This document shows positions 1-64,000 of a stretch of 64,000 nt of DNA, one piece after another; the first letter of the stretch is position 1, and the number at the start of each line of letters is the position of its first letter. A model generated the notes under the pieces. That model saw only the letters and a program-made list of their open reading frames with translations, did no database searches and had not been told where the DNA came from. The position numbers and the translations under genes were made by a program. The DNA is from Aphrocallistes beatrix (taxonomy: Eukaryota > Porifera > Hexactinellida > Sceptrulophora > Aphrocallistidae), in the NCBI GenBank assembly GCA_963281255.1, contig OY725499.1, positions 3,677,148 through 3,741,147 of the forward strand, written 5' to 3'.

Positions 1-1
1 A

Positions 2-211
2 ACCTACGCTGATGATACATATGCACATAACAGAGATATATATCAAGGGGATGAGTATCTATATCAAGAGGATGAATATCTATATCAAGAGGATGAGTAT
101 CTATTTCAACCATACACAGAATCATGTGTACTGTACCAAACACAGCCACAATTACAGTTCAGCGAGTACAATCTAAACGGAAGTTGTAATCAATTCAATG
201 GCTCCATCTAA
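2..211 (+). CDS. 3' end of an unknown protein with a tyrosine-rich acidic repeat
   Basis: One frame is open from the window edge for 69 codons to a TAA at 209-211; the start lies outside the window. The frame contains three in-frame copies of a seven-residue unit (roughly YQ-acidic-DEYL) encoded by a 21-bp DNA repeat at about 45-111, followed by a Gln- and Asn-rich end. The repeat being a multiple of three and staying in frame supports coding. No membrane segment is present in this part. It could be the cytoplasmic tail of another membrane protein like its neighbours, with tyrosines available for phosphorylation or sorting, but that is inference. I do not recognise the family. Confidence 0.5.
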   Translation, partial: TYADDTYAHNRDIYQGDEYLYQEDEYLYQEDEYLFQPYTESCVLYQTQPQLQFSEYNLNGSCNQFNGSI

Positions 212-366
212 TATTCATGCATCAAGTTCAGTAATAGGGATCCAACAAAAAGATAGTAATGTTGATAAGTAGTTGTAACTTTATGTATCATTCTAAGTGT
301 ACCAAGAAATACCTTAATTAGAGCAACAAATATAAAGCAAATTACAGAACATTTTTTAAGAGGTTG

Positions 367-581
367 GACCATGGCAGGGGTTTATCTAGGTGCTCGGCCG
401 GCACTTTTAAGTGCCAGGCTGGTATCGTCCGAGGAGTCGAGGTGCTTGCAGTGTGATTCGATTTTGGTGCTATCCCCCCTGGAATTACAAGATAAACCCC
501 TGTTTGGGTGCCATATAACTTGTATCACCTTCAAAAAAGTGCCGGACTGGAAAGTCCTAGATAAACCCATGGACCATGGTC
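367..581. repeat. Miniature inverted-repeat element (MITE)
   Basis: The ends are inverted copies: GACCATGG, then GGTTTATCTAGG, then a GGCCGGCACTTTT-like block on the left, mirrored at 530-581. A 71-codon open frame inside it is not a gene. The remainder of 212-870 is AT-rich; the only signal is a TATATAA at 813-819, about 55 bp before the next start codon. Confidence 0.7.
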
Positions 582-870
582 ACTAAATTAATTGACAAAA
601 ATCGCTAACTAATCCGACAAATTTTCGTTTCTCAACGAGTGTGGAATATACAGCTCTATTGTACCATGGAAGTGTACATAAATCTATAGAGCAAGTCAGT
701 ATGTAGTTACGTTTGTGCTATACAAGTATTAGCTAAATTTAAACCCTGTAATCGATATAGTACAGTATAGTCTCATACTTGAACTCTCTTGAAAATTATA
801 AAGTTTTAAATTATATATAAGTGTATAAGGAGGAAATTATTGCAAGAAGGAAAATCATCTACTCGATCAA

Positions 871-1460
871 ATGGATTCAAATAAAATAGCTAATACGCAG
901 AAGAAAAAGTCTGATAACTTATACCGAGTCATCCTTTCAGTATCGTTGCCATTCTTACTCTGGCTAATGGCCATCAGATGGCTAGCTGGTTTTGGGGAAG
1001 ATCCTTACGCGTATGCTCTGGAAGGATCACACACAGAGCACATCTTAATAGACAAGCAAAGTCTCATCCAATTCAACGAAACGGTGGACTGCCCTTATAA
1101 TCTCTTTTCTGGTCACTTCAATATCCATTTCAATTTAGATTCGAAAACTAATGTTAGCATCCAGTTTTTTTTCTTTGAGGAGATTCATGATGAGACCTAC
1201 ATCACACTGATATCATCCTGCTATGCGATTAGGAGGGAGTCATGCATACTTGCAGTACCAACTCGTATCCAAACTAAATACTTGGTAGCTCAAACAGAAA
1301 AAATTAAGGATGCAACGGACGCCTCGAAAGGGAAATTCAATTGGAAGTGTGAAATTAAGTACAACACCTTCCTCCTCGGAATTCCTACTCTGTTGGCGGT
1401 GTTTATGATTCTAATAACATTGTTTGTATTTTCTTATGGACTGAATGAGCTTTTTGGATA

Positions 1461-1461
<1 letters not shown>
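871..1461 (+). CDS. Family A membrane protein, four-cysteine ectodomain (196 aa)
   Basis: Membrane protein of unknown function. A basic N-terminus is followed by a membrane segment at about 18-40, an ectodomain at about 41-165 and a second membrane segment at about 168-192, ending with almost no tail. The ectodomain has the signature shared with the genes at 2225, 9237, 46893 and 48959: a serine-leucine-x-x-F-N strand before a Cys-Pro, an S-C pair, an S-C-x-L-x-x-P motif and a terminal W-x-C, giving four conserved cysteines that could form two disulfides. NETV and NVSI are possible glycosylation sites. The start at 871 is preceded by a TATATAA at 813-819. No intron is needed. I know no matching described family. 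Confidence 0.75.
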
Positions 1462-1500
<39 letters not shown>

Positions 1501-2224
1501 GGTGCTTGCAAGGAACTCGGTTTCACTGGGCGCCGGTATTGACCAGCAAGTTGCCAAGCAAGCGAAGCCTCACTTGTCAGATTTAAAGATGAGTCATCAT
1601 TTCTTGCTTGGAATTATATTATGATATTCCTATTCTAAAATCCAATTATTCATTTCTCAAATAGAGGCCGCAACGGGCTTAAATATGTATTTGGCTGAAG
1701 ACTGATTAGTACATTGTTCGTGAAATACAGGATATTTTGGTGATGAATGTCCTTCGAAAGCTACCATAAATAAATGGATCAAACGATTCGATAATGGCGA
1801 CGAGGACTTCCAAGTTGACCCTCGCCCGACTCCTTCGTTCGTAACATCTAGCGGGTTCAAATCATTTGGCGAGGACAGACGCCCAATGCCCCCAAATGGT
1901 CTATAGATTCTAAAGTTCGGCGCTCCTGTATAGACATGTGCTAATTCATATAAATAGACACGCGAGATGTCGGCTAAAGTTCATATATATCAATATATTA
2001 ATAAATGTATGCATTACAAATGCACGGAATGTTTAGGGGTACATCCTAAAGGTTGGATAACCCTGCTAACAAGATTTAATTTAAAATAAGGGTTTCTACA
2101 TTCCTAGTAATTAGATATTTAATAGGTTAGGTTTAAATTAATATTTAAATGCATATTTATAGCATTATAGTATAGTTTTGTTTATTCATTACTCGGCCAC
2201 TGCAAATCTTAGATATTTTTTAGC
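1462..2224. other. Intergenic: ATA microsatellite, mariner scrap, duplicated flank
   Basis: An (ATA)n tract runs from about 1460 to 1497. A GC-richer piece at about 1498-1580 resembles the dispersed CGCTTCGCTTGC-type repeats found elsewhere in the window, in inverted orientation. A mariner remnant follows (separate entry). From about 2035 the sequence is the left part of a tandem duplication that recurs at about 3545. Confidence 0.55.
1655..1895 (+). mobile_element. Mariner transposase N-terminal remnant
   Basis: From about 1739 the plus strand reads GDECPSKATINKWIKRFDNG, the helix-turn-helix region typical of mariner transposases (compare 26680-26760). Upstream codons contain stops and no catalytic region remains. 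It is a dead fragment. Confidence 0.65.
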
Positions 2225-2764
2225 ATGAATAACAACATTGTCGTCATATTTTTTTGTTTGTCTGTTGTATGGTTAATAGCAATCAACTGGCTGGTTGGGT
2301 TTTGGTACGAGCCTATGAACATCGCAGCTATACATATCGAAACAATTCCAATTGACAAGCCAAGTCTTATCCAATTCAATCAACTTTCCGACTGTCCTTT
2401 TGCTTATATATCCAATCTAATTATCCGTTTCAATGTGGATTCGCATTCCAATGGTAGCATAGCGTTCACTTTCTTTGAAGAGATTCACGATGGAAATTTT
2501 TTCAAATTAATTTCCTCTTGTAATGCACTGATTGGAGGATCGTGTAAACTGGAAGTGCCAACTGATAGCGAAACGAAATATCTAGTAGCACAAACTGAGA
2601 AAATGAGGACAAGCACAGACAAAGGGAAGTTCTATTGGGAGTGTAAAGTTAATTACAGTTTCCTCATCCTCGGATTGGTAGCTATACTAGCAGGAATTAT
2701 GAATTTGTATACATCAATGTTAATAATGGTTGGATTTATAAGTTTTCATGAAATAGCTAAATAA
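2225..2764 (+). CDS. Family A membrane protein (179 aa)
   Basis: Close relative of the gene at 871, with a shorter N-terminus. The first membrane segment is at about 4-26, immediately after the start. The ectodomain has cysteines in SDCP, SSCN, GSCKLEVP and WECK contexts, and NGS is a possible glycosylation site. The second membrane segment is at about 140-170. The frame is intact. Its nearly identical twin at 3743 carries a nonsense mutation, so this is the functional member of the pair. The function is unknown; a small surface or secretory-pathway membrane protein is the most I would say. Confidence 0.75.
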   Translation: MNNNIVVIFFCLSVVWLIAINWLVGFWYEPMNIAAIHIETIPIDKPSLIQFNQLSDCPFAYISNLIIRFNVDSHSNGSIAFTFFEEIHDGNFFKLISSCNALIGGSCKLEVPTDSETKYLVAQTEKMRTSTDKGKFYWECKVNYSFLILGLVAILAGIMNLYTSMLIMVGFISFHEIAK

Positions 2765-3020
2765 TGACACATAATAACATCGTGTGGTCACAATATTAGG
2801 GCTGAAACTCCATTGGGGTTTCGTTGGGATTAGGAAATCTCATTCTACAGCTAAGATAAGAATTGACTTGGGAGTGTGTTAGAAAATTATACAGAATTAA
2901 AGAACAGTATTTTTATAAATATTAAAAGAATAAAACTATACGAGTTGAATTTTTAAATAAAGTCTCTTTTTGAACTTCACTAATGGTCCCGGGGCTAAGA
3001 GAGTACACTACATAACTCAA

Positions 3021-3121
3021 CTAATAAAGAGTCTGTTGACTCTTCCTCCTGTAGCAAGTCTCAGCCTCTTCCTTTAGAGAGGCTACCTCGCTTCCAGTCT
3101 TGTTCACTAGCTTGGTCAGGT
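3021..3121 (-). pseudogene. Duplicated C-terminal fragment of the ABCC transporter
   Basis: On the minus strand this encodes 33 codons matching the last residues of the transporter at 4542-8480, ending in the same RRKSQQTLY and stop. Only a few substitutions separate the two. It was carried along by the tandem duplication of the 3'-neighbouring family A gene. It lacks any ATP-binding motif and cannot encode a transporter. Confidence 0.85.
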
Positions 3122-3544
3122 TTATCATGATCACAACATCCATCGTTAAATCGAGAAATGTAGAATAAATTGGAATTACTTTACCTCTTTCAGTAAAGTG
3201 CGTATAATTTGATTAATTAGAATACCCACATATATATGAAAGCACAGGTGCTGCTCATTTCTACGTTCTGACTACATATTTCATTACGTGTACCTGTCCT
3301 CATTACTCTGAGGAAGACGTATTGTGTTAAAGCTGGGCTGATGGTTGAACTGGTAGAATATTACGTGAACATTTTGATAGTTATGGTTAGTGCAAAGGAT
3401 GATTATCTTCTGAAATGTAAATTGATAGTGTTTATTCGGAGACAGTAGACAAATGGAATGGATCTGGGCTATCTCGGGATTCAGCCTATCAGGGGGATTT
3501 GATTCTCGACCAGGCGCCATTTGTACCTGAGTAATTGCTGATTA

Positions 3545-4641
3545 ATTATAGTATCTCAAAAGTTGGATGAACTCTGCTGACAGACCTAACTTAAAATAAG
3601 GGTGTTGTCTAAATTCCTAGTAATTATATATTCAATAGATTAGGTCTAGATGAATATGTAAATGCATATTTATAGCATTATAGTAGTATAGTTTTGTATT
3701 ATTCATTACTCGGCTACTACAAATCTTAGATATTTATTTAGCATGCATGACAGCATTGCCGGCATAACTGTCTCGGTGTCGGTAATTCTATGGTTAATAA
3801 CAATCAACTGGCTGGTTGGGTTTTGGTAGGAACCTATCAATATCGCAGCTATACATAGTGAAGTAATTCCAATTGACAAGCCAAGTCTTATCCAATTCAA
3901 TCAACTTTCCGACTGTCCTTCTGCTCATATATCCAATCTCAACATCCGTTTCAATGTGGATTCGCATTCCAATGGTAGCATAGCATTCACCTTCTTTGAA
4001 GAGATTCACGATGGAAATTTCTTCAATATAATTTCCTCTTGTAATGCACTCAGAGGAGGATCGTGTAAACTAGAGGTGCCAACTGATAGAGGAACGAAAT
4101 ATCTAGTAGCACAAACTGAGAAAAAGAAGAAAAGCACTGACAACAAAGGGAAGTTCTATTGGGAGTGTAAAGTTAATTACAATTTCCTTCTCCTCGGATT
4201 TGTAGCTATACTAGCAGGAATTATGTTTTATATAACATTCTATTTAATAATTGTTGGACTTATAATTTGTACTGAACCTAATAAAAAGAAATTTTAATAA
4301 ATAACGACACATAAGAACATCGGTCACTATATTTAGGGCTGCAACTTCATTGGGGCTTTGAGGTTGGGATTTGGAAGTCTTAATACTAAAGCTAATATTA
4401 GAATGGTACTTGGGAGTGTGTTAGAGCATTATACAGAGTTATAGAACAATTTATTATAAATATTAAACAAATAAAACAATATAGGTTGAATTTTTGAAAC
4501 TTATAGGTCCGAGGGTAGGAAAGTAACACTACATAACTCAACTAATAAAGAGTCTGTTGACTCTTCCTCCTGTAGCAAGCTTTAGCTTCTTCCTTAAGAG
4601 AGGCCGCCTCGCTTCCAGTCTTGTTCACTAGCTTGGTCAGG
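3545..4641. repeat. Right copy of the ~1.1-kb tandem duplication
   Basis: See 2035-3121. This is the copy still joined to the complete ABCC gene, so it is likely the ancestral position. Confidence 0.75.
3743..4297 (+). pseudogene. Family A copy with one nonsense codon
   Basis: The frame from ATG 3743 aligns throughout with the gene at 2225, but a TAG at 3827-3829 replaces a tyrosine codon (TAC in the twin) right after the first membrane segment. Downstream the frame is open to 4297 with all four ectodomain cysteines and the second membrane segment preserved. The only visible defect is this point change, so it is a very young pseudogene, a polymorphic null allele, or a stop that is read through. 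Confidence 0.75.
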
Positions 4642-7600
4642 TGTCCGTTCGGATCTTGCAGCATCAGCCACGGAGTTCCGCATTCCTTCACTCTCCCATT
4701 CCCCATCACGATAATGCTGTCAGCGTCTATTATGGTGTTGAGGCGGTGAGCTATCGTTAGCACGGTGGCGTCTCTGAAGTGGGTGCGTATGATGCGCTGG
4801 ATGACGGAGTCAGTCAGCATGTCTACGTTGGAAGTGGCCTCGTCTAGCATCAGCACTTTGTTGTTGCGGACGAGAGCTCGCGCCAGACAGAAGAGCTGCT
4901 TCTCTCCCACACTGAAGTTGCTGCCCGCGTCCGACACTGCGAACTGCAACTGTCCTTCTAGTTCGCTAACTTTGTCTTTCAATTGGACCTTTTCTAGAAC
5001 ATTCCAGACGTCTACGTCTGTGTATTCGTCGAATGGATCCAGCGTGCGTCTTAGCGGGCCGCTGAAGAGAACGGGGTCCTGTGGAATGATGGAGATCTGA
5101 CTCCTCAGTTCGTGCAGTCCCACAGTGCTAATGTCGGTGCCATCGACCAGAATGGAGCCACCGGACAGCTCCACCAATCGGAAGAGAGCCGCTTGGAGAG
5201 ACGATTTCCCCGCCCCCGTACGGCCTACGATCCCTACCTTCTGGCCCGCCTTAATATTGATGTTGAGCTCCTTCAGCACTTTAGGGAGATGGGAGGAATA
5301 GCGGAGTGTGACATCTCTGAAAACTATGTCCCCACTGAAAATCTGAAACCTTTTCCCCTTCAAGTTTAATGGCGGTTCTTCTGGGAGTTTAGTGTACGCA
5401 AGGATTCTCTCCGTCGCTACCATGAACGTTTCTATCTGTGCACTGGTGCGAATGCAGAATTGAACAAGACCGGATATGCTCAGTAAGAGAGCGACGGAAA
5501 ATGCCACGCTTCTTGGATCTACGCTGTCGCTCATTATGATGTAGACGGATTGCGTCAGGAGAGTGTAGAAAGAAATGATCAGATCGATCCTTAATCCGAA
5601 CCATCGAGCTAGCATTTGGTCAGTGGTCCACACGTGATAATGTGCTTGTTGGTACGAATAAAATTTGTTGATGAGCATAGATTCTAGTTGGAGAGTGTGA
5701 ATACACGGCAGACCATGAAGAGTTGTGGAGATGTGGGTTAGGATGGGACTCTTCGCGGCTGACTCCATTCGTTTCACCTGTCTCGATATTCTCAAGTAGT
5801 AGGAGCGGTACAGGACTAGGAGTATGATGAGGATGCAAGTTGGGAAAATGACGAGCCATTGTGAGATGATGGCAGAAATGAGAGTGTAAATGAAGGCTAG
5901 AATTGTCTGTGTGAACTGGAGAACTAGAAGTGGCAGGATGTCATCTAGTGTCCCGACGTCCTTTGAGAAGCGGTTGATGATGGATCCACTTTGGTTGATA
6001 TCGAAAAAGCGCATTGGGACGCGTAATATCTTCCACAGAATCGCGTTATGAAGTCGCCGTGATGCGTTCAATAATGAGCTGTACAGCAGACTATACCCTA
6101 CGTAGTAGCATATCAGACAAAGGACACCAAGCGAAAAGTATATCAGAATTCGTTCATGGTTCGACGTGTTTGCAAGGGGATTGAAACCTGGGGAACTACT
6201 GTTTGTGCTGCCATTGAACCGAGGGATTTGACATGATGTTATGCTCGTGATGTTTACTTCTGTCAGTGCAGTCCAAAACACGAGATAGTAGTTGAGACCG
6301 ATGTCTCCTAAAAGTTGCGTCAACATGATCATGATGAGTATCATTGGACCGAATATGTGCGCTCCTTTCCAGAAATAGATCAGATATGCTTTAATACTGA
6401 CACTTCCCTTTTCATTTTTCTCCGCTGAGAGGCTATTTTCGTGGTTTTCAAGTTTTTCTAGCAAATTTTCTCTCTCAAAATCTTCCTTGGTTGGGAGAGA
6501 GATTAGAGATAAATTAAAATTCTTGTTAGCGATGTCTTTAATATCGAGTGGAGCTATATCATCGTCCAGTTGAACTGTGGTTTCTTCCTCTTTTGGCTTA
6601 GGTTCGTCCTTAACTTTCTCGAATATTTCCTTGCAAGAAGGGTTCTCGATAACTTCCTTATAGTTACCCATGCACAGTGGTTCTCCTTTATCAAGCACCA
6701 GGACGTGGTTGGAATCGTGAACAAATCGTAGCTGGTGTGTGACTAGTATGACGATCTTGTCTTTGAGAATTCCACGGATGCATTCGCTGTACAGCCTTTC
6801 TGCTACGATGGAGTCTACCGCGCTCAGTGGGTCGTCCAACAGGTAGATGTCTTTATCGGCGTAGACAGTTCGAGCCAGACTGATCCTTGCCTTCTGACCG
6901 CCACTGAGAGTTATGCCTCTCTCCCCTACCACTGTCTCGTCCCCCTTGACTAGACTCTTGATGTCATCTTCCAAACAACACGCTTCTACCACCTTACCAA
7001 ACCACACAGGGTCGAAATTAGCCCCGAACGTAATGTTCTCTTTAACGGTGTCAGAGAATACCCACGGTTCTTGAAGGGTGAGCGCTTTACTGCCTTTCAC
7101 TATCTTCGTACCATTGATTGACACATTTTCATTCACTAAACCCATCAAAAGAGAAGATTTTCCGGAGCCTACACCACCAATAATGGTCAGGATCTCGCCT
7201 GGTTTGACAGTAAAGTTAACATTTGATACGACCTGTTCATTTTTATCGTCTGTACCCCAACCACATGAAAAATTGTTTGTACACACGATGGGAGTTTCGT
7301 TTGTTTTCACATCGTTTTCTTCTTGTATCAGGAATTCCTTGCCTCCCAAAATCCACTGGACACGTTTAATGATGGAATATATCTCGGAAATGTTAATAGC
7401 AGCGACGCTTAAAAATATGTTAACTTGTCTGAAGTTTCTTAGCAACGAAATGGCTGTGAATATAGTGGCTGCTGTGAACTCTCCTCCTGTCAACGCGTAC
7501 AGTGACAGACAGACGACACTTCCTGATATGGGAGATATGATTGCAATGATAATGCTAGCTACTTTTAGCAGAGAAGATTGCAGGTATTTTCTGAATTCAT

Positions 7601-8480
7601 TTGCTCGTACAGATCCTACAAACTTTTCAACGGAATATTCCCATGCAAACGTTTTGATGATTCGCATACCTTCAATGACTTCCCTCATGATCTTGTTTCT
7701 CGAGTCCGTTACTTTACCAATCTTCAACCTGAGTTTCGTGACGTAATACCCCAATACCATACTAAGTGGAATCTGCATCAAAGCGAGAGCTGCAGCAGCA
7801 AATGCAGCCCATCCTATTTCCTTCCACAGTAAGAAGACGAATAGCACCAAAGCGTAGGGGTAGATCCATAAGTAATGTATGAAAATGATACCGAGATCAA
7901 GCTTGTAGAGACCCAGTGAGATAGGAGTTATGAGTTTCCCGTATGATATGTTGTGTATTTGATCGTGACTGAAGAGAAGTAGTCTGTTGTAGATAGCTGA
8001 AGTTAAGATGTTACGGAATTTGATTCCTGAAATAGTTAACCGTGCAAGGGCATTCTGTAGCAAGACTGATCGAGCAACGGTAATAAAGTAAATCCCTATT
8101 GCAATCCCAAATAACTTCAATATCCGATTTGAGGAACCAGTGCATTCTAAAATCCCTATGAACACTCCAACGAGAATTGGTAAGGACAAGTTAGCTGTCA
8201 CTTCAATTATGTTTAAAATCGCAGTGAAAATGAGTTGCTTATAGAAGAGTACGAAGAAAGTTTTCCAAAGTTTCGGGTTCTTACTCTTCTTCTCTTTAGA
8301 CCAAACTTTTTGGAAGTCTTCATACGCCTCTCTTGCATTGCACTCAAAATGCGGGTCTGGTAAGTCCTTCTTGGTAAACGATTTCTTCAAAGATGACTTT
8401 AAAACGAATAATTCAAGCCACCCGAATAATGGGACGCTTAGATAACTGACAATTCGTTTTAACATGGCTTCAAATATCAT
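4542..8480 (-). CDS. ABCC-subfamily (MRP4-type) ABC transporter, 1312 aa, intronless
   Basis: ATP-driven export pump of the multidrug-resistance-protein subfamily, expected in the plasma membrane and pumping organic anions or conjugates. The layout is short N-terminus without TMD0, membrane domain 1 (about 80-370), NBD1, linker (about 610-690), membrane domain 2 (about 700-1000), NBD2. NBD1 has Walker A GGVGSGKSS near 435, signature LSGGQ near 523 and Walker B LLDDP near 543, with the degenerate aspartate usual for ABCC NBD1. NBD2 has GRTGAGKSS near 1085, the ABCC4-style signature FSVGEKQ near 1187 and catalytic LDEATSNVD near 1207. A TATATAA at about 8497-8505 precedes the start. ATG 8465 is an alternative start. 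One exon is unusual, since vertebrate ABCC4 genes have many. I am confident of the subfamily, less so of the orthologue. Confidence 0.95.
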   Translation of the reverse strand: MIFEAMLKRIVSYLSVPLFGWLELFVLKSSLKKSFTKKDLPDPHFECNAREAYEDFQKVWSKEKKSKNPKLWKTFFVLFYKQLIFTAILNIIEVTANLSLPILVGVFIGILECTGSSNRILKLFGIAIGIYFITVARSVLLQNALARLTISGIKFRNILTSAIYNRLLLFSHDQIHNISYGKLITPISLGLYKLDLGIIFIHYLWIYPYALVLFVFLLWKEIGWAAFAAAALALMQIPLSMVLGYYVTKLRLKIGKVTDSRNKIMREVIEGMRIIKTFAWEYSVEKFVGSVRANEFRKYLQSSLLKVASIIIAIISPISGSVVCLSLYALTGGEFTAATIFTAISLLRNFRQVNIFLSVAAINISEIYSIIKRVQWILGGKEFLIQEENDVKTNETPIVCTNNFSCGWGTDDKNEQVVSNVNFTVKPGEILTIIGGVGSGKSSLLMGLVNENVSINGTKIVKGSKALTLQEPWVFSDTVKENITFGANFDPVWFGKVVEACCLEDDIKSLVKGDETVVGERGITLSGGQKARISLARTVYADKDIYLLDDPLSAVDSIVAERLYSECIRGILKDKIVILVTHQLRFVHDSNHVLVLDKGEPLCMGNYKEVIENPSCKEIFEKVKDEPKPKEEETTVQLDDDIAPLDIKDIANKNFNLSLISLPTKEDFERENLLEKLENHENSLSAEKNEKGSVSIKAYLIYFWKGAHIFGPMILIMIMLTQLLGDIGLNYYLVFWTALTEVNITSITSCQIPRFNGSTNSSSPGFNPLANTSNHERILIYFSLGVLCLICYYVGYSLLYSSLLNASRRLHNAILWKILRVPMRFFDINQSGSIINRFSKDVGTLDDILPLLVLQFTQTILAFIYTLISAIISQWLVIFPTCILIILLVLYRSYYLRISRQVKRMESAAKSPILTHISTTLHGLPCIHTLQLESMLINKFYSYQQAHYHVWTTDQMLARWFGLRIDLIISFYTLLTQSVYIIMSDSVDPRSVAFSVALLLSISGLVQFCIRTSAQIETFMVATERILAYTKLPEEPPLNLKGKRFQIFSGDIVFRDVTLRYSSHLPKVLKELNINIKAGQKVGIVGRTGAGKSSLQAALFRLVELSGGSILVDGTDISTVGLHELRSQISIIPQDPVLFSGPLRRTLDPFDEYTDVDVWNVLEKVQLKDKVSELEGQLQFAVSDAGSNFSVGEKQLFCLARALVRNNKVLMLDEATSNVDMLTDSVIQRIIRTHFRDATVLTIAHRLNTIIDADSIIVMGNGRVKECGTPWLMLQDPNGHLTKLVNKTGSEAASLKEEAKACYRRKSQQTLY

Positions 8481-9236
8481 TTAATAATTTAATTCATTAT
8501 ATATACTTGTGTATTACCTCAAAGCCTAACATTGTTGTGGCAGAAAGTTTTTGACCACTGATCCTTAAGAAGTTGAATAATACTTGTAATATAAACCTAC
8601 CACTTTCTATAAATAGAAGATACATAGAAAACTATATCTAATATCATTTTATATAAGAGTATACAGAAACTTGTAGACAGAGCATATACACCTGTTCTTA
8701 TCATGCATTATAACATCAGACGTATCTAACATCAAGTCACGTTATTGTATGTAAAGCGTTTAGTAATCATTAATTCTGTATGTATCATTTGTTTAAGTTG
8801 AAATGAATTTGGCGCCATTAACTTATGATTAATAAATGTTGAAATGAAACCTTAGAGGAAGAGTAATAGAATGATGTGGCATCAGAATGAAAGGAGAGAA
8901 TCAATGTGTGGGAAGATCTTATTTGCGGTGGAAGTTTATTGAGTTACTATATACGGTTAGTAGTATAAATGTGATTAGATATTAGTCTAAGAATTTTAAT
9001 ATATTTGCATAAGAATTTTAATCAATATAATAAAGTTCAAAAAGCTATAGACAGTCAGGACTCATTTTTATGGGAGAAGAAGCTATTCAGTGAATAGATC
9101 TGATTGGTTGGGCGTAAAGCAATAATAGCATTGAAAAGAAAGAACCCTTATATGTGCATGTATGTATATACTGCATTTAGTGAATGGAATGGAATTCTAT
9201 TTAATAATATGGCAAAATATTTAAAATTATATATTG
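8481..9236. other. Intergenic between divergent transporter and family A gene
   Basis: AT-rich. Apart from the probable TATA box of the transporter near 8500, I see no gene, RNA or clear repeat. Confidence 0.5.
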
Positions 9237-10004
9237 ATGTCATTCGTATGGATGGTGTCGCTATTCCAGAATTTGAAAAATAAAATAAAATACTCACGTC
9301 TACCAAAAGTCGGAATGCAAAACAGAGCATGTACAGTGTGTACCATATCTCTGATAGTGGCTAGTGTGATAGTCATTATTCCAAGTATGATCATTCTAAT
9401 TCTGGCCAAAGTGAGCGAGGAACAACCACGAGTATTTCACGCCAGCGTGCAAGAGAACGCCTCCACTCTACTCAGCTTTGATACGGCAGAATGTCCTAAG
9501 GTAGCCTACTTCTATGACAACCCAGCACAACAGAAGCTCTACCTCAGAATCTACACGGATTCTCGGGCGATAGCGGGACTGAGTCTTTCCTTCTATTCGG
9601 AGGAGAAATCTGGGAGATATTTCGGACGGTTCGCCTTATGCTATGCAATTCCTAGCTCAAGTTGCGAGCTCCAAATTCCAAAAAACACGCACTTCTACGC
9701 GCTAGTGGAAGCAGATTCAGACTTAAACAGTGAGATCTCAACCGTTATATTCAGATGGGAATGTCACTTCTCCACGAATGCACCTCTGATAATAGGAAGT
9801 GTGTTCTTCGGATTAAGCATTGGAATTATTTTAGTCATTGGGCTTTGTTGGTACTTAAAATCCAACATAATTCAACTTGCAGTCAGTACAGAAAATAGAC
9901 TCCATCTCTTGCTGAAGCAAGTTGGTGCTGGAGAAGAGAAGCGAGACCTGGAAACTCCACAGCAATACGTGTTCGAGGATCTAACCATTTCAAGTCACTC
10001 TTAG
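9237..10004 (+). CDS. Divergent family A membrane protein (255 aa)
   Basis: Two membrane segments flank the four-cysteine ectodomain of family A: Cys contexts AECP, ALCY, SSCELQIP and WECH, with LLSFD before the first. The segments are at about 35-60 and 182-205. Unlike the short-tailed copies at 871 and 2225 it has a cytoplasmic tail of about 50 residues. I used the first ATG in frame (9237); ATG 9315 would remove 26 residues, still leave the first membrane segment and match relatives better, so the true start is open. An NAS sequon lies in the ectodomain. Function unknown. Confidence 0.7.
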   Translation: MSFVWMVSLFQNLKNKIKYSRLPKVGMQNRACTVCTISLIVASVIVIIPSMIILILAKVSEEQPRVFHASVQENASTLLSFDTAECPKVAYFYDNPAQQKLYLRIYTDSRAIAGLSLSFYSEEKSGRYFGRFALCYAIPSSSCELQIPKNTHFYALVEADSDLNSEISTVIFRWECHFSTNAPLIIGSVFFGLSIGIILVIGLCWYLKSNIIQLAVSTENRLHLLLKQVGAGEEKRDLETPQQYVFEDLTISSHS

Positions 10005-10469
10005 ATTTATTTTGCTAAATTTGAGTAATTGAAAGATTAAAATACTTACTTTGATGATTTGCACTACTAACTCGATCCCCAGATTCACATTTTTCGGTGC
10101 TGTAATGATCTACAAAAAGAAATATTATAAATACGTCGCAAAATATAATAATAAACACCCTGCTTGCTCTGAGGATGGACATTAGATGCAGTTTAAGCGT
10201 AGCAAAGGATTATAGTCGCTTGAATATGCGTTAAACTCCAGATTAAACATGCATTCGAAGGGCCCTCAGGATTCCTGGGTTATTTTCGAGTGGTTGGGTA
10301 GGTTACGATACCTATTACTGTAGTAACAGTCGCATATGTGAACTCCCTTAATTCGCATAATATAAAGTATCTCTGTTATGAACACAGCTTTTGGCTACAG
10401 AAGTTCATAATAAGCGTTCTTACTGTATCTTCAGAAATACTACGATATCCAGGATAAGATTATGTATAT

Positions 10470-10625
10470 CAGTCAACTCCACTTAATCGGGACAAGTCTC
10501 CAGGAACGGAACGATTTCCATACATACGTAGAAGCTAATGCTAAATTTCATCGGTTAATTGGGAACTCCGCTTAATCGGGACAAAATGTCAGGGACCAAA
10601 GTGTCCCGATTAAGCAGAGTCACCT
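10470..10625. mobile_element. Pogo-like MITE
   Basis: The left end CAGTCAACTCCACTTAATC and the right end, as reverse complement CAGGTGACTCTGCTTAATC, are inverted repeats. An inner copy of the motif lies near 10560. The ends match the element at 50412-50600. Confidence 0.7.
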
Positions 10626-10955
10626 GTATGTACATAATAGTGGCTAATGCACACATTATGTATTGGTAAAGAGGTGTAGCGTAGGCTAGCTAGATACCAG
10701 GAGCTGGTAATTGACCTACTCTACTCTTTGGGGTAATTAAATGAACTCAATACTCTGTGACAGGTTCACATCCAATCTGCCCCTGACTCTCCTCAAGATT
10801 AGGACACTCTAGAATATCTGATCTGGTTGATGGCCAAATAATTCACAAATTACATATTCCGTGATGGATGGAGTTAACTGTCAGAATGGTTGCTTGAATA
10901 CTTAAACGTTTATATTAAGCAGGTCATGATTCTCAGGTCTTAAAACTGGTACATT

Positions 10956-11086
10956 AAAATGCCACTTTTACCTGGGGTCTTTTCTATTTATAGTCTGGAC
11001 CCCAAATTTATATGGCTTCCCCGCCCAAAATGGCCTAAACAGGAAATGACGCAACACATTCCTGATATAGGCGGGGTTAATATAAT
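10956..11086 (+). repeat. Dispersed repeat R1
   Basis: About 130 bp beginning near GCCACTTTTACCTGGGGT, nearly identical to 21617-21742. Shorter or diverged copies lie at 22935-23008 and, inverted, at 42585-42720. Confidence 0.75.
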
Positions 11087-11745
11087 TTTAACATCAAATT
11101 AACACAGTATGATACAGTACATAAGGTAATGTATGAATGTACCTCTGCAGCTAATGTTGTTTTGAGTGCGGGGGCACCGAAGAGAGTTGGTGTTTGCGTG
11201 AGAGGAGTCTTTCCAACTTTGACACAAGTTGTAAACAGATCCTTGTTTACACAACAATTTAACAACTTCGTTACATCTATCTGTAGCTTAATATTCTCCA
11301 AGTATGCATTCAGATCTGCTAATGGCTTAGTCTCTATCTTCGATTGCTAAACGGGAATACATATAAAACTATACAAATGCATTGTAATGACACTCTTACT
11401 GGCAATTCTATCAGAATTCTTTCTGCTTCACTGAAAAAGTATTAAATCACGATTGAGCATTATACAATCAAAGTGAAGACACCAAATAAGGATAATTCTA
11501 ATAACCAATCAAAAGCCTCAAATGGACGTATTATTAAAAATGAATACATGATAGATATTATTCTAAAAATGGAAAAAATACACAAAAAGAAAATTGACGT
11601 GGATGAACAAACTTGAATACAGAATAAGAAGCCAAGCATTTAGCATATATTGGCATCATTCATATAGCCTCATTAATAGCTATACCCATTATAAGTCAAC
11701 TGTGAGTCGATGAAGCTTCGAAAACTCGTGTACATAGCTGTTAAG

Positions 11746-11753
11746 TATAAAAG
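11746..11753 (+). promoter_or_regulatory. TATA box
   Basis: TATAAAAG, 42 bp before the start codon at 11795. A five-codon upstream frame begins at ATG 11765. Confidence 0.5.
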
Positions 11754-11794
11754 CAGGCTTCAAGATGGGCTTAAAGAGTTAATATCGTTAAGTA

Positions 11795-12256
11795 ATGGGT
11801 TGCTGTAGAAATCTGTGTAAAATGTGCTACAAAAGGAATCGTAGCTTCATCCTATGTATGTGCATGTTTCTATTCATCATTGGGGTGGTGGTGGTAGCAG
11901 TTGTACTAATCGCAGGCATCCTGACTATCGTTAAAATAGTTCAATTGGTAAACGAAGCTAAAAAAGATGACCAAGTTATCACGAGAGAGGAATTAATCAA
12001 AAATTTCAACCAAGATTGGATGATTATGACAGCTTTCTTTGCTGTTCTGATAGTTATCGCGTTAATTTACCTATGCATGCATCTATCTTGTATCTGTGAC
12101 GTCATTAAGAAGAATCGGAGTATCGACAAGATGAAGAAGGCTGAGCTCGCGGAAGGCACTGAGAGGACTCCTCTTGTGAAGAAAAAAGGCAAACTGATTG
12201 TTGGGAAGGACAAAGGAGTGATTGACATGGACCATTCCAGAGAAGATTTTTACTGA
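11795..12256 (+). CDS. Two-span membrane protein with lysosome-type dileucine motif (153 aa)
   Basis: The N-terminus begins MGCC with five cysteines in the first dozen residues, suggesting lipid modification. Membrane segments lie at about 19-50 and 76-100, with a short charged loop between them. The cytoplasmic tail of about 50 residues is basic and contains ERTPLV, close to the acidic dileucine sorting signals (ExxxL[LI]) that recruit clathrin adaptors. No cysteine-bearing ectodomain is present, so it is not family A. Single copy in this window. The protein family is not recognised. Confidence 0.7.
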   Translation: MGCCRNLCKMCYKRNRSFILCMCMFLFIIGVVVVAVVLIAGILTIVKIVQLVNEAKKDDQVITREELIKNFNQDWMIMTAFFAVLIVIALIYLCMHLSCICDVIKKNRSIDKMKKAELAEGTERTPLVKKKGKLIVGKDKGVIDMDHSREDFY

Positions 12257-12628
12257 ATATATATCCAACTAATTATTCAAAAACTAACTTATATTTTTAT
12301 TTGAAATATTTATATTTTATTCATTGTAACCTTAATTATGATTAGAATCAATAGAGAATTAAAAGTACAAGTGCACTAGCAACTAGCGAACACTATGGTT
12401 CTCTAAACGTAAAGAACTGAGTAAGAATAGCAATGGCATCTTGCTTGCTTTAAATAAACCACTACTCCATCTAGTTTATTTAGATTAGCAAGCACTATAC
12501 CACTTTGAGAGGAAAAAATATTTTGACCACTAATTTTCCGAATCAGTTTTATGCAAAATTGGACCAAATCTAACTTATTGCATAATTTCCAATGACTAAT
12601 CATAATTTTCTAATGGATATATGCACTT

Positions 12629-13319
12629 CCCGGGGTAGCAGCTCAGAATATACCCCCATTAGAATATACCCGGGTATATTATGGGCTAGGCAGATTATAC
12701 CTTTCTTTTAATTTTCTTTTGTTGAGCTCTGTCCAGGGGCAAATCAAGGATTATTAAAGAGGGCGAACCGTGGTATTAAGATTATTCTTAGCTAAGACTT
12801 GACTAATGCACTTTCTCTTTGAGTGGAGGATGGAGACCCTGGATATCATCCCACTCCTGGGTCCGTCCCTGCTGTCTATCTATAAATGTCATGATAATAT
12901 TAGGAGTAGATGCCATCACTCTTATTCTCTGAGGCAATGTTCCAATTTATAAGGCAGTCTGTAACTCCTACAACAAAATGTTAACATAGATACCCCAAAC
13001 AGGGCCGTCGGAAGCTCAGAAAAAGTGGTAAGGCCATCGTTGCTGTGTTAATCAAATGTGGTAAGGCTCATCCTGAGTCATCCACATCATCGTCCATAGA
13101 ACTAAGACAGTTTATAAAAAAAGTGGTAAGGCCATGCCCTTACCAGCCGCACCACTTCCTACGGCCATGCCAAAAGATCCACATTCATTTGATATTACGA
13201 AGACAGGGAGAATATTCTGGGCTAGCCCGCTTCATATTCGGGGGTATAATCTAGGCTAGGACAGAATATACCGGGGTATATTCGAGGACGGGGGTATAAT
13301 CTGGGCTGTTACACCGGGT
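12629..13319. mobile_element. Non-autonomous element with ~30-bp TIRs
   Basis: The left end CCCGGGGTAGCAGCTCAGA is mirrored by the right end, whose reverse complement begins CCCGGTGTAACAGCCCAGA. Both continue into a TATACCCCC block, and further ATACCCGGGTAT copies lie just inside. There is no coding capacity. A second element sits inside it. Confidence 0.65.
13001..13167. mobile_element. Nested MITE
   Basis: The outer ends GGGCCGTCGGAAG and CTTCCTACGGCC are inverted, with inner GTGGTAAGGCC/ccttaccag blocks. The GGCCGTAG-type ends also occur at 39468-39615. Confidence 0.55.
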
Positions 13320-13506
13320 TGCTTTATATATACATATAGGAATATGCAGGATACATAAATTATATATGTAATCTAAGGTTAACGTAGAAGTCCTATTCAA
13401 GCTAATACTGGTTTCCCAGTGAATATGATCATCTTTAAGATATTAAAGTATTGCTACCACACAAAAATTAGTTGAATGAAAATAAAACAAAAGCTAACAG
13501 AACACA

Positions 13507-13508
<2 letters not shown>

Positions 13509-13563
<55 letters not shown>
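13509..13563. repeat. (CA)n microsatellite
   Basis: An uninterrupted CA dinucleotide tract of about 27 units, 85 bp from the 3' end of the minus-strand gene. Confidence 0.95.
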
Positions 13564-13565
<2 letters not shown>

Positions 13566-13647
13566 TATTTTCAAGCCTCAGTATGGATAAATCCAAGAGA
13601 TTAGGAAAAAAAGTAAGAGCTGACCTAAAATTTCTCAAATTAAGTTC

Positions 13648-14160
13648 CTAGCAGTAATAATTTGAGACAAGAAGATCGTTCTCATTCCAGGTGACAACTC
13701 GTGTTGAGTTGGAGGGAGTAGTAGGCCTTCCTGAGTGTGTAGATGGATAATGGAAATTTCTCCCGAAGCTAACATCAGTGCTCTCTTCCCTATCCCTCCT
13801 CCATGCTCTGTTCCGATTGCCCCAGTATGGCTCTCTAAGCTTGTAAAGAACTGTGCAAGAATAGCAATGACATCCTACCACTGACAATACTAATAACATG
13901 ACACACACCATCATGTATACGGAATCCTTTGGAACCATACTGCCTTGTGACGTAGTTGCAAAGTAAGGGTTGGAGGGAGAGTATCTCTGAATATAATCAG
14001 CCATTCCTAATCCTGATATTATGACGCCACACACGAATCCGAATGGAAGAATGGCAGAGGGAACAAAAACACATAGTTTTATCAAAATCTCCTCAATTCG
14101 GAATTTATTTTTACAAATTCCCATTGAATCGACAATAATTTGAGTGAAGAAAATATCCAA
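13648..14160 (-). CDS. Two-span membrane protein of unknown family (170 aa)
   Basis: A hydrophilic stretch of about 25 residues is followed by membrane segments at about 28-52 and 80-103. Between them is a short polar loop rich in Tyr, Ser and Asn. The tail of about 65 residues is arginine-rich, then Ser/Thr/Pro-rich, and ends NENDLLVSNYYC, which contains a leucine pair with nearby acids but not a strict ExxxLL. The frame is intact from ATG 14160. A fragment of the second membrane region is duplicated near 12400. Function unknown. Confidence 0.65.
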   Translation of the reverse strand: MDIFFTQIIVDSMGICKNKFRIEEILIKLCVFVPSAILPFGFVCGVIISGLGMADYIQRYSPSNPYFATTSQGSMVPKDSVYMMVCVMLLVLSVVGCHCYSCTVLYKLREPYWGNRNRAWRRDREESTDVSFGRNFHYPSTHSGRPTTPSNSTRVVTWNENDLLVSNYYC

Positions 14161-14924
14161 AAAGTTTAAAACTTAGACTTTGAAAAAAATGGATGAATAC
14201 CTATAGAAAATTCAGAGATATTGCAAGTGATTGAAAATACTTGAATAAAAAAATATATATAGTGTCAATGAGTTTAGCCTATCGGGTATTACCAATGAAC
14301 TTATTACATAGATGCGTACAAAAAGGTAATTTACCACCTGCAACCCATCAAATCTAAATATATCTAAAGGTGACTGATATAAGATAAGAAATTCTTACTT
14401 GATAACATCAGCACTCAATTACACTTATAATTGCTGTTAATTATAATGGTGTTAGCAGAATTCGATATCGTGTTACTCAACTCACTATGACATATGTGTA
14501 CTTAGAAGCTAGCTAGCAGTGAACTTAAATACTTGTAGCTTTGAGCTAACTTCTCAAATATTTAAGAATAGTATACATTTTTATACTATCAAGAATAGTA
14601 TAAAAATGGCAAATATTTAGTCCCCATTGTATTTGTTCCTTGTTCTTTTCAGCACCTGAATCAGGACTAATTGTGTTGTCTATTCTACATTTATAGATTT
14701 TACAAAAATAGCAGTAGGTACGTAGCCCATTCAATGCCACAATTCCAACCAATCGCAAGGATTTCATTTGTTGATGGCTCAGATTTCAAAGCGGAGTAGT
14801 TTAAATGAGGGAAATGTTCTGGGGCAAACTCCACCAGAAAAAATAGATACTTAGATATACTATACTGGGACACTAATACTTAATTCTGTCTCTTCCTGTG
14901 GGTGGAGTATGGTTGTAGTATATA
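14161..14924. other. Upstream spacer of the family B array
   Basis: This holds blocks that recur before later family B genes: ATATAGTGTCAATGAGTTTAG near 14258 (again at 18466), AGATACTTAGATATACTATA near 14846 (again near 17114, 18640 and 21760), and a CTGTCTCTTCCTGTGGG block near 14886 (again at 18843). No gene is visible. Confidence 0.6.
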
Positions 14925-15391
14925 CACTAACCGGACAAAAGTATTTGTACACTATATTATTCTCCACACAAATAGTACTAAATTGGCTTTTTCATGAAGG
15001 GAAAAGTATTCAAACTCTAAGAGCTATTAAGAGTCAGATTTAAGATTCGAAATATTCACATTCGAATTAGTAATAGTTGAAGATTTCTAATAAATTGCTC
15101 AACCCAATGAGTAAAATTATCAACCTGTGGTACAAGAGGTAGTACATCACCGTTATGAATAGTGATAAAAAGGGACATACGTGGCACAAAGTGGCAGTGA
15201 TTGATGATTTGAAAACATTGGGAATTAATGATTGATTAGAAATTTCCTGCAATAACTAATTCGAATGCGAAGATTTCGAATTTGAAACCCGGTTAGTTAT
15301 CACTTACCGTTTCTTCTTCATGAATAGACCCATTTCAGTATTAAATGCACTTGAGATAATGAAGTGTGCAAATACATTTGTCCGGGTAGTG
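14925..15391. mobile_element. Tc1/mariner-type MITE in the first family B upstream unit
   Basis: The left CACTAACCGGACAAAAGTAT and right ends (reverse complement CACTACCCGGACAAATGTAT) are inverted, flanked by TA on both sides. An internal inverted repeat (ATTCGAATTAG and CTAATTCGAAT) gives a foldback. The flanks join seamlessly when compared with the uninterrupted unit at 18845-18890, which shows a real insertion. Confidence 0.8.
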
Positions 15392-15469
15392 TAGCATCAC
15401 ACTGTGTAAAAGTCTTTCCTATGCAGCCTTGTAATTATCATAAAATTTTCTTATCACTACGTACGTATA

Positions 15470-16226
15470 CCGAGTGTTCAATAAGTTCGCGGAATATGAA
15501 GTTCAATGAGCAGGGTTAATGTAATTTAACCATTAGTAAAGCTATCAAATCAAAACTTGTATATGCAATTTCAACATTCTAACTTGCATACTTTTTATAT
15601 TATAGCCAATTTAGTCAAGTCATTTTCTCTTTTTTATTTTTCGATGGAAAATTTGAATAATAGGGATTTTCGAGCGATAATGTTTTACAACTATAAACGT
15701 GGATTAAACGCTGCGGAGTGTACTGCTGAGATGTTTTCTACTTTGGGGGAACTGGCACCAACCAAAACAACAGTTTACAAGTGGTACAGCCGATTTCGTT
15801 TGGGTTTTATGTGCCTGGACGATGAAGTTCGAACCGGACGCCCGATTACGACGGTCACTGATGAAAATATCGTCAAGGTGGAGGAACTGGTCAGAGAAGA
15901 CAGACAAATTACTATCCGTCAGTTAGTTCATGATGTGTCAGTATCATCGGGAACAATTGAAACAATCCTACACCAACACCTTGGTCTAAGAAGGGTTTGT
16001 TCCAAATTAGTCCCACATTTGCTAACTTTGGAACAAAAAAACCGTCGGATCCAATTTTGTCACTCCATGTTACTGAAGTACTCGGAAACAGATTCTCGGC
16101 GGCATTCAGAAGTAATAACAGGTGATGAAACATGGATTTACTTCTATGACATGCAAACGAAGCAGCAGAGATCGAAATGGATCTTTGAAGGTGAGGTACC
16201 GGACACAATTCCCAAACAATTCATGG
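15470..16226 (+). mobile_element. 3'-truncated mariner element
   Basis: Begins CCGAGTGTTCAATAAGTTCG after GTACGTATA. The 3' terminal repeat is missing: sequence returns near 16220 to the family B upstream unit (CATTACTCACTGA). The same unit is uninterrupted near 17360-17400. Confidence 0.75.
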
Positions 16227-16255
16227 CACATTACTCACTGAGTATGCGTAATTAA
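15644..16255 (+). pseudogene. Truncated mariner transposase
   Basis: From ATG 15644 about 190 residues match a mariner transposase: N-terminal helix-turn-helix region (TVYKWYSRF, RTGRP), linker, and the first catalytic aspartate in GDETWIYFYD. The other two catalytic acids are lost because the element is cut off near PDTIPK. The last dozen codons are host spacer sequence read by chance. It cannot transpose. Confidence 0.85.
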
Positions 16256-16285
16256 GAAGTTAATGGAATATATTAAAAGTAGTCC

Positions 16286-16334
16286 TATCTGGTCCTACTC
16301 AAGACCAGATAAGCAGATAAGGAGCATATATATG
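16286..16334 (+). promoter_or_regulatory. Family B1 core promoter: GATA-containing inverted repeat plus TATA box
   Basis: TATCTGGTC, an 8-nt spacer and GACCAGATA form a perfect 9-bp inverted repeat. It runs straight into AAGCAGATAAGG and a CATATATATG box at 16325-16334, 38 bp before the start codon. This gives one reverse and two forward GATA-type (AGATAA) sites. The block recurs before the four other B1 genes. Confidence 0.6.
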
Positions 16335-16371
16335 ATGTATCTGCTAATAATGAAATAATATTAAGATATAC

Positions 16372-16833
16372 ATGATGAACAATAGAAAAAGTAAAGACAA
16401 ATTGGGCTGCTTTTTATACTGTGGTTCTCTTTGTCTAGGGATCCCTTATATTGTTAATTTATCGACAGCGACTTTTTCACTCTCATTTTCACTTCCTTAT
16501 GTGCATAATTCCACACATAGTTATAGTCATGTAACTACAGTCGTAAGCAGCATTCTAACATCAATAAACATCACAATTTTTATGATGTTTATCTTGTGCC
16601 AGGCCAGTTATATTTCTTCCGCTCGAAAAAAACAGGCCGAAAAAAGTGCAGAAATTACGAGATTGGAGAGAATTATAAGTGGAAGACCACAACCAATACT
16701 AATCATACCACAGCATACTGACAATCAACCGCCGACCTATTCTGAAAATCAAGATGAACAAGGACGCCTGTTGACAAGAGACGCGCTGCCAAACTACCAA
16801 GCAACTGATACTGCATTCACAGCTAGTACTTAG
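16372..16833 (+). CDS. Family B1 membrane protein with PY and dileucine tail (153 aa)
   Basis: First and most complete member of the tandem family. Membrane segments are at about 12-40 and 54-77; the short loop between carries NST (a glycosylation site if luminal). A charged, helix-forming stretch at about 83-100 (QAEKSAEITRLERI) follows, then a tail with PPTY, EQGRLL and LPNY in that order. PPxY and LPxY are motifs bound by WW domains of NEDD4-family ubiquitin ligases. ExxxLL is the acidic dileucine signal for clathrin adaptors. I infer a ubiquitin- and endocytosis-regulated membrane protein or adaptor. A conserved promoter lies upstream, partly displaced by two transposons. Family not recognised. 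Confidence 0.75.
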   Translation: MMNNRKSKDKLGCFLYCGSLCLGIPYIVNLSTATFSLSFSLPYVHNSTHSYSHVTTVVSSILTSINITIFMMFILCQASYISSARKKQAEKSAEITRLERIISGRPQPILIIPQHTDNQPPTYSENQDEQGRLLTRDALPNYQATDTAFTAST

Positions 16834-17442
16834 TTGTAGTAACTAACTCAGAGAATAACGAGAACAACTCTTTTTTGAATGTGCATGTGTCTGTGTGTTA
16901 TGAACTCGATAAACTTTATACTATGATATCATGTCATATGCCATTATTACCCTACACGTATTGACTAAAGATGCGTGCAAGGAAGAATACTTGTCTTGTT
17001 AGAGAGTTTTATTAAACATTGATTGCGTAATGTTCTATACTGATAATTATAAAATAGTTCTTTAACTAAAAGTTTCTTGTCTAGCTATATGAAAAAAGGT
17101 ACACTAGAAAAATAGATACTTAGATTTACTATACTGGGCATGATCAATGAATTTACGTAATCGTATCATGCATTAGATAAACATCCCAGATAACAACAGC
17201 AAAATTCAAAAAGTCTGTATCTCTAAAACTCTGGAAAGAATGATCTGTATATTGGATCATAGTACAAGAAGTAACTTCCTGTGGGAGGAGTATAGGTGTG
17301 TCATATCACACTGTGTCATACACAAGCAAGCCCTTCATATGCAGCTTTCTAATTATCGTAAAATGTTCATACGTACGTATATATCACATTACTCACTGAT
17401 TATGCGTAACTAAGAAGTTATTGGGAATATTAAAAGTAGTCT

Positions 17443-17490
17443 TATCTGGTCTTACTCAAGACAGAAAATCAGATAAGGAGCATATATATG
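17443..17490 (+). promoter_or_regulatory. Family B1 core promoter, second arm decayed
   Basis: TATCTGGTC is present, but the mirror arm reads GACAGAAAATC, so the inverted repeat is broken here. AGATAAGG and the CATATATATG box at 17481-17490 remain. Confidence 0.55.
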
Positions 17491-17527
17491 TATCTACAAG
17501 CTATTAAATAATATTAAGATATACAAG

Positions 17528-17980
17528 ATGATTAATATAGAAAGTAAAAGAAACTATCTTTATTTTTCGCTCATTATTAATTTTGCATTGTTCCCTCCTG
17601 CTTTAGGTTTCATGGCATCACTTATGACATTGATAGTATTAACTCTAATAGTGCGGCCAAACGAAGATAGCATAAATTTGATAAGTTATAGCTCTTCATT
17701 AGTAAGCAGCACTCTAACAATAATAAACACCCTTGTAATTTTCGTGATTATCACGTATCAGGGCAAATATATTGACACTGCTCGAAATAAACAGACTGAA
17801 CAAAGTGCAGAAATTGAGAGATTGGAGAGAATAATAGATGCGAGACCACATCGTACCAACAATCAACCAGCGATCAATTCTGAAAATCCAAATGAACAAG
17901 AACGTCTGCTGATAAGGAACCGGACACCCAACTACCAAGCTACTATGGATGTTTCCTTAACAACTAGTAGCAGTAAATAA
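17528..17980 (+). CDS. Family B1 membrane protein (150 aa)
   Basis: Two membrane segments (about 13-40 and 55-78), then the conserved QTEQSAEIERLERI helix and a tail with EQERLL and PNYQA. The first PY motif of the paralogue at 16372 has become PAIN here, so only the dileucine and the terminal NY motif are left. The frame is intact, and it ends with a serine-rich tip. Promoter block at 17443. Confidence 0.75.
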   Translation: MINIESKRNYLYFSLIINFALFPPALGFMASLMTLIVLTLIVRPNEDSINLISYSSSLVSSTLTIINTLVIFVIITYQGKYIDTARNKQTEQSAEIERLERIIDARPHRTNNQPAINSENPNEQERLLIRNRTPNYQATMDVSLTTSSSK

Positions 17981-19031
17981 CTCAGACGAGTTAACGTGAA
18001 CAAGTTGTACTAGAAGAATAGCTACAGTTATGTATATGTATATATTAGTGTGTGTGTGGTTTAAACTGATAAACTTCGACTATGATGTCATATGCCATTA
18101 TTAACCTGTCGTATTAGCTAAAGATACTTAGGAATAATAGTCTTGTTACAGGTTTTATGGAGCACTGATTGGAAAGTTGATTTTAGTCTAGCTTAGCTTT
18201 CGCTGGTAGAGTTTCTATTTGGTGCTCTGTAAGAACTGATACTCTTGGTTTCTTAGGATTTACTACGAAAACCTCATTAAACGCGTTGTGTGGAATCCGC
18301 AACCGCCCATTCTCACTAACCTGAAGTTTTAGACTAATGTCCCACCTTCTCTACCTGTCTCCATTGCCTTGAGTTGAAATGAGGTGACTCATGTTGCTAT
18401 AGACAAAGCTAAAGCTCCACTTATCAAAATATTTTATTAAAATTATATATATGTATATATATATATAGTGTCAATGAGTTTAGCTTATTAGGTATTATCA
18501 ATGAACAGATTCATAGTTGTATACAAAAATAAGTAATACTATCTTATACCATAAACTTTTCTATATCCGAGAATACTTGATTTAATTTCATAAAATGATT
18601 CAATACTACAATATTTTTTAACATCCAAAACCTACTGTACTTAGATATACTATACTGGGATGATCAAGAGATTTGCAGAATTCATAACATGCATTTGATT
18701 CACATCTTAAAATAGAAACAAAAAAATAAAGTATGTATCTCTAAAACTTAGGAAGGAAGGAGTGCGTTCATGGTCAACCTGGTCTGTTATGTATCTTGGA
18801 TAACAGTCCCAATAGTATCTAAAGTACACTAAAAGTCAATGTCTGTCTCTTCCTGTGGGAGGAATATAGGTGTGGCATAGATCACACTGTTTCATAGCCA
18901 ATCAAGCCTTCCCTATGCAGCATTGTACGTAATAATCATAAAATGTTCATATCAGCGATATCACTACGCCTGATATATCACATTACTCACTGAGTATGTG
19001 TAACTAAGAATGGAATTATTAAAAGTAGTCT
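17981..19031. other. Family B spacer
   Basis: Copies of the B1 upstream blocks occupy about 18440-19030. The 18180-18430 part holds no recognised feature. This copy of the unit lacks the two transposons inserted at 14925-16226 and so serves as an empty-site control. Confidence 0.55.
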
Positions 19032-19080
19032 TATCTGGTCCTACTCAAGAACAGATAAGCAGACAAGGAGAATATATATG
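19032..19080 (+). promoter_or_regulatory. Family B1 core promoter
   Basis: TATCTGGTC, then AACAGATAAGCAGACAAGG and an AATATATATG box at 19071-19080. One forward GATA-type site is kept and the second is mutated (AGACAAGG). Confidence 0.55.
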
Positions 19081-19114
19081 TATCTGCTAACTATGAAATA
19101 ATATTAAGATATAC

Positions 19115-19549
19115 ATGATGATTAATATAGAAACTAAAAGAAAACTTTGCTATTTTTTAATCATTCTTCCTTGTGCATGGGTCCTGATTATGGTTGATGT
19201 TTCAACATCGTCGATAGCATTGGCAACTTCAAGTATGTTTCTGAATTCATCCACAGATTACTTTAGTACGTCAGCTTATATAACTTCTATTGTAAGCAGC
19301 AGTCTAACACTAATAAACATCCCAATTTTGATCACAGTTCCCTGGCTCCTGTCCTATTATGTTGACTCCGCTCGAAGAAAACAGGCTGAACAAAGTGCAG
19401 AAATTGAGAGATTGGAGAGAATTCTAAATGCAAGACCACATCCAGAACCAATCATACCACATCGTACTGACAATCAAACACCGATCCATCCTGAAAATCA
19501 AGATGAACAAGAACGCCTGCTGACAAGGAACCTGCAACCCAATGATTGA
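19115..19549 (+). CDS. Family B1 membrane protein, shortened tail (144 aa)
   Basis: Same plan as its neighbours: membrane segments at about 10-40 and 53-80, NSS sequon in the loop, helix QAEQSAEIERLERI, then EQERLL. The tail ends at QPND because a TGA follows. The sequence after the stop still encodes the family ending in frame (codons for a Thr-Ala-rich tip), so the last PY motif was lost by a recent nonsense change, and the tyrosine is already Asp. It is probably still a functional membrane protein with the dileucine signal only. Confidence 0.7.
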   Translation: MMINIETKRKLCYFLIILPCAWVLIMVDVSTSSIALATSSMFLNSSTDYFSTSAYITSIVSSSLTLINIPILITVPWLLSYYVDSARRKQAEQSAEIERLERILNARPHPEPIIPHRTDNQTPIHPENQDEQERLLTRNLQPND

Positions 19550-20059
19550 ACAGCTATTAATACTGCACTAGCAACTAGTGAACTAACTAACATAAATAGA
19601 CTATTTGAAGTGTAAATGCGGCGTATATAATATATGCTCTTGTACTTGTTGTTATATTTTTTGTGTTAATAACGAATAATACGTACGTACTCTTTTTCAA
19701 TAGATTTTTTTCTCGTCATCTAATAATTATACGGCAATGATTCGGTAAAGCGAATTCAAGTTAGTACTTGTTTCTGTTAATTCCAACCCTAGCATTTTAA
19801 CAAAATTGTCTCAGTCTTGTCTTAATTTCACACCTTTGGCGAATTCATCTCACGTAAACGAACGAATTTTTGAAAGATAATAGAAAAACTCAAATATTTA
19901 GTCCTTATTTTATTTGCTCTGGTATATATCACACTGTGCCATAGCCAAGCAAGTCCCTCCTATGCAGCCTTGTAAAATGTTCTAAATATACTTGTATATA
20001 TCACATTACTCACTGATTATGCGTAACTAAGAAGTTCATTGAATTATTAAAAGTAGTCC

Positions 20060-20108
20060 TATCTGGTCTTATTCAAGACCAGATAAGCAGATAAGGAGCA
20101 TATATATG
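20060..20108 (+). promoter_or_regulatory. Family B1 core promoter
   Basis: A perfect inverted repeat TATCTGGTC/GACCAGATA, then AAGCAGATAAGG and CATATATATG. Identical in layout to 16286-16334. Confidence 0.6.
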
Positions 20109-20142
20109 TATCTGCTAATTATGAAATAATATTAAGATATAC

Positions 20143-20508
20143 ATGCTGATTCATAGAGAAGGTGAAGGCAATTGTTGCCGCTTGTTATTCACTATTTGTT
20201 GTCCATCGATCCTTTTCATTGCTGGTTCTTCAGCGTCGTTGGTATCATTGACAATTTCAACTATTATCTTGGCAACATCGGCAGATAATAGTTTTGATGG
20301 TCCGTTTTATAATGGACCTGCAATTATAAGCAATATTCTAGGATTAATTATCCTTCCAATATTAGTCGCGGGTGTCTGGTACAAGGAGAAATATATTGCT
20401 ATCCTTCGAAAAGAGCAGGCTGAACAAAGTGCAGAAATTGCGAGATTGAAAATAAAAATAGATGCTCCACAGGCAGTACCAATCATGCCACAGCGTACTG
20501 ACAATTAA
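20143..20508 (+). pseudogene. Family B1 copy with premature stop before the tail
   Basis: The first 121 codons give two membrane segments and the QAEQSAEIARLKIKI helix. A TAA then stands where paralogues have Gln, just before the PATYSEN motif. A second TAA follows ten codons on, and the dileucine region is degenerate (GHLL). If translated, it would be a tail-less membrane protein unable to recruit the inferred WW-domain or clathrin partners. Its promoter is intact, so expression is possible. Pseudogene is the simpler reading. Confidence 0.7.
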
Positions 20509-20809
20509 CCAGCGACCTATTCTGAAAATCAAAATTAACAAGGACACCTGCTGACAAAGAAGCGAATGTTACAGATACCTTCTTCAAAACTAGCAGTAAC
20601 TAACCCAAATGAGTTAACGTAACAAACTTTACTGAGTTTGAATTACAAAATGTATGAATATTAGTGTGTGTATGTGTGTGTGTACAACTTAATAAACACT
20701 ATGATGCAAATGCCATTAGTACATATTGACTAGAGATGCGTGCAAGGAAGAATAATTCTCTTGTTAGATAGATTTATTGAACACTGATTGTGTAATTTTT
20801 AAGATTAAT

Positions 20810-21120
20810 CGGAATATGTCCTACGAAAATACTGGAATATGTCCTACAACCTCAATTCCGGAATATGTCCTACAAATTTTCTGATGTAGGAATATGTCTT
20901 ACACTAATTCCGGAATAGGTCCGATAATACCGATTTGTTTTCTTTTTCGAGTATTGATGTTATGATTTTAATTTTTATTAGTCCCCCTTTTCTAATTTCT
21001 TTACAAATATTTACATCAACAATGACACTTTGTGCATCTTTTATACTACGGAATCTATTTTTATAGTTCTGAATTTGAAATTCTGGACATTTTCCGATAT
21101 TTTCTTAGGACATATTCCGC
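20810..21120. repeat. Inverted-repeat element with tandem GGAATATGTCCTAC units
   Basis: Five imperfect copies of GGAATATGTCCTAC lie at about 20810-20925, spaced 19-36 bp apart. An inverted copy, TAGGACATATTCCG, closes the element at 21107-21120. The interior has no open frame of note. It is most likely a non-autonomous DNA element with iterated terminal sites. Confidence 0.6.
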
Positions 21121-22148
21121 TTTTCCATTTTTAATACCATTAATTATAGAGAGTAGTTTATAACTCTTTTTAGTGTGCTTCCTACATTATATTAATATTG
21201 TGCTGAATCTATAAAAACATTTGGACAGGATGCCTACTATTGAAATGAGTGATGATGACTTGAACTTTTGTGAAGGTTCGACTAATATATACAGCGCAAC
21301 CTTAATAATCACACTATATGTGGGAGTATCTGAGACAATTTTTGTCATTTTACATACATATAAATCTACCTCTTTAGGGGGACAAAGGGGTGCACTCTTA
21401 GGCCAACAATATCTCACACCATTAAATTAACATCAAAAGGGGGAATTGTATAATTTTGTGTTGTCAATAAAATGAAGGCCAACTGTAAAATTAAAACTCT
21501 AACATTTCATTGGTCGGCTAATTTGTAACATTTTGAGTTTGAAAATATGAATAATTCTCAAATCAGGCTAGAGAGTGATTCCAACTATAAAATTTTTATA
21601 GAGTGGTATAATCCCTATTAATGCCACTTTTACCTGGGGTATTTTCTATTTATAGTCTGGACCCAAATTTATATGGCTTCCCCGCCCAAAATGGCTTAAA
21701 CAGGAAATGATGCAACACATTCCTGGTATAGGTGGGGTTAAACTCCACGAGAGAAAATCTTAGCTATACTATACTGGGCATGATCAAGGGATTGACGTAC
21801 CATGCATTAGATTCACATCTCAAATAGCAATACGTAGTAAAAATTCAAGTCTGTCTAAAACTCTGGAAGGAATGAAGGGTCATTTATTGATGCTACTACG
21901 TATTTGGATTATAGTCCCAATAAGTAAGTATAAAATGCACATACTTAATGTATGTCTTTCTTGTGAGGGGAGTATAGGTGTGGTATAGATCACACTGTGT
22001 CATAGCCAAGTACGTGGGTATAGTCAGGATTTTGTAGGGGAGGCATAGCAACCAGTTGCACAAGCAATTCCTTCTTATGCAGCCTTTCTATATCACATTA
22101 CTCACTGATTATGCGTAACTAAAAAGTTAATAAAATTATTAGTAGTCT
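21121..22148. other. Spacer with repeat R1 and B1 upstream unit
   Basis: A plus frame at 21230-21430 (67 codons, one weak hydrophobic stretch) has no family or promoter support. R1 occupies 21617-21742. The B1 upstream unit starts near 21745 and runs to the promoter. Confidence 0.5.
21617..21742 (+). repeat. Dispersed repeat R1
   Basis: Nearly identical to 10956-11086 over about 125 bp. Confidence 0.75.
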
Positions 22149-22208
22149 TATCTGGCCTTACTCAAGACCAGATAAGCAGATTAAGGAGCATATATATATA
22201 TATATATA
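22149..22208 (+). promoter_or_regulatory. Family B1 core promoter with expanded TA tract
   Basis: TATCTGGCC/GACCAGATA has one mismatch, and AGCAGATTAAGG replaces the last GATA-type site. The TATA region has grown into a (TA)n run at 22189-22208. Confidence 0.55.
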
Positions 22209-22233
22209 ATTATGAAATAATAATTAGATACTG

Positions 22234-22698
22234 ATGTTGTTTTTTATAGAAAGTGACATTCGTTGCTACGAATTTCTCACTTTTATTTGTCCATGCATGG
22301 CTATCATTGTTGGTATATTGACATCGATGATATCATTGGGCATTTCAAGTACCGGTGCTCTTCTGAGTGATTCCACAACAAATATTTATAGTTTGACGAG
22401 TTATATATTTGGAATTGCAAGTAGCAGTCTAACAGCAATAAGCTACTTAATTTATGTCGCAGTTCTCTTGTCCCAGTCCTACCTTATGTATTCCGCTCTA
22501 GTAAAAAATGAGGAACAAAGTGCAGAAATTTCGAGATTGCACATAATTCTAAATTCAAGACAACAACCAATCATACCACAGCGTGCTAATAATCAACTAC
22601 CGACCCATTCTGAAAATGAAAATCAAGAACTCCTGGCGTCAAGGGATCGGCTACCCAATTACCGTGCTATTACGGCTACTTCCCCTATTAACCAATAG
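22234..22698 (+). CDS. Family B1 membrane protein (154 aa)
   Basis: The last B1 copy, more divergent. Membrane segments are at about 14-42 and 55-82. The helix EEQSAEISRLHIIL is kept. The tail has LPTH in place of the first PY motif, then ENQELL (ExxxLL) and LPNY. Thus dileucine and the terminal PY motif are conserved while the first PY is lost. Frame intact. A repeat R1 fragment lies downstream at 22935-23008; otherwise 22699-23380 holds nothing recognisable. Confidence 0.7.
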   Translation: MLFFIESDIRCYEFLTFICPCMAIIVGILTSMISLGISSTGALLSDSTTNIYSLTSYIFGIASSSLTAISYLIYVAVLLSQSYLMYSALVKNEEQSAEISRLHIILNSRQQPIIPQRANNQLPTHSENENQELLASRDRLPNYRAITATSPINQ

Positions 22699-23618
22699 TG
22701 ACTAACTCATATGAGTTACGTGAACAAACTACTGAATGAGTAAATACACTATACGTGCATAATGTGTGTAATAGTTGAGTTTTATCTTAGTTATATTTTA
22801 TGTTGAGTTATATTTTGGTTATATTTTATGTTTTCTTTTCTTAAATAGTAGTGTTGTTAATATTTACAACCATGTTAGTACGTACTGGGCCTATTAATAA
22901 TACTGGTTAATAGGGATTTGTATATATATAGTAACTGCACCAAACTTGTATGGCTACCCTAAAAATAACTTAAACCGGAAATGACGCAGCAAAATTCCTA
23001 GGCAACAAATTAATGCGTCTTCATTTCAAATTTTCTTTCCTCATCATCCAACAATTATATACCACATTGGAGCAAATTCCAGTTAGCAAGGGTTCAATTT
23101 TGTCCTGTTGTATGACATTTTTACTAGCTCTATTACTGATACCATGGATGTACACATACTAAGATAGATTTACTACCATGGCGATTATAACATAGTTCTA
23201 AATATTCAATTACTTGTTTGGGTTTAATTCCACTGTTAAAAACTGTATAGCATCAAAAGTTGCGTTCTCTACACCAAAAATGACAACACCTAATCCAAAC
23301 AAGTCATTGTGTGGATTCTGTGGAATGACTGAAGTCTTTAAAGACAAATGATTTTTATTCCCTGTTTATCTGTTAAGGAGGCAGGTGTGCTCCGTCATAC
23401 ACAATACCACGCCTGGTTCCTCCTTCTTACATCACTCAAGTATGATATTCTATACTAGACTGATATCATGTTACTCAATACTTATCTACAACTAAATCAA
23501 TGATAACTTAAGAATAAAGTATAGCATTATACGTAAATACTGGTCTTGTCTTGGTAATAAGATGTATTAGGAGTAGATGGTACTGTGAAAATAATATTTA
23601 AACATATCTACGTAGGTT

Positions 23619-24277
23619 ATGATGAGTAAAGAAAAATGTATGTTGTGCTCATGGTCCATCCTAATTCTCATTGATTATCTCAGCAGCAACTGCGGATGAA
23701 AAAATATACGATAAATAATATGGACGTATCTTCAGTAGTTTCCTCAATAAACAATGGCATATCATTCGTAATCAACTTAATTTTGGGCATCATCTTTACA
23801 TATATCTCTATTTTAGTAAAAAATAGGGTGAAGAAAGTGAGAGTTTCGAGATTGAAGAGGAATTCAGATGCTCCACAGAAGATAGGGACAATCCTCATTG
23901 TTTCAGTGATACTCCTCATTATGAGTATTGCAGTGTCGTGATTGTCACTGGCATCCTCAGCTATTGAAGTGAAATATTGGGTGAATAAAAATCAGACGAT
24001 TATCATAAACTGTTCTGATGGTGCATTCCTAGCTTCAGCAATAGTATCCATGGTGAATACTAATGTAGCATGGATGGTCAGCTTAAGCTTTTTTGTGTTT
24101 ATCTCCCTGGAGAACTTTTATATCCAATACTTATGGAAAAGACAGGGTATACAGTTAGTAGTAACGAGTCAACCAACGATCTATTCTGAACAATCCAATG
24201 AACAGGAACGCCTGCTGACAAGGGAACGGCTACCCAATGATCAAGCAGGTACTGAGACTGCATTAGCGACTTGCTAG
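23619..24277 (+). pseudogene. Chimeric family B pseudogene (B2 front, B3 back)
   Basis: The leader and first codons (from ATG 23619/23622, MSKEKC) match the B2 genes at 25580 and 29594. That frame hits a TGA after about 25 codons, and a B2-like segment resumes in another frame from about 23696 (SSVVSSINNGISFVINLIL, then the basic helix). After DAPQ the sequence switches to the start of a B3 protein (KIGTIL, SSAIEVKYW) and continues to the B3 tail with EQERLL and LPND. A TGA at 23939-23941 interrupts the B3 part. It looks like an unequal crossover between two subfamilies, then decay. Confidence 0.75.
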
Positions 24278-24767
24278 TAGAACTAACTGAGAATGATAAG
24301 AACAAACTCGAGTGAATGCGTAAAAGACATTATAAGCGTAGAATATATGTACTTGAATTGTTGAGTTTGGTTATATTTTTTGTTTAATTATTATTGTTAA
24401 GTTGCCATTTACAGCATATAACTCGGTTACTGGTTATATTAATGACGAGTAATATCTAATTTTCTTCAATATAATTTTTCTTATCATATAATAATGATAT
24501 ATAACTGATACGGTAAAGTGTATTCCAGCTACGTATTAGTAGGAATTTCTTTGTTTCCATACTGGATTGCATTGATTTATGCTCAGTACAATGAAGCTCA
24601 GAAAGATAAAGTGATTCGATAATATTTGCATTGTGAAGTCCTGAGAAAGATGTTATCCTAAGAAACTAATATTTATATCTAATAGTACACTTTGAAACCT
24701 GACAGCACAAATATTCCCCTACCTCTTAACCTCTGGAAGTCAAGAGTGTTTACGACTAGGCGCCAGT

Positions 24768-25090
24768 ACTTAGTATAGATCATGCGCGCTTCGCTTGCTA
24801 CTCGGTTGGAGCCCGCATGAGTCGCGTCCTCTAGGTGCCCGTGCTAATCAATAATGATAGCCTAAGTCAGATAAACACAAACAAAATGAATATAGTATTA
24901 TGATGGGACAGCCTGCATCACTTTCAGTCATTACAGTGATTATCAACTGCTATACACGTACAGTTAATTTCAATGTGATCCTCTATATAAGATTTATAAA
25001 TGACAGAAAAACAGGTAATTGGTTTGTTAACATGTGCCAACCATTTTTCACCCTCAAAAATATAAGTATGCATTGAAATGTCTCTTTGAC
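24768..25090 (+). repeat. Dispersed repeat R2
   Basis: A GC-rich head (GCGCGCTTCGCTTGCT, CCCGCATGAGTCGC) with an AT-rich body. Related copies lie at 26262-26530 and 49690-50010. SINE-like in size, but I cannot show a tRNA-derived promoter. The rest of 24278-25107 has no gene. Confidence 0.6.
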
Positions 25091-25579
25091 CTCCTAGAAA
25101 TACATCGTATTATAAAGGATGGGAGAGTAGATCTGAGAACTGCATATATTATGAATTCATAACAGAGGTAGTTGAAACTTGGCGGGATAAAAAGTCGCTT
25201 GTCTAGTTCCATGGAAAAGGATACTATCTTAAAAATGTATATGATTATATCTACTCTAGAGCCTACCCTTGTTGTTCCAATATGAAAAATGCACTAATAC
25301 AATTTACACTTCCAGTTCATCTGTGAGGAAGTATGCTCTGTAGTACACTATGCCACGCCTTAGCTACTCCTTGCTACATATTATACAGCCCACTAACCAG
25401 TGTAAAGTTCGATGATACGCTACACTAGATCGAATATCATGTTTCTCACTGATTATGTATATCAATGTTATGTTATGAATAAAGTATAACATTATAAATA
25501 CATGTCTTGTATTATTAATAAGAGATATTAGAAGATATATTAGACTGTTAAAATAATATTGAAATATATCTACATAATA

Positions 25580-26053
25580 ATGCAAGAGTCGTACATACAG
25601 CTCACTTTAATAGTCTCATTTCTTTTTTGGATGATGCATTTTGGCCTATCGTTATCCTCATGGATATTATCAGGATTTACTGCATATGAAAACATTTTTA
25701 GCATAAACAAGACCAATTTTGATTACAGGACCCGCAAAACGATAAATTGTACTAATATGCATGAATCTGCAGTAGTTTCCGCAATAAACAGCAGTCTATC
25801 ATTCGTAATCAACATCATTCTGTACATTATTGCTGGGATACTCTGTTACTATATTCTTAATTTTGTGAATGAACAGGATGAAGAAAAAGGTGCAAACGTT
25901 GTGAGTTTGAAGAAAAATGTATATGCTCCACATCGAGCTAACAATCAAACATCGGTATATTCTGAAAATCCAAACGAACAAGGACGCCTGCTGACAGGGG
26001 ACCAGCTATCGAAATACCAAACTGTTACTGACACTCCATCTGGGGCTAGCTAG
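25580..26053 (+). CDS. Family B2 membrane protein (157 aa)
   Basis: Membrane segments are at about 8-38 and 70-98. The loop between is longer than in B1 and includes INCT, conserved in B2. A basic stretch ending SLKKN precedes the tail SVYSENPNEQGRLL and SKYQTV. The dileucine fits ExxxLL; both PY motifs are altered (SVYS, LSKY). I place the start at ATG 25580. The upstream leader (TATAACATTATAAATA near 25494) is shared with 29594. Confidence 0.7.
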   Translation: MQESYIQLTLIVSFLFWMMHFGLSLSSWILSGFTAYENIFSINKTNFDYRTRKTINCTNMHESAVVSAINSSLSFVINIILYIIAGILCYYILNFVNEQDEEKGANVVSLKKNVYAPHRANNQTSVYSENPNEQGRLLTGDQLSKYQTVTDTPSGAS

Positions 26054-26261
26054 TATTAGCTAACTAACTCAGATGAGTAAACTAGATCGGATGTATATTA
26101 TATTTAGTATATATGTGCGGTTGTGTGACTTATTTTTATTTTGAATTCGGAGTTGTTAAATCCCCTTTTACGGAACTGTAACTGTAAGTTTTACTATGTA
26201 AATAATCTTTATGTAAATAATCCTCTGTGATTGAAAATATTTTAAAATTAATCTGATACAG

Positions 26262-26530
26262 GTACGCTTCGATTGCACTGCGCAACTGCCAAACACTTTG
26301 TGTCCGTATGAGTCGCCCTCCGGGCGAATGTGCTAGTGCAGTGATAATAGTAACCTATTTCAGATAAATACAAAAAAAAAATATGTAATTGTTGAATAGT
26401 GATAACTAAGTTATCCATTACAATAATTGTTATACTGTTATACGCTCGTTAAGTTCAAATTAATCTTATTTAAGATTTATTAATCACAAAAGGTCTTACA
26501 TTGATCGAACGTCATTAAGTCAATCATTTT
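26262..26530 (+). repeat. Dispersed repeat R2, diverged copy
   Basis: Shares ACACTTTGTGTCCG, ATGAGTCGCCCTCCGGGCG and the following AT-rich body with 24768 and 49690. Confidence 0.55.
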
Positions 26531-26619
26531 TCAGTCTTAAAGTAATATGTTCTCCTATCTATATTGTGTGCGTCATATTCAATGCTAAAATACTCGACAC
26601 TTATTGTTGATTTGGTACT

Positions 26620-27260
26620 TCTGGAAAAGAGGGGAGACCCCTGAGCACAAATTCTAAGAGAGTTGCCTGAAGTATAAATGATGAAGAATGTCCTTCAAAA
26701 CACATGGTGTATAAGTGGATAGAACGATTCGAAAGTGGCTGGGATGACCTTTGTAATTCTCCGCATGCTGGCCGTCCGAAATGGTCGAAAACCAAGATAG
26801 ACATTGAGCTTATTCAAAGAATTTTGGATGAAGACAGAAGAATCACTGTCAAGGAATTGGAAGAGAGGATGTCGAATGTTGTGGTACGATGGGCCCAAAA
26901 AGGCCCAAAAAGGCAAAGCGAGAAGAACTTTTTGGATCGAATTATGATTAGAGATGAAACGTGGTTTCATTATTACGAGCCGAAGACCAAAGAACAGTCT
27001 ATACAGTGGAGGAGACGTGACGAACCAGTTTCATTAAAGAAAAAAAAATCAGCTGGTAAGAGAATGGCCAGTTTTTTGGGATAGAGAAGGAATATACTTC
27101 TAGATTGGGTTCCTGAGAAAGCTACAATCAATAGTGACTATTACGTAGAAGAATTGAAGCCGCTACGTGAAAAGATAAAAAGTGAGAGGGTTTTTATAGA
27201 TGTAGCCTTTATAAATTTTGTGTAAATAAAATAAGTACTCGTTATTTTTGGACAACCCTT
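26620..27260 (+). mobile_element. Mariner remnant with internal deletion
   Basis: Codons for PSKHMVYKWIERFESG, RILDEDRRITVKELEER and RDETWFHYYEPKTKEQS show a mariner transposase, with the middle part deleted. A stop after about 27084 is followed by more mariner-like codons (WVPEKATINSDYYVEELK). The 3' end TTTTTGGACAACCCTTA stands next to a TA at 27260. The 5' terminal repeat is not visible. Not functional. It is a different lineage from the element at 15470. Confidence 0.8.
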
Positions 27261-27468
27261 ATAGAATACTAGTAGTATCTTCAAACACAGTTGAAAGTTA
27301 GATACTATATATTGGCTACAAGTATTAACTATATCATGTTACTCTCCATTATGTGTACAACTTGAGTACTGTTAATGATATATATCTATATATGTGCCTG
27401 ATCTTACTATAAATTACACGGTGTATTAGTAGCATATACAGAATCATATCAAAATAAAATATCTTAAG

Positions 27469-27849
27469 ATGAGTAATCGGAAAAGGCAATGGAACATAGG
27501 GATCATTCTTACAGTTTCAGCGATACTCTTAGCTATAAGTATTGTTGCGTCGTGGGGAACATTGGTATCTTCAGCTATTGAAGTGAATTATTGGATGAAT
27601 TTAAATCGGACGAATATCACAGACTGTTCTAGAAATCCTGGTATATTCTCAGCGGCAGGAATAGTATTCATGGTGAATAGTAATGTAGCATGGATATTCA
27701 GCTTATACCTTTTTGTGTTTATCTGCATAGAGAGCTTCTATATCATAGATTTCTGGAAAAAACAGGGTACACAGCAAGCAGTAAAGTATCAACCAACGAC
27801 ATATCCTGAAAATCAAGATGAACAAGAACGCCTGGTGATAAGGGACTAA
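27469..27849 (+). CDS. Family B3 membrane protein (126 aa)
   Basis: B3 is shorter: first membrane segment at about 9-37, ectodomain loop with EVNYWMN, NRTN and DCS, second membrane segment at about 66-93. The tail ends right after EQERLV. The sequence beyond the stop (ctacct) still recalls the LPND codons of paralogues, so the terminal motif was removed by a stop. NRTN is a possible glycosylation site. The dileucine has become LV. Frame intact, with a leader shared with 31584. Confidence 0.7.
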   Translation: MSNRKRQWNIGIILTVSAILLAISIVASWGTLVSSAIEVNYWMNLNRTNITDCSRNPGIFSAAGIVFMVNSNVAWIFSLYLFVFICIESFYIIDFWKKQGTQQAVKYQPTTYPENQDEQERLVIRD

Positions 27850-28384
27850 CTACCTCTATTGAATATGTAAATAAGTGTGTGATTTATGTTCTTCCAACTG
27901 TTTGTTTTATTTTTTGTTTAATTATTATTGATAAGTAAAAATGTTGCCTTTCATCGGGGAATCGGGATATGAGATCCTATTATGGATTAAAATTTAATAT
28001 CCTCGTTTGATTGAGACCCGATTAAGCGATTAAAGGATAATCATCCCCTGTTAATTAGGATATGGGATGCTTATTAAGCAGTTGAAACTTTTAAATGACT
28101 GGTTAATCGGGAAAATAAAATGTTCATTTTAATATTGAAAAATGATTTTAAATATTGCACAGTGAAAGTCACTTTCTCTGTGCAATTGTGACTCACGCCA
28201 TTGGTAGAAGCATACCAAGCCCTTACCGCCTTAGGAAAAACTTCCGACCTACATACATGCAATGCCAAATTCATTGTGCGGTGGTAATCTCAGTACTCTG
28301 GCGGGGAAAATTAATCCCTTCTTTTGAGTCGGCCTCTAGTGATCTTGAGTCCCTGGATTGATTTCCCAGTTCCTGTAGGCTATA
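27850..28384. other. Intergenic
   Basis: Several TTAATCGGG/CCCGATTAA pieces between about 27955 and 28110 look like decayed pogo-type ends. I see no gene. Confidence 0.4.
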
Positions 28385-29095
28385 TTATTGATTCTGAGAC
28401 CGTAGTTAAGCTGCTTTCTAGGATAAAACGTGAACAAGGCCATAGGTCCTGATAGTATGCCTAGTTGGATACTCTGCGACCAAGGTTTCATCCAGCTTTC
28501 CAAAGTTATACGCCTAAATGGAAGTCACCATTTTTTCCATCCGCCTAGACTCATTTCTATATAGCAATTTTATATATGTTTTGTGCCGCGCGCCTAAGTA
28601 GGCGTATGCCGCGCGCCTAACCCCCAAAATCATACGCCTAATTATGATCCATGAGATCAAATACGCGCCTCTAGGCGCGCCCAGTACGCCTGGATGAAAG
28701 CCTGTCTGCGACCATGCCTCACCATTTGGAAATCAGTCACTGTAATTCTCATCCCAAAGGTTAACCTTCATTTTATTTATTTTATGAGTAAGGATTTGCG
28801 ACCGATCTCATCACTGACTGCTGTATTATCACAACGGCTAGAGCGAATAGTAGGAGGATGGATGCTAGACCTCATTGTTGGTACGCTAGATGGGAACCAA
28901 TATGGCGAGCTTAGATGTTTATCTACCACCTATGCACTAGCTGATATTGTCTACACTTGGTTCCTAGCGACAGAGGAAAGGAAGGATAGGTCCCAGAGGG
29001 TGAGAGCCGTGAGACTTGGTCAGGAGTTGCCTGATTGGGTTAGTCTGAATGGATCAAAGGAAAATGAGGGACCCGATTTTCATTTTTATTGTGTT
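28385..29095 (+). mobile_element. LINE reverse-transcriptase scrap (CR1/L2-like)
   Basis: Codons at about 28425-28470 give KAIGPDSMPSWIL and at about 28725-28900 give WKSVTVILIPKV, DLRPISSL, LERIVGGW and DGNQYGELR. This is the order seen in the fingers/palm region of non-LTR reverse transcriptases. Frames shift between parts and the catalytic YADD region is absent. A MITE is inserted in the middle. The clade assignment is tentative. Confidence 0.7.
28481..28704. mobile_element. hAT-type MITE inserted in the LINE scrap
   Basis: Ends CAAGGTTTCATCCAG and CTGGATGAAAGCCTG are inverted, flanked by an exact 8-bp duplication TCTGCGAC at 28473-28480 and 28705-28712. The interior contains repeated GCGCGCCTA/TAGGCG blocks. 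Confidence 0.8.
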
Positions 29096-29593
29096 GATTG
29101 ACTATATATTCGCAGAAAGACAGTATACAAGGATGGGAGAATAGATCTGAGAACTGTGCATATATTATGAGTTCATAACAGAGGTAGTTGATACTTGGTG
29201 GGCGTCCCAGCTACAAAAGTTCAATTATTCTGAAATTCAAGCGATAAAAAGTCGCTTGTCTAGTTCTATGGAAAAAGGGATACTACCTTAAAAATTAATA
29301 TGGAAAATGCACTAAAACGATTTATACTTCCAGTTTATCTGTGAGGAAGTATGCCCTGTATAGTACACTGTCACGCCTTGGTTACTCCTTGCTTCATATT
29401 ATGCAGTCCACTAATCAGTGTAAAGTTCGATGATACTCAATTCTAGATCAAATATCATCTTTCTTACTGATTATGTATATCAACGTTATGTTATATGAAT
29501 AGAGTATAACATTATAAATATATAGTAATAAGATGCATTAAGAGCAAAACTGGACTGTTTAAAAAATATTGAAATATTGAAATATATCACATA

Positions 29594-30037
29594 ATGAGTC
29601 AGGATGGGTGTAAGCTGTTCGTTTTAATTATTTCATTAACTGTTTGGGGTATTTACCTTATGCTAACGATACTCTCATTCTCATTCTCAGGACCTAGTTC
29701 GAATGATAGGACATATTCCAAGAAAACTAATACGATAAACTGTACTGATAGTCATGCGTCTCCAGTAGTTTCTATGATAAGCAACGGTATATCTTTCATA
29801 ATCAACATAATACTGTTCATTATTGTCGTGATACTCCTTTACTTTGTTTTTGTATTTTGGGAGAAACATGAACAAAGTGTAAGAATCGCGAGTTTGAAGA
29901 AAAATGTAGCTCCACAGCGAGTCAACAATCAAACATCGACACATTCTGAAAATCCAAAAGAACAAAGACGCCTCCTAACAGAAGACCAGCTGCTAAATTA
30001 CCAAGCTGTTACTGACACTCCATCTGGGACTAGCTAG
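29594..30037 (+). CDS. Family B2 membrane protein (147 aa)
   Basis: Paralogue of 25580. Membrane segments are at about 8-33 and 58-90. The loop has INCTDSHAS. A basic SLKKN stretch precedes the tail SENPKEQRRLL and LLNYQAV. ExxxLL is intact; the terminal PY motif reads LLNY. The upstream unit starts near 29125 (GGATGGGAGAATAGATCTG) and matches 25115 onwards. Frame intact. Confidence 0.7.
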   Translation: MSQDGCKLFVLIISLTVWGIYLMLTILSFSFSGPSSNDRTYSKKTNTINCTDSHASPVVSMISNGISFIINIILFIIVVILLYFVFVFWEKHEQSVRIASLKKNVAPQRVNNQTSTHSENPKEQRRLLTEDQLLNYQAVTDTPSGTS

Positions 30038-30359
30038 AGTAACTGACTCAGAAGAGTTAACATGAACAAACTAGAGCAGATGTAGTAGTATATTGTATAG
30101 AGTATGTGCGTGACTGTTAAATTTTAATTCGGAATTGTTAAATCACCTTTTACAGACCTGTAACTATTAAGTATTTTTGTAAATAATCCCATCCCTATAA
30201 CTGAAGATATTTCCAAATTAATCTGATAAAAGCGTACTTGTCAGTAACTTTTGGTAAAACGCCAAAAAGGTATTTAGAAATGTATTTTTATCAGAAATGT
30301 CAAACTGGTCGGTTAATTTTGAATCCTCACTATTAAAACCCGATTAATGTTTGTACATA

Positions 30360-30855
30360 CAGGTAAACCTCCCAAAGCGGCACCCATCGGGAGAATGATT
30401 TTGTGCCGCTTCTCGGAGGTTGCCGTTACTCGGAGATTGCTCGTATACACCCTTAATATATTATTCAAAAGCTAAAATAGCATATATTGATACTAATACA
30501 GTAGTAATCGGTTATAAGAACATCGGTTATATGAATCTAAATTAATATGGATGATATGTTATAAATATGTATATATTTTAACTTCTTATTTGAAACGTTC
30601 TTAAAGAATGGCATGTATATGAGTGATTGTTACATATACATCTGATTGGTGCCGTATCTCGGAGGTCATTTTATATTAAAAATTTCAATCGGGAGTTCAC
30701 TTAACTGCCGTATGTCAGAGGTTGCCGTTACTCGGAGGTGCCGTTACTCAGAGGTTGAAGAAGTACTATTAGTATAGGAAAATCAATCGGTGGAATGGGA
30801 TGATACCGCTTCTCGGAGAGTTGCCGCTACTCGGAGGTGCCGCTTTGGGAGGTAT
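30360..30855. mobile_element. TIR element with repeated CGGAGGTTGCCG units
   Basis: The left CAGGTAAACCTCCCAAAGCG is mirrored by CGCTTTGGGAGGT at the right, which is slightly eroded. Repeated TCTCGGAGGTTGCCGTTACT-like blocks lie inside both ends. A pogo-like non-autonomous element by style. Confidence 0.65.
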
Positions 30856-30876
30856 ATACATATATATATATATATA

Positions 30877-31230
30877 CAAGCGTGCTTCGCTTGCTCGCTG
30901 CGCGGCTGGCGGACACTTTGTGTCTGCGGTCACATCGATTAATTATAAGGTAGATAACATCTCTAAAACGTCTGTTCTACTGATAATTATAATCGATATC
31001 GCTCGAAAAATCACCAAATTTGTCAATTTTTAAAATTTTGATGCGTCATAATGACGCCATAACAGTGATGAGTTTTTGATGATAGCTGCGTCATATGTGA
31101 GGTATATTAATTAATATACAGTGACACATTCATTAAAATTTCGCCTTTATCACGTAAAATGGCTGAGTCATTGTCGAAAAACTGAAATTTCTAATTATAA
31201 AAAAAGTGACAATGACATTTAAATAATAGC
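30877..31230 (+). repeat. Dispersed repeat R3
   Basis: Head CAAGCGTGCTTCGCTTGCT and GGCGGACACTTTGTGTC, body with AATCACCAAATTTGTCAATT and GTGACAATGAC. A longer copy is at 32163-32565, and an inverted body at about 48360-48560. The head is shared with R2. It adjoins a (TA)n tract at about 30855-30876. Confidence 0.65.
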
Positions 31231-31259
31231 CATTCTACATACAAGTATTTTCCATAACA

Positions 31260-31413
31260 TAGTAGAACCTCGTTAATAGGAACACCAGGGAACGGTCCAA
31301 ATTTGTTCGTATTAATTTGGGATTCACTGGTGTGATTTACATGTATTTTCCTCCGTAGGAGATTAACATTTTGTTTGTACTATCCAGAGTTTCGTATTAG
31401 CAAGGTTCTATTG
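31260..31413. mobile_element. Short pogo-like MITE
   Basis: TAGTAGAACCTCGTTAATAG on the left and an inverted AGCAAGGTTCTATTG on the right. Confidence 0.6.
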
Positions 31414-31583
31414 AAATTAGTATTACTAGTGTAGCATACTAAAAATAAATATTATATGACTACAAGTATTAACTATATCAGGTAACGCATCCATTATGTA
31501 TAACTTAGAGTGCTGTTAATGATATATATATATGCCTGATCTTACTATAAATTACACAAAGCATTAGGAGCATATATAGAACC

Positions 31584-31997
31584 ATGATCAAAATAATATA
31601 TCTCAAGGTGAGGAATTGGAAATTGAAATTGAACATAGGGACCATTCTTACAGTTTCAGCGATACTCCTTATTATAAGCATCGTTGGGTCCTCTGTGTCA
31701 TTGACTTCCTCTGCTAATGAAGTGGAATATTGGTTGAATAGAAACCAGACGAATTACACAAACTCAAACTGTATTGATACGACTGATAGTTTTCTATTGG
31801 GAGCAAAAATGTCCATGGTGATTACTAATATAGCATGGATACTCAGCTCAAGTTTTTTCGTGTGTATCTGCATAGAGAGCTTCTACATCCTACATTTAGG
31901 GAAAAGACAGGGTAGTACACAGCCAGTAGTAAAGAGTCAACCAACGCCCTATCTTGAAAATCAAGATGAACAAGAACGCCTGCTGATGAGGGACTAG
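31584..31997 (+). CDS. Family B3 membrane protein (137 aa)
   Basis: Paralogue of 27469: membrane segments at about 16-43 and 76-100, loop with EVEYWLNRNQTNYTNSNC (sequons NQT and NYT), tail with PTPYLEN and EQERLL, ending MRD. A TAG then precedes in-frame codons for LPNDQA and a Thr/Ala-rich tip. Thus the terminal module exists in DNA but is not translated unless the stop is read through. Frame otherwise intact. Confidence 0.7.
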   Translation: MIKIIYLKVRNWKLKLNIGTILTVSAILLIISIVGSSVSLTSSANEVEYWLNRNQTNYTNSNCIDTTDSFLLGAKMSMVITNIAWILSSSFFVCICIESFYILHLGKRQGSTQPVVKSQPTPYLENQDEQERLLMRD

Positions 31998-32162
31998 CTA
32001 CCCAATGATCAAGCAGCTACTGGAACAGCATTAGCGACTAGCTAGTAGAACTAACTCAGATGAGTTAACATTAACAAACTCTATTGAAAGTGTAAATATG
32101 TGTAGAATATAGATTCTTGTATTTGTTGAGTTATATTTTAAGTTATACAATTAATTATAGGG

Positions 32163-32565
32163 TATACAAGCGCGCTTCGCTTGCTTGCGCTGCGCGGCTG
32201 GCAGACATTTTGTGTCCGCCGGAGGCTCCCTTCGGTCGCCTGGGGTCACATTGGTTAATTATAAGGGATATATCATCTCTAAATATGTCTATCTTAGTGT
32301 TAAAATCGATATCACTCGAAAAATCACCAAATTTGTCAATTTTAAAATTTTTGATGCGTAATGATGACGTCATAACAGAGTGATTAGTCATCATTTTTGA
32401 TGGTAGTTATATCATATGTGAGGTATATTAATGTGCACATTCTATTAAAATTTCAGCCTTCTATCTCCTATAATGGCTGAGTTATGCTCGAATAACTGCA
32501 TTGCTTAACTTTTTAAAATGTGACAATGACGTCATAATTCCATGATGAGTCGACATTTTTATCTG
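32163..32565 (+). repeat. Dispersed repeat R3
   Basis: Longer copy of 30877-31230, with an extra CCGGAGGCTCCCTTCGGTCG insertion in the head. The following stretch, 32566-33140, has no gene or repeat I can name. Confidence 0.65.
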
Positions 32566-33200
32566 AGGTCAGAACTTAGTGGAGCCATAGCTAAAATACT
32601 CCCACATGCCAAAAATCAGCTTTCTGTGACCAGCAGTTTCTTCGGTCAATTCGTTACAGTTTTAGGCTGGGAATAAATTGTTTTTAAAATACTAGTATGC
32701 TAACACTTTTGTCCCATTTTTAGGGGGCGAAGATTGGGAAAAATCCACTATAAGTGGCATAATTACTTTTTATCACAGGTTATTGTACTGAAGACCTCCC
32801 ATCTACTTCATCATACATAAATTCTTAATTATTTGATCGTGAATTGATCGTATTCCACGAATTCAAAAAGAATATCACCAAATTCCTTTTTAGCCATTTT
32901 CAAGGTGAAAATATAGCAGGTAGATACTCGTAGATTTAACGATAATTTTTCTACCAGCATTTTATTGTCAATCTACATTTAAAATCTCTGAGAGATATAA
33001 AATCAATTCCTACCAACATCACATAGTCAACTAATAGGACAAATGCGTACTAAATCAACTCTGTACTAATACCTAATAGTACTCGCTTTATCGAGTATCG
33101 CTTACAGGAATACTATATGTAGAAAGGAAAACTAGATATGCACTGTGGCACTAAAAGATCAATGTTTATACTGTAACAGTCACTCAAATACAGCATAATT

Positions 33201-33508
33201 ATGGTAAACATGGCAAACCGCGACTTGATCTACGGATTCTCCTGTATCTGCTGTGTACCTGTGATTACTTCGGTTATTAGTATAATGGGTTCATTTCTAC
33301 CTGAATGACTGAAATTATCACAACAGATAATTCCACTTTAAAACCATGTTTATATGTGCTAGTGGTACATTCTAAGGTCCATTCTGTGCGATCAGTGATT
33401 TTAGGCTCATCGTGCATGAACTCAATCGTCTATTGCCGCATTACTACAATTCTACGAATCTTAGAAAGAGAGTTGATTCAGGATTCACATTGTGAGATTG
33501 TGAGATAA
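33201..33508 (+). pseudogene. Degraded family C copy
   Basis: The leader AGATATGCACTGTGG and the ACAGTcACT block before it match the leader of the gene at 34172. From ATG 33201/33210 the frame gives a short polar start and one membrane segment (CVPVITSVISIMGS), in the same place as in 34172, then a TGA at 33306-33308. Another frame is open to 33508, but only faint similarity remains. A decayed duplicate. Confidence 0.65.
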
Positions 33509-33590
33509 AATAAATTCTTAAAAACGCAAGAATGTATATTACAAATATAATTTTGAAACCTATAATTATAACACTGAGTTGAAGGTTTCA

Positions 33591-33689
33591 TCAGGTGGTG
33601 TGCTGCACATACACGTATGCGTAGACTCAGTCGCGTGGATAAATGAAGAGAATTTTAGGCATATGGCTTGAAAATCTGGATGAAACCTG
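33591..33689. mobile_element. Short hAT-like MITE
   Basis: Ends AGGTTTCATC and CTGGATGAAACCTG are inverted and match the ends of 28481-28704. Beyond it, 33690-34130 has only AT-rich sequence. Confidence 0.5.
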
Positions 33690-34171
33690 TATTACAACAT
33701 TTATAAGCTTTTTACTAATTGAACAAAATAAAGAGAAAGATTAAATAACAAGAAAAATTATGTAGCAATGGTTGATTGTGTAATTACACGTATGTGACTA
33801 TTTGAATATTAAAATTCGATGGTATTCAATTCATGCTTGCATATAACTAGGTCACATTTCTTCGCATAAAATAATTTGCGTGACAATAGATAATTATGTA
33901 ATAGGCCAATGCTAATACATCTCAAATTAGGAAAACTTATCTACCTAGACTGATATTTCCCTACCAATAGACTGTATGTAAATCCCCCCCAGGTAAATTA
34001 CCTCCTGTAGTGAAACTGCTGCCCATATGAAGTAACAGCACTATATCAGTTAACGTCCCTTATAGGTATTGCTACTTCTAAACTATAAAAGAGAAAGCTA
34101 GATATGCACTGTGGAGCTAGAAGATATATTTTAACATTATAACAGTTCACTTGACACAGCTATTCTACAGC

Positions 34172-34681
34172 ATGGCGAAGACTACACTCCGATGCAGGAT
34201 CTACACATTCTACTGTCTCTTCTTCCCACTCTTGATTATCTCCGTCATCTGTATCGTAGGTTCAATACCGGTTTATTTGCATCAGTTTAGAGCAGCTTTG
34301 GTTTGCCCAACAGAAGATCGAGAGCAAAGTTACGAAACAGAGTACTCATCCCCGAATGAACTATGCAAATACTTCATTTTCAGTGGACTTCTCAACGCTA
34401 TCCTCACGTTACTCCTGATTGCATGCTGTTGCCTCACATGCCCATTCATCTGGTACTTGATGAACATCGTCACTAAACGTCAAATCGGTATGCACTATTC
34501 ATCGAATGGATACAGTGCACATGAACGCATGGGAGACTCCTGGCAGTATGCAGAGAACTTCCTACCTTCATACTCCACAGCTGCAAGGATGGGGAACGAA
34601 GAGGGACTGCTTAACAGTATGGTACCGCATGGTCGAACTTATGATAACTCAATGACAGCAGATGGTTACAGTGTAGCGTAG
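34172..34681 (+). CDS. Family C two-span membrane protein with LPSY tail (169 aa)
   Basis: Short basic N-terminus, membrane segment at about 10-36, loop of about 35 residues with one cysteine pair candidate, second membrane segment at about 66-96 rich in cysteine (ACCCLTCP). The tail of about 75 residues has LPSYSTA and then NEEGLL. The order PY-like motif, then leucine pair is the same as in families B and D, although the residue four before the leucines is Asn rather than acidic. I chose ATG 34172, the first ATG of the frame. TATAAAAG at about 34084 may be its TATA box. Function unknown. Confidence 0.7.
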   Translation: MAKTTLRCRIYTFYCLFFPLLIISVICIVGSIPVYLHQFRAALVCPTEDREQSYETEYSSPNELCKYFIFSGLLNAILTLLLIACCCLTCPFIWYLMNIVTKRQIGMHYSSNGYSAHERMGDSWQYAENFLPSYSTAARMGNEEGLLNSMVPHGRTYDNSMTADGYSVA

Positions 34682-36607
34682 ATCTTGAGAAGAATATAAG
34701 ATCTCATTTGTAAATGATGTGAGTATTTTAATATTGTAAGTACGTCTAACATATTTTTGATTTAAATGAGTACATTAGAGGCAGCAATTGTGGATATGAT
34801 GCCCGTTTATTATGAATAAAACGTTTGATCCCAAAGCTTATATTAGGATGGAGATATGCCACAACTTGATAAGTTCATTTTACATACACGTATAGGCATA
34901 TGGGGATTTCTTAATGTAGAACAGAACAGTGATATACATCGGGTAAAGAAATTATATGAACACAGAATTAGAAATGGCAATATTGCTGGTCAGTAGAATC
35001 ATAGGTAGTTCCGTTCTGATTGTCGGCGCAGTACTCAAACACAAATGCGCCATTGCATACATCCCAACCGTTTTTTCACTTTCTAAACTAATTTTCGCGA
35101 GTGTCCCGCTTTTAGATGAAATTCACCCATTATGTCCCGATCTTTATAATTCCATGTACAATACTTCTCTATTGCGTCCCGCTTTACCAAAGCTCAAGTG
35201 GGAATGTATGCGATTGACAATCCAAAATCTGCGTTCGAATTGTTGGAAAGACTCGTTGAAACGAATGTCGCGCTATAAGTAGGTTAGGATGAGGGATATT
35301 ATAATATAATAATATAAACAACTATCTATATAATTAAAACTCAAATATTGTATGTATGTTTGTTTGTCTAGACGTCTGGAACAATTGACAAGGTTTAGAA
35401 ATAATAACCTGGGTTACGCATAAATAATATTAATACCTAGTCTAGAGCAGCTGCTCCCCTTTCACTTTCCACTTCCTCGACCACCAACAGCGTACTTAGA
35501 AACATAGAAAAGTATAAACTTTAGGCAAAGTCGATACTCGAGCGGCCGATCGAGAATTTTCGATCGGTACCCGACCCGTCCGGACCAGTTCCGGGAGCGT
35601 AGACTTGGAGTGGGGATTGATAGGGCCTCTGGCTACGACTCACAATTGGTAGGCCATTGCATAGGCCTCGGAGCCGGTCCGGCGGCCGCCGAACTAATGT
35701 TTACGCCAAGTTACTTCAAAGTCACATTAGTGCTTACTATCGAAGCGTTGTTAAGATTTAATGTACGAAATGTTACATGTATTTTGTCATTTTATCGAGA
35801 AGTATATACTAATTTCGATGAATCTGGCCATATTATACAATAGATGTTGTCAGCTTCCAGGGGAAAAGCCCCTAGACCCCACTGAGGGACTTTCAGCACC
35901 CACAGACCCCCAGTTTGATGCCCCCCCGTCAGTAAAATCCTTGGTTACGCCGGATCAATGCCCTGCTTTGGGCTACGACTCACGATTAGTAGGGGCATTT
36001 TCGGACGATTTGCAGTTTGGTCAGTAGAAGATTGGTGGGTCATGGCCCTTCCAACCCTACGTCCATGGATTCCATATATGGTCATGTCTGCTAAATATTA
36101 TGAAATGGTGTTAATAGATCTATTTTGCTTACATAATCCCACTTTTTAAAAATAACTATTATTCGTAGAGACAGTACGGCTCTGTTTAGTCTGCTACCTC
36201 CACACTGAGGGATATAATACATCCTCAATACAGATATCATACTGCACTAGACACAAATAATATCATTCTAGCCAGACTGATCATGTTTCACGTTGAAGTG
36301 GGTAACCAGCTTAGTTTAGGCACATACTTGATTAGTAGCATAAATAATCCCAAATCTTATTTTGAGGTAATTGAATATTTCTATATTTAAAAGTAGTAAT
36401 TCTGTCAATATAATATTCAACAAATTCGTTGCGTATGTGGAAGCCATTATTAAATATTACATTAATTGATTTGAATGTAATTTCCAGGATTTTATAACAA
36501 AATGTAATGTAAATTATTCTGAAGCCTTGAAATTAGCTTAGCTAAGAGATAGAAATTGGAGGGGAATTTATTATGCTTAGAATTCTTCTAATTAGATCCA
36601 TTAAGAG
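34682..36607. other. Intergenic, with a possible Helitron-like stretch
   Basis: A frame at 34956-35282 (108 codons) has no family support. From about 35325 (TCTATATAATTAAAACTC, as at the 5' ends of some Helitron-related elements) to about 36090 the sequence is GC-richer, with GGCTACGACTCAC at 35630 and again at 35970. This is suggestive only. 36160-36600 is AT-rich with nothing found. Confidence 0.4.
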
Positions 36608-37066
36608 ATGTGTTGCTGTTCCCCACAAATACGCCTCTTCCTCTTCGCCTGTGTGTTCGGTCTGCTAACCATCTTAATCACACTCACAATCATCTCGGGT
36701 CTCTACCTATTCATTCTCTCCTGGTCCGAGTACTGTCAGACGATACCTACCACTTGTAGTCAGTGCGAAACAATCAGAATCAACTGCAAGTACCTCATCG
36801 CTTCAACATCTCTCCTGACAGGCCAATCTGTGTTGGTTATATTCTGTTTCTATAGCATGGTCTGCTTCTATGTCTCAATAAGACGAGGCCGAAGTCGATC
36901 TGTCCTAGACAGAGACTCAACTCCTGATCTTCCTGGCCCGTTAATAATGGCGCAGACGGCGAGACCTCCTACCTCCGGGCTACCCCCCTACTCAGAGACT
37001 GCTGGGGACACCGAAGCTCTCATTCGGCCCAGACAGCCTCCCAACTATGAAGACATTACTAATTAA
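36608..37066 (+). CDS. Family D membrane protein with two PY motifs and dileucine (152 aa)
   Basis: N-terminus MCCCS, membrane segment at about 9-37, loop with cysteines in TTCSQC and INC, second membrane segment at about 60-88, then a basic stop-transfer (RRGRSRS). The tail reads LPPYSE, then DTEALI, then PPNYED at the very end. PPNY is a textbook WW-domain ligand; DxxxLI is an acidic dileucine. This is the clearest version of the tail shared with family B (PPTY, ExxxLL, LPNY). I infer regulation by NEDD4-type ligases and clathrin adaptors, as for small PY-containing adaptors in other animals. Codon use is GC-richer than in family B. Confidence 0.75.
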   Translation: MCCCSPQIRLFLFACVFGLLTILITLTIISGLYLFILSWSEYCQTIPTTCSQCETIRINCKYLIASTSLLTGQSVLVIFCFYSMVCFYVSIRRGRSRSVLDRDSTPDLPGPLIMAQTARPPTSGLPPYSETAGDTEALIRPRQPPNYEDITN

Positions 37067-37180
37067 AACTTTTTCTGTCATAAGTTTTTAATGCATGATT
37101 TTAATATATTAATAAACTTCCATGCTAATCCACCCGTCTCAAAGTCTCGCAGTTTAGATGTTAAATCGAGTATTCATCAT

Positions 37181-37450
37181 CAGTAGCGGATTTAGGAGTG
37201 TGCGGCCGCACAGGGCCCCCACATTTTCGGGCCCCCCACAAATTGACATAAATTATATGCACTTGTTTTTCTAATGAAATACTCTCACTAATATGAATAT
37301 TGTATGCAGCAAATCTGATTTTTCATTTTCATTTCAAAATTTTAATAAAATTATAATAATAAATATAATCATTTTAAAAAAAATAATTAGATGTCAGGGC
37401 CCCCACAATCGCACTCGCACAGGGCCCCCACATTCCTAAATCCGGCACTG
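37181..37450. mobile_element. hAT-type MITE
   Basis: Ends CAGTAGCGGATTTAGGAGTG and CATTCCTAAATCCGGCACTG are inverted. An exact 8-bp duplication TTCATCAT flanks it (37173-37180 and 37451-37458). Subterminal CAGGGCCCCCACA repeats lie inside both ends. It sits between two convergent family D genes. Confidence 0.9.
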
Positions 37451-37732
37451 TTCATCATATCATGTCGATTTCAATTACCGTAATTTGGCTTGAACAATGA
37501 TGGAAATTTCTAGGTTTGAAAGTTCAGAATTTGCTTTACGGAAAATGTAAATTCAGAATAATTGAATTCTCTCAGAATTGAAAGATCCGAATATTTGTAA
37601 AAGTAGATACGACGATTTAATAAAATTCAGCATATTATTATTCTATATTACATCCTGTAGAGGGTCAATAACTCGACAGAGTTTCAAGACAATCTAAGAC
37701 TATGGGAGTGAGTGAGTTGAAGTTTGAAGAGA

Positions 37733-38194
37733 TTAATTGGTTGATGCAGATTCCTCATAGTTGGGAGGTGGGGCCCTCCCCGTGATGAGTCTCTCTCTCT
37801 CAGTCGCTACGGCGGAGTAAGTGGGCAAGCCGGATGACTGAGACCGCGCCGGCCGTATCACATCCCCAGAAACGGTTCCGCCCGCTTCTCTCTGTCTCTG
37901 TCTCTGGGACAAGATTGCACGCCTGTGTCTATATCTGCACGTTACAAGGCCTGAATAGAGTATGACTATTAGTATGAGCTCTGAGAGTAGTATAATGGAC
38001 AGAGATGTAGATGCGTCCAGAATATTGAGTAGTGAGGAGTCGTCAGCCAAAACCTGAGTACTGTACTGAGGTCGAACAGACCAGTAGAGCACGCACACCA
38101 CGAGTTCCACAATCACCGTTATGAATAACAGCACTAACGTCAGGGCCAAACCCGTTAGGAGTATGAGGAACCAGATCTTAGCAGAAGTGCACAT
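37733..38194 (-). CDS. Family D membrane protein (153 aa)
   Basis: Membrane segments are at about 7-39 and 56-84, followed by an arginine-rich juxtamembrane region. The tail has LPTYSA, ERERLI (ExxxLI) and PPPNYEES close to the C-terminus. The spacing of the three motifs matches the convergent paralogue at 36608. No N-terminal cysteine cluster beyond MCTS. Start ATG 38194. It is in tandem with 38352 on the same strand. Confidence 0.75.
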   Translation of the reverse strand: MCTSAKIWFLILLTGLALTLVLLFITVIVELVVCVLYWSVRPQYSTQVLADDSSLLNILDASTSLSIILLSELILIVILYSGLVTCRYRHRRAILSQRQRQREAGGTVSGDVIRPARSQSSGLPTYSAVATERERLITGRAPPPNYEESASTN

Positions 38195-38351
38195 TCCTTC
38201 TAATTACGTCAATACAAGCAAGCATTATAAGGCAGGAATTCGGGATATTATTTTGTAAGTAAAAGACTGGGAAAAAACAAAATAATATTTATTTGAAAAG
38301 TAAAAAGGTGAATTTGAAGAATAATGATCTGCTATTAAAAAGTGAATGTCA

Positions 38352-38792
38352 TTATGAATCAGCGGGACTGTTCGTGTTCTCTACAATGACGTCCAAATAG
38401 GCGGGGGGTCCGGATGTCTCTTCCGCTGCATAGGAAGGCAGACTGTTCGAGCTCAGGACGCTATCTCGTACTGAACCTCGCGTGCGTCTCCGACGATTGT
38501 GGCTAACTCGATTCGCTATTACCCTCTTCAAATTCTCAATTTTGTACTCTGACTGTTGAAGGGAAATCATCAGGCCGCCGGACAATGCAATGAAGATGAT
38601 CAACCCAATTGTTGACATCATCAGCACGAAGGTGACAAGATATTTCCATATTTCGTTACTGCAACTCAATCCAGTCCAGACTGAGTAGAGGTAGGCCAGC
38701 TCGGCGGGGACGCAACAAATCGTCCAAATTACGAGAAAAGAAAACACTGCGACTGAAGTGCAGAACCTACAAGTGCGGCTGCAGAAGGTCAT
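38352..38792 (-). CDS. Family D-like membrane protein, PY motifs without dileucine (146 aa)
   Basis: Cysteine-rich start (TFCSRTCRFC), membrane segments at about 12-36 and 48-74, a basic region with RRRRTR, and a tail with LPSYAAEE and GPPAYLDV. The two PY motifs are only about ten residues apart, and the dileucine between them is missing, so the motif set is reduced compared with 37733. Start ATG 38792. Function unknown; tail binding to WW domains is inferred. Confidence 0.7.
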   Translation of the reverse strand: MTFCSRTCRFCTSVAVFSFLVIWTICCVPAELAYLYSVWTGLSCSNEIWKYLVTFVLMMSTIGLIIFIALSGGLMISLQQSEYKIENLKRVIANRVSHNRRRRTRGSVRDSVLSSNSLPSYAAEETSGPPAYLDVIVENTNSPADS

Positions 38793-39210
38793 TCTAAACC
38801 TACCTTATTTTACAAGATAGCATATATTGGCAAGTACGGGTGTAGTCATGTGACAGCCACAGTACCCTCATAGTAGACGTAAGTAGATTCAGGAAATAAT
38901 ATTTGGTTCCATTAGAACAAACAATACAAGAGTTATTTACGTTTGTACAGTGGGACTAGGGAATATGGCTAGTGTTGTAATAGAATATAATATTAACGTT
39001 ACACTAATGTTATAATTATAGGCGTTGTTTAAAAACCTCTAAACAATATAGTATATTGATTAGATAAGGTTTATAAGTGTGCGTATTACCTTTATGAAAT
39101 CTCCCTACTATGATAACATGTATGACGAAATCAATAGCATTTCTAGTTGTGTGATGGCATAGTTGTCCCCCACCTTAAAATGATAAGAATGTCCCCACGT
39201 AATAGATTAT

Positions 39211-39323
39211 GATTAATTGTAGAATGCCCAGCATTTATATGGCTTCAGTGGCATAGAAAATGGCTGGGAGACATCCGCGATATCGCGGACACTGTGTCCC
39301 CACTGTGCATTCTACGGTTAATC
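39211..39323. repeat. Foldback MITE
   Basis: GATTAATTGTAGAATGCCCAG on the left and CTGTGCATTCTACGGTTAATC on the right are near-perfect inverted repeats, with a TCCGCGATATCGCGGA palindrome between them. Confidence 0.65.
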
Positions 39324-39467
39324 TCCGATTAAAAAGGCGGCATTTATTTTTAGCAATTTGATGCTTCAAAAGCATAATGACGTCATTAAGATAGATATTT
39401 AGTATGGCACTCCATTACAAGAGATTCCACTTTAAGGCAATTATTCTATCCGCAATTCCTCCCAAAT

Positions 39468-39615
39468 CAGGGCCGTAGCCAACAGTCCGGTTTCAACCTG
39501 ACCACTTTTTACCAATTTAGCCTCAAAAGGGGCCATTTTGTATGGTCGGACTGGTTTCAATCTGACCACTTTTCAATCTCAACCGGACCACTTCAAACCT
39601 GGTGACTACGGCCTC
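39468..39615. repeat. MITE with CAGGGCCGTAG ends
   Basis: CAGGGCCGTAGCCA and GACTACGGCCTC ends, with repeated CCGGTTTCAACCTGACCAC-type blocks inside. A related element lies at about 45508-45625. Confidence 0.6.
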
Positions 39616-41394
39616 CCATATAAATCTAGCGGTTTACAAGGCAACAGCTTCTATTAGAGTGGAAAGGTAGGAGAGCAACACTAATACAAATTCCAATCAG
39701 TATTCAAAAGTGTGTAAATTGCCATTACTGCGTCTCTGCGGTAGCTTTGCCTAGGCAGATAGGATCACATAAGCAATCTGAAAAATGCACAATATGTATA
39801 TTTGTAAAATGAAATTTCCAATATAGTTTAAAATTAATGGACGTCTGTCTTCCTCTGTTTACGTCTGTTTACACTGACAGCCTGGATGTGATAACTGCAC
39901 TCAGATATTTGTCAGTTGAGAATAGGTTGGTGGGTTATCTCTGAAAAAGGAGTTTCGTCTATCATCAGGAAAAGGTGTGTATCCAGGCAAGCTTGCACGG
40001 AGTCCGCCCCACCGATCGATGTCACCACTACTCTCCGCCAAGGACCTATCCCGATACGATTCGTGCGAACCAGACCAATTTAAGTTTTCTCTAGCTTGGG
40101 AGAATAAGTATTGGATTTATCTGATAACATTTTCAATTTATACTAGAGTTGTGCATACATTTTGGCTACATATCAGCCTTATATTATATTATTCTAGCTT
40201 AGTCAATTTGAGGTTAGGTTACTTCCAGAATCGAAAGTACAGGAGTATTAGTTGTAGCTGATGAAATCAATATGTTCACAATATTTACAGGGAAATCCAG
40301 AAATAAATATTCAAGATTTTGCAATTAAAACAGTCATATGATACTTACATAATATTATAAATGTAATTGAAATTACATCTTATTCAGGAATTTATTTAGT
40401 ATTAGCGAATCAATTTTGCTAAGAAAAAAATATAGTAGAATCAAAAGGGATTGAAACATCGCTGTGTCTACATAAGTGAATATCATATGAACACACTCCA
40501 ATTGCACAATTGCACAAATGTACAAATCTATTGAAAATTATATATAATTACTTGTATACGTATCATCAAATAAGATATTTACAACAGAACAATAAACTAC
40601 GTATTTTGATTTACCAATTCACTCTTGTTAAAAATTGCGGTAATGTCAACATCAACAAATTATTCTATATTAGAAATAATTATGTGATATTATTTCTTGG
40701 GTCAGAATTATTTTGTGTAATTAATGATGTGTTGAAAATATCTCAAAGCAACAGAATGTTGACATGACTTCATTTCATCGTACCGATTCAATTCCAATGT
40801 AAAAGTATTTCGTTAACTCCGAAATGTGGCATCAGATATGTAAACAGGAAGTTGCATTTCGACGTATCGAAATTGAAACTGATATCATATGGTGTGCAGT
40901 GGTAAACTAATTGCTATATTTCCTCACTGGCATAATGTTTATGGAACTTTCAATTACAATTTAAACAGATAAGCTCACTTTACAGGAATAAAGTGATTAT
41001 CAAAATTGAAATTAAAAACTTTTTAAACCTGGAAAATACTTGCATTCTGGCATGATTACAAAATTTTAACCTGGAATTTCTGGTAAATAACCTACTCTTT
41101 TAAAATATTCAAAATGGAATTATCCAAATCATTTCAGGAGATAGGAGGATACTCATACACGTACCTGTCTAACGGATTAGCGAAAGAAAGTGTCTTCGTT
41201 TGTAGAAGTTTTTAATCAACCATTTAAGCTCTGCCACTAAATTAAATCGCGTTATTGTTACACTGAATAAGACTACTACGTATTACGAATTAACTAACGA
41301 ACCGTAATAGAATACTATAAAGCTTTTCGTGTTAAAGATTTCGTACAAAAACGGTATAAAATGGAAATAAAATGCCATTATTCATATATGTATT

Positions 41395-41646
41395 ATGGAG
41401 CGAACTGGAGAAATCTTGAAAGAAATCGCCCTACTCTTCCAACTGCTAGGCTCATCAACGTACACAAACAGCACTACAGCCTCCAAACCAGTGGAACTAG
41501 GGATGGGACATGGAGTAAAGCTATCAGTGAACTTAACTCAAATCATAATCATCAGTCTAATCGCAGTGATCATACTTGGCATTGTAATATTTGCTCTATC
41601 GCTAGGTTGCTGCTGCTGTCGGATTTATAAAAGAAGGATAAAGTGA
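41395..41646 (+). CDS. Single-span small membrane protein (83 aa)
   Basis: An N-terminal region of about 50 residues with NST and NLT sequons is followed by one membrane segment at about 50-72 and a short tail with CCCC and basic residues (RIYKRRIK). This suggests an outside N-terminus and a palmitoylated basic tail. A TATA box at 41354-41360 sits at a suitable distance. The first half is somewhat hydrophobic and could be a signal segment, but is weak. A diverged relative with a frameshift is at 42038. Confidence 0.55.
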   Translation: MERTGEILKEIALLFQLLGSSTYTNSTTASKPVELGMGHGVKLSVNLTQIIIISLIAVIILGIVIFALSLGCCCCRIYKRRIK

Positions 41647-42037
41647 TGGCATTTCCTCTTATACGTAGCTTATATCACGCTCTGATGTTGCTTAAAGCTA
41701 TGGTTTACACTCCATCAATCTTAAAATACTTTCAATATTATTAATTCATCATAATTGCTTTGCTCAGTTCAAGAAATAATAGCTTCATCTGTGTGTAGAA
41801 TAGTTTATTTGTATCAAGATGTGGATCTACACAATTACGTTATATTGCGCAAGTTAGATTAGTAATCAATTTAAAGATACGTAAGTATACATAGGAGTTC
41901 TGATTATTATGGAATCGTTGATTCAGCAAATATATTTCAACACAACAAAGGAGCGAAGTGATTTCAGGAGGGATAATATGCGAGATGCGTATATAAAACT
42001 ATAAATACTACAAAATTATTATTTAAGATATTTCACA

Positions 42038-42278
42038 ATGGTGCTAGGACCCAAAATAATTTTGCTATCTGTTACCATTGCTGTAGGTATCTTAGCTGTC
42101 TCATTCCACCTTTTTACAGCAAAAAAACTCCACAAATATACAAATTGATGCACATTTTGGAGCCAAGCTTGAAGAGTTCGTAATCTTACTTCTCAAAGGA
42201 TTGGGCTGTGTTTGTGTTGGAGGAATCATTTGCTGTATAATCAGTTTTGTATGCATTTGGTGTGATGGAAACTGTTAA
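42038..42278 (+). pseudogene. Small membrane protein gene with a frameshift in an A7 tract
   Basis: From ATG 42038 the frame gives a membrane segment (IILLSVTIAVGILAVS) but stops at 42146-42148. One base fewer in the seven-adenine run at 42121-42127 would join it to a frame that is open to TAA 42276-42278, encoding an NST sequon, a HFGAKLEEF stretch similar to the HGVKLSVN region of the gene at 41395, a second membrane segment and a cysteine-rich end. About 79 residues in all. The frameshift may be a real mutation, slippage or a homopolymer sequencing error. TATATAAAAC at about 41992 fits as promoter. Confidence 0.6.
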
Positions 42279-42584
42279 TACTACGCAAGACTAATACCAA
42301 TTTAACATTTTATTTCCATTTCTTAAATACACCTAATGGAGATCTCGAACAGAATTAAATATTTCAATATCTCAAAGATCAAGCCTGATAAATTTGAAAA
42401 CCTATATGGAAATAATAAATTATAAATTTTTAGTTATTTCTAATATCAATTTAAACACAACTAGTTGAAAACGAGCCTATACATCTACTCATACAACTCA
42501 GTCACAATAAACCATCCCACATACGTGAATAAAAGCCATTGCAATCACTTATTAATTAAAACCCACGCTTGCCACAGGAACGTG

Positions 42585-42720
42585 TTGAGTCATTTCTGGT
42601 TTAAGCCATTTTCAATGGGGAAGCCATATAAGTTTGGGGTTACTACTATAAATAGAAAAAAACCAAATGCTTCCAAGGGTAATAAGTAGGAATTCCTATT
42701 TGGCGCAACAAAGTTGAAAT
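42585..42720 (-). repeat. Dispersed repeat R1, diverged inverted copy
   Basis: In reverse complement it carries the TATTTATAGT, CCAAACTTATATGGCTTCCCC and AAACCAGAAATGA order of 10956-11086. Confidence 0.5.
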
Positions 42721-43252
42721 AATTTGTGGTTCTGAAATATTCCTACTTGGCACAGAAGTTAACACAGATAATGCTCAGTCTCCATCTATATTAAACCAAC
42801 ACAAATATGTCGGTAAAGCGACTGGAGTGATTTTGACTAAAAAAGTTTTTTCTTATTTTATAAAATACACGTATAGTATACAAGTAGTATTCGCCGTAGC
42901 AGTAATCTATCAAAAAATTGATTCGATTAGAACTATTTTCCTACAACGAGATTGCGTGTGTAACTTTATCCAACCAACATAACATCTCTATTCCAATTTT
43001 ATGATAATATTATAAAGCGTTTATTAGTAAATGAGATTGTGATAAATGTTCACGTGTCCCTACGCATGATTAAACAGGACGTGAGGCGGTAGGATAATCC
43101 CGAATTGTAAGCATTACTCCATCTATTTTCAATGAATAATAATGATTCAACATCAATTCACGTAATAACATACACATTATGCTTAACTTTAAATCTATAT
43201 AATGAAAATATGTCCAAAGATATAAAGCTATATATCCTGTCAAGTGGTGGAT

Positions 43253-43471
43253 ATGTTCGTAGAAGCAGGGATCTCTTTCATTATGTGGGGCACCACAGTA
43301 TTTTTCATGATGTGTAGAGCTTTCACAGACAGACGACCAATGAAATCTTCTACAAATACACAAAATGGAAGAAAGAAAAATATTACATTCCTGGTGATAA
43401 TTTTAACCATACTTCTTAGTTGGGTTGTCTTTGCCCTTCTATTCTACTATTATATCTATTTTATTGTGTGA
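43253..43471 (+). CDS. Possible two-span small membrane protein (72 aa)
   Basis: From ATG 43253: membrane segment at about 4-22, a basic polar loop (TDRRPMKSSTNTQNGRKK), second segment at about 46-70. The size and layout recall the gene at 42038. GATATAAAGC at 43218-43227 stands about 30 bp upstream and may be the TATA box. No sequence family is recognised, and short hydrophobic frames arise by chance in AT-rich DNA, so I am only moderately inclined to call it. Confidence 0.4.
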   Translation: MFVEAGISFIMWGTTVFFMMCRAFTDRRPMKSSTNTQNGRKKNITFLVIILTILLSWVVFALLFYYYIYFIV

Positions 43472-44963
43472 TGACAGTGATGATTAAGAATACTCATTCT
43501 GTTATAAATATTCACATTAGGGATAAAACGATGCGTTCGATTAGAAGCAGGCATTTCATACGCTCAGCCTGACAATTCCACATATTTGTAGAAGTTAATA
43601 TCACTAGAATGAGATAGGGGCATATTTTAAGACTAATAAACCATAATAATAAAATTTTCGACAAATTACCAAATGTGGCTAAAGTGATAAAGTAGTAAAC
43701 CATTGAATCTAGACATGGAAATTATATTATGGCTTTATAGGAAATAGTCTATTGGCTATCAAATAAGATTGAATTCGAATGCATAGTTATTACGGTTTTC
43801 AAGATATGACCTCAACTGAGCAAAATGCATTTCCATAGCAACGCTGGAATGTTTCAAAATTCCATTAAATAAATTCAAATAAGTGAGATACTAGGGGACC
43901 ATGGGCATGTTAAACAGTTACGTAGGCAGTTAGGAAGTTTCATTCCGACGTATCGATATTGATACTGAGATCATGTGGTGTGCAGTGGTAGACTATTGCT
44001 ATTATTTTAAAAACCGCGGCAGTCACCCTTCTGCAAGTAATGTCCCTTTCGACAACCTGAGAGTCATATCTCCTACCCACAATGCTGCTAAATCTGTCTG
44101 AAATGTGTTGCATTCTCCACTGAAAAAGCTGCGTTATTATCGCAAGAGTCAGCGACATTGTCACTCAGCACCATATAAGTACATGTAAGTATTCTGATAA
44201 TAAATTATTTGAAAAACGGTTTTAAAGTTTACCTCAATATTAAATAGGTGAGAACTGTTACAATGTACATGTATTACAGTATTTCTCATTTAACCTCAAC
44301 AAATGTCCTATGCGATATGTTAAGTACTAAATTACATTTAATTAGTATTTAAAACTAATACAGTCAGACCTGCTCTAGCAGCCACCTCTATGTAACGGTC
44401 ACCTGGACATAGCGGCCCCCTAAGAACAGTCCCGTCCGATTTCCTATCGTTTGAACTTGTGCATGACGGTCAGCTGCTCAACACGGCCAGCGCTCACGCT
44501 TTTTCGGTCAAAACTGTCTATAACGGCAATTTCATGTTTAGAACGACATACATATGTCTATTATGATCCCTATTCAAACGAAGTTTCCAGCATCAGAAAC
44601 ATTAGTAGTAACGCGCATCAGTGATATCCAGTGCGTTTATAGATTGCCACTGCATCGCATCGTTACAACCTGACACTGAATACTCTGGCCCCATCCTGTG
44701 TATAACGGCCACCTACTTATAACGGCCATTTTTGACCAGTCCCTTGGGTGGCCATTATAGACAGGTTCGAGTCCCCGTTCGACTGTATATATATATATAT
44801 GTCATAAAATACGTAAATGCAAAATACAATATTGTTCAAAGCTATGTATTAGCTTTTACGAGCTAGCTTACATAATGTTTTACATTAGAACAATCAGAGA
44901 GTTCTTCAGCGGAATTACAAGACAGTAAAGGATAGGTAGCAGCTCAGTATTGGAACGGAACCA
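43472..44963. other. Gene-poor stretch
   Basis: A minus frame at 43940-44164 has a hydrophobic part but overlaps a DNA repeat shared with 40840-40925, so I do not call it. A pogo-like element lies at 44361-44785. Nothing else is visible. Confidence 0.45.
44361..44785. mobile_element. Pogo/Tigger-like non-autonomous element
   Basis: Left CAGTCAGACCTG and right end (reverse complement CAGTCGAACGGGGAC) with TA on both sides. Repeated ATAACGGCCACCT-like blocks lie inside both ends. There is no open frame. Confidence 0.65.
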
Positions 44964-45284
44964 CTACTTAAACTTGTATCCACGAGTTGTCTCTCCGATT
45001 ATAGCGGCCCTACCATCTGTGGCAATGATCCTCTCGTTCTCCACCACAACCACTTTCCCGCTCTGAGTTAACCCGGCCACAGTTGTCACCTCTTTCACCG
45101 CCCGACCCCCACCGCCCAAATCCGCCGTTTCCACACGAGTCTCCACTAACAGCGGTTGGGACGTCTGCGGATTCCGACGGTTGGCGACTTGGTATATGGG
45201 TTTATTGGTTTCGTTGTCATTTGAATGATCACAGCAACAACAACAGCAACAGAAGTATACACAAACAATGCAGAGTTCTCCCAT
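44964..45284 (-). CDS. Small cysteine-rich, probably lipid-anchored protein (106 aa)
   Basis: MGELC at the start, a short hydrophobic stretch, then a run of seven cysteines (FCCCCCCCDH), followed by an 80-residue hydrophilic part. Heavy palmitoylation of the cysteine run is likely. The tail ends with KVVVVENERIIA and a basic tip; this resembles the GGLLVIESERAV ending of the family A protein at 46893, so the two tails may share origin. SQPLLVE contains a leucine pair without the acidic residue. GC-richer than surroundings, which supports coding. Start ATG 45284. Confidence 0.55.
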   Translation of the reverse strand: MGELCIVCVYFCCCCCCCDHSNDNETNKPIYQVANRRNPQTSQPLLVETRVETADLGGGGRAVKEVTTVAGLTQSGKVVVVENERIIATDGRAAIIGETTRGYKFK

Positions 45285-46892
45285 CTCTCAAGAATAAGGA
45301 AATTTTATCATTCCACCTATTTATGCTTGTGAAGTTTTAAATATTGGTCGTAATCTAATATCGTGAGGATATATTCTTCTTAATGAACCATGCACATAGA
45401 ACATTAATACTGAGTAGAACATCACTCTGGATTAGGACATTGTCGATCGTGAAAAAGAAGATTGCGATCTGATCTCGATCATTTGTTTCCGATCGGTTTT
45501 TTATTGACACAGCGGCGGCGCCACGGTTTTAGGAGTGGTCCGGGTTTTACTGAACAGACCGGACCACTTTTGAAAAGTTGTCCGGTTTAACAGGACCAAC
45601 CGGACCAATGGCACCTGCCCTGATACTTAATTTTATCGGAACTAAAATTCGAAATACTAAAACTTAGCTATCAGAATGTGTAATAGTCTTTTAGTGCTGG
45701 AAAAAGACTTAAATTGGTAACAGCATAGAAAAATAGATTAAGCTAATGATGGTGAGGAGAGAAGACAGTACAAAATGATTGGGGTAAAAGAAGATCGCGA
45801 TCTTCCATATAATCATCCAAAAAATAAGATCGCCGATCCTCATTCAATCGTCAATATAGGACCGCGACCCTAATGACCTACTCTGAATCCAATTAATCGG
45901 GCTCAGGTCATTAAATGTCTATAGTAATTTGGTTTATAGCGACATAGGCACTTATGGAGATGTTTAACGCGTAAGAGACTGTGCTCTTCCTGAGAGATCG
46001 GTTCGTCAAAAGCTCCTCAGGGTCCTTCGGATTTGTCGCAAAACCTGGAGGAAGGTCCCGCCCGGCCTAAGCTGAGTCTTATCCTAAGAATTCAGAGCAC
46101 AGACACTTCCTTTACACTGTCGAGTCTTCTCACAGCGAATTCAGTTATGCTGAGCCCCTCCCATGCTCCCTTAATCGGAAGGTGCTATTAGAGCTAGTTA
46201 AGTGAGAATTAACACAATTGTCTTACTGATTAGAACGCTAGGATTTGGTGTTTGCTGTTTTGACCGAATTGATAAGAACAGGTGGATAAGAACAGGTGGA
46301 TAAGAACAGGTGAGTCTAAGTTATAATATTTAAGCGAGGGTTGAGACTCCGAATATCGTTTTTTAGGAATTACAACTTTTGTAATTGCGAATATTTTTTG
46401 GAAATATTTACTTTTTTAGAATAACAAATTATGTAATCAAATAAGGGCCAAAACCTTAGGCGGACGCAAACAAAGTGTCAGCAGTGTACCTGTACCAGTA
46501 CATGTACCTGTACCTGTACCTGTACCTGTACCTGTACCTGTACCTGTACCTGTACCTGTACCTGTAGTGATGAGTCAACTTAAATTATGAGACAATAAGG
46601 TACCCTCCTATCCCTTGTGCTACACTGTGTGAAAACAGTTCGAATATTCTTGGTCTTTGAATTTACGGTGAGAGAAAAAAATTAAATTTGCGTAACTAAA
46701 TAGCGCTATTACGTTAGAACATTTTTGTTCGCCAATCATTATAGCATATTATTCTAAAAAGGTAAATAATTGCTAAACAAGGATACAAAATGACTTTTAC
46801 ACACATCCACGAATATTTATACCTACATTTTATACACAGAATATTGTAATCAACTTAAATACTACAATTGATTGGGCTCCCCACACCGCAAC
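45285..46892. other. Intergenic with MITE, palindromic GATCGCGATC blocks and a hexamer repeat
   Basis: A MITE-like block with ACCGGACCAC repeats lies at about 45508-45625. GATCGCGATC-type palindromes occur near 45460-45480 and 45790-45830. A GC-richer stretch at 45960-46180 is unexplained. See also the hexamer array. Confidence 0.45.
46490..46566. repeat. (CTGTAC)n tandem array
   Basis: About twelve units of the hexamer CTGTAC, with the first few imperfect (CAGTAC). Confidence 0.9.
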
Positions 46893-47696
46893 CTACACCG
46901 CACGTTCACTTTCTATCACCAATAGGCCTCCGTCTTTAGTCTTCGGAGTAGCATTAGTCACGTGTCTGGCTACTCTAGCTCCATCCACAAGCCCAGTTTC
47001 AATGTGCGGATGCTGAATAAGAGGAGTCCTGTCTGAGAAGTTAGGTCGACGCAAGACATGGCCAGCTCCTGTTCTATAGGAAGGTCCAGTGAAGTTATAC
47101 GAATCGACTAGCCTAGCTCCTCTATGGTCACCAGTGTCACAGTCTCCACAGACGCAGCATAAGCAACAGAGCGAAACTTTAATGATAAAGGTGAGGAAAA
47201 TACAGCCACACAAGCCGATCATGATTAATGACAAGAGGAAGGGCAGGTTGAAGTAGAAACAGGTCCAACTCACGATGCTAGAAGGGCTAGGATTGTTATC
47301 CAAGCTTACGAATGCGAACTCGTCGAGGTTGTGAACCTGGATAGTACAAGTCTCGTCTGACTGTGCTATGCAGCCGATTGTCTTCATAGACGAATTGGAG
47401 TCATTATAATGATTGAGGAGATATAGAGTTAGACCCGTATCGGATGGTGCCTTGACTTCTAAGTAGAGGAGAAGGGGCTGTGGGTAGAAATACTTGTCTT
47501 TAGAGCAGTTGCGAGGATTGAAAGAGAGAAATTCAGATTGTTTAGTTATTGAATCGTTCTTCCATTCGATGCCTGCATAAAGAGTTCTGTTCGTTGTGAA
47601 AAAGAAAATGATAATGCTCGGAACGAGGAAAATAAAAGCAAAACACAATCCAAACAATCCCAACACAAAGCAGAGGCAGCTACAATCCTTCTTCAT
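46893..47696 (-). CDS. Family A membrane protein with long tail and DRTPLI signal (267 aa)
   Basis: Cysteine-rich N-terminus (KKDCSCLC), membrane segment at about 8-33, then the family A ectodomain with cysteines in NCSK, IGCI, ETCTIQV and WTCF contexts and several sequons. The second membrane segment is at about 155-180 and is followed by CCLCC. The cytoplasmic tail of about 80 residues contains DRTPLI, a strong match to the acidic dileucine motif of lysosomal membrane proteins (compare ERTPLV at 11795). I start at ATG 47696. Trafficking to endosomes or lysosomes is inferred; ligand unknown. Confidence 0.75.
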   Translation of the reverse strand: MKKDCSCLCFVLGLFGLCFAFIFLVPSIIIFFFTTNRTLYAGIEWKNDSITKQSEFLSFNPRNCSKDKYFYPQPLLLYLEVKAPSDTGLTLYLLNHYNDSNSSMKTIGCIAQSDETCTIQVHNLDEFAFVSLDNNPSPSSIVSWTCFYFNLPFLLSLIMIGLCGCIFLTFIIKVSLCCLCCVCGDCDTGDHRGARLVDSYNFTGPSYRTGAGHVLRRPNFSDRTPLIQHPHIETGLVDGARVARHVTNATPKTKDGGLLVIESERAV

Positions 47697-48958
47697 CTTC
47701 GTAGGCAAAAAGAAAATGTGTTACAGGAATATCTTTGAGTCTATATGGCCATAACCAATGCCTATCATATTGCTACTGGGTAATTTTATCCATTAGCATT
47801 AGGTTAATCATTAGTTTGAGGAGATTTATCACTATCATATGCTTTAATCAAGGTTCAGTAGACTATTTATGAAATATGCTTTCTCAATGTTACAAGGATA
47901 ATAGTAGTATCATATAATCCATTCCCAGTATATTTCGGTGCATCTGAAAAGTCTCGAAGTTCAGATGGATAATACACGGAAGGAATAAGAATTCTAAGTT
48001 GACTAATTCATGAATTATCAATGAATTACTCAAAATTTTAAACTAAAATAATGTAAGCAATATTTGATATTTCGCTTAGGGACTGAGCAATGTTAGAGGT
48101 ATACAACATGAGGAACCTTTTAACCACTTTTGGGCATAGAATCTGCACTAATGTTTGAGATTTTGAATAATTCATAATTCTACATCATCTTTCAATGAAT
48201 TAGTCAAATAAGAATAAGATATACTATTAAATCTAGATTTATTTAGATCTATATCTAGATCTGTAACGAATTAATTGAAGAAACTGCCAGTCGCAGAAAG
48301 ATGATCTCTTTGAGATTTTGTCACTGGTTAGAGAAATTTCAAGTCTCAGACAAAATGAATGCCAACCTGTCATGCAATTATGACGGCATTGTCACCTTTT
48401 TTATAATTACTATAAATTTCAATTTTTCGGTATAACTCAATAGAATTGTACAATTATCATTCCATATTGGAAAGAAATGCTTACTCATCATGGAAAATGA
48501 CGTAATCGTCACCTTTTTAATTTTGAATTTGCATCCATGGACTAATTAGTGAAGGCAATTAATATTAGACGCCCGTAGGGCGCCTCTGAACTCTAAGATA
48601 TCCAGGTGCCGCAGGGCGATTTATTTACAAATTACTGAGGTAAGATTCGAAACGATTTCGTGAGGACAGCGGATGGGGATGAGGCATAGGGGAACTGGAA
48701 TTAGATACAAAGGATGACTGTGTTTATATTTTATATTTATGGGCTGCCCTCATTCAGGGATGCTGTCCCCTTACCTCTATGTGTCGCTCAACTCTGGAAA
48801 TCTCCATCAATATTTTGAAAAATTTTTGAATTATGATAAAAAGATGCTATACTAGTTTATTATAAAATGTAATTAGAAGATTCGAATGTAGAGATAGAAT
48901 TCAATATTTTTAACGAAAACAGTAATATAATCAGCAAAACTATGACAAAAGTTTCAGA
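47697..48958. other. Intergenic
   Basis: The body of repeat R3 occurs inverted at about 48360-48560. A GC-rich CGCCCGTAGGGCGCC piece lies near 48570-48620. TAGATCT-type palindromes lie near 48230-48260. No gene seen. Confidence 0.45.
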
Positions 48959-49552
48959 TTATTTAGTATAGCTTGAATGGTTACTTCCAAATCCCACGGA
49001 CTCGTAGGGATCTGGACCCCTAGTGCATATACGATAAATCGCTGCAAATAAAGCCATTAATGATGTTAGAACTATTAATCCAAAAAGAGGCGTGAACAGA
49101 GTAGACAAGAGAAAAGGCAAGTTGAAGTAGTAGCAACCCCAGTAGACAGTAATCGAAGCAGTACTATCAGCGGAAACAAATGCGTACACATTATCCAATC
49201 CTGGGATCCGTAGCGAACAGTTGGCTATACAGGAGCTTAATGTGCCAGACGATCCTGTAGCATTGCTATCAGACAGAGTTAATGTAACTTGGCTACCAGT
49301 AGGGCCTTGGATCTGGAGAGAGATCAAGAACGGGTAGGGATAAAACTGACTTTTTGGACAATCATAGGGGTTAAAAGGCAACAATGTACTGTCGCTATTA
49401 TTTAATGTTACATTATTCTTATTATCCAAACCTTCATTTAGAATTTTTCTTGAGAGAGACAAGACAACTATACTTGGAATTAAGATGATTAACGAAATTA
49501 TTAATAATAAAACTAAACAAGAAAGTAACAAAAACAATTTAAACGGAGACAT
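48959..49552 (-). CDS. Family A membrane protein (197 aa)
   Basis: Membrane segment at about 5-30, ectodomain with LLPFN before DCPK, SSCI, CSLRIPG and WGCYYF, giving the four family cysteines, and several sequons (NNVT, NDS, NAT, NCS). The second membrane segment is at about 150-178. The tail is short (about 20 residues), unlike 46893. Both minus-strand copies share the FNLPFLLS entry into the second segment, so they are each other's closest relatives. Start ATG 49552. Confidence 0.75.
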   Translation of the reverse strand: MSPFKLFLLLSCLVLLLIISLIILIPSIVVLSLSRKILNEGLDNKNNVTLNNSDSTLLPFNPYDCPKSQFYPYPFLISLQIQGPTGSQVTLTLSDSNATGSSGTLSSCIANCSLRIPGLDNVYAFVSADSTASITVYWGCYYFNLPFLLSTLFTPLFGLIVLTSLMALFAAIYRICTRGPDPYESVGFGSNHSSYTK

Positions 49553-49689
49553 CCAAACAAATTAAAACTATTTGAATAAACTTAGGCTTGAAACTAATAT
49601 TTAATCATATTAGAATTGCCTACATTGGAGATCGTAATGGATATCAATTACACTGGTGGAATAAAATAGTGGCAAAATACCATTGTAAG

Positions 49690-50010
49690 ACAATAAGTCA
49701 CCACGTTTCGTTTGCTTGCACTGCCCAGATGACGAACATTTCGTGTCCGCATGAGTCACTATCCGGGCGCCTGTGCTAATGCAATAATAATAGCCTAAAC
49801 GTAAACAAATCAATATACTATGACGGGACAGCCCACGTAAATTTTCAGCCTTCACAGTAATTATTCCTCTCTATAGAGTCCTTGTACTGTTCAATTTGAT
49901 GATACACTTAAGATATATAAATGACAAAGCCAGGTAATTAATAGGTACCTGCGCCAATCATTTTTGAGTCTCGAGAAATTTTGAATCTGCATTTGATATC
50001 TTTCTTATTT
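49690..50010 (+). repeat. Dispersed repeat R2
   Basis: Head CGTTTCGTTTGCTTGCACTG and ATTTCGTGTCCGCATGAGTC, body as at 24768-25090 (GGGACAGCC, TATAAATGACA). Confidence 0.6.
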
Positions 50011-50411
50011 ATACCTCATAGGAATCCATAGTATCATATGCTTCAAGAAATCTGCAGGCCCAACTCAATCAAAAGTTGCGCTACTATTCAATATACTTGT
50101 AGTATGTTATTCTATACGAGTATTCATAAATAAAGGTAGAAGTGCACCACTGAAATGTATTTCATTTCCAATTCAATCAATCATATATATATATTTAAGG
50201 TAAATTTTGAAGCGTTATCATCAATCTTAGTATCTCACAGATGAGAAGAGATATGCAGAATCACATTTCTGACTGAGGAAGTGTGGTCAGTACATTAATA
50301 GTACTACAATCCTATGCTGGTGTCATCCTGATGGGTCATGATGACGATTTTAGTATAATAGTTTATTATTGACACGGAATGTATACATATATTGACCTTA
50401 TTTATGTTATA

Positions 50412-50600
50412 CAGTCGACTCCGCTTAATAGGGTCACTATTTAAATGGGTCAGCCGCTTAATCGGGCCACTTTTGGCAGGACCGGAATAGCTCTCACACA
50501 TAGAGGCTAATACAAAAGTATTTTCGGTTAATAGAGTTCTCCGCTTAATCGGGTCAAAATATCCCATGACCGATGTGACCCTATTAAGCGGAGTCGACTG
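50412..50600. mobile_element. Pogo-like MITE with empty-site control
   Basis: Ends CAGTCGACTCCGCTTAAT and ATTAAGCGGAGTCGACTG are perfect inverted repeats, flanked by TA. The paralogous unit near 51690 has only TATGCTATATTAAAACC at this place, so both insertion and the TA duplication are visible. Confidence 0.9.
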
Positions 50601-51015
50601 TATTTCAACCCCAAACCGATAGGAAATCAAATCGTTTCGTTATTCACATTTTAAATCTGTTTTGCCATCATCCTAGGAATGTGGAAGTACACTCCCACTC
50701 CGTCTGTGAGAAGATTTTTATCTCAATGATGCTTAATAAAAGTAATTAATCAGCTCATGTTCTCTAATATAAGCAATTTGATACCCAGACACAATGCAGT
50801 TCTGTAAAGTAACGAGTATTCATGATGAATTGCTTGCATAAACTAGCGTAGACTGGTCTAATGATATTATACTGTACTTGCAATTAGATACTTGTCGTAG
50901 GAATACTAAGGGTCAGTTGGAAAGCATAAATAATATGAAATCGCCAGGGGTAATAATATATAAATACTACTTTAAAAAATAAGATATTACATAGCTTCTA
51001 CTTCAATTTGAAAAA

Positions 51016-51342
51016 ATGACAAAATGTTTTCCTGAATTTCCAGAATATGATGATGATGAGAGCACCTGGGAATTAACTAAGAGACCATTGGGCGAGGACT
51101 GTAGAGCATTGAAATGCACACTTCTAATTATCTTCGAACTATTCCTACTCGCATGTACAATTGGATTATTGGTGCCATTCATCTTGTACCTACGCGAAGA
51201 AGCTAGCACGTCTATCCCTCTGATAGTAATGTTTGCAGTCTGCTCTTGTTGCTGTGTATTCTCTAACTGCATAATGTGCACATACTTTGGATGTTACTAT
51301 GCACTAATGAATCTTTCCCTTATCAGTGATCAACTGAGTTAA
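51016..51342 (+). CDS. Family E membrane protein, short form (108 aa)
   Basis: An acidic N-terminal part with YDDDE and STWELTKRPLG leads into the family core: a first membrane segment in CTLLIIFELFLLACTIGLL (about 34-56), a short loop with LREEASTS, and a second segment (about 66-90) full of cysteines (CSCCCV, CIMC), ending in YFGCYY. This copy lacks the hydrophobic N-terminal extension found at 52298, 57858 and 60155. Putative TATA boxes (ATATATAAATA at about 50957) precede it. Function unknown; no described family recognised. Confidence 0.7.
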   Translation: MTKCFPEFPEYDDDESTWELTKRPLGEDCRALKCTLLIIFELFLLACTIGLLVPFILYLREEASTSIPLIVMFAVCSCCCVFSNCIMCTYFGCYYALMNLSLISDQLS

Positions 51343-52297
51343 GACTAACAACCAACCAAGTCTTTTTAATAGTATTATGTATGTATCAAGTATCCAATAA
51401 TGCATATCCATTATCTCTTATATTAGTTGAGGGAAATAAACAGGGGCATTGCTAATCCAAATAAACTAGATGGAGTAGCGGTTTATTTATATAAAACAAG
51501 CAGTTTAAAATTGCCATAAATAAACAATGAACTAAATATGTATAATTACATTTCTGACTGAGGAAGTATGGTCAGTACATTAATAGCACTACAATCCTAT
51601 GCTGGTGTCTTGATGAGGTCATGATAACTCTAATATTCAGCATAATATTTTATTATTGACAAGGAATGTATACATTGACCTTATTTATGCTATATTAAAA
51701 CCTCAAGCAGATGGAAATCAAATCGTTTCGTTATTACATTTTAAATCTATGCTGTGCCTTCATCTCAGGAAGGTAGTCTACTCAGTCTGTGAGAATATTT
51801 TTATCTCAATGATGCTTAATAAAAATAATTAATCAGCTCATGTTTTCCAATGAAAGCAATTTGATACTCAGACAAATTACAGTTCTCTAAAGTAACGAGT
51901 AAGAATAACGAATTGCTTACATAAAATAAAACTAGATGGAGTAGGGGTTCCAATTATACTTGCTCCTAATTATTTATCAGCTAATATTCTCTAAAGCAAC
52001 GAGGAAGAATGATGAACTGTTAAAATAAACTAAATAGAGTAGAGGTTTCAATTATACTTGTACAAGTATATAATTATTAATCAGCTAATATTCTCTAAGT
52101 AACGAGTGTGAATGAAGAATTGCTTACATGAAGTAGCGTAGACTGGTTTAACAATATCACTCCTGCAATTATACTTGTAGGTAGGAATACTAATTAGGCT
52201 CAGTTAGAAAGTATAAATATATATGAAATCGCCAGGAAAAGTCATAAATAAATAATACTCACAGAAATAAGATATTAACTTCTACTTCAATTTGCAA

Positions 52298-52699
52298 ATG
52301 TGCTCGCCAAATGTGTTACAGTATATTGGATATGGGTTGTTGTGTCTGTGTGAGTTTGGGGCATGGCTTGTGTGTTGTAAACTTGATGATGAAAATTACG
52401 ATGATGAGAGTTGCTGGGAAATATTCAGAGAGCGAGCGTTGGGCTCCAAATGTAGAGCATTGAAATGCACACTTCTAATTATCTTCAATCTCTTCCTACT
52501 CGCATGTACAATTGGATTATTAGTGCCATTCATCTTGTACCTACACGAAGAACCTAGCACGTCTATCCCTCTGATAGTAATGTTTGCAGTCTGCTCTTGT
52601 AGCTGTGTATGCTCTAACTTCATAATGTGCATATACTTTGGATGTTACTGTGCAGTTGCGCATTTTACCATATACAAGGCTAATTCGTATGAAGATTGA
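52298..52699 (+). CDS. Family E membrane protein (133 aa)
   Basis: Start at ATG 52298. A cysteine-containing hydrophobic N-terminus (about 8-28) is followed by the acidic DDENYDDESCWEIF stretch and the conserved core with two membrane segments and the cysteine-rich VCSCSCVC run. The core DNA is almost identical to other copies, while the first 45 codons and last 15 codons differ. The closest relative is the inverted copy at 63281-63679, which shares the N-terminal CCK.DDENYDDES stretch. Confidence 0.75.
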   Translation: MCSPNVLQYIGYGLLCLCEFGAWLVCCKLDDENYDDESCWEIFRERALGSKCRALKCTLLIIFNLFLLACTIGLLVPFILYLHEEPSTSIPLIVMFAVCSCSCVCSNFIMCIYFGCYCAVAHFTIYKANSYED

Positions 52700-53219
52700 T
52701 ACTAACAACCACCAAAGCCAACACGATTATGTGTTGGTCAAGTATCCAATAATCTATATCTTATCTGTTGTCTCTGTGTAGGATACAACCTGATACGAGC
52801 AGAAGTATAGGTTGTGTATTTTATTTTGTAGTAGGTTGGTAGTTGTATGTTGTTCAATGATGTAATTCTCCTCACAATCATTTTAAAATAAAACACATCT
52901 ATTTGAGTGGTTCAATATAGTTTATTTATGAATCGTCCAACAACACGAGAACTTTACACATAATTAGTAAACACACTTTCTTTCTGAATTTACGAAATTT
53001 CTAACAAAAACATAAAATTACAATAAATGGCATAATGCAAATTTTCAATAAGTTATTAATATATATATATGTATGTATGTATCCATATATACAGTATCTG
53101 TGTATAGTATTAAAAAGCAATTTGTCACCATATTTGTGGTCAATCTATGTCAGAGTAAATACGCAACATGTTGATTGACATCAGACCATTTGAATATTGC
53201 TTCCAGTTCCACAGTGAGA
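52700..53219. other. Family E 3' flank, duplicated at 59310-59745
   Basis: TTGTTCAATGATGTAATTCTC onward to CACAGTGAGAT at 53220 matches 59320-59745. The match ends where the large transposon begins, and resumes on its far side. Confidence 0.7.
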
Positions 53220-53778
53220 TGATCGCACGGGGGGTCATTTTCTGAATTTTATGGAAATATTAATTCGCAATGAGGTTTAGAGTCCCAGGAAACCAAATAT
53301 ATCATTATTTTCTTGATCGACCCAGTGGCGGGTGAAAAATGCCTCATTGTCAAAAAAAACTCATAAAATATGAATTTTAATTGAGAATCTTTGGACATTA
53401 GGAGAAAATATTCAATGAAATATGCTGTTGTGAGGAATTTGATTTAGTTTATAAGTAAGTGGGTGATAATCTGGTGTGCTACTAGCAAATTATGTTGCCC
53501 GTGAACTGCTATTTTGGTCGGCACGCCTGCATGGGGGTCATTTTCTGAATCTTGTAAAAATATTAATTCGCAATTAACTTCAGAGTACCAGGAATCCAAA
53601 ATTTTCTACCCACGATGGTTTGGAGTGGACTATATACTATCCCGTGATATGATCTGGGTCTGGATCCTCCTCTAGACAGACAAATATATCGGCGGGGGGC
53701 GTTTTTACATATGTATAATAATGTGAAATATTAAAATGACACATGGAGGGGAATATATTTCCCTGAAAAAATAAGTTA

Positions 53779-54611
53779 CAGTCGAAACCATTATTTTCTA
53801 ACTAACCGGGTTATCCTAACTAACCGGGTTTTTCTAACTAATTACATGTTCTCGACATGGGTGGCGCCACGGGAAGGCCGGGTAGGCCAGTGCCTATCCT
53901 GTTATTTCTCAGGAATATCCTGCAAAAAACAGTCGTAAATATCGCGAATTTGCAAATTCACCAAGCAATATTCGGTTAAATGTACAGTAGAAATCGGGTT
54001 ATTTTGTCACCGGGTTTTTTGTCGTATCGGGTTATTTTGTCGTCAAGTTAGTGTTAAAATTGTTTATTCAAAATTCCCATATAAAATAATCGGAATTTTT
54101 GTCTATCTGAGAGTATAAACAATTGAAAATCTATTTGACTTATTTTTGCAGGATCCTGGTTAGTGCATGTCATAATTAATAGTAATTAATTTGCACCCTC
54201 TATGTTTATTATCAATTAGTGTAAATTAGCTGACAAAAATCTTCTTGTATATCATTATTTAGTATAATGGGTTATTTTGTCTATCGTATTAGTTTTAGTA
54301 GTGTAATGAAATGGACAAAATAACCCGATTTCTACTGTAGTTGTATAAACTCAAATACAACCAATAAGGGAGAATCTTTCAATCAATGACAATTGAGTAC
54401 ATCAACTGGCTGATAGCCTAAAGATTTTAAGGATGTTTTGATCAATATAGGGCCAGAATTGTCATTTTAGGCGAATTCTCAATGTGTGAATAATTCACAT
54501 TTTGTGCTAATTTCCATTGGTTTATTCTAAAAATTGGATTTTCTAACCATTTTCAACTGCTAAGAAATACTACATTTGTAGTTAGAAAAAACCTGTTTCT
54601 ACAGTCTACTG
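53779..54611. mobile_element. Pogo-like element nested in the 4.2-kb transposon
   Basis: Left CAGTCGAAACCATTATTTTC and TTCTAACTAACCGGGTT repeats; right end GTTAGAAAAAACC...CTACTG with TA flanks. It is interrupted by the MITE at 53985-54337. Confidence 0.55.
53985..54337. mobile_element. Pogo-like MITE, second-level nesting
   Basis: CAGTAGAAATCGGGTTATTT on the left and its exact inverse on the right, TA on both sides. GGGTTATTTTGTC is iterated inside. The same end type begins at 63913. Confidence 0.85.
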
Positions 54612-54657
54612 TATTATAATGATACACATAGTAATCGTTAATCTGGCTATTGTCACA

Positions 54658-56840
54658 TTATAAATCCTGGTAGCTGTCACTGGAATCGTCAGTATAATAC
54701 CCATTCTCCATCGTGAACTTTCGCTTGGGTCTTGGAGTGCGTGGACTATCAGGTGAGATTCTCCGATTCATCCCTGTCCTCCTAGCCATATAATTAACTG
54801 CCGTAACTTTCGTGGCCCCAGTCGAGTGGCTTACGATACTTTCGCGGTTAATTATGCCATGGCTAGCCTCAATCATTTCCTCGGTCAAGCTCCAAACCCT
54901 TCAAGGTGGTACTTCGCACACATGGTGAGATGGGAAAAGAGCACGTGAATCAGTAACACTACAGGATACCGATTTTTAAACCAGGTCAGACGCATCTCAT
55001 CAATAGTATCTTGTAGCTCCTCGATCCAGTTCCAGAGTGGTGGTTTGGCATAGCAAATGTCACGAATCTTGGCCCAGTTACAGAGAAACTGAACGGTAAC
55101 ATGTTCTATGCCTGGAACCTTACAATCGACTCCAAGTTCACCCCATATAGCTTCCGCCGATTTCCCATCCTCCAGACATTTGGCACAAATCGCATTAGTT
55201 GCCTTGCCAGTGTATCCCAACTCGTTGGTTATCTGAAGGGTGCTCTTCGATGTTGGCAAACGTGCAGTTTGTTTGTACTGGCGGTATATGAACGCCTGGC
55301 ACAGTTTTCGCTTTTCCCAGGTCTGGCAGTACGGCTTCAACACCTGCTTAATCAGGGCCATTCCAATATGAAGCAAGGGTGGTAAGAAGTAACGATGCGG
55401 ACTGCCGCCGAATCGCAGAAGTGGTGGGTATTTCTGACCATGCGTCATTGACAGAGTGTCTGCCCTCTAACTGGTCCGCTCATCCATTATGTCGCACTCC
55501 AGAGCACTGTAAACCTGCCTATTGTTCACCCTATTGCCCTTGCTCACACAGTACACACAACCAACTACAGAGCATCCTGCGATGATCTGGCACAGTTTGG
55601 TATCAGCGGATATGAGAATCAAGAATTCGACCAAACAGTGAGCCAACCTATCCAAAAGAAAACCCACAGTGTTTCTGGTCTCCGATATTTCGGCCAAAAC
55701 CAAGAGACATGGTGACCCGCCGTGAGCATAGTGAGAGTAATCGACGTTAGGTAAAGTTGCCATACATTTTAGAGTGCCTCCTCCTCCGTCTATTGAGAGT
55801 TTTAACTCCACTCCACTGTTGCAATACAGGTGCGTATAGATTAAATTGAGTGGGTCCTTGGCTAAAGTAACGTGACCAGTTGACTTTTTGTCATCCACTT
55901 CGATGACTTCCAAGTCACAGTTCTCAAAATCAAGATCTTCATCGTCGGATGGGAATTTGAGCACAAACTCTATATACTGATTATCGAAGTATCGTTTGTC
56001 TGCGCAACGCTGCTGGTTACTGGGAAAATGAATATTCAAGCCACTAGAAGAAAAGAAACCTTTAAACACCTCAATAATGCGATCCATTGCTTTATCCCCC
56101 GTGGCCCCCAAGACCTGTGCACTTGCGGTTATAGAGACTGGCACATAGACTTTGGTTTTTACTTGTAATAGAGATGAAACAGTAGTATTGGTTTTCACCT
56201 TCAATTGGTGACCTCGACTTCTCTTGAATGCCACTGTACCAGAATCAGTGACTTTTCATAATCGCCTGGACTTGTCAAACTCCTCAGCTACAAGTTGTTG
56301 ACTCAGATTGGCCTGCTCTGCAGCTTGGCTCAATGCCTCAATTGCATTTATTTGACTGAGACCAACCAGAATCTGATTCAATTCGGCTGTAGCCCGTGTT
56401 GCAACTTCTGTTGTGTAGCTCGTACAAGCTACAGGCCCATTCTGAATGGACTGTTGACCTTGGCACAAAATCTTTATCGGTTGTCCAGGTTTCGCGCGTT
56501 GCTTCTTGGACTTAGTTGGCCTATTGACACAAAAGTAACACTCAGGGTTACCATCAGCACAAGTTGCCACCATAATACTGGACCAATCGAACGGACAGCA
56601 AGGACGATCCATTCCATCAGCCAGTTTGGTACGTCTCCACCACAACTGACGCCACCTGTCTTGTTGTGGGCTGGTGATTCCAATGTAACAGGAACTGCAT
56701 ATAGCTTGGGGGGCCTTGGTCACATCTTTGATTTTGTTGCCGAAATCATTCAGGAGTTTTCTGCTTGCATATTTGATGGGTTTATTCCCCTTGGAGGAAC
56801 CACAGATTTGACAAAAGTGTTTGATGCTTGTACATGTCAT
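54658..56840 (-). pseudogene. Broken DDE-like transposase of the 4.2-kb element
   Basis: Reading from ATG 56840, one frame runs to 54885 (about 650 codons) but is cut by TGA at 56256-56258 and TAG at 55467-55469. A further open part at 54658-54888 lies in another frame. The N-terminal part has zinc-finger-like CQIC...CSSC and CCPF...CYFC pairs. The middle has SIDGGGG (a candidate first catalytic Asp) and SADTK followed by CVYC (a candidate second Asp with zinc pair). The last part has TEEMIEASHGIINR, a candidate catalytic Glu region. The order recalls DDE transposases, but the superfamily is not established by what I can see. Confidence 0.6.
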
Positions 56841-57857
56841 TTTCTTTAGAAATTAATTATTTAAATTCTAGAATGGTGTATGATGTTGAAGGTAATAAAT
56901 AATAGAATTTTTTTGTCTCTCCAGACCGCTTGATACTGTTATTACTAATGTGCAAAAAGAGGTGGATCCAAACCCAGATCCTAGGAGGGTAGAGAATATC
57001 TAAGGGGGTTTGCCATTGGTGAAACAAAGGTATATAAATTGAAATCTCAAGGAAACTATATTCCAGATAGTGACCGAGTCTTAAACATAATAAATAAGTT
57101 GCCAAAAAATGGCTGGGCCGCGTAAAATAAGCGGGCCGCAGGCGTGCCGACCAAACATAGCAGGTCACGGGCAACATAATTTGCTAGTAGCACACCAGAT
57201 TATCACCCACTTACTTATAAACTAAATCAAATTCCTCACAACAGCATATTTCATTGAATATTTTCTCCTAATGTCCAAAGATTCTCAATTAAAATTCATA
57301 TTTTATGAGTTATTTGACAATGAAGCATTTTTCAGCCGCCACTAGGCCGATCAAGAAAATATTGATATATTTGGATTCCTGGGACTCTAAACCTCATTGC
57401 GAATTAATATTTCCATAAAATTCAGAAAAAGACCCCCGTGTGATCGTGGTCTGCATATTTCTGCAGTTTTTTCTTCGATAATGTTTCAGTATATTTCGTG
57501 CAAGATTTAATTGCAGACAAACTATCTGAGACTCCTTGTGTAGAAGTTCTAATAAAACACAAAACTGCAGTTGACTTCGTCTGCATCAACTAGTTATTAT
57601 CAAGGTTCGTAGCCATTTTGACACGAAATCACTATTCTGCTAGAGATACTATATCTTATAGTGATGTGTACTAAGTATGCTCTAAACCTAAGTTCAATAT
57701 TGTTCAAGATGTATCTTATTTCATTACTTTCAAAATTATTCATACATAGTATCTGAAATAAATAGTCTCAATGTACAGAAGTAGTATCAAGTGCCCTTGT
57801 TGGTCTGAAACATACATCAAACCAACTTGTAAAATACAATCATAGCTGACAATCTAA

Positions 57858-58262
57858 ATGGGAATCGAGATATGCTTTCAGCTTTGTTCGGTCATTATTT
57901 ATTGTTGGGGGATGACATTTAATAATGTCATGGAAGAGATTGATGATGATTATAATGATATTCATAATAATGTGAGTCACTGGGAATTATTCAAGAGAGC
58001 GTTGGGCTTCAGATTTAGAGCATTGAAGTGCACACTTCTAATTATCTTCAATCTCTTCCTACTCGCATGCACAATTGGATTATTGGTGCCATTCATCTTG
58101 TACCTACGCGAAGAAGCTAGCACGTCTATCCCTCTGATAGTAATGTTTGCAGTCTGCTCTTGTAGCTGTGTATGTTTTAACTGCATAATGTGCACATACT
58201 TTGGATGTCTCTATGTATCAATTGAAATCGGCAAATACTTTGCTAAAGCGTCGGATGAATGA
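57858..58262 (+). CDS. Family E membrane protein (134 aa)
   Basis: Start ATG 57858, MGIEIC. A hydrophobic cysteine-containing N-terminus (about 5-20), then an acidic DDDYNDIHNN stretch, HWELFKRALG, the two-segment core with CSCSCVC, and a variable end (EIGKYFAKASDE). The leader from 57450 (CTGCATATTTCTGCAG to AGCTGACAATCTAA) is shared with 60155 and 62465 and includes GTAGTAT. Intact frame. Function unknown. Confidence 0.75.
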   Translation: MGIEICFQLCSVIIYCWGMTFNNVMEEIDDDYNDIHNNVSHWELFKRALGFRFRALKCTLLIIFNLFLLACTIGLLVPFILYLREEASTSIPLIVMFAVCSCSCVCFNCIMCTYFGCLYVSIEIGKYFAKASDE

Positions 58263-58959
58263 TGCTAACAACCACCAAAGCCAAAAGGGTTATTATTGGT
58301 CAAGTATCCAATAATTTGTATCTTATCTGTTGTCTCTGTGTAGGATACAACCTGATACGAGCAGTAGTATAGCTTGTGTATTTTATTTTGTAGTAGGTCT
58401 TCGCTTATTCTTGGATAAACTGTTCAGTATGCATGATAGAAAGTAATCCTTGTTTATAGTGTTTAATGATGTGATTATCTTATATATTATTTTAAGATAA
58501 CAAACAGGAGGGATGGGGGGGTAGTTTGGACCTCTGAGAGTAGAAGTAGTGGTGCTAAATCTCAAAAATATTGAGTGTGCCAGAAAATTCAAGAATAGTA
58601 TTGGCAATTTTGAATCACCAAATAGCATACATCAAAATGTAAGCAATTAGCCATTAAAAAGTATTGATCAGCTTATAATTGCTATTTAGATACTAGCAAT
58701 TATCTACAATTAAAGAGTATTGATCAGCTTATACTATCTAATGTAAGCAATTACCCATTGACTCACTCCGTCTTCTACAGTAGTGAGTAGGAGTGATGGA
58801 CTGCTTTCATTAGGTTGCGTAGACTGGTCAAATGAGATTTATTACTGATTAAGTAAATACATACTGGTAGCCTGTGATAAAAGTATAAATAATACAAAAT
58901 GACCAGGAATTACCAGATTTTAAAAAAACTAAAAAATAATCTACAATTTTTTGCAAAGA

Positions 58960-59289
58960 ATGGACAATAAAGTTTCTCCAGACATTCCAGTTAATGAATA
59001 AAAGATATCTACCTGGTGGGAATGTATCAAATCGCCGTTTGGAAGTCGATTTAAAGTATTGAAACTTATACTCGTTGTTAGCTTGGAACTAATTCTAGTC
59101 TTAAGTGTATTTGTACCATTGGTGGTACTCCTCACCCTTGTACCCTCTATATATCTGGTGGTATGGATATCAGTATTCGGAATGTGTTGTCTCTGTTACA
59201 ACATTCTCGTGTCCATTTACTTCGGATGTTTTTATCGGTCAGGATTTCTCCAATTATTATCTCAGAAAAAGTCTGAAAATGGAGAGTGA
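58960..59289 (+). pseudogene. Divergent family E copy with an early stop
   Basis: From ATG 58960 the frame has TAA at 58999-59001 (codon 14), then continues open to 59289 with a recognisable but much diverged core: WWECIKSPFGSRFKVLK, two hydrophobic segments, CCLC, and YFGCFY. Its leader at 58800-58950 matches those of 51016 and 52298 (GCGTAGACTGGT). A protein could start only at a much later ATG inside the core. Old pseudogene or a gene with an altered start. Confidence 0.65.
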
Positions 59290-60154
59290 TGAACCAAACA
59301 AGTTTGTGTATTGGAGAGTTATATCTGTTAGTAGTTGTGTGTTGTTCAATGATGTATTCTCCTCACAAACCATATTAAAATAAAACACATACACATGTCA
59401 TCTATTTGAGTGGTTTAATATAGTTTATTTATGAATCGTCTAATTACATCTCAACGAGAATATTACACAAGTATGTGACTATATATTAATAACACTCATT
59501 TTCTTTCTGAAATTACGAAATTTCTAACAAAAGCATAAAATTACAATAAATGGGATAATGCGAATATTCAATAAGTTATTAATATGTGTATATATGTACA
59601 AGTATGTATGTATACGTATATATCTGCGTATAGTATTAAAAAGCAATTTGTCACCATATTTGTGGTCAATCTATGTCAGAGTAAATACGCAACATGTTGA
59701 TGGACATCAGACCATTTGAATATTGCTTCCAGCTCCACAGTGAGATTATTGTGGTCTGCATATTTCTGCAGTTTTTTCTTTGATAATGTTCACTATATTT
59801 TGTGCAAGATTTAATTGCAGACAAACCATTTGAATAAAACACAAAACTGCAGTTGACTTCGTCTGCATCAACTAGTTATTATCAAGGTTCGTAGTCATTT
59901 TGACACGAAATCACTATTCTGCTAGAGATACTATATTTATTAATAAAGTCGGTTAGTGATGTATAATCATGCTCCAAACATAAGTTCAATATTGTTAAGA
60001 TGTATCTTATTGCATTACTTTCAAAATTATTCATATGACTAAAAAAAACTCGAAATAAATAGTCTCAATGTACAGAAGTAGTATAAAGTGCCATTATTAG
60101 TCTGAAACATATATCTAATCAACTTGCAAAATACAATCATAGCTGACAATCTAA

Positions 60155-60565
60155 ATGGGAAACGAGATATGCACTACTCTTTGTTCCCTTTGTTTGCCCT
60201 TTTTTTATATTTGGGGGATTATGTTTAATGATGTAGTTGTACCGATCGATGATGATTATGATGATTTTTATCATGGGAGTTGCTGGGAATTAACCAAGAA
60301 ACCTTTGGGCTCCAAATGTAGAGCATTGAAATGCACACTTCTAATTATCTTCAATCTCTTCCTACTCGCATGTACAATTGGATTATTGGTGCCACTCATC
60401 TTGTACATACGCGAAGAACCTAGCACGCCTATCCCTCTGATAGTAATGTTTGCGGTCTGCTGCGTGTTCGGTGTATGTTTTAACTTCATAATGTGCTTGT
60501 ACTTCGGATGTTTCTATGCATCAGTGCGAATTGGCTCATACTTTACTGATGGATTTGATGATTGA
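60155..60565 (+). CDS. Family E membrane protein (136 aa)
   Basis: ATG 60155 begins MGNEIC, which fits the N-myristoylation pattern (G at 2, small residue at 6) next to cysteines. It continues with a hydrophobic stretch, the acidic DDDYDDFYHGSC part, WELTKKPLG and the core. In this copy the second segment reads VCCVFGVCF instead of CSCSCVC, so this is the most divergent intact core. A variable end (SVRIGSYFTDGFDD) follows. The 3' flank (60566-60900) matches 58263-58600. Confidence 0.75.
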   Translation: MGNEICTTLCSLCLPFFYIWGIMFNDVVVPIDDDYDDFYHGSCWELTKKPLGSKCRALKCTLLIIFNLFLLACTIGLLVPLILYIREEPSTPIPLIVMFAVCCVFGVCFNFIMCLYFGCFYASVRIGSYFTDGFDD

Positions 60566-61057
60566 TGCTAACAACCACCAAAGCCAACAGTATTAGTATT
60601 GGTCAAGTATCCAATAATTTGTATCTTATCTGTTGTCTCTGTGTAGGATACAACCTGATACGAGCAGTAGTATAGCTTGTGTATGTTATTTGTAGTAGGT
60701 CTTCGCTTATTCTTGGATAAACTGTTCAGTATGTGTGATAGAAAGTCATCCTTGTTTATAGTGTTTAATGATGTGATTATCTTATATATTATTCAAACAG
60801 GAGGGATGGGGGTAGTTTGAACCTCTAAGAGTAGAAGTAGTGGTGCTAAATCCCAAAAATATTGAGTGTGCTAGAAAATTCAAGAATAGTATTGGCAATA
60901 GCATAAATCAAATGATGATACTTAATCCAATACTTTTTTAATGTAATTTTTGTTTTTACGAGGATTAAATAGTTTCAATATTGCAAACAATACGGTCAGA
61001 AGTATGTCAGAACTAGGATCAACATGTGCGTACATTGTGAATGCACCAATGATCTGA

Positions 61058-61240
61058 TTAAGACCGATTTCGATGAGCACAATAAGTGTGAATTTCAGCC
61101 TTTACCAATGACTTCTTGGTTAATTCCCAGCAGTTGTCATGATCAGCATCAAGTCCACATCTCCCAGAGAAAACTTCACAGTTAAATAAGCACTCGGATA
61201 ACATTGCTAATTCTAAGAAGGACAACACAAGAAACAACAT
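61058..61240 (-). pseudogene. Family E N-terminal scrap, inverted
   Basis: On the minus strand, LDADHDNCWELTKKSL matches the DD..HGSCWELTKKPLG part of family E, then the similarity ends (AEIHTYCAHRNRS is unrelated). The upstream part is hydrophobic as in other copies. No core remains. 61241-61790 holds only AT-rich sequence. Confidence 0.55.
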
Positions 61241-61923
61241 AGTGTCCCTTTCAACGTTTCCATTTGGATTAGAAGCTTATTATTTATTTTTTTAAATTTG
61301 ATATGCATACTGCATACTATATATATTGCTCTGACAAACTAGGCCCTATATTACATTATACTTATTGAGACTATTTATTCAAACGTACAAGCATCTAATT
61401 ACAAAAATCGTTTAAAAGTATTGAATTAAGAATGCATCACCTCTTCAACTCGTATTGCAATAATCTACTAGAATTGAACTACTTTCTAACTACAATCAAT
61501 ATAAGTAGCTGCGTCACATCTACTCATTGTAAATTATGCCATAAATATTTCTCATAAATATTCGACGAATCCTTAAGATTTCTGCTAGGCCAATCAATAA
61601 TTTTCTATTAAAAAATGGTTGCCTAAACACTGCAAATAAACTTATATATTAAACTCAATTGTGTTTGTGTGCAAGTTGATTGAAGTCTGCAAATGAAGAG
61701 TGATGAGCCAAACACGTTTGTGTACTGGAGAGATACATCTGTTAGTAGTTGTATGTTGTTCAATGATGTAATTCTCCTCACAAATCATATTAAAATTGAC
61801 TTCGTCTGCATCAACTAGTTATTATCAAGGTTCGTAGTCATTTTGACACGAAATCACTATTCTGCTAGAGATACTATATTTTATTAATAAAGTTGGTTAG
61901 TGATGTGTAATCATGCTCTAAAC

Positions 61924-62281
61924 CAGTGATTCTCAAAGTGGGCCGTAGAGCCCCCCAGGGGGCGCTGAAAGGTTGTTGGGGGGCGCGATAATGTAAGGGG
62001 GCGCTAATGTGTTTTGTTAGCAATACATCTACGATATTTGAACCTCAAAAAAATGTGTATTCCAGAATATTGATGGTCAATCTTTGAAACAAATTTCAAC
62101 ATTCACTGTAGTTGTTAGAGCTAGAAAGTACAATAATCACACTGTCAATGGTTTCCCGTGACTAATTAATACAATAATTACACTGTTGATAGCTTACGAA
62201 TCATGAGTAAGGGGAGGGGGCGGTGTCGACAGTAAAATCCTGATTAGGGGGCGGTGTGCTAAATTAGTTTGAGAAACACTG
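61924..62281. mobile_element. hAT-type MITE
   Basis: Ends CAGTGATTCTCAAA and TTTGAGAAACACTG are inverted. The 8-bp duplication CTCTAAAC is at 61916-61923 and 62282-62289. The paralogous leader near 59970 lacks it (CATGCTCCAAACATAAG), giving an empty-site control. Confidence 0.9.
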
Positions 62282-62464
62282 CTCTAAACATAAGTTCAAT
62301 ATTGTTCAAGATGTATCTTATTTCATTACTTTCAAAATTATTCATATAAAAAACTGTACTTGAAATAAATAGTCTCAATGTACAGAAGTAGTATAAAGTG
62401 CCCTTATTTGTCTGAAACATACATCTAATCAACTTGTAAAATACAATCATAGCTGACAATCTAA

Positions 62465-62878
62465 ATGGGAAACGAGATATGCACTACTCTTTGTTTCCTT
62501 TGTTTTCCCTTTTTTTAAATTTGGGGGATTATGTTTAGTTATGTAGTTGAAAAGATTTATGGTGTTGATGATGATTTTTTACATGAGAGTCGCTGGGAAT
62601 TAACCAAGAAACCTTTGGGCTCCAAATGTAGAGCATTGAAGTGCACACTTCTAATTATCTTCAATCTCTTCCTACTCGCATGCACAATTGGATTATTGGT
62701 GCCATTCATCTTGTACCTACGCGAAGAACCTAGCACGTATATCCCTCTGATAGTAATGTTTGCAGTCTGCTCTTGTAGCTGTGTATGCTCTAACTTCATA
62801 ATGTGCTTATACTTTGGATGTTTCTATGTATCAATGAAAATCAGTGCATTCCTTGCTGATTTAAGTGACAATTATTAA
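62465..62878 (+). pseudogene. Family E copy with nonsense in the N-terminal extension
   Basis: ATG 62465 begins MGNEICTTLC as at 60155, but TAA at 62516-62518 replaces a tyrosine codon (TAT in the paralogue). The frame is open again to 62878, with an intact core including CSCSCVC and a normal C-terminal end. Translation from ATG 62531 would give a 115-residue protein similar in form to the short copy at 51016, so it may still be functional. Treat as a possible gene with altered start rather than certainly dead. Confidence 0.65.
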
Positions 62879-62889
62879 TAAAGTTGGTT

Positions 62890-63920
62890 ATCGATGTGTA
62901 ATTATGCTCTCAACATAAGTTCAATATTGTTCAAGATATATCTTATTTCACTAGATTTCAAAATTATTCATACAACTAATAAATACATAGTACCTGAAAT
63001 AAATTGGTCCAAACTACCCCCCATTCTTCCTGTTTGTTATTTTAAGTAAAAAATAATATATAAGATAATCACATCATTAAACACTATAAACAAGGATGAC
63101 TTTCTATCAAACATACTGAACAGTTTATCCAAGAATAAGCGAAGACCTACTACAAAATAAAAATACACAAGCTATACTACTGCTCGCATCAGGTTGTATC
63201 CTACACAGAGACAACAGATAAGATACAAATTATTGGATACTTGACCAATACTAATACTGTTGACTTGGTGGTTGCTAGCATCAATTGTCATCATACGGAT
63301 TTGCCCTGTGTAAGGTAATTCCCGCTACTGCAGAGTAACATCCAAAGTATGTGCACATTAAGAAGTTAAAACATACACAGCTACAAGAGCAGACTGCAAA
63401 CATTACTATCAGAGGGATAGACGTGCTAACTTCTTCGCGTAGGTACAAGATGAATGGCACCAATAATCCAATTGTGCATGCGAGTAGGAAGAGATTGAAG
63501 ATAATTAGAAGTGTGCACTTCAATGCTCTACATTTGGAGCCCAACGCTCGCTCTCTGAATATTTCACAGCAACTCTCATCATCGTAATTTTCATCATCAA
63601 TTTTACAACACACAAATAATGGCACACACTCACAACACAGACACAGAAACACATACAAAATATAATCACACACAATCATTTTCAAATTGAAGTAGAAGTT
63701 AATATCTTATTTCTGTGGGTATTATTTATATATGACTTTTCCTGGCGATTTCATATATATTTATACTTTCTAACTGAGCGTAATTAGTATTCCTACCTAC
63801 AAGTATTAATTGCAAGAATAATATTGTTAAACCAGTCTACGCTACTTCATGTAAGCAATTCTTCATTCACACTCGTTGCTTTAGAGAATATTAGCTGATT
63901 AATAATTATATACAGTCGAA
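62890..63920. repeat. Inverted copy of a family E gene with its flanks
   Basis: 63010-63280 is the reverse complement of the 3' flank seen at 58263-58530 and 60566-60810. 63680-63900 is the reverse complement of the leader at 52080-52295. So a whole unit was duplicated in inverted orientation. Confidence 0.75.
63281..63679 (-). CDS. Family E membrane protein, inverted copy (132 aa)
   Basis: Start ATG 63679. A cysteine-rich hydrophobic N-terminus (FLCLCCECVPLFVCC) leads into the acidic DDENYDDESCCEIF part, the core with CSCSCVC, and an end variable in sequence (HRANPYDDN) but similar to 52298. Intact frame. It is the only intact family E gene on the minus strand. Confidence 0.75.
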   Translation of the reverse strand: MIVCDYILYVFLCLCCECVPLFVCCKIDDENYDDESCCEIFRERALGSKCRALKCTLLIIFNLFLLACTIGLLVPFILYLREEVSTSIPLIVMFAVCSCSCVCFNFLMCTYFGCYSAVAGITLHRANPYDDN

Positions 63921-64000
63921 ATCGGGTTATTTTGTCCATTTGATTGCACTGCCAAAACGACAAAATAACCCGATAGACAAAATAACCCGAAGACAAAAAA
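63913..64000. mobile_element. Start of a pogo-like element running off the window
   Basis: CAGTCGAAATCGGGTTATTT after TA, then internal inverted copies of GACAAAATAACCCGA. Same end type as 53985-54337. The right end is not in the window. Confidence 0.6.

Follow-up and report, generated by a model that had tools for sequence, protein, structure and literature searches.

How several unlike membrane proteins came to share one tail is the question raised by a 64-kb stretch of glass sponge DNA (the window), in which small two-span membrane proteins of three families, B, C and D, lie clustered together with a further protein, 38352. Mitochondrial gene order and code identify the genome as that of a glass sponge. 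Mammals are already known to have tails that combine PY motifs with a dileucine, and flies to have PY pairs on small membrane adaptors. The sponge cluster has a tail common to unlike membrane proteins, which one pair retains and which a neighbouring branch with a fast-changing membrane part has lost. It would allow testing of how membrane adaptors of ubiquitin ligases arise and acquire new targets, and of whether glass sponges use such an adaptor system at all. The proteins are named below by their positions, and the features are as follows.

16212..16371, + strand: conserved region 5′ of 16372, also found before 17528, 19115, 20143 and 22234
16372..16833, + strand: family B copy of 153 aa in one frame, alone in family B in having the full triplet (PPTY 16729-16740, EQGRLL 16756-16773, LPNY 16786-16797)
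17528..17980, + strand: family B copy, EQERLL retained, PAIN at the first PY position (PY1) and TPNY at the second (PY2)
19115..19549, + strand: family B copy, EQERLL retained, stop directly after QPND
20143..20508, + strand: family B copy, stop upstream of PY1, downstream tail remnant with another stop
22234..22698, + strand: family B copy with LPTH, ENQELL and LPNY
23696..24277, + strand: partial copy of the 25559 type, then a copy of the 27469 type (23942), one in-frame stop between them
25580..26053, + strand: family B copy of the 25559 type, head diverged, with TSVY, EQGRLL and LSKY
27469..27849, + strand: family B copy of the 27469 type with PTTY and EQERLV, stop before PY2
29594..30037, + strand: family B copy of the 25559 type with TSTH, EQRRLL and LLNY
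31584..31997, + strand: family B copy of the 27469 type with PTPY and EQERLL, stop before PY2
34172..34681, + strand: member of family C (169 aa), hydrophobic in two spans, with LPSY 34562-34573; its relationship to D is uncertain
36608..37066, + strand: family D protein with the full triplet (LPPY 36980-36991, DTEALI 37007-37024, PPNY 37037-37048)
37733..38194, − strand: family D protein with the full triplet (LPTY 37817-37828, ERERLI 37784-37801, PPNY 37757-37768)
38352..38792, − strand: two-span protein, doubtful third D member, LPSY 38430-38441, PPAY 38397-38408, no dileucine

An ordered triplet of PY motif, [DE]xxxL[LI] and PY motif was found in the open reading frames 16372 (+), 36608 (+) and 37733 (−), with spacings of 9 and 19-20 common to all three. 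The motifs begin at residues 120, 129 and 139 in 16372 (PPTY, EQGRLL, LPNY), at 125, 134 and 144 in 36608 (LPPY, DTEALI, PPNY) and at 123, 132 and 143 in 37733 (LPTY, ERERLI, PPNY), confirming in each protein the order and spacing that an earlier note on this DNA had claimed. Shuffling each tail 200,000 times returned the ordered triplet 0, 2 and 0 times, respectively, in a per-tail test on proteins picked from a reading of the whole window, and chance is ruled out by these shuffles as the origin of the triplet. The same note had credited family C with LPSY and a leucine pair; both are seen in 34172, where the leucine pair lacks the acidic residue at −4. Beyond its list, 38352 carries two PY motifs (LPSY and PPAY). 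Acidic dileucines also occur in other families of the window (ERTPLV in 11795 and DRTPLI in 46893).

The earlier note had put forward two accounts of the triplet, a deep ancestry in common and selection on a single code across the locus; profile comparison of families B and D bears on the first of these. The B and D profiles matched at 93% over the tail only, whereas the heads matched at 3.4%, with no homology seen in the membrane parts. With motif columns held fixed, the B-D tail score was 25.7 against a maximum of 21.5 in 200 shuffles when 16372 was included, and 25.2 against a maximum of 20.1 when it was left out (0/200 reaching the observed score). Single B copies mostly matched D at 0.3-8.4%, and only 16372 came higher, at 59%; the hhalign E-values have very shallow alignments underneath, and the conservation evidence comes from paralogues within one genome. 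That the B and D tails are one tail, probably inherited by descent, is supported at the level of sequence, and because the heads are without homology the tail could also have been transferred between unrelated genes.

The motifs might instead have arisen separately in unrelated two-span proteins, favoured by the sorting machinery, so that the tails are not homologous. We consider such convergence unlikely. It would accommodate the dissimilar membrane parts of B and D, the failure of most single B copies to match D, the acidic dileucines of 11795 and 46893, and the combination of the same kinds of motif in LAPTM tails (PMC3214061), but the B-D tail likeness exceeded all 200 motif-fixed shuffles with and without 16372, and the genes bearing the motifs are physical neighbours. 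The reading that we favour, at roughly even chances, is an ancestral PY-dileucine-PY tail common to B and D, with 36608 and 37733 as putative NEDD4/WWP-type adaptors or cargo and family B mostly PY-less and diversified.

Selection for one code finds moderate support in 36608 and 37733, the two proteins that make up family D proper. They are identical at 17 of 29 tail positions and 32 of 117 head positions, with synonymous sites saturated or nearly so. Eight of the nine motif positions are identical (the ninth being D/E), compared with 9 of the 20 tail positions outside the motifs (p 0.03, Fisher test). The alignment of 38352 with the pair was confined to the tail (BLAST E 0.019 and 0.097; hhalign 4.3%). 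This weakens its place in family D, and the invariance of PY across all three proteins is for this reason weak evidence. The case for a close link between families C and D is likewise weakened, the resemblance falling from 38.9% to 12.7% once 38352 was removed from the profile.

Family B gave a different outcome. Genome protein searches found ten family B places, all on one contig and at most 16 kb apart. Nine tails could be scored, the tenth copy (20143) being left out since its stop precedes PY1, and the full triplet is present in one. A strict dileucine is found in 8/9, the exception being 27469 (EQERLV), while strict PY1 is found in 1/9 and strict PY2 in two of the seven tails that reach this position, bearing out the view that the other B copies keep the dileucine with degraded PY motifs. 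Tail codons evolve near-neutrally (omega 0.91-1.18), and the omega analysis found no strong purifying selection on them, so that the triplet motifs may be idle in family B. The earlier note had named dN/dS at the motif codons as a check and neutral change there as a refuting outcome; omega there was 1.70 for PY and 0.75 for dileucine codons, with no significant difference between the classes. By that test, with tail omega about 1 and early stops in four of the ten copies, family B offers no support for a selected code. The same stops and tail ratio, along with one copy fused to the remains of another, could be taken to mean that family B is a functionless, decaying tandem array and that the D genes alone matter. 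We hold this to be very unlikely, as omega in the membrane part is above 1 rather than at 1, the heads in the omega analysis remain open and the upstream regions remain similar.

In the B membrane part, five copies together gave an omega of 1.84 (p 0.0016), or 1.83 when columns with gaps were dropped, rising to 3.05 over span 2. Neutral simulations reached 1.84 in 0/100 cases. Non-coding divergence in the upstream regions of these five B copies was 0.13-0.24, lower than the head dN of 0.45-0.67 in four of them. In the upstream region at 16212..16371, an inverted repeat, imperfect in its match, around TATCTGGTC..GACCAGATA is followed by AGATAAG and then by a stretch rich in AT. The elevated membrane-part ratio and the quieter upstream DNA would suit an arms-race or self/non-self array in which the variable membrane part does the work and the tail sets only location and turnover. 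This interpretation is doubtful, however: the observed LRT with omega >1 arose in 3/100 null simulations and dropped to 4.7 without 16372, the ratio comes from only five copies and may be affected by gene conversion, neither the loop (p 0.31) nor the N-terminal part (p 0.09) was significant alone, and head ratios were just 1.11 and 1.04 in the two later copy types. Our best reading is that family B expanded locally in tandem: most of its copies lost the PY motifs and kept the dileucine, and the membrane part diversified.

We considered what the favoured ancestral tail might do in the cell. Models of 16372 and 37733 have two long helices and a low-confidence tail, and each protein of the set has at most two hydrophobic stretches, a hydropathy scan giving a single span for 16372 and 23942. 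Lys and Arg are more numerous in the 20 residues past the last span than in the loop in 11/14 proteins, from which we infer that the N and C termini are cytoplasmic; the counts for 25559, 23942 and C are inconsistent with this topology. A HECT exon on C20 has WWP1, WWP2 and ITCH as its best matches among solved structures, and a profile search placed four WW matches upstream of it on the same strand, at a distance of 17-43 kb, the gene being unassembled. One WW pattern scan found no domain and another recovered two of the four, and we ranked the profile search as the better evidence. The AP-small-subunit family has nine matches in the genome. Judging from the motifs, the PY pair of 36608, 37733 and perhaps 16372 would recruit a WW-HECT ligase of the NEDD4/WWP/ITCH type and the dileucine an AP adaptor. 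By analogy with LAPTM4 and Commissureless, the protein and any partner on its membrane hairpin might then be ubiquitinated and carried to endosomes and lysosomes; binding, sorting and the partner of the tail proteins are predicted steps. A broader version, a modular degradation-adaptor locus in which a diversifying hairpin picks the membrane partner, the shared tail leads to a WWP/ITCH-like ligase and AP, and many copies have switched from PY-driven degradation to dileucine sorting only, is improbable.

Known membrane adaptors differ from the sponge proteins in architecture. LAPTM proteins have four to five spans, NDFIP1/2 three with N-terminal PY motifs, and Commissureless one; the span number of TMEM127 also differs from that of the sponge two-span proteins. 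The sponge proteins, with two spans at most by models and hydropathy, do not have the four or more of LAPTM. A LAPTM trait, PY with acidic dileucine in the C-terminal tail, is present in 16372, 36608 and 37733. According to PMC3214061, LAPTM4A/4B and LAPTM5 are lysosomal membrane proteins whose C-terminal tails mix L/PPxY, [DE]xxxL[LI] and YxxPhi, and LAPTM4 binds Nedd4 via its PY motifs. Commissureless of Drosophila, grouped here with PRRG4, resembles the sponge proteins in having a PY pair (PPCY/LPSY) on a small membrane adaptor; unlike the sponge triplet, the tail as described in PMC12101832 has no dileucine between them. NDFIP1/2 (Pfam NEDD4_Bsd2) are membrane adaptors of NEDD4 ligases and in this are like the role proposed here, as is, in its role, TMEM127, which PMC9182567 presents as a membrane protein adaptor for WWP2 bound inside the membrane by another two-span protein.

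A Pfam-A scan at E 10 covered 10/14 proteins (19115, 20143, 23942 and 29594 stood outside it) and found no family above cut-off. Among these ten, neither the LAPTM profile (Mtp) nor NEDD4_Bsd2 was listed, and there was no match for Commissureless/PRRG4; a genome search for NEDD4_Bsd2, run without a positive control, was empty. The protein 37733 matched WBP1/VOPP1 (Pfam WBP-1) at E 0.35 and 12 bits, under the curated cut-off of 28.1 bits. A Flu_M2 match of 31584 (E 9e-5) was also under its curated cut-off and was taken as a hydrophobic-helix artefact.

A literature search found no paper combining four of two-transmembrane, PPxY, dileucine, tandem and positive selection, and the matches listed included no sponge paper on NEDD4, PPxY, dileucine or allorecognition in Hexactinellida. 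In scans of viral contigs, 37733 produced 12 pattern matches and 16372 produced 19, of which none was confirmed, and no RNA families or tRNAs were reported in the window. The module was not found elsewhere in the genome with six protein queries, for which only the best candidates were scored, and one weak place appeared on C9 (E 1.26). A genome search with the 37733 tail returned only 37733 itself and 36608. Within the window, 7/50 ATG open reading frames of at least 80 aa contain [LP]PxY; six are proteins of the segment, and the seventh (29687-29944) is antisense to 29594.

The earlier note held that one ordered C-terminal tail module, a PY motif (PY1), an acidic dileucine ([DE]xxxL[LI]) and a second PY motif (PY2), recurs in otherwise different membrane protein families, whose members are named here by their start positions in the window:

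16372-31997, plus strand: family B, ten copies, including the later 25559 type (starting at 25580) and 27469 type
34172, plus strand: family C
36608, plus strand: family D
37733, minus strand: family D
38352, minus strand: doubtful third member of family D

This observation was borne out by translation and by shuffling. The ordered triplet is present in 16372, 36608 and 37733, with a PY1-to-dileucine spacing of 9 residues in each and PY-to-PY spacings of 19, 19 and 20, respectively. It arose 0, 2 and 0 times in 200,000 shuffles of the respective tails; these counts are per tail and the triplet was originally picked from some 50 ORFs looked through, the margin being large nonetheless. Within the window, [LP]PxY occurs in 7 of 50 ATG ORFs of at least 80 aa, six of them proteins of this segment and one an antisense ORF.

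A profile built from six B proteins matched one from three D-type proteins at 93% over 39 tail columns. Compared separately, the tails scored 25.7 (81.9%) and the membrane parts, or heads, gave 3.4%. The tail score was reached by none of 200 free column shuffles (maximum 12.1), nor by any of 200 with the nine motif columns fixed (maximum 21.5). Because 16372 has intact motifs and is the sole B copy to match D singly (59.0%; remaining copies 0.3-8.4%), the test was rerun without it, and the resulting score of 25.2 again exceeded all 200 motif-fixed shuffles (maximum 20.1). Since these shuffles fail with and without 16372, the likeness goes beyond the motifs and does not depend on that copy, and our reading is that the tails of B and D share descent, transfer of the tail between unrelated genes being the alternative. 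Cutting the D side to 36608 and 37733 lowers the B match to 71.2% with 16372 and 64.3% without it. The kinship of 38352 and of family C to D appears weak: 38352 alone gives 4.3% against the profile of 36608 and 37733 and aligns to them by BLAST in the tail region only (E 0.019 and 0.097), and the match of the C membrane part to D falls from 38.9% to 12.7% when 38352 is left out of the D profile. No ORF of one to four spans from beyond these three families exceeds 3.0% against D.

Common ancestry was one of two explanations offered earlier and is favored, for the tails, by the motif-fixed shuffles; the other, selection for a shared code, finds moderate support in the 36608/37733 pair and is not supported in family B. 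These two proteins are identical at 17 of 29 tail and 32 of 117 head positions, and within the tail they agree at 8 of 9 motif positions (D versus E at the remaining one) compared with 9 of 20 others (Fisher p = 0.03). Adding 38352 leaves 12 invariant columns, six of which are PY residues that may themselves drive its alignment there. Among nine scorable B tails, strict PY1 occurs in 1 of 9, PY2 in 2 of 7 and the dileucine in 8 of 9. Tail omega was 0.91 (p = 0.75) in a set of five copies, of which four extend to the motifs, and 1.18 in the set of nine (lnL -458.20 versus -458.38 at omega 1), on short segments that give low power. By codon class omega was 0.75 for the dileucine, 1.70 for PY and 1.11 elsewhere, the three-class fit gaining a nonsignificant 1.53 lnL units for two parameters; pairwise ratios ran from 0.36 to 1.95, and some pairs appear constrained.

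For the B membrane part, five copies yielded an omega of 1.84 (LRT 9.98, p = 0.0016); restricting the alignment to gap-free columns gave 1.83. Omega was 3.05 for span 2 (p = 0.0048), and neither the loop by itself (p = 0.31) nor the N-terminal part (p = 0.09) reached significance. Leaving out one copy at a time gave omega 1.60 to 2.13 and LRT 4.7 to 10.65. When 100 neutral data sets were simulated and realigned, omega stayed below 1.84 in every one, and three attained the observed LRT at an omega above 1. Head ratios for later pairs were 1.11 (25559/29594) and 1.04 (27469/31584). Together these values are suggestive of diversifying selection on the B membrane part and do not prove it.

Between 23696 and 31997 the B copies alternate three times, 25559 type then 27469 type, the two copies of the first pair running together, suggesting duplication of a two-gene unit. 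The 160 bases upstream of 16372, 17528, 19115, 20143 and 22234 are conserved (divergence 0.13-0.24) and share AGATAAG, an AT-rich run and the imperfect inverted repeat TATCTGGTC..GACCAGATA, which is degraded before 17528. The stretch looks like a putative shared promoter with paired binding sites.

Genome-wide protein searches, which score best candidates only and read no introns, placed the 16372 protein at 10 sites, all within this segment, and its tail at the same 10 genes; the 31584 protein had three sites, also all here. The 36608 and 37733 proteins matched each other and one weak place on contig C9 (E 1.26), without recovering 38352, and the 37733 tail matched only itself and 36608. Because all queries return this segment, bar the C9 place, the module looks confined to this locus within such searches. 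No match to the gene family turned up in the collections covered.

Predicted structures of 16372 (mean pLDDT 64.3, pTM 0.33) and 37733 (70.6, 0.41) each contain two long helices and a low-confidence tail, which is consistent with a helical hairpin followed by a disordered tail and nothing beyond, and in 11 of 14 proteins the K/R counts agree with the tail being cytoplasmic. By analogy, 36608, 37733 and perhaps 16372 most likely act with a WWP/ITCH-type ligase, as small membrane adaptors for it or as its self-regulated cargo, and would themselves be sorted by AP complexes, much as described for LAPTM4 (PMC3214061) and Commissureless (PMC12101832); the tail alone cannot separate adaptor from cargo. 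The hairpin would hold a partner, and family B may be a local branch with ligase binding largely lost. Tails of the PY-dileucine kind are already known; of greater interest is how this family changes.

The genome encodes candidate partners, with 27 HECT matches (many being single exons of one gene), 22 WW matches and nine of the AP-small-subunit family, two adjoining on contig C14. One HECT exon, on C20, was compared with solved structures, among which WWP1, WWP2 and ITCH are its nearest matches (best E 1.8e-182); four WW matches lie 17-43 kb upstream on the same strand, and C18 has WW matches within a few kb of HECT pieces, also upstream and on the same strand. A search for NDFIP, run without a positive control, gave no match.

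The genome comprises 100.5 Mb in 28 contigs, and the window spans positions 3677148-3741147 of contig C13. Its mitochondrial contig, C28 (17,996 bases), encodes atp9 and has the order atp6, cox3, nad2, nad5, nad1, names that, COX1 apart, we take from translations. In an alignment of COX1 to its best solved match, read by eye, none of 16 AGA codons fell on arginine and five fell on serine, and 7 of 9 CGN codons fell on arginine. Since AGR as serine, retained atp9 and this gene block match hexactinellid traits (PMC2267718), the source is taken as a glass sponge. Many glass-sponge genes consist of a single exon, two species having 12,409 and 9,872 such transcripts (PMC10282587), so the single-frame ORFs here are plausibly complete genes. 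The window has animal-like content, including an ABCC4-like transporter of 1312 aa in one unbroken frame (4542-8480). It presumably also contains mariner-like and reverse-transcriptase-like fragments.

Other small membrane proteins also occur in the window. Two-span proteins with a larger loop and recurrent cysteines start at 871, 2225, 3956 (a partial ORF), 9234, 46893 and 48959; classic-looking acidic dileucines are found in 46893 (DRTPLI) and in the separate protein 11795 (ERTPLV). A multi-span set (51016, 52292, 57858, 60155, 62531 and 63281) combines variable ends with a near-identical core that reads RALKCTLLIIFNLFLLACTIGLLVPFILYL in most members, a conservation pattern opposite to that of family B.
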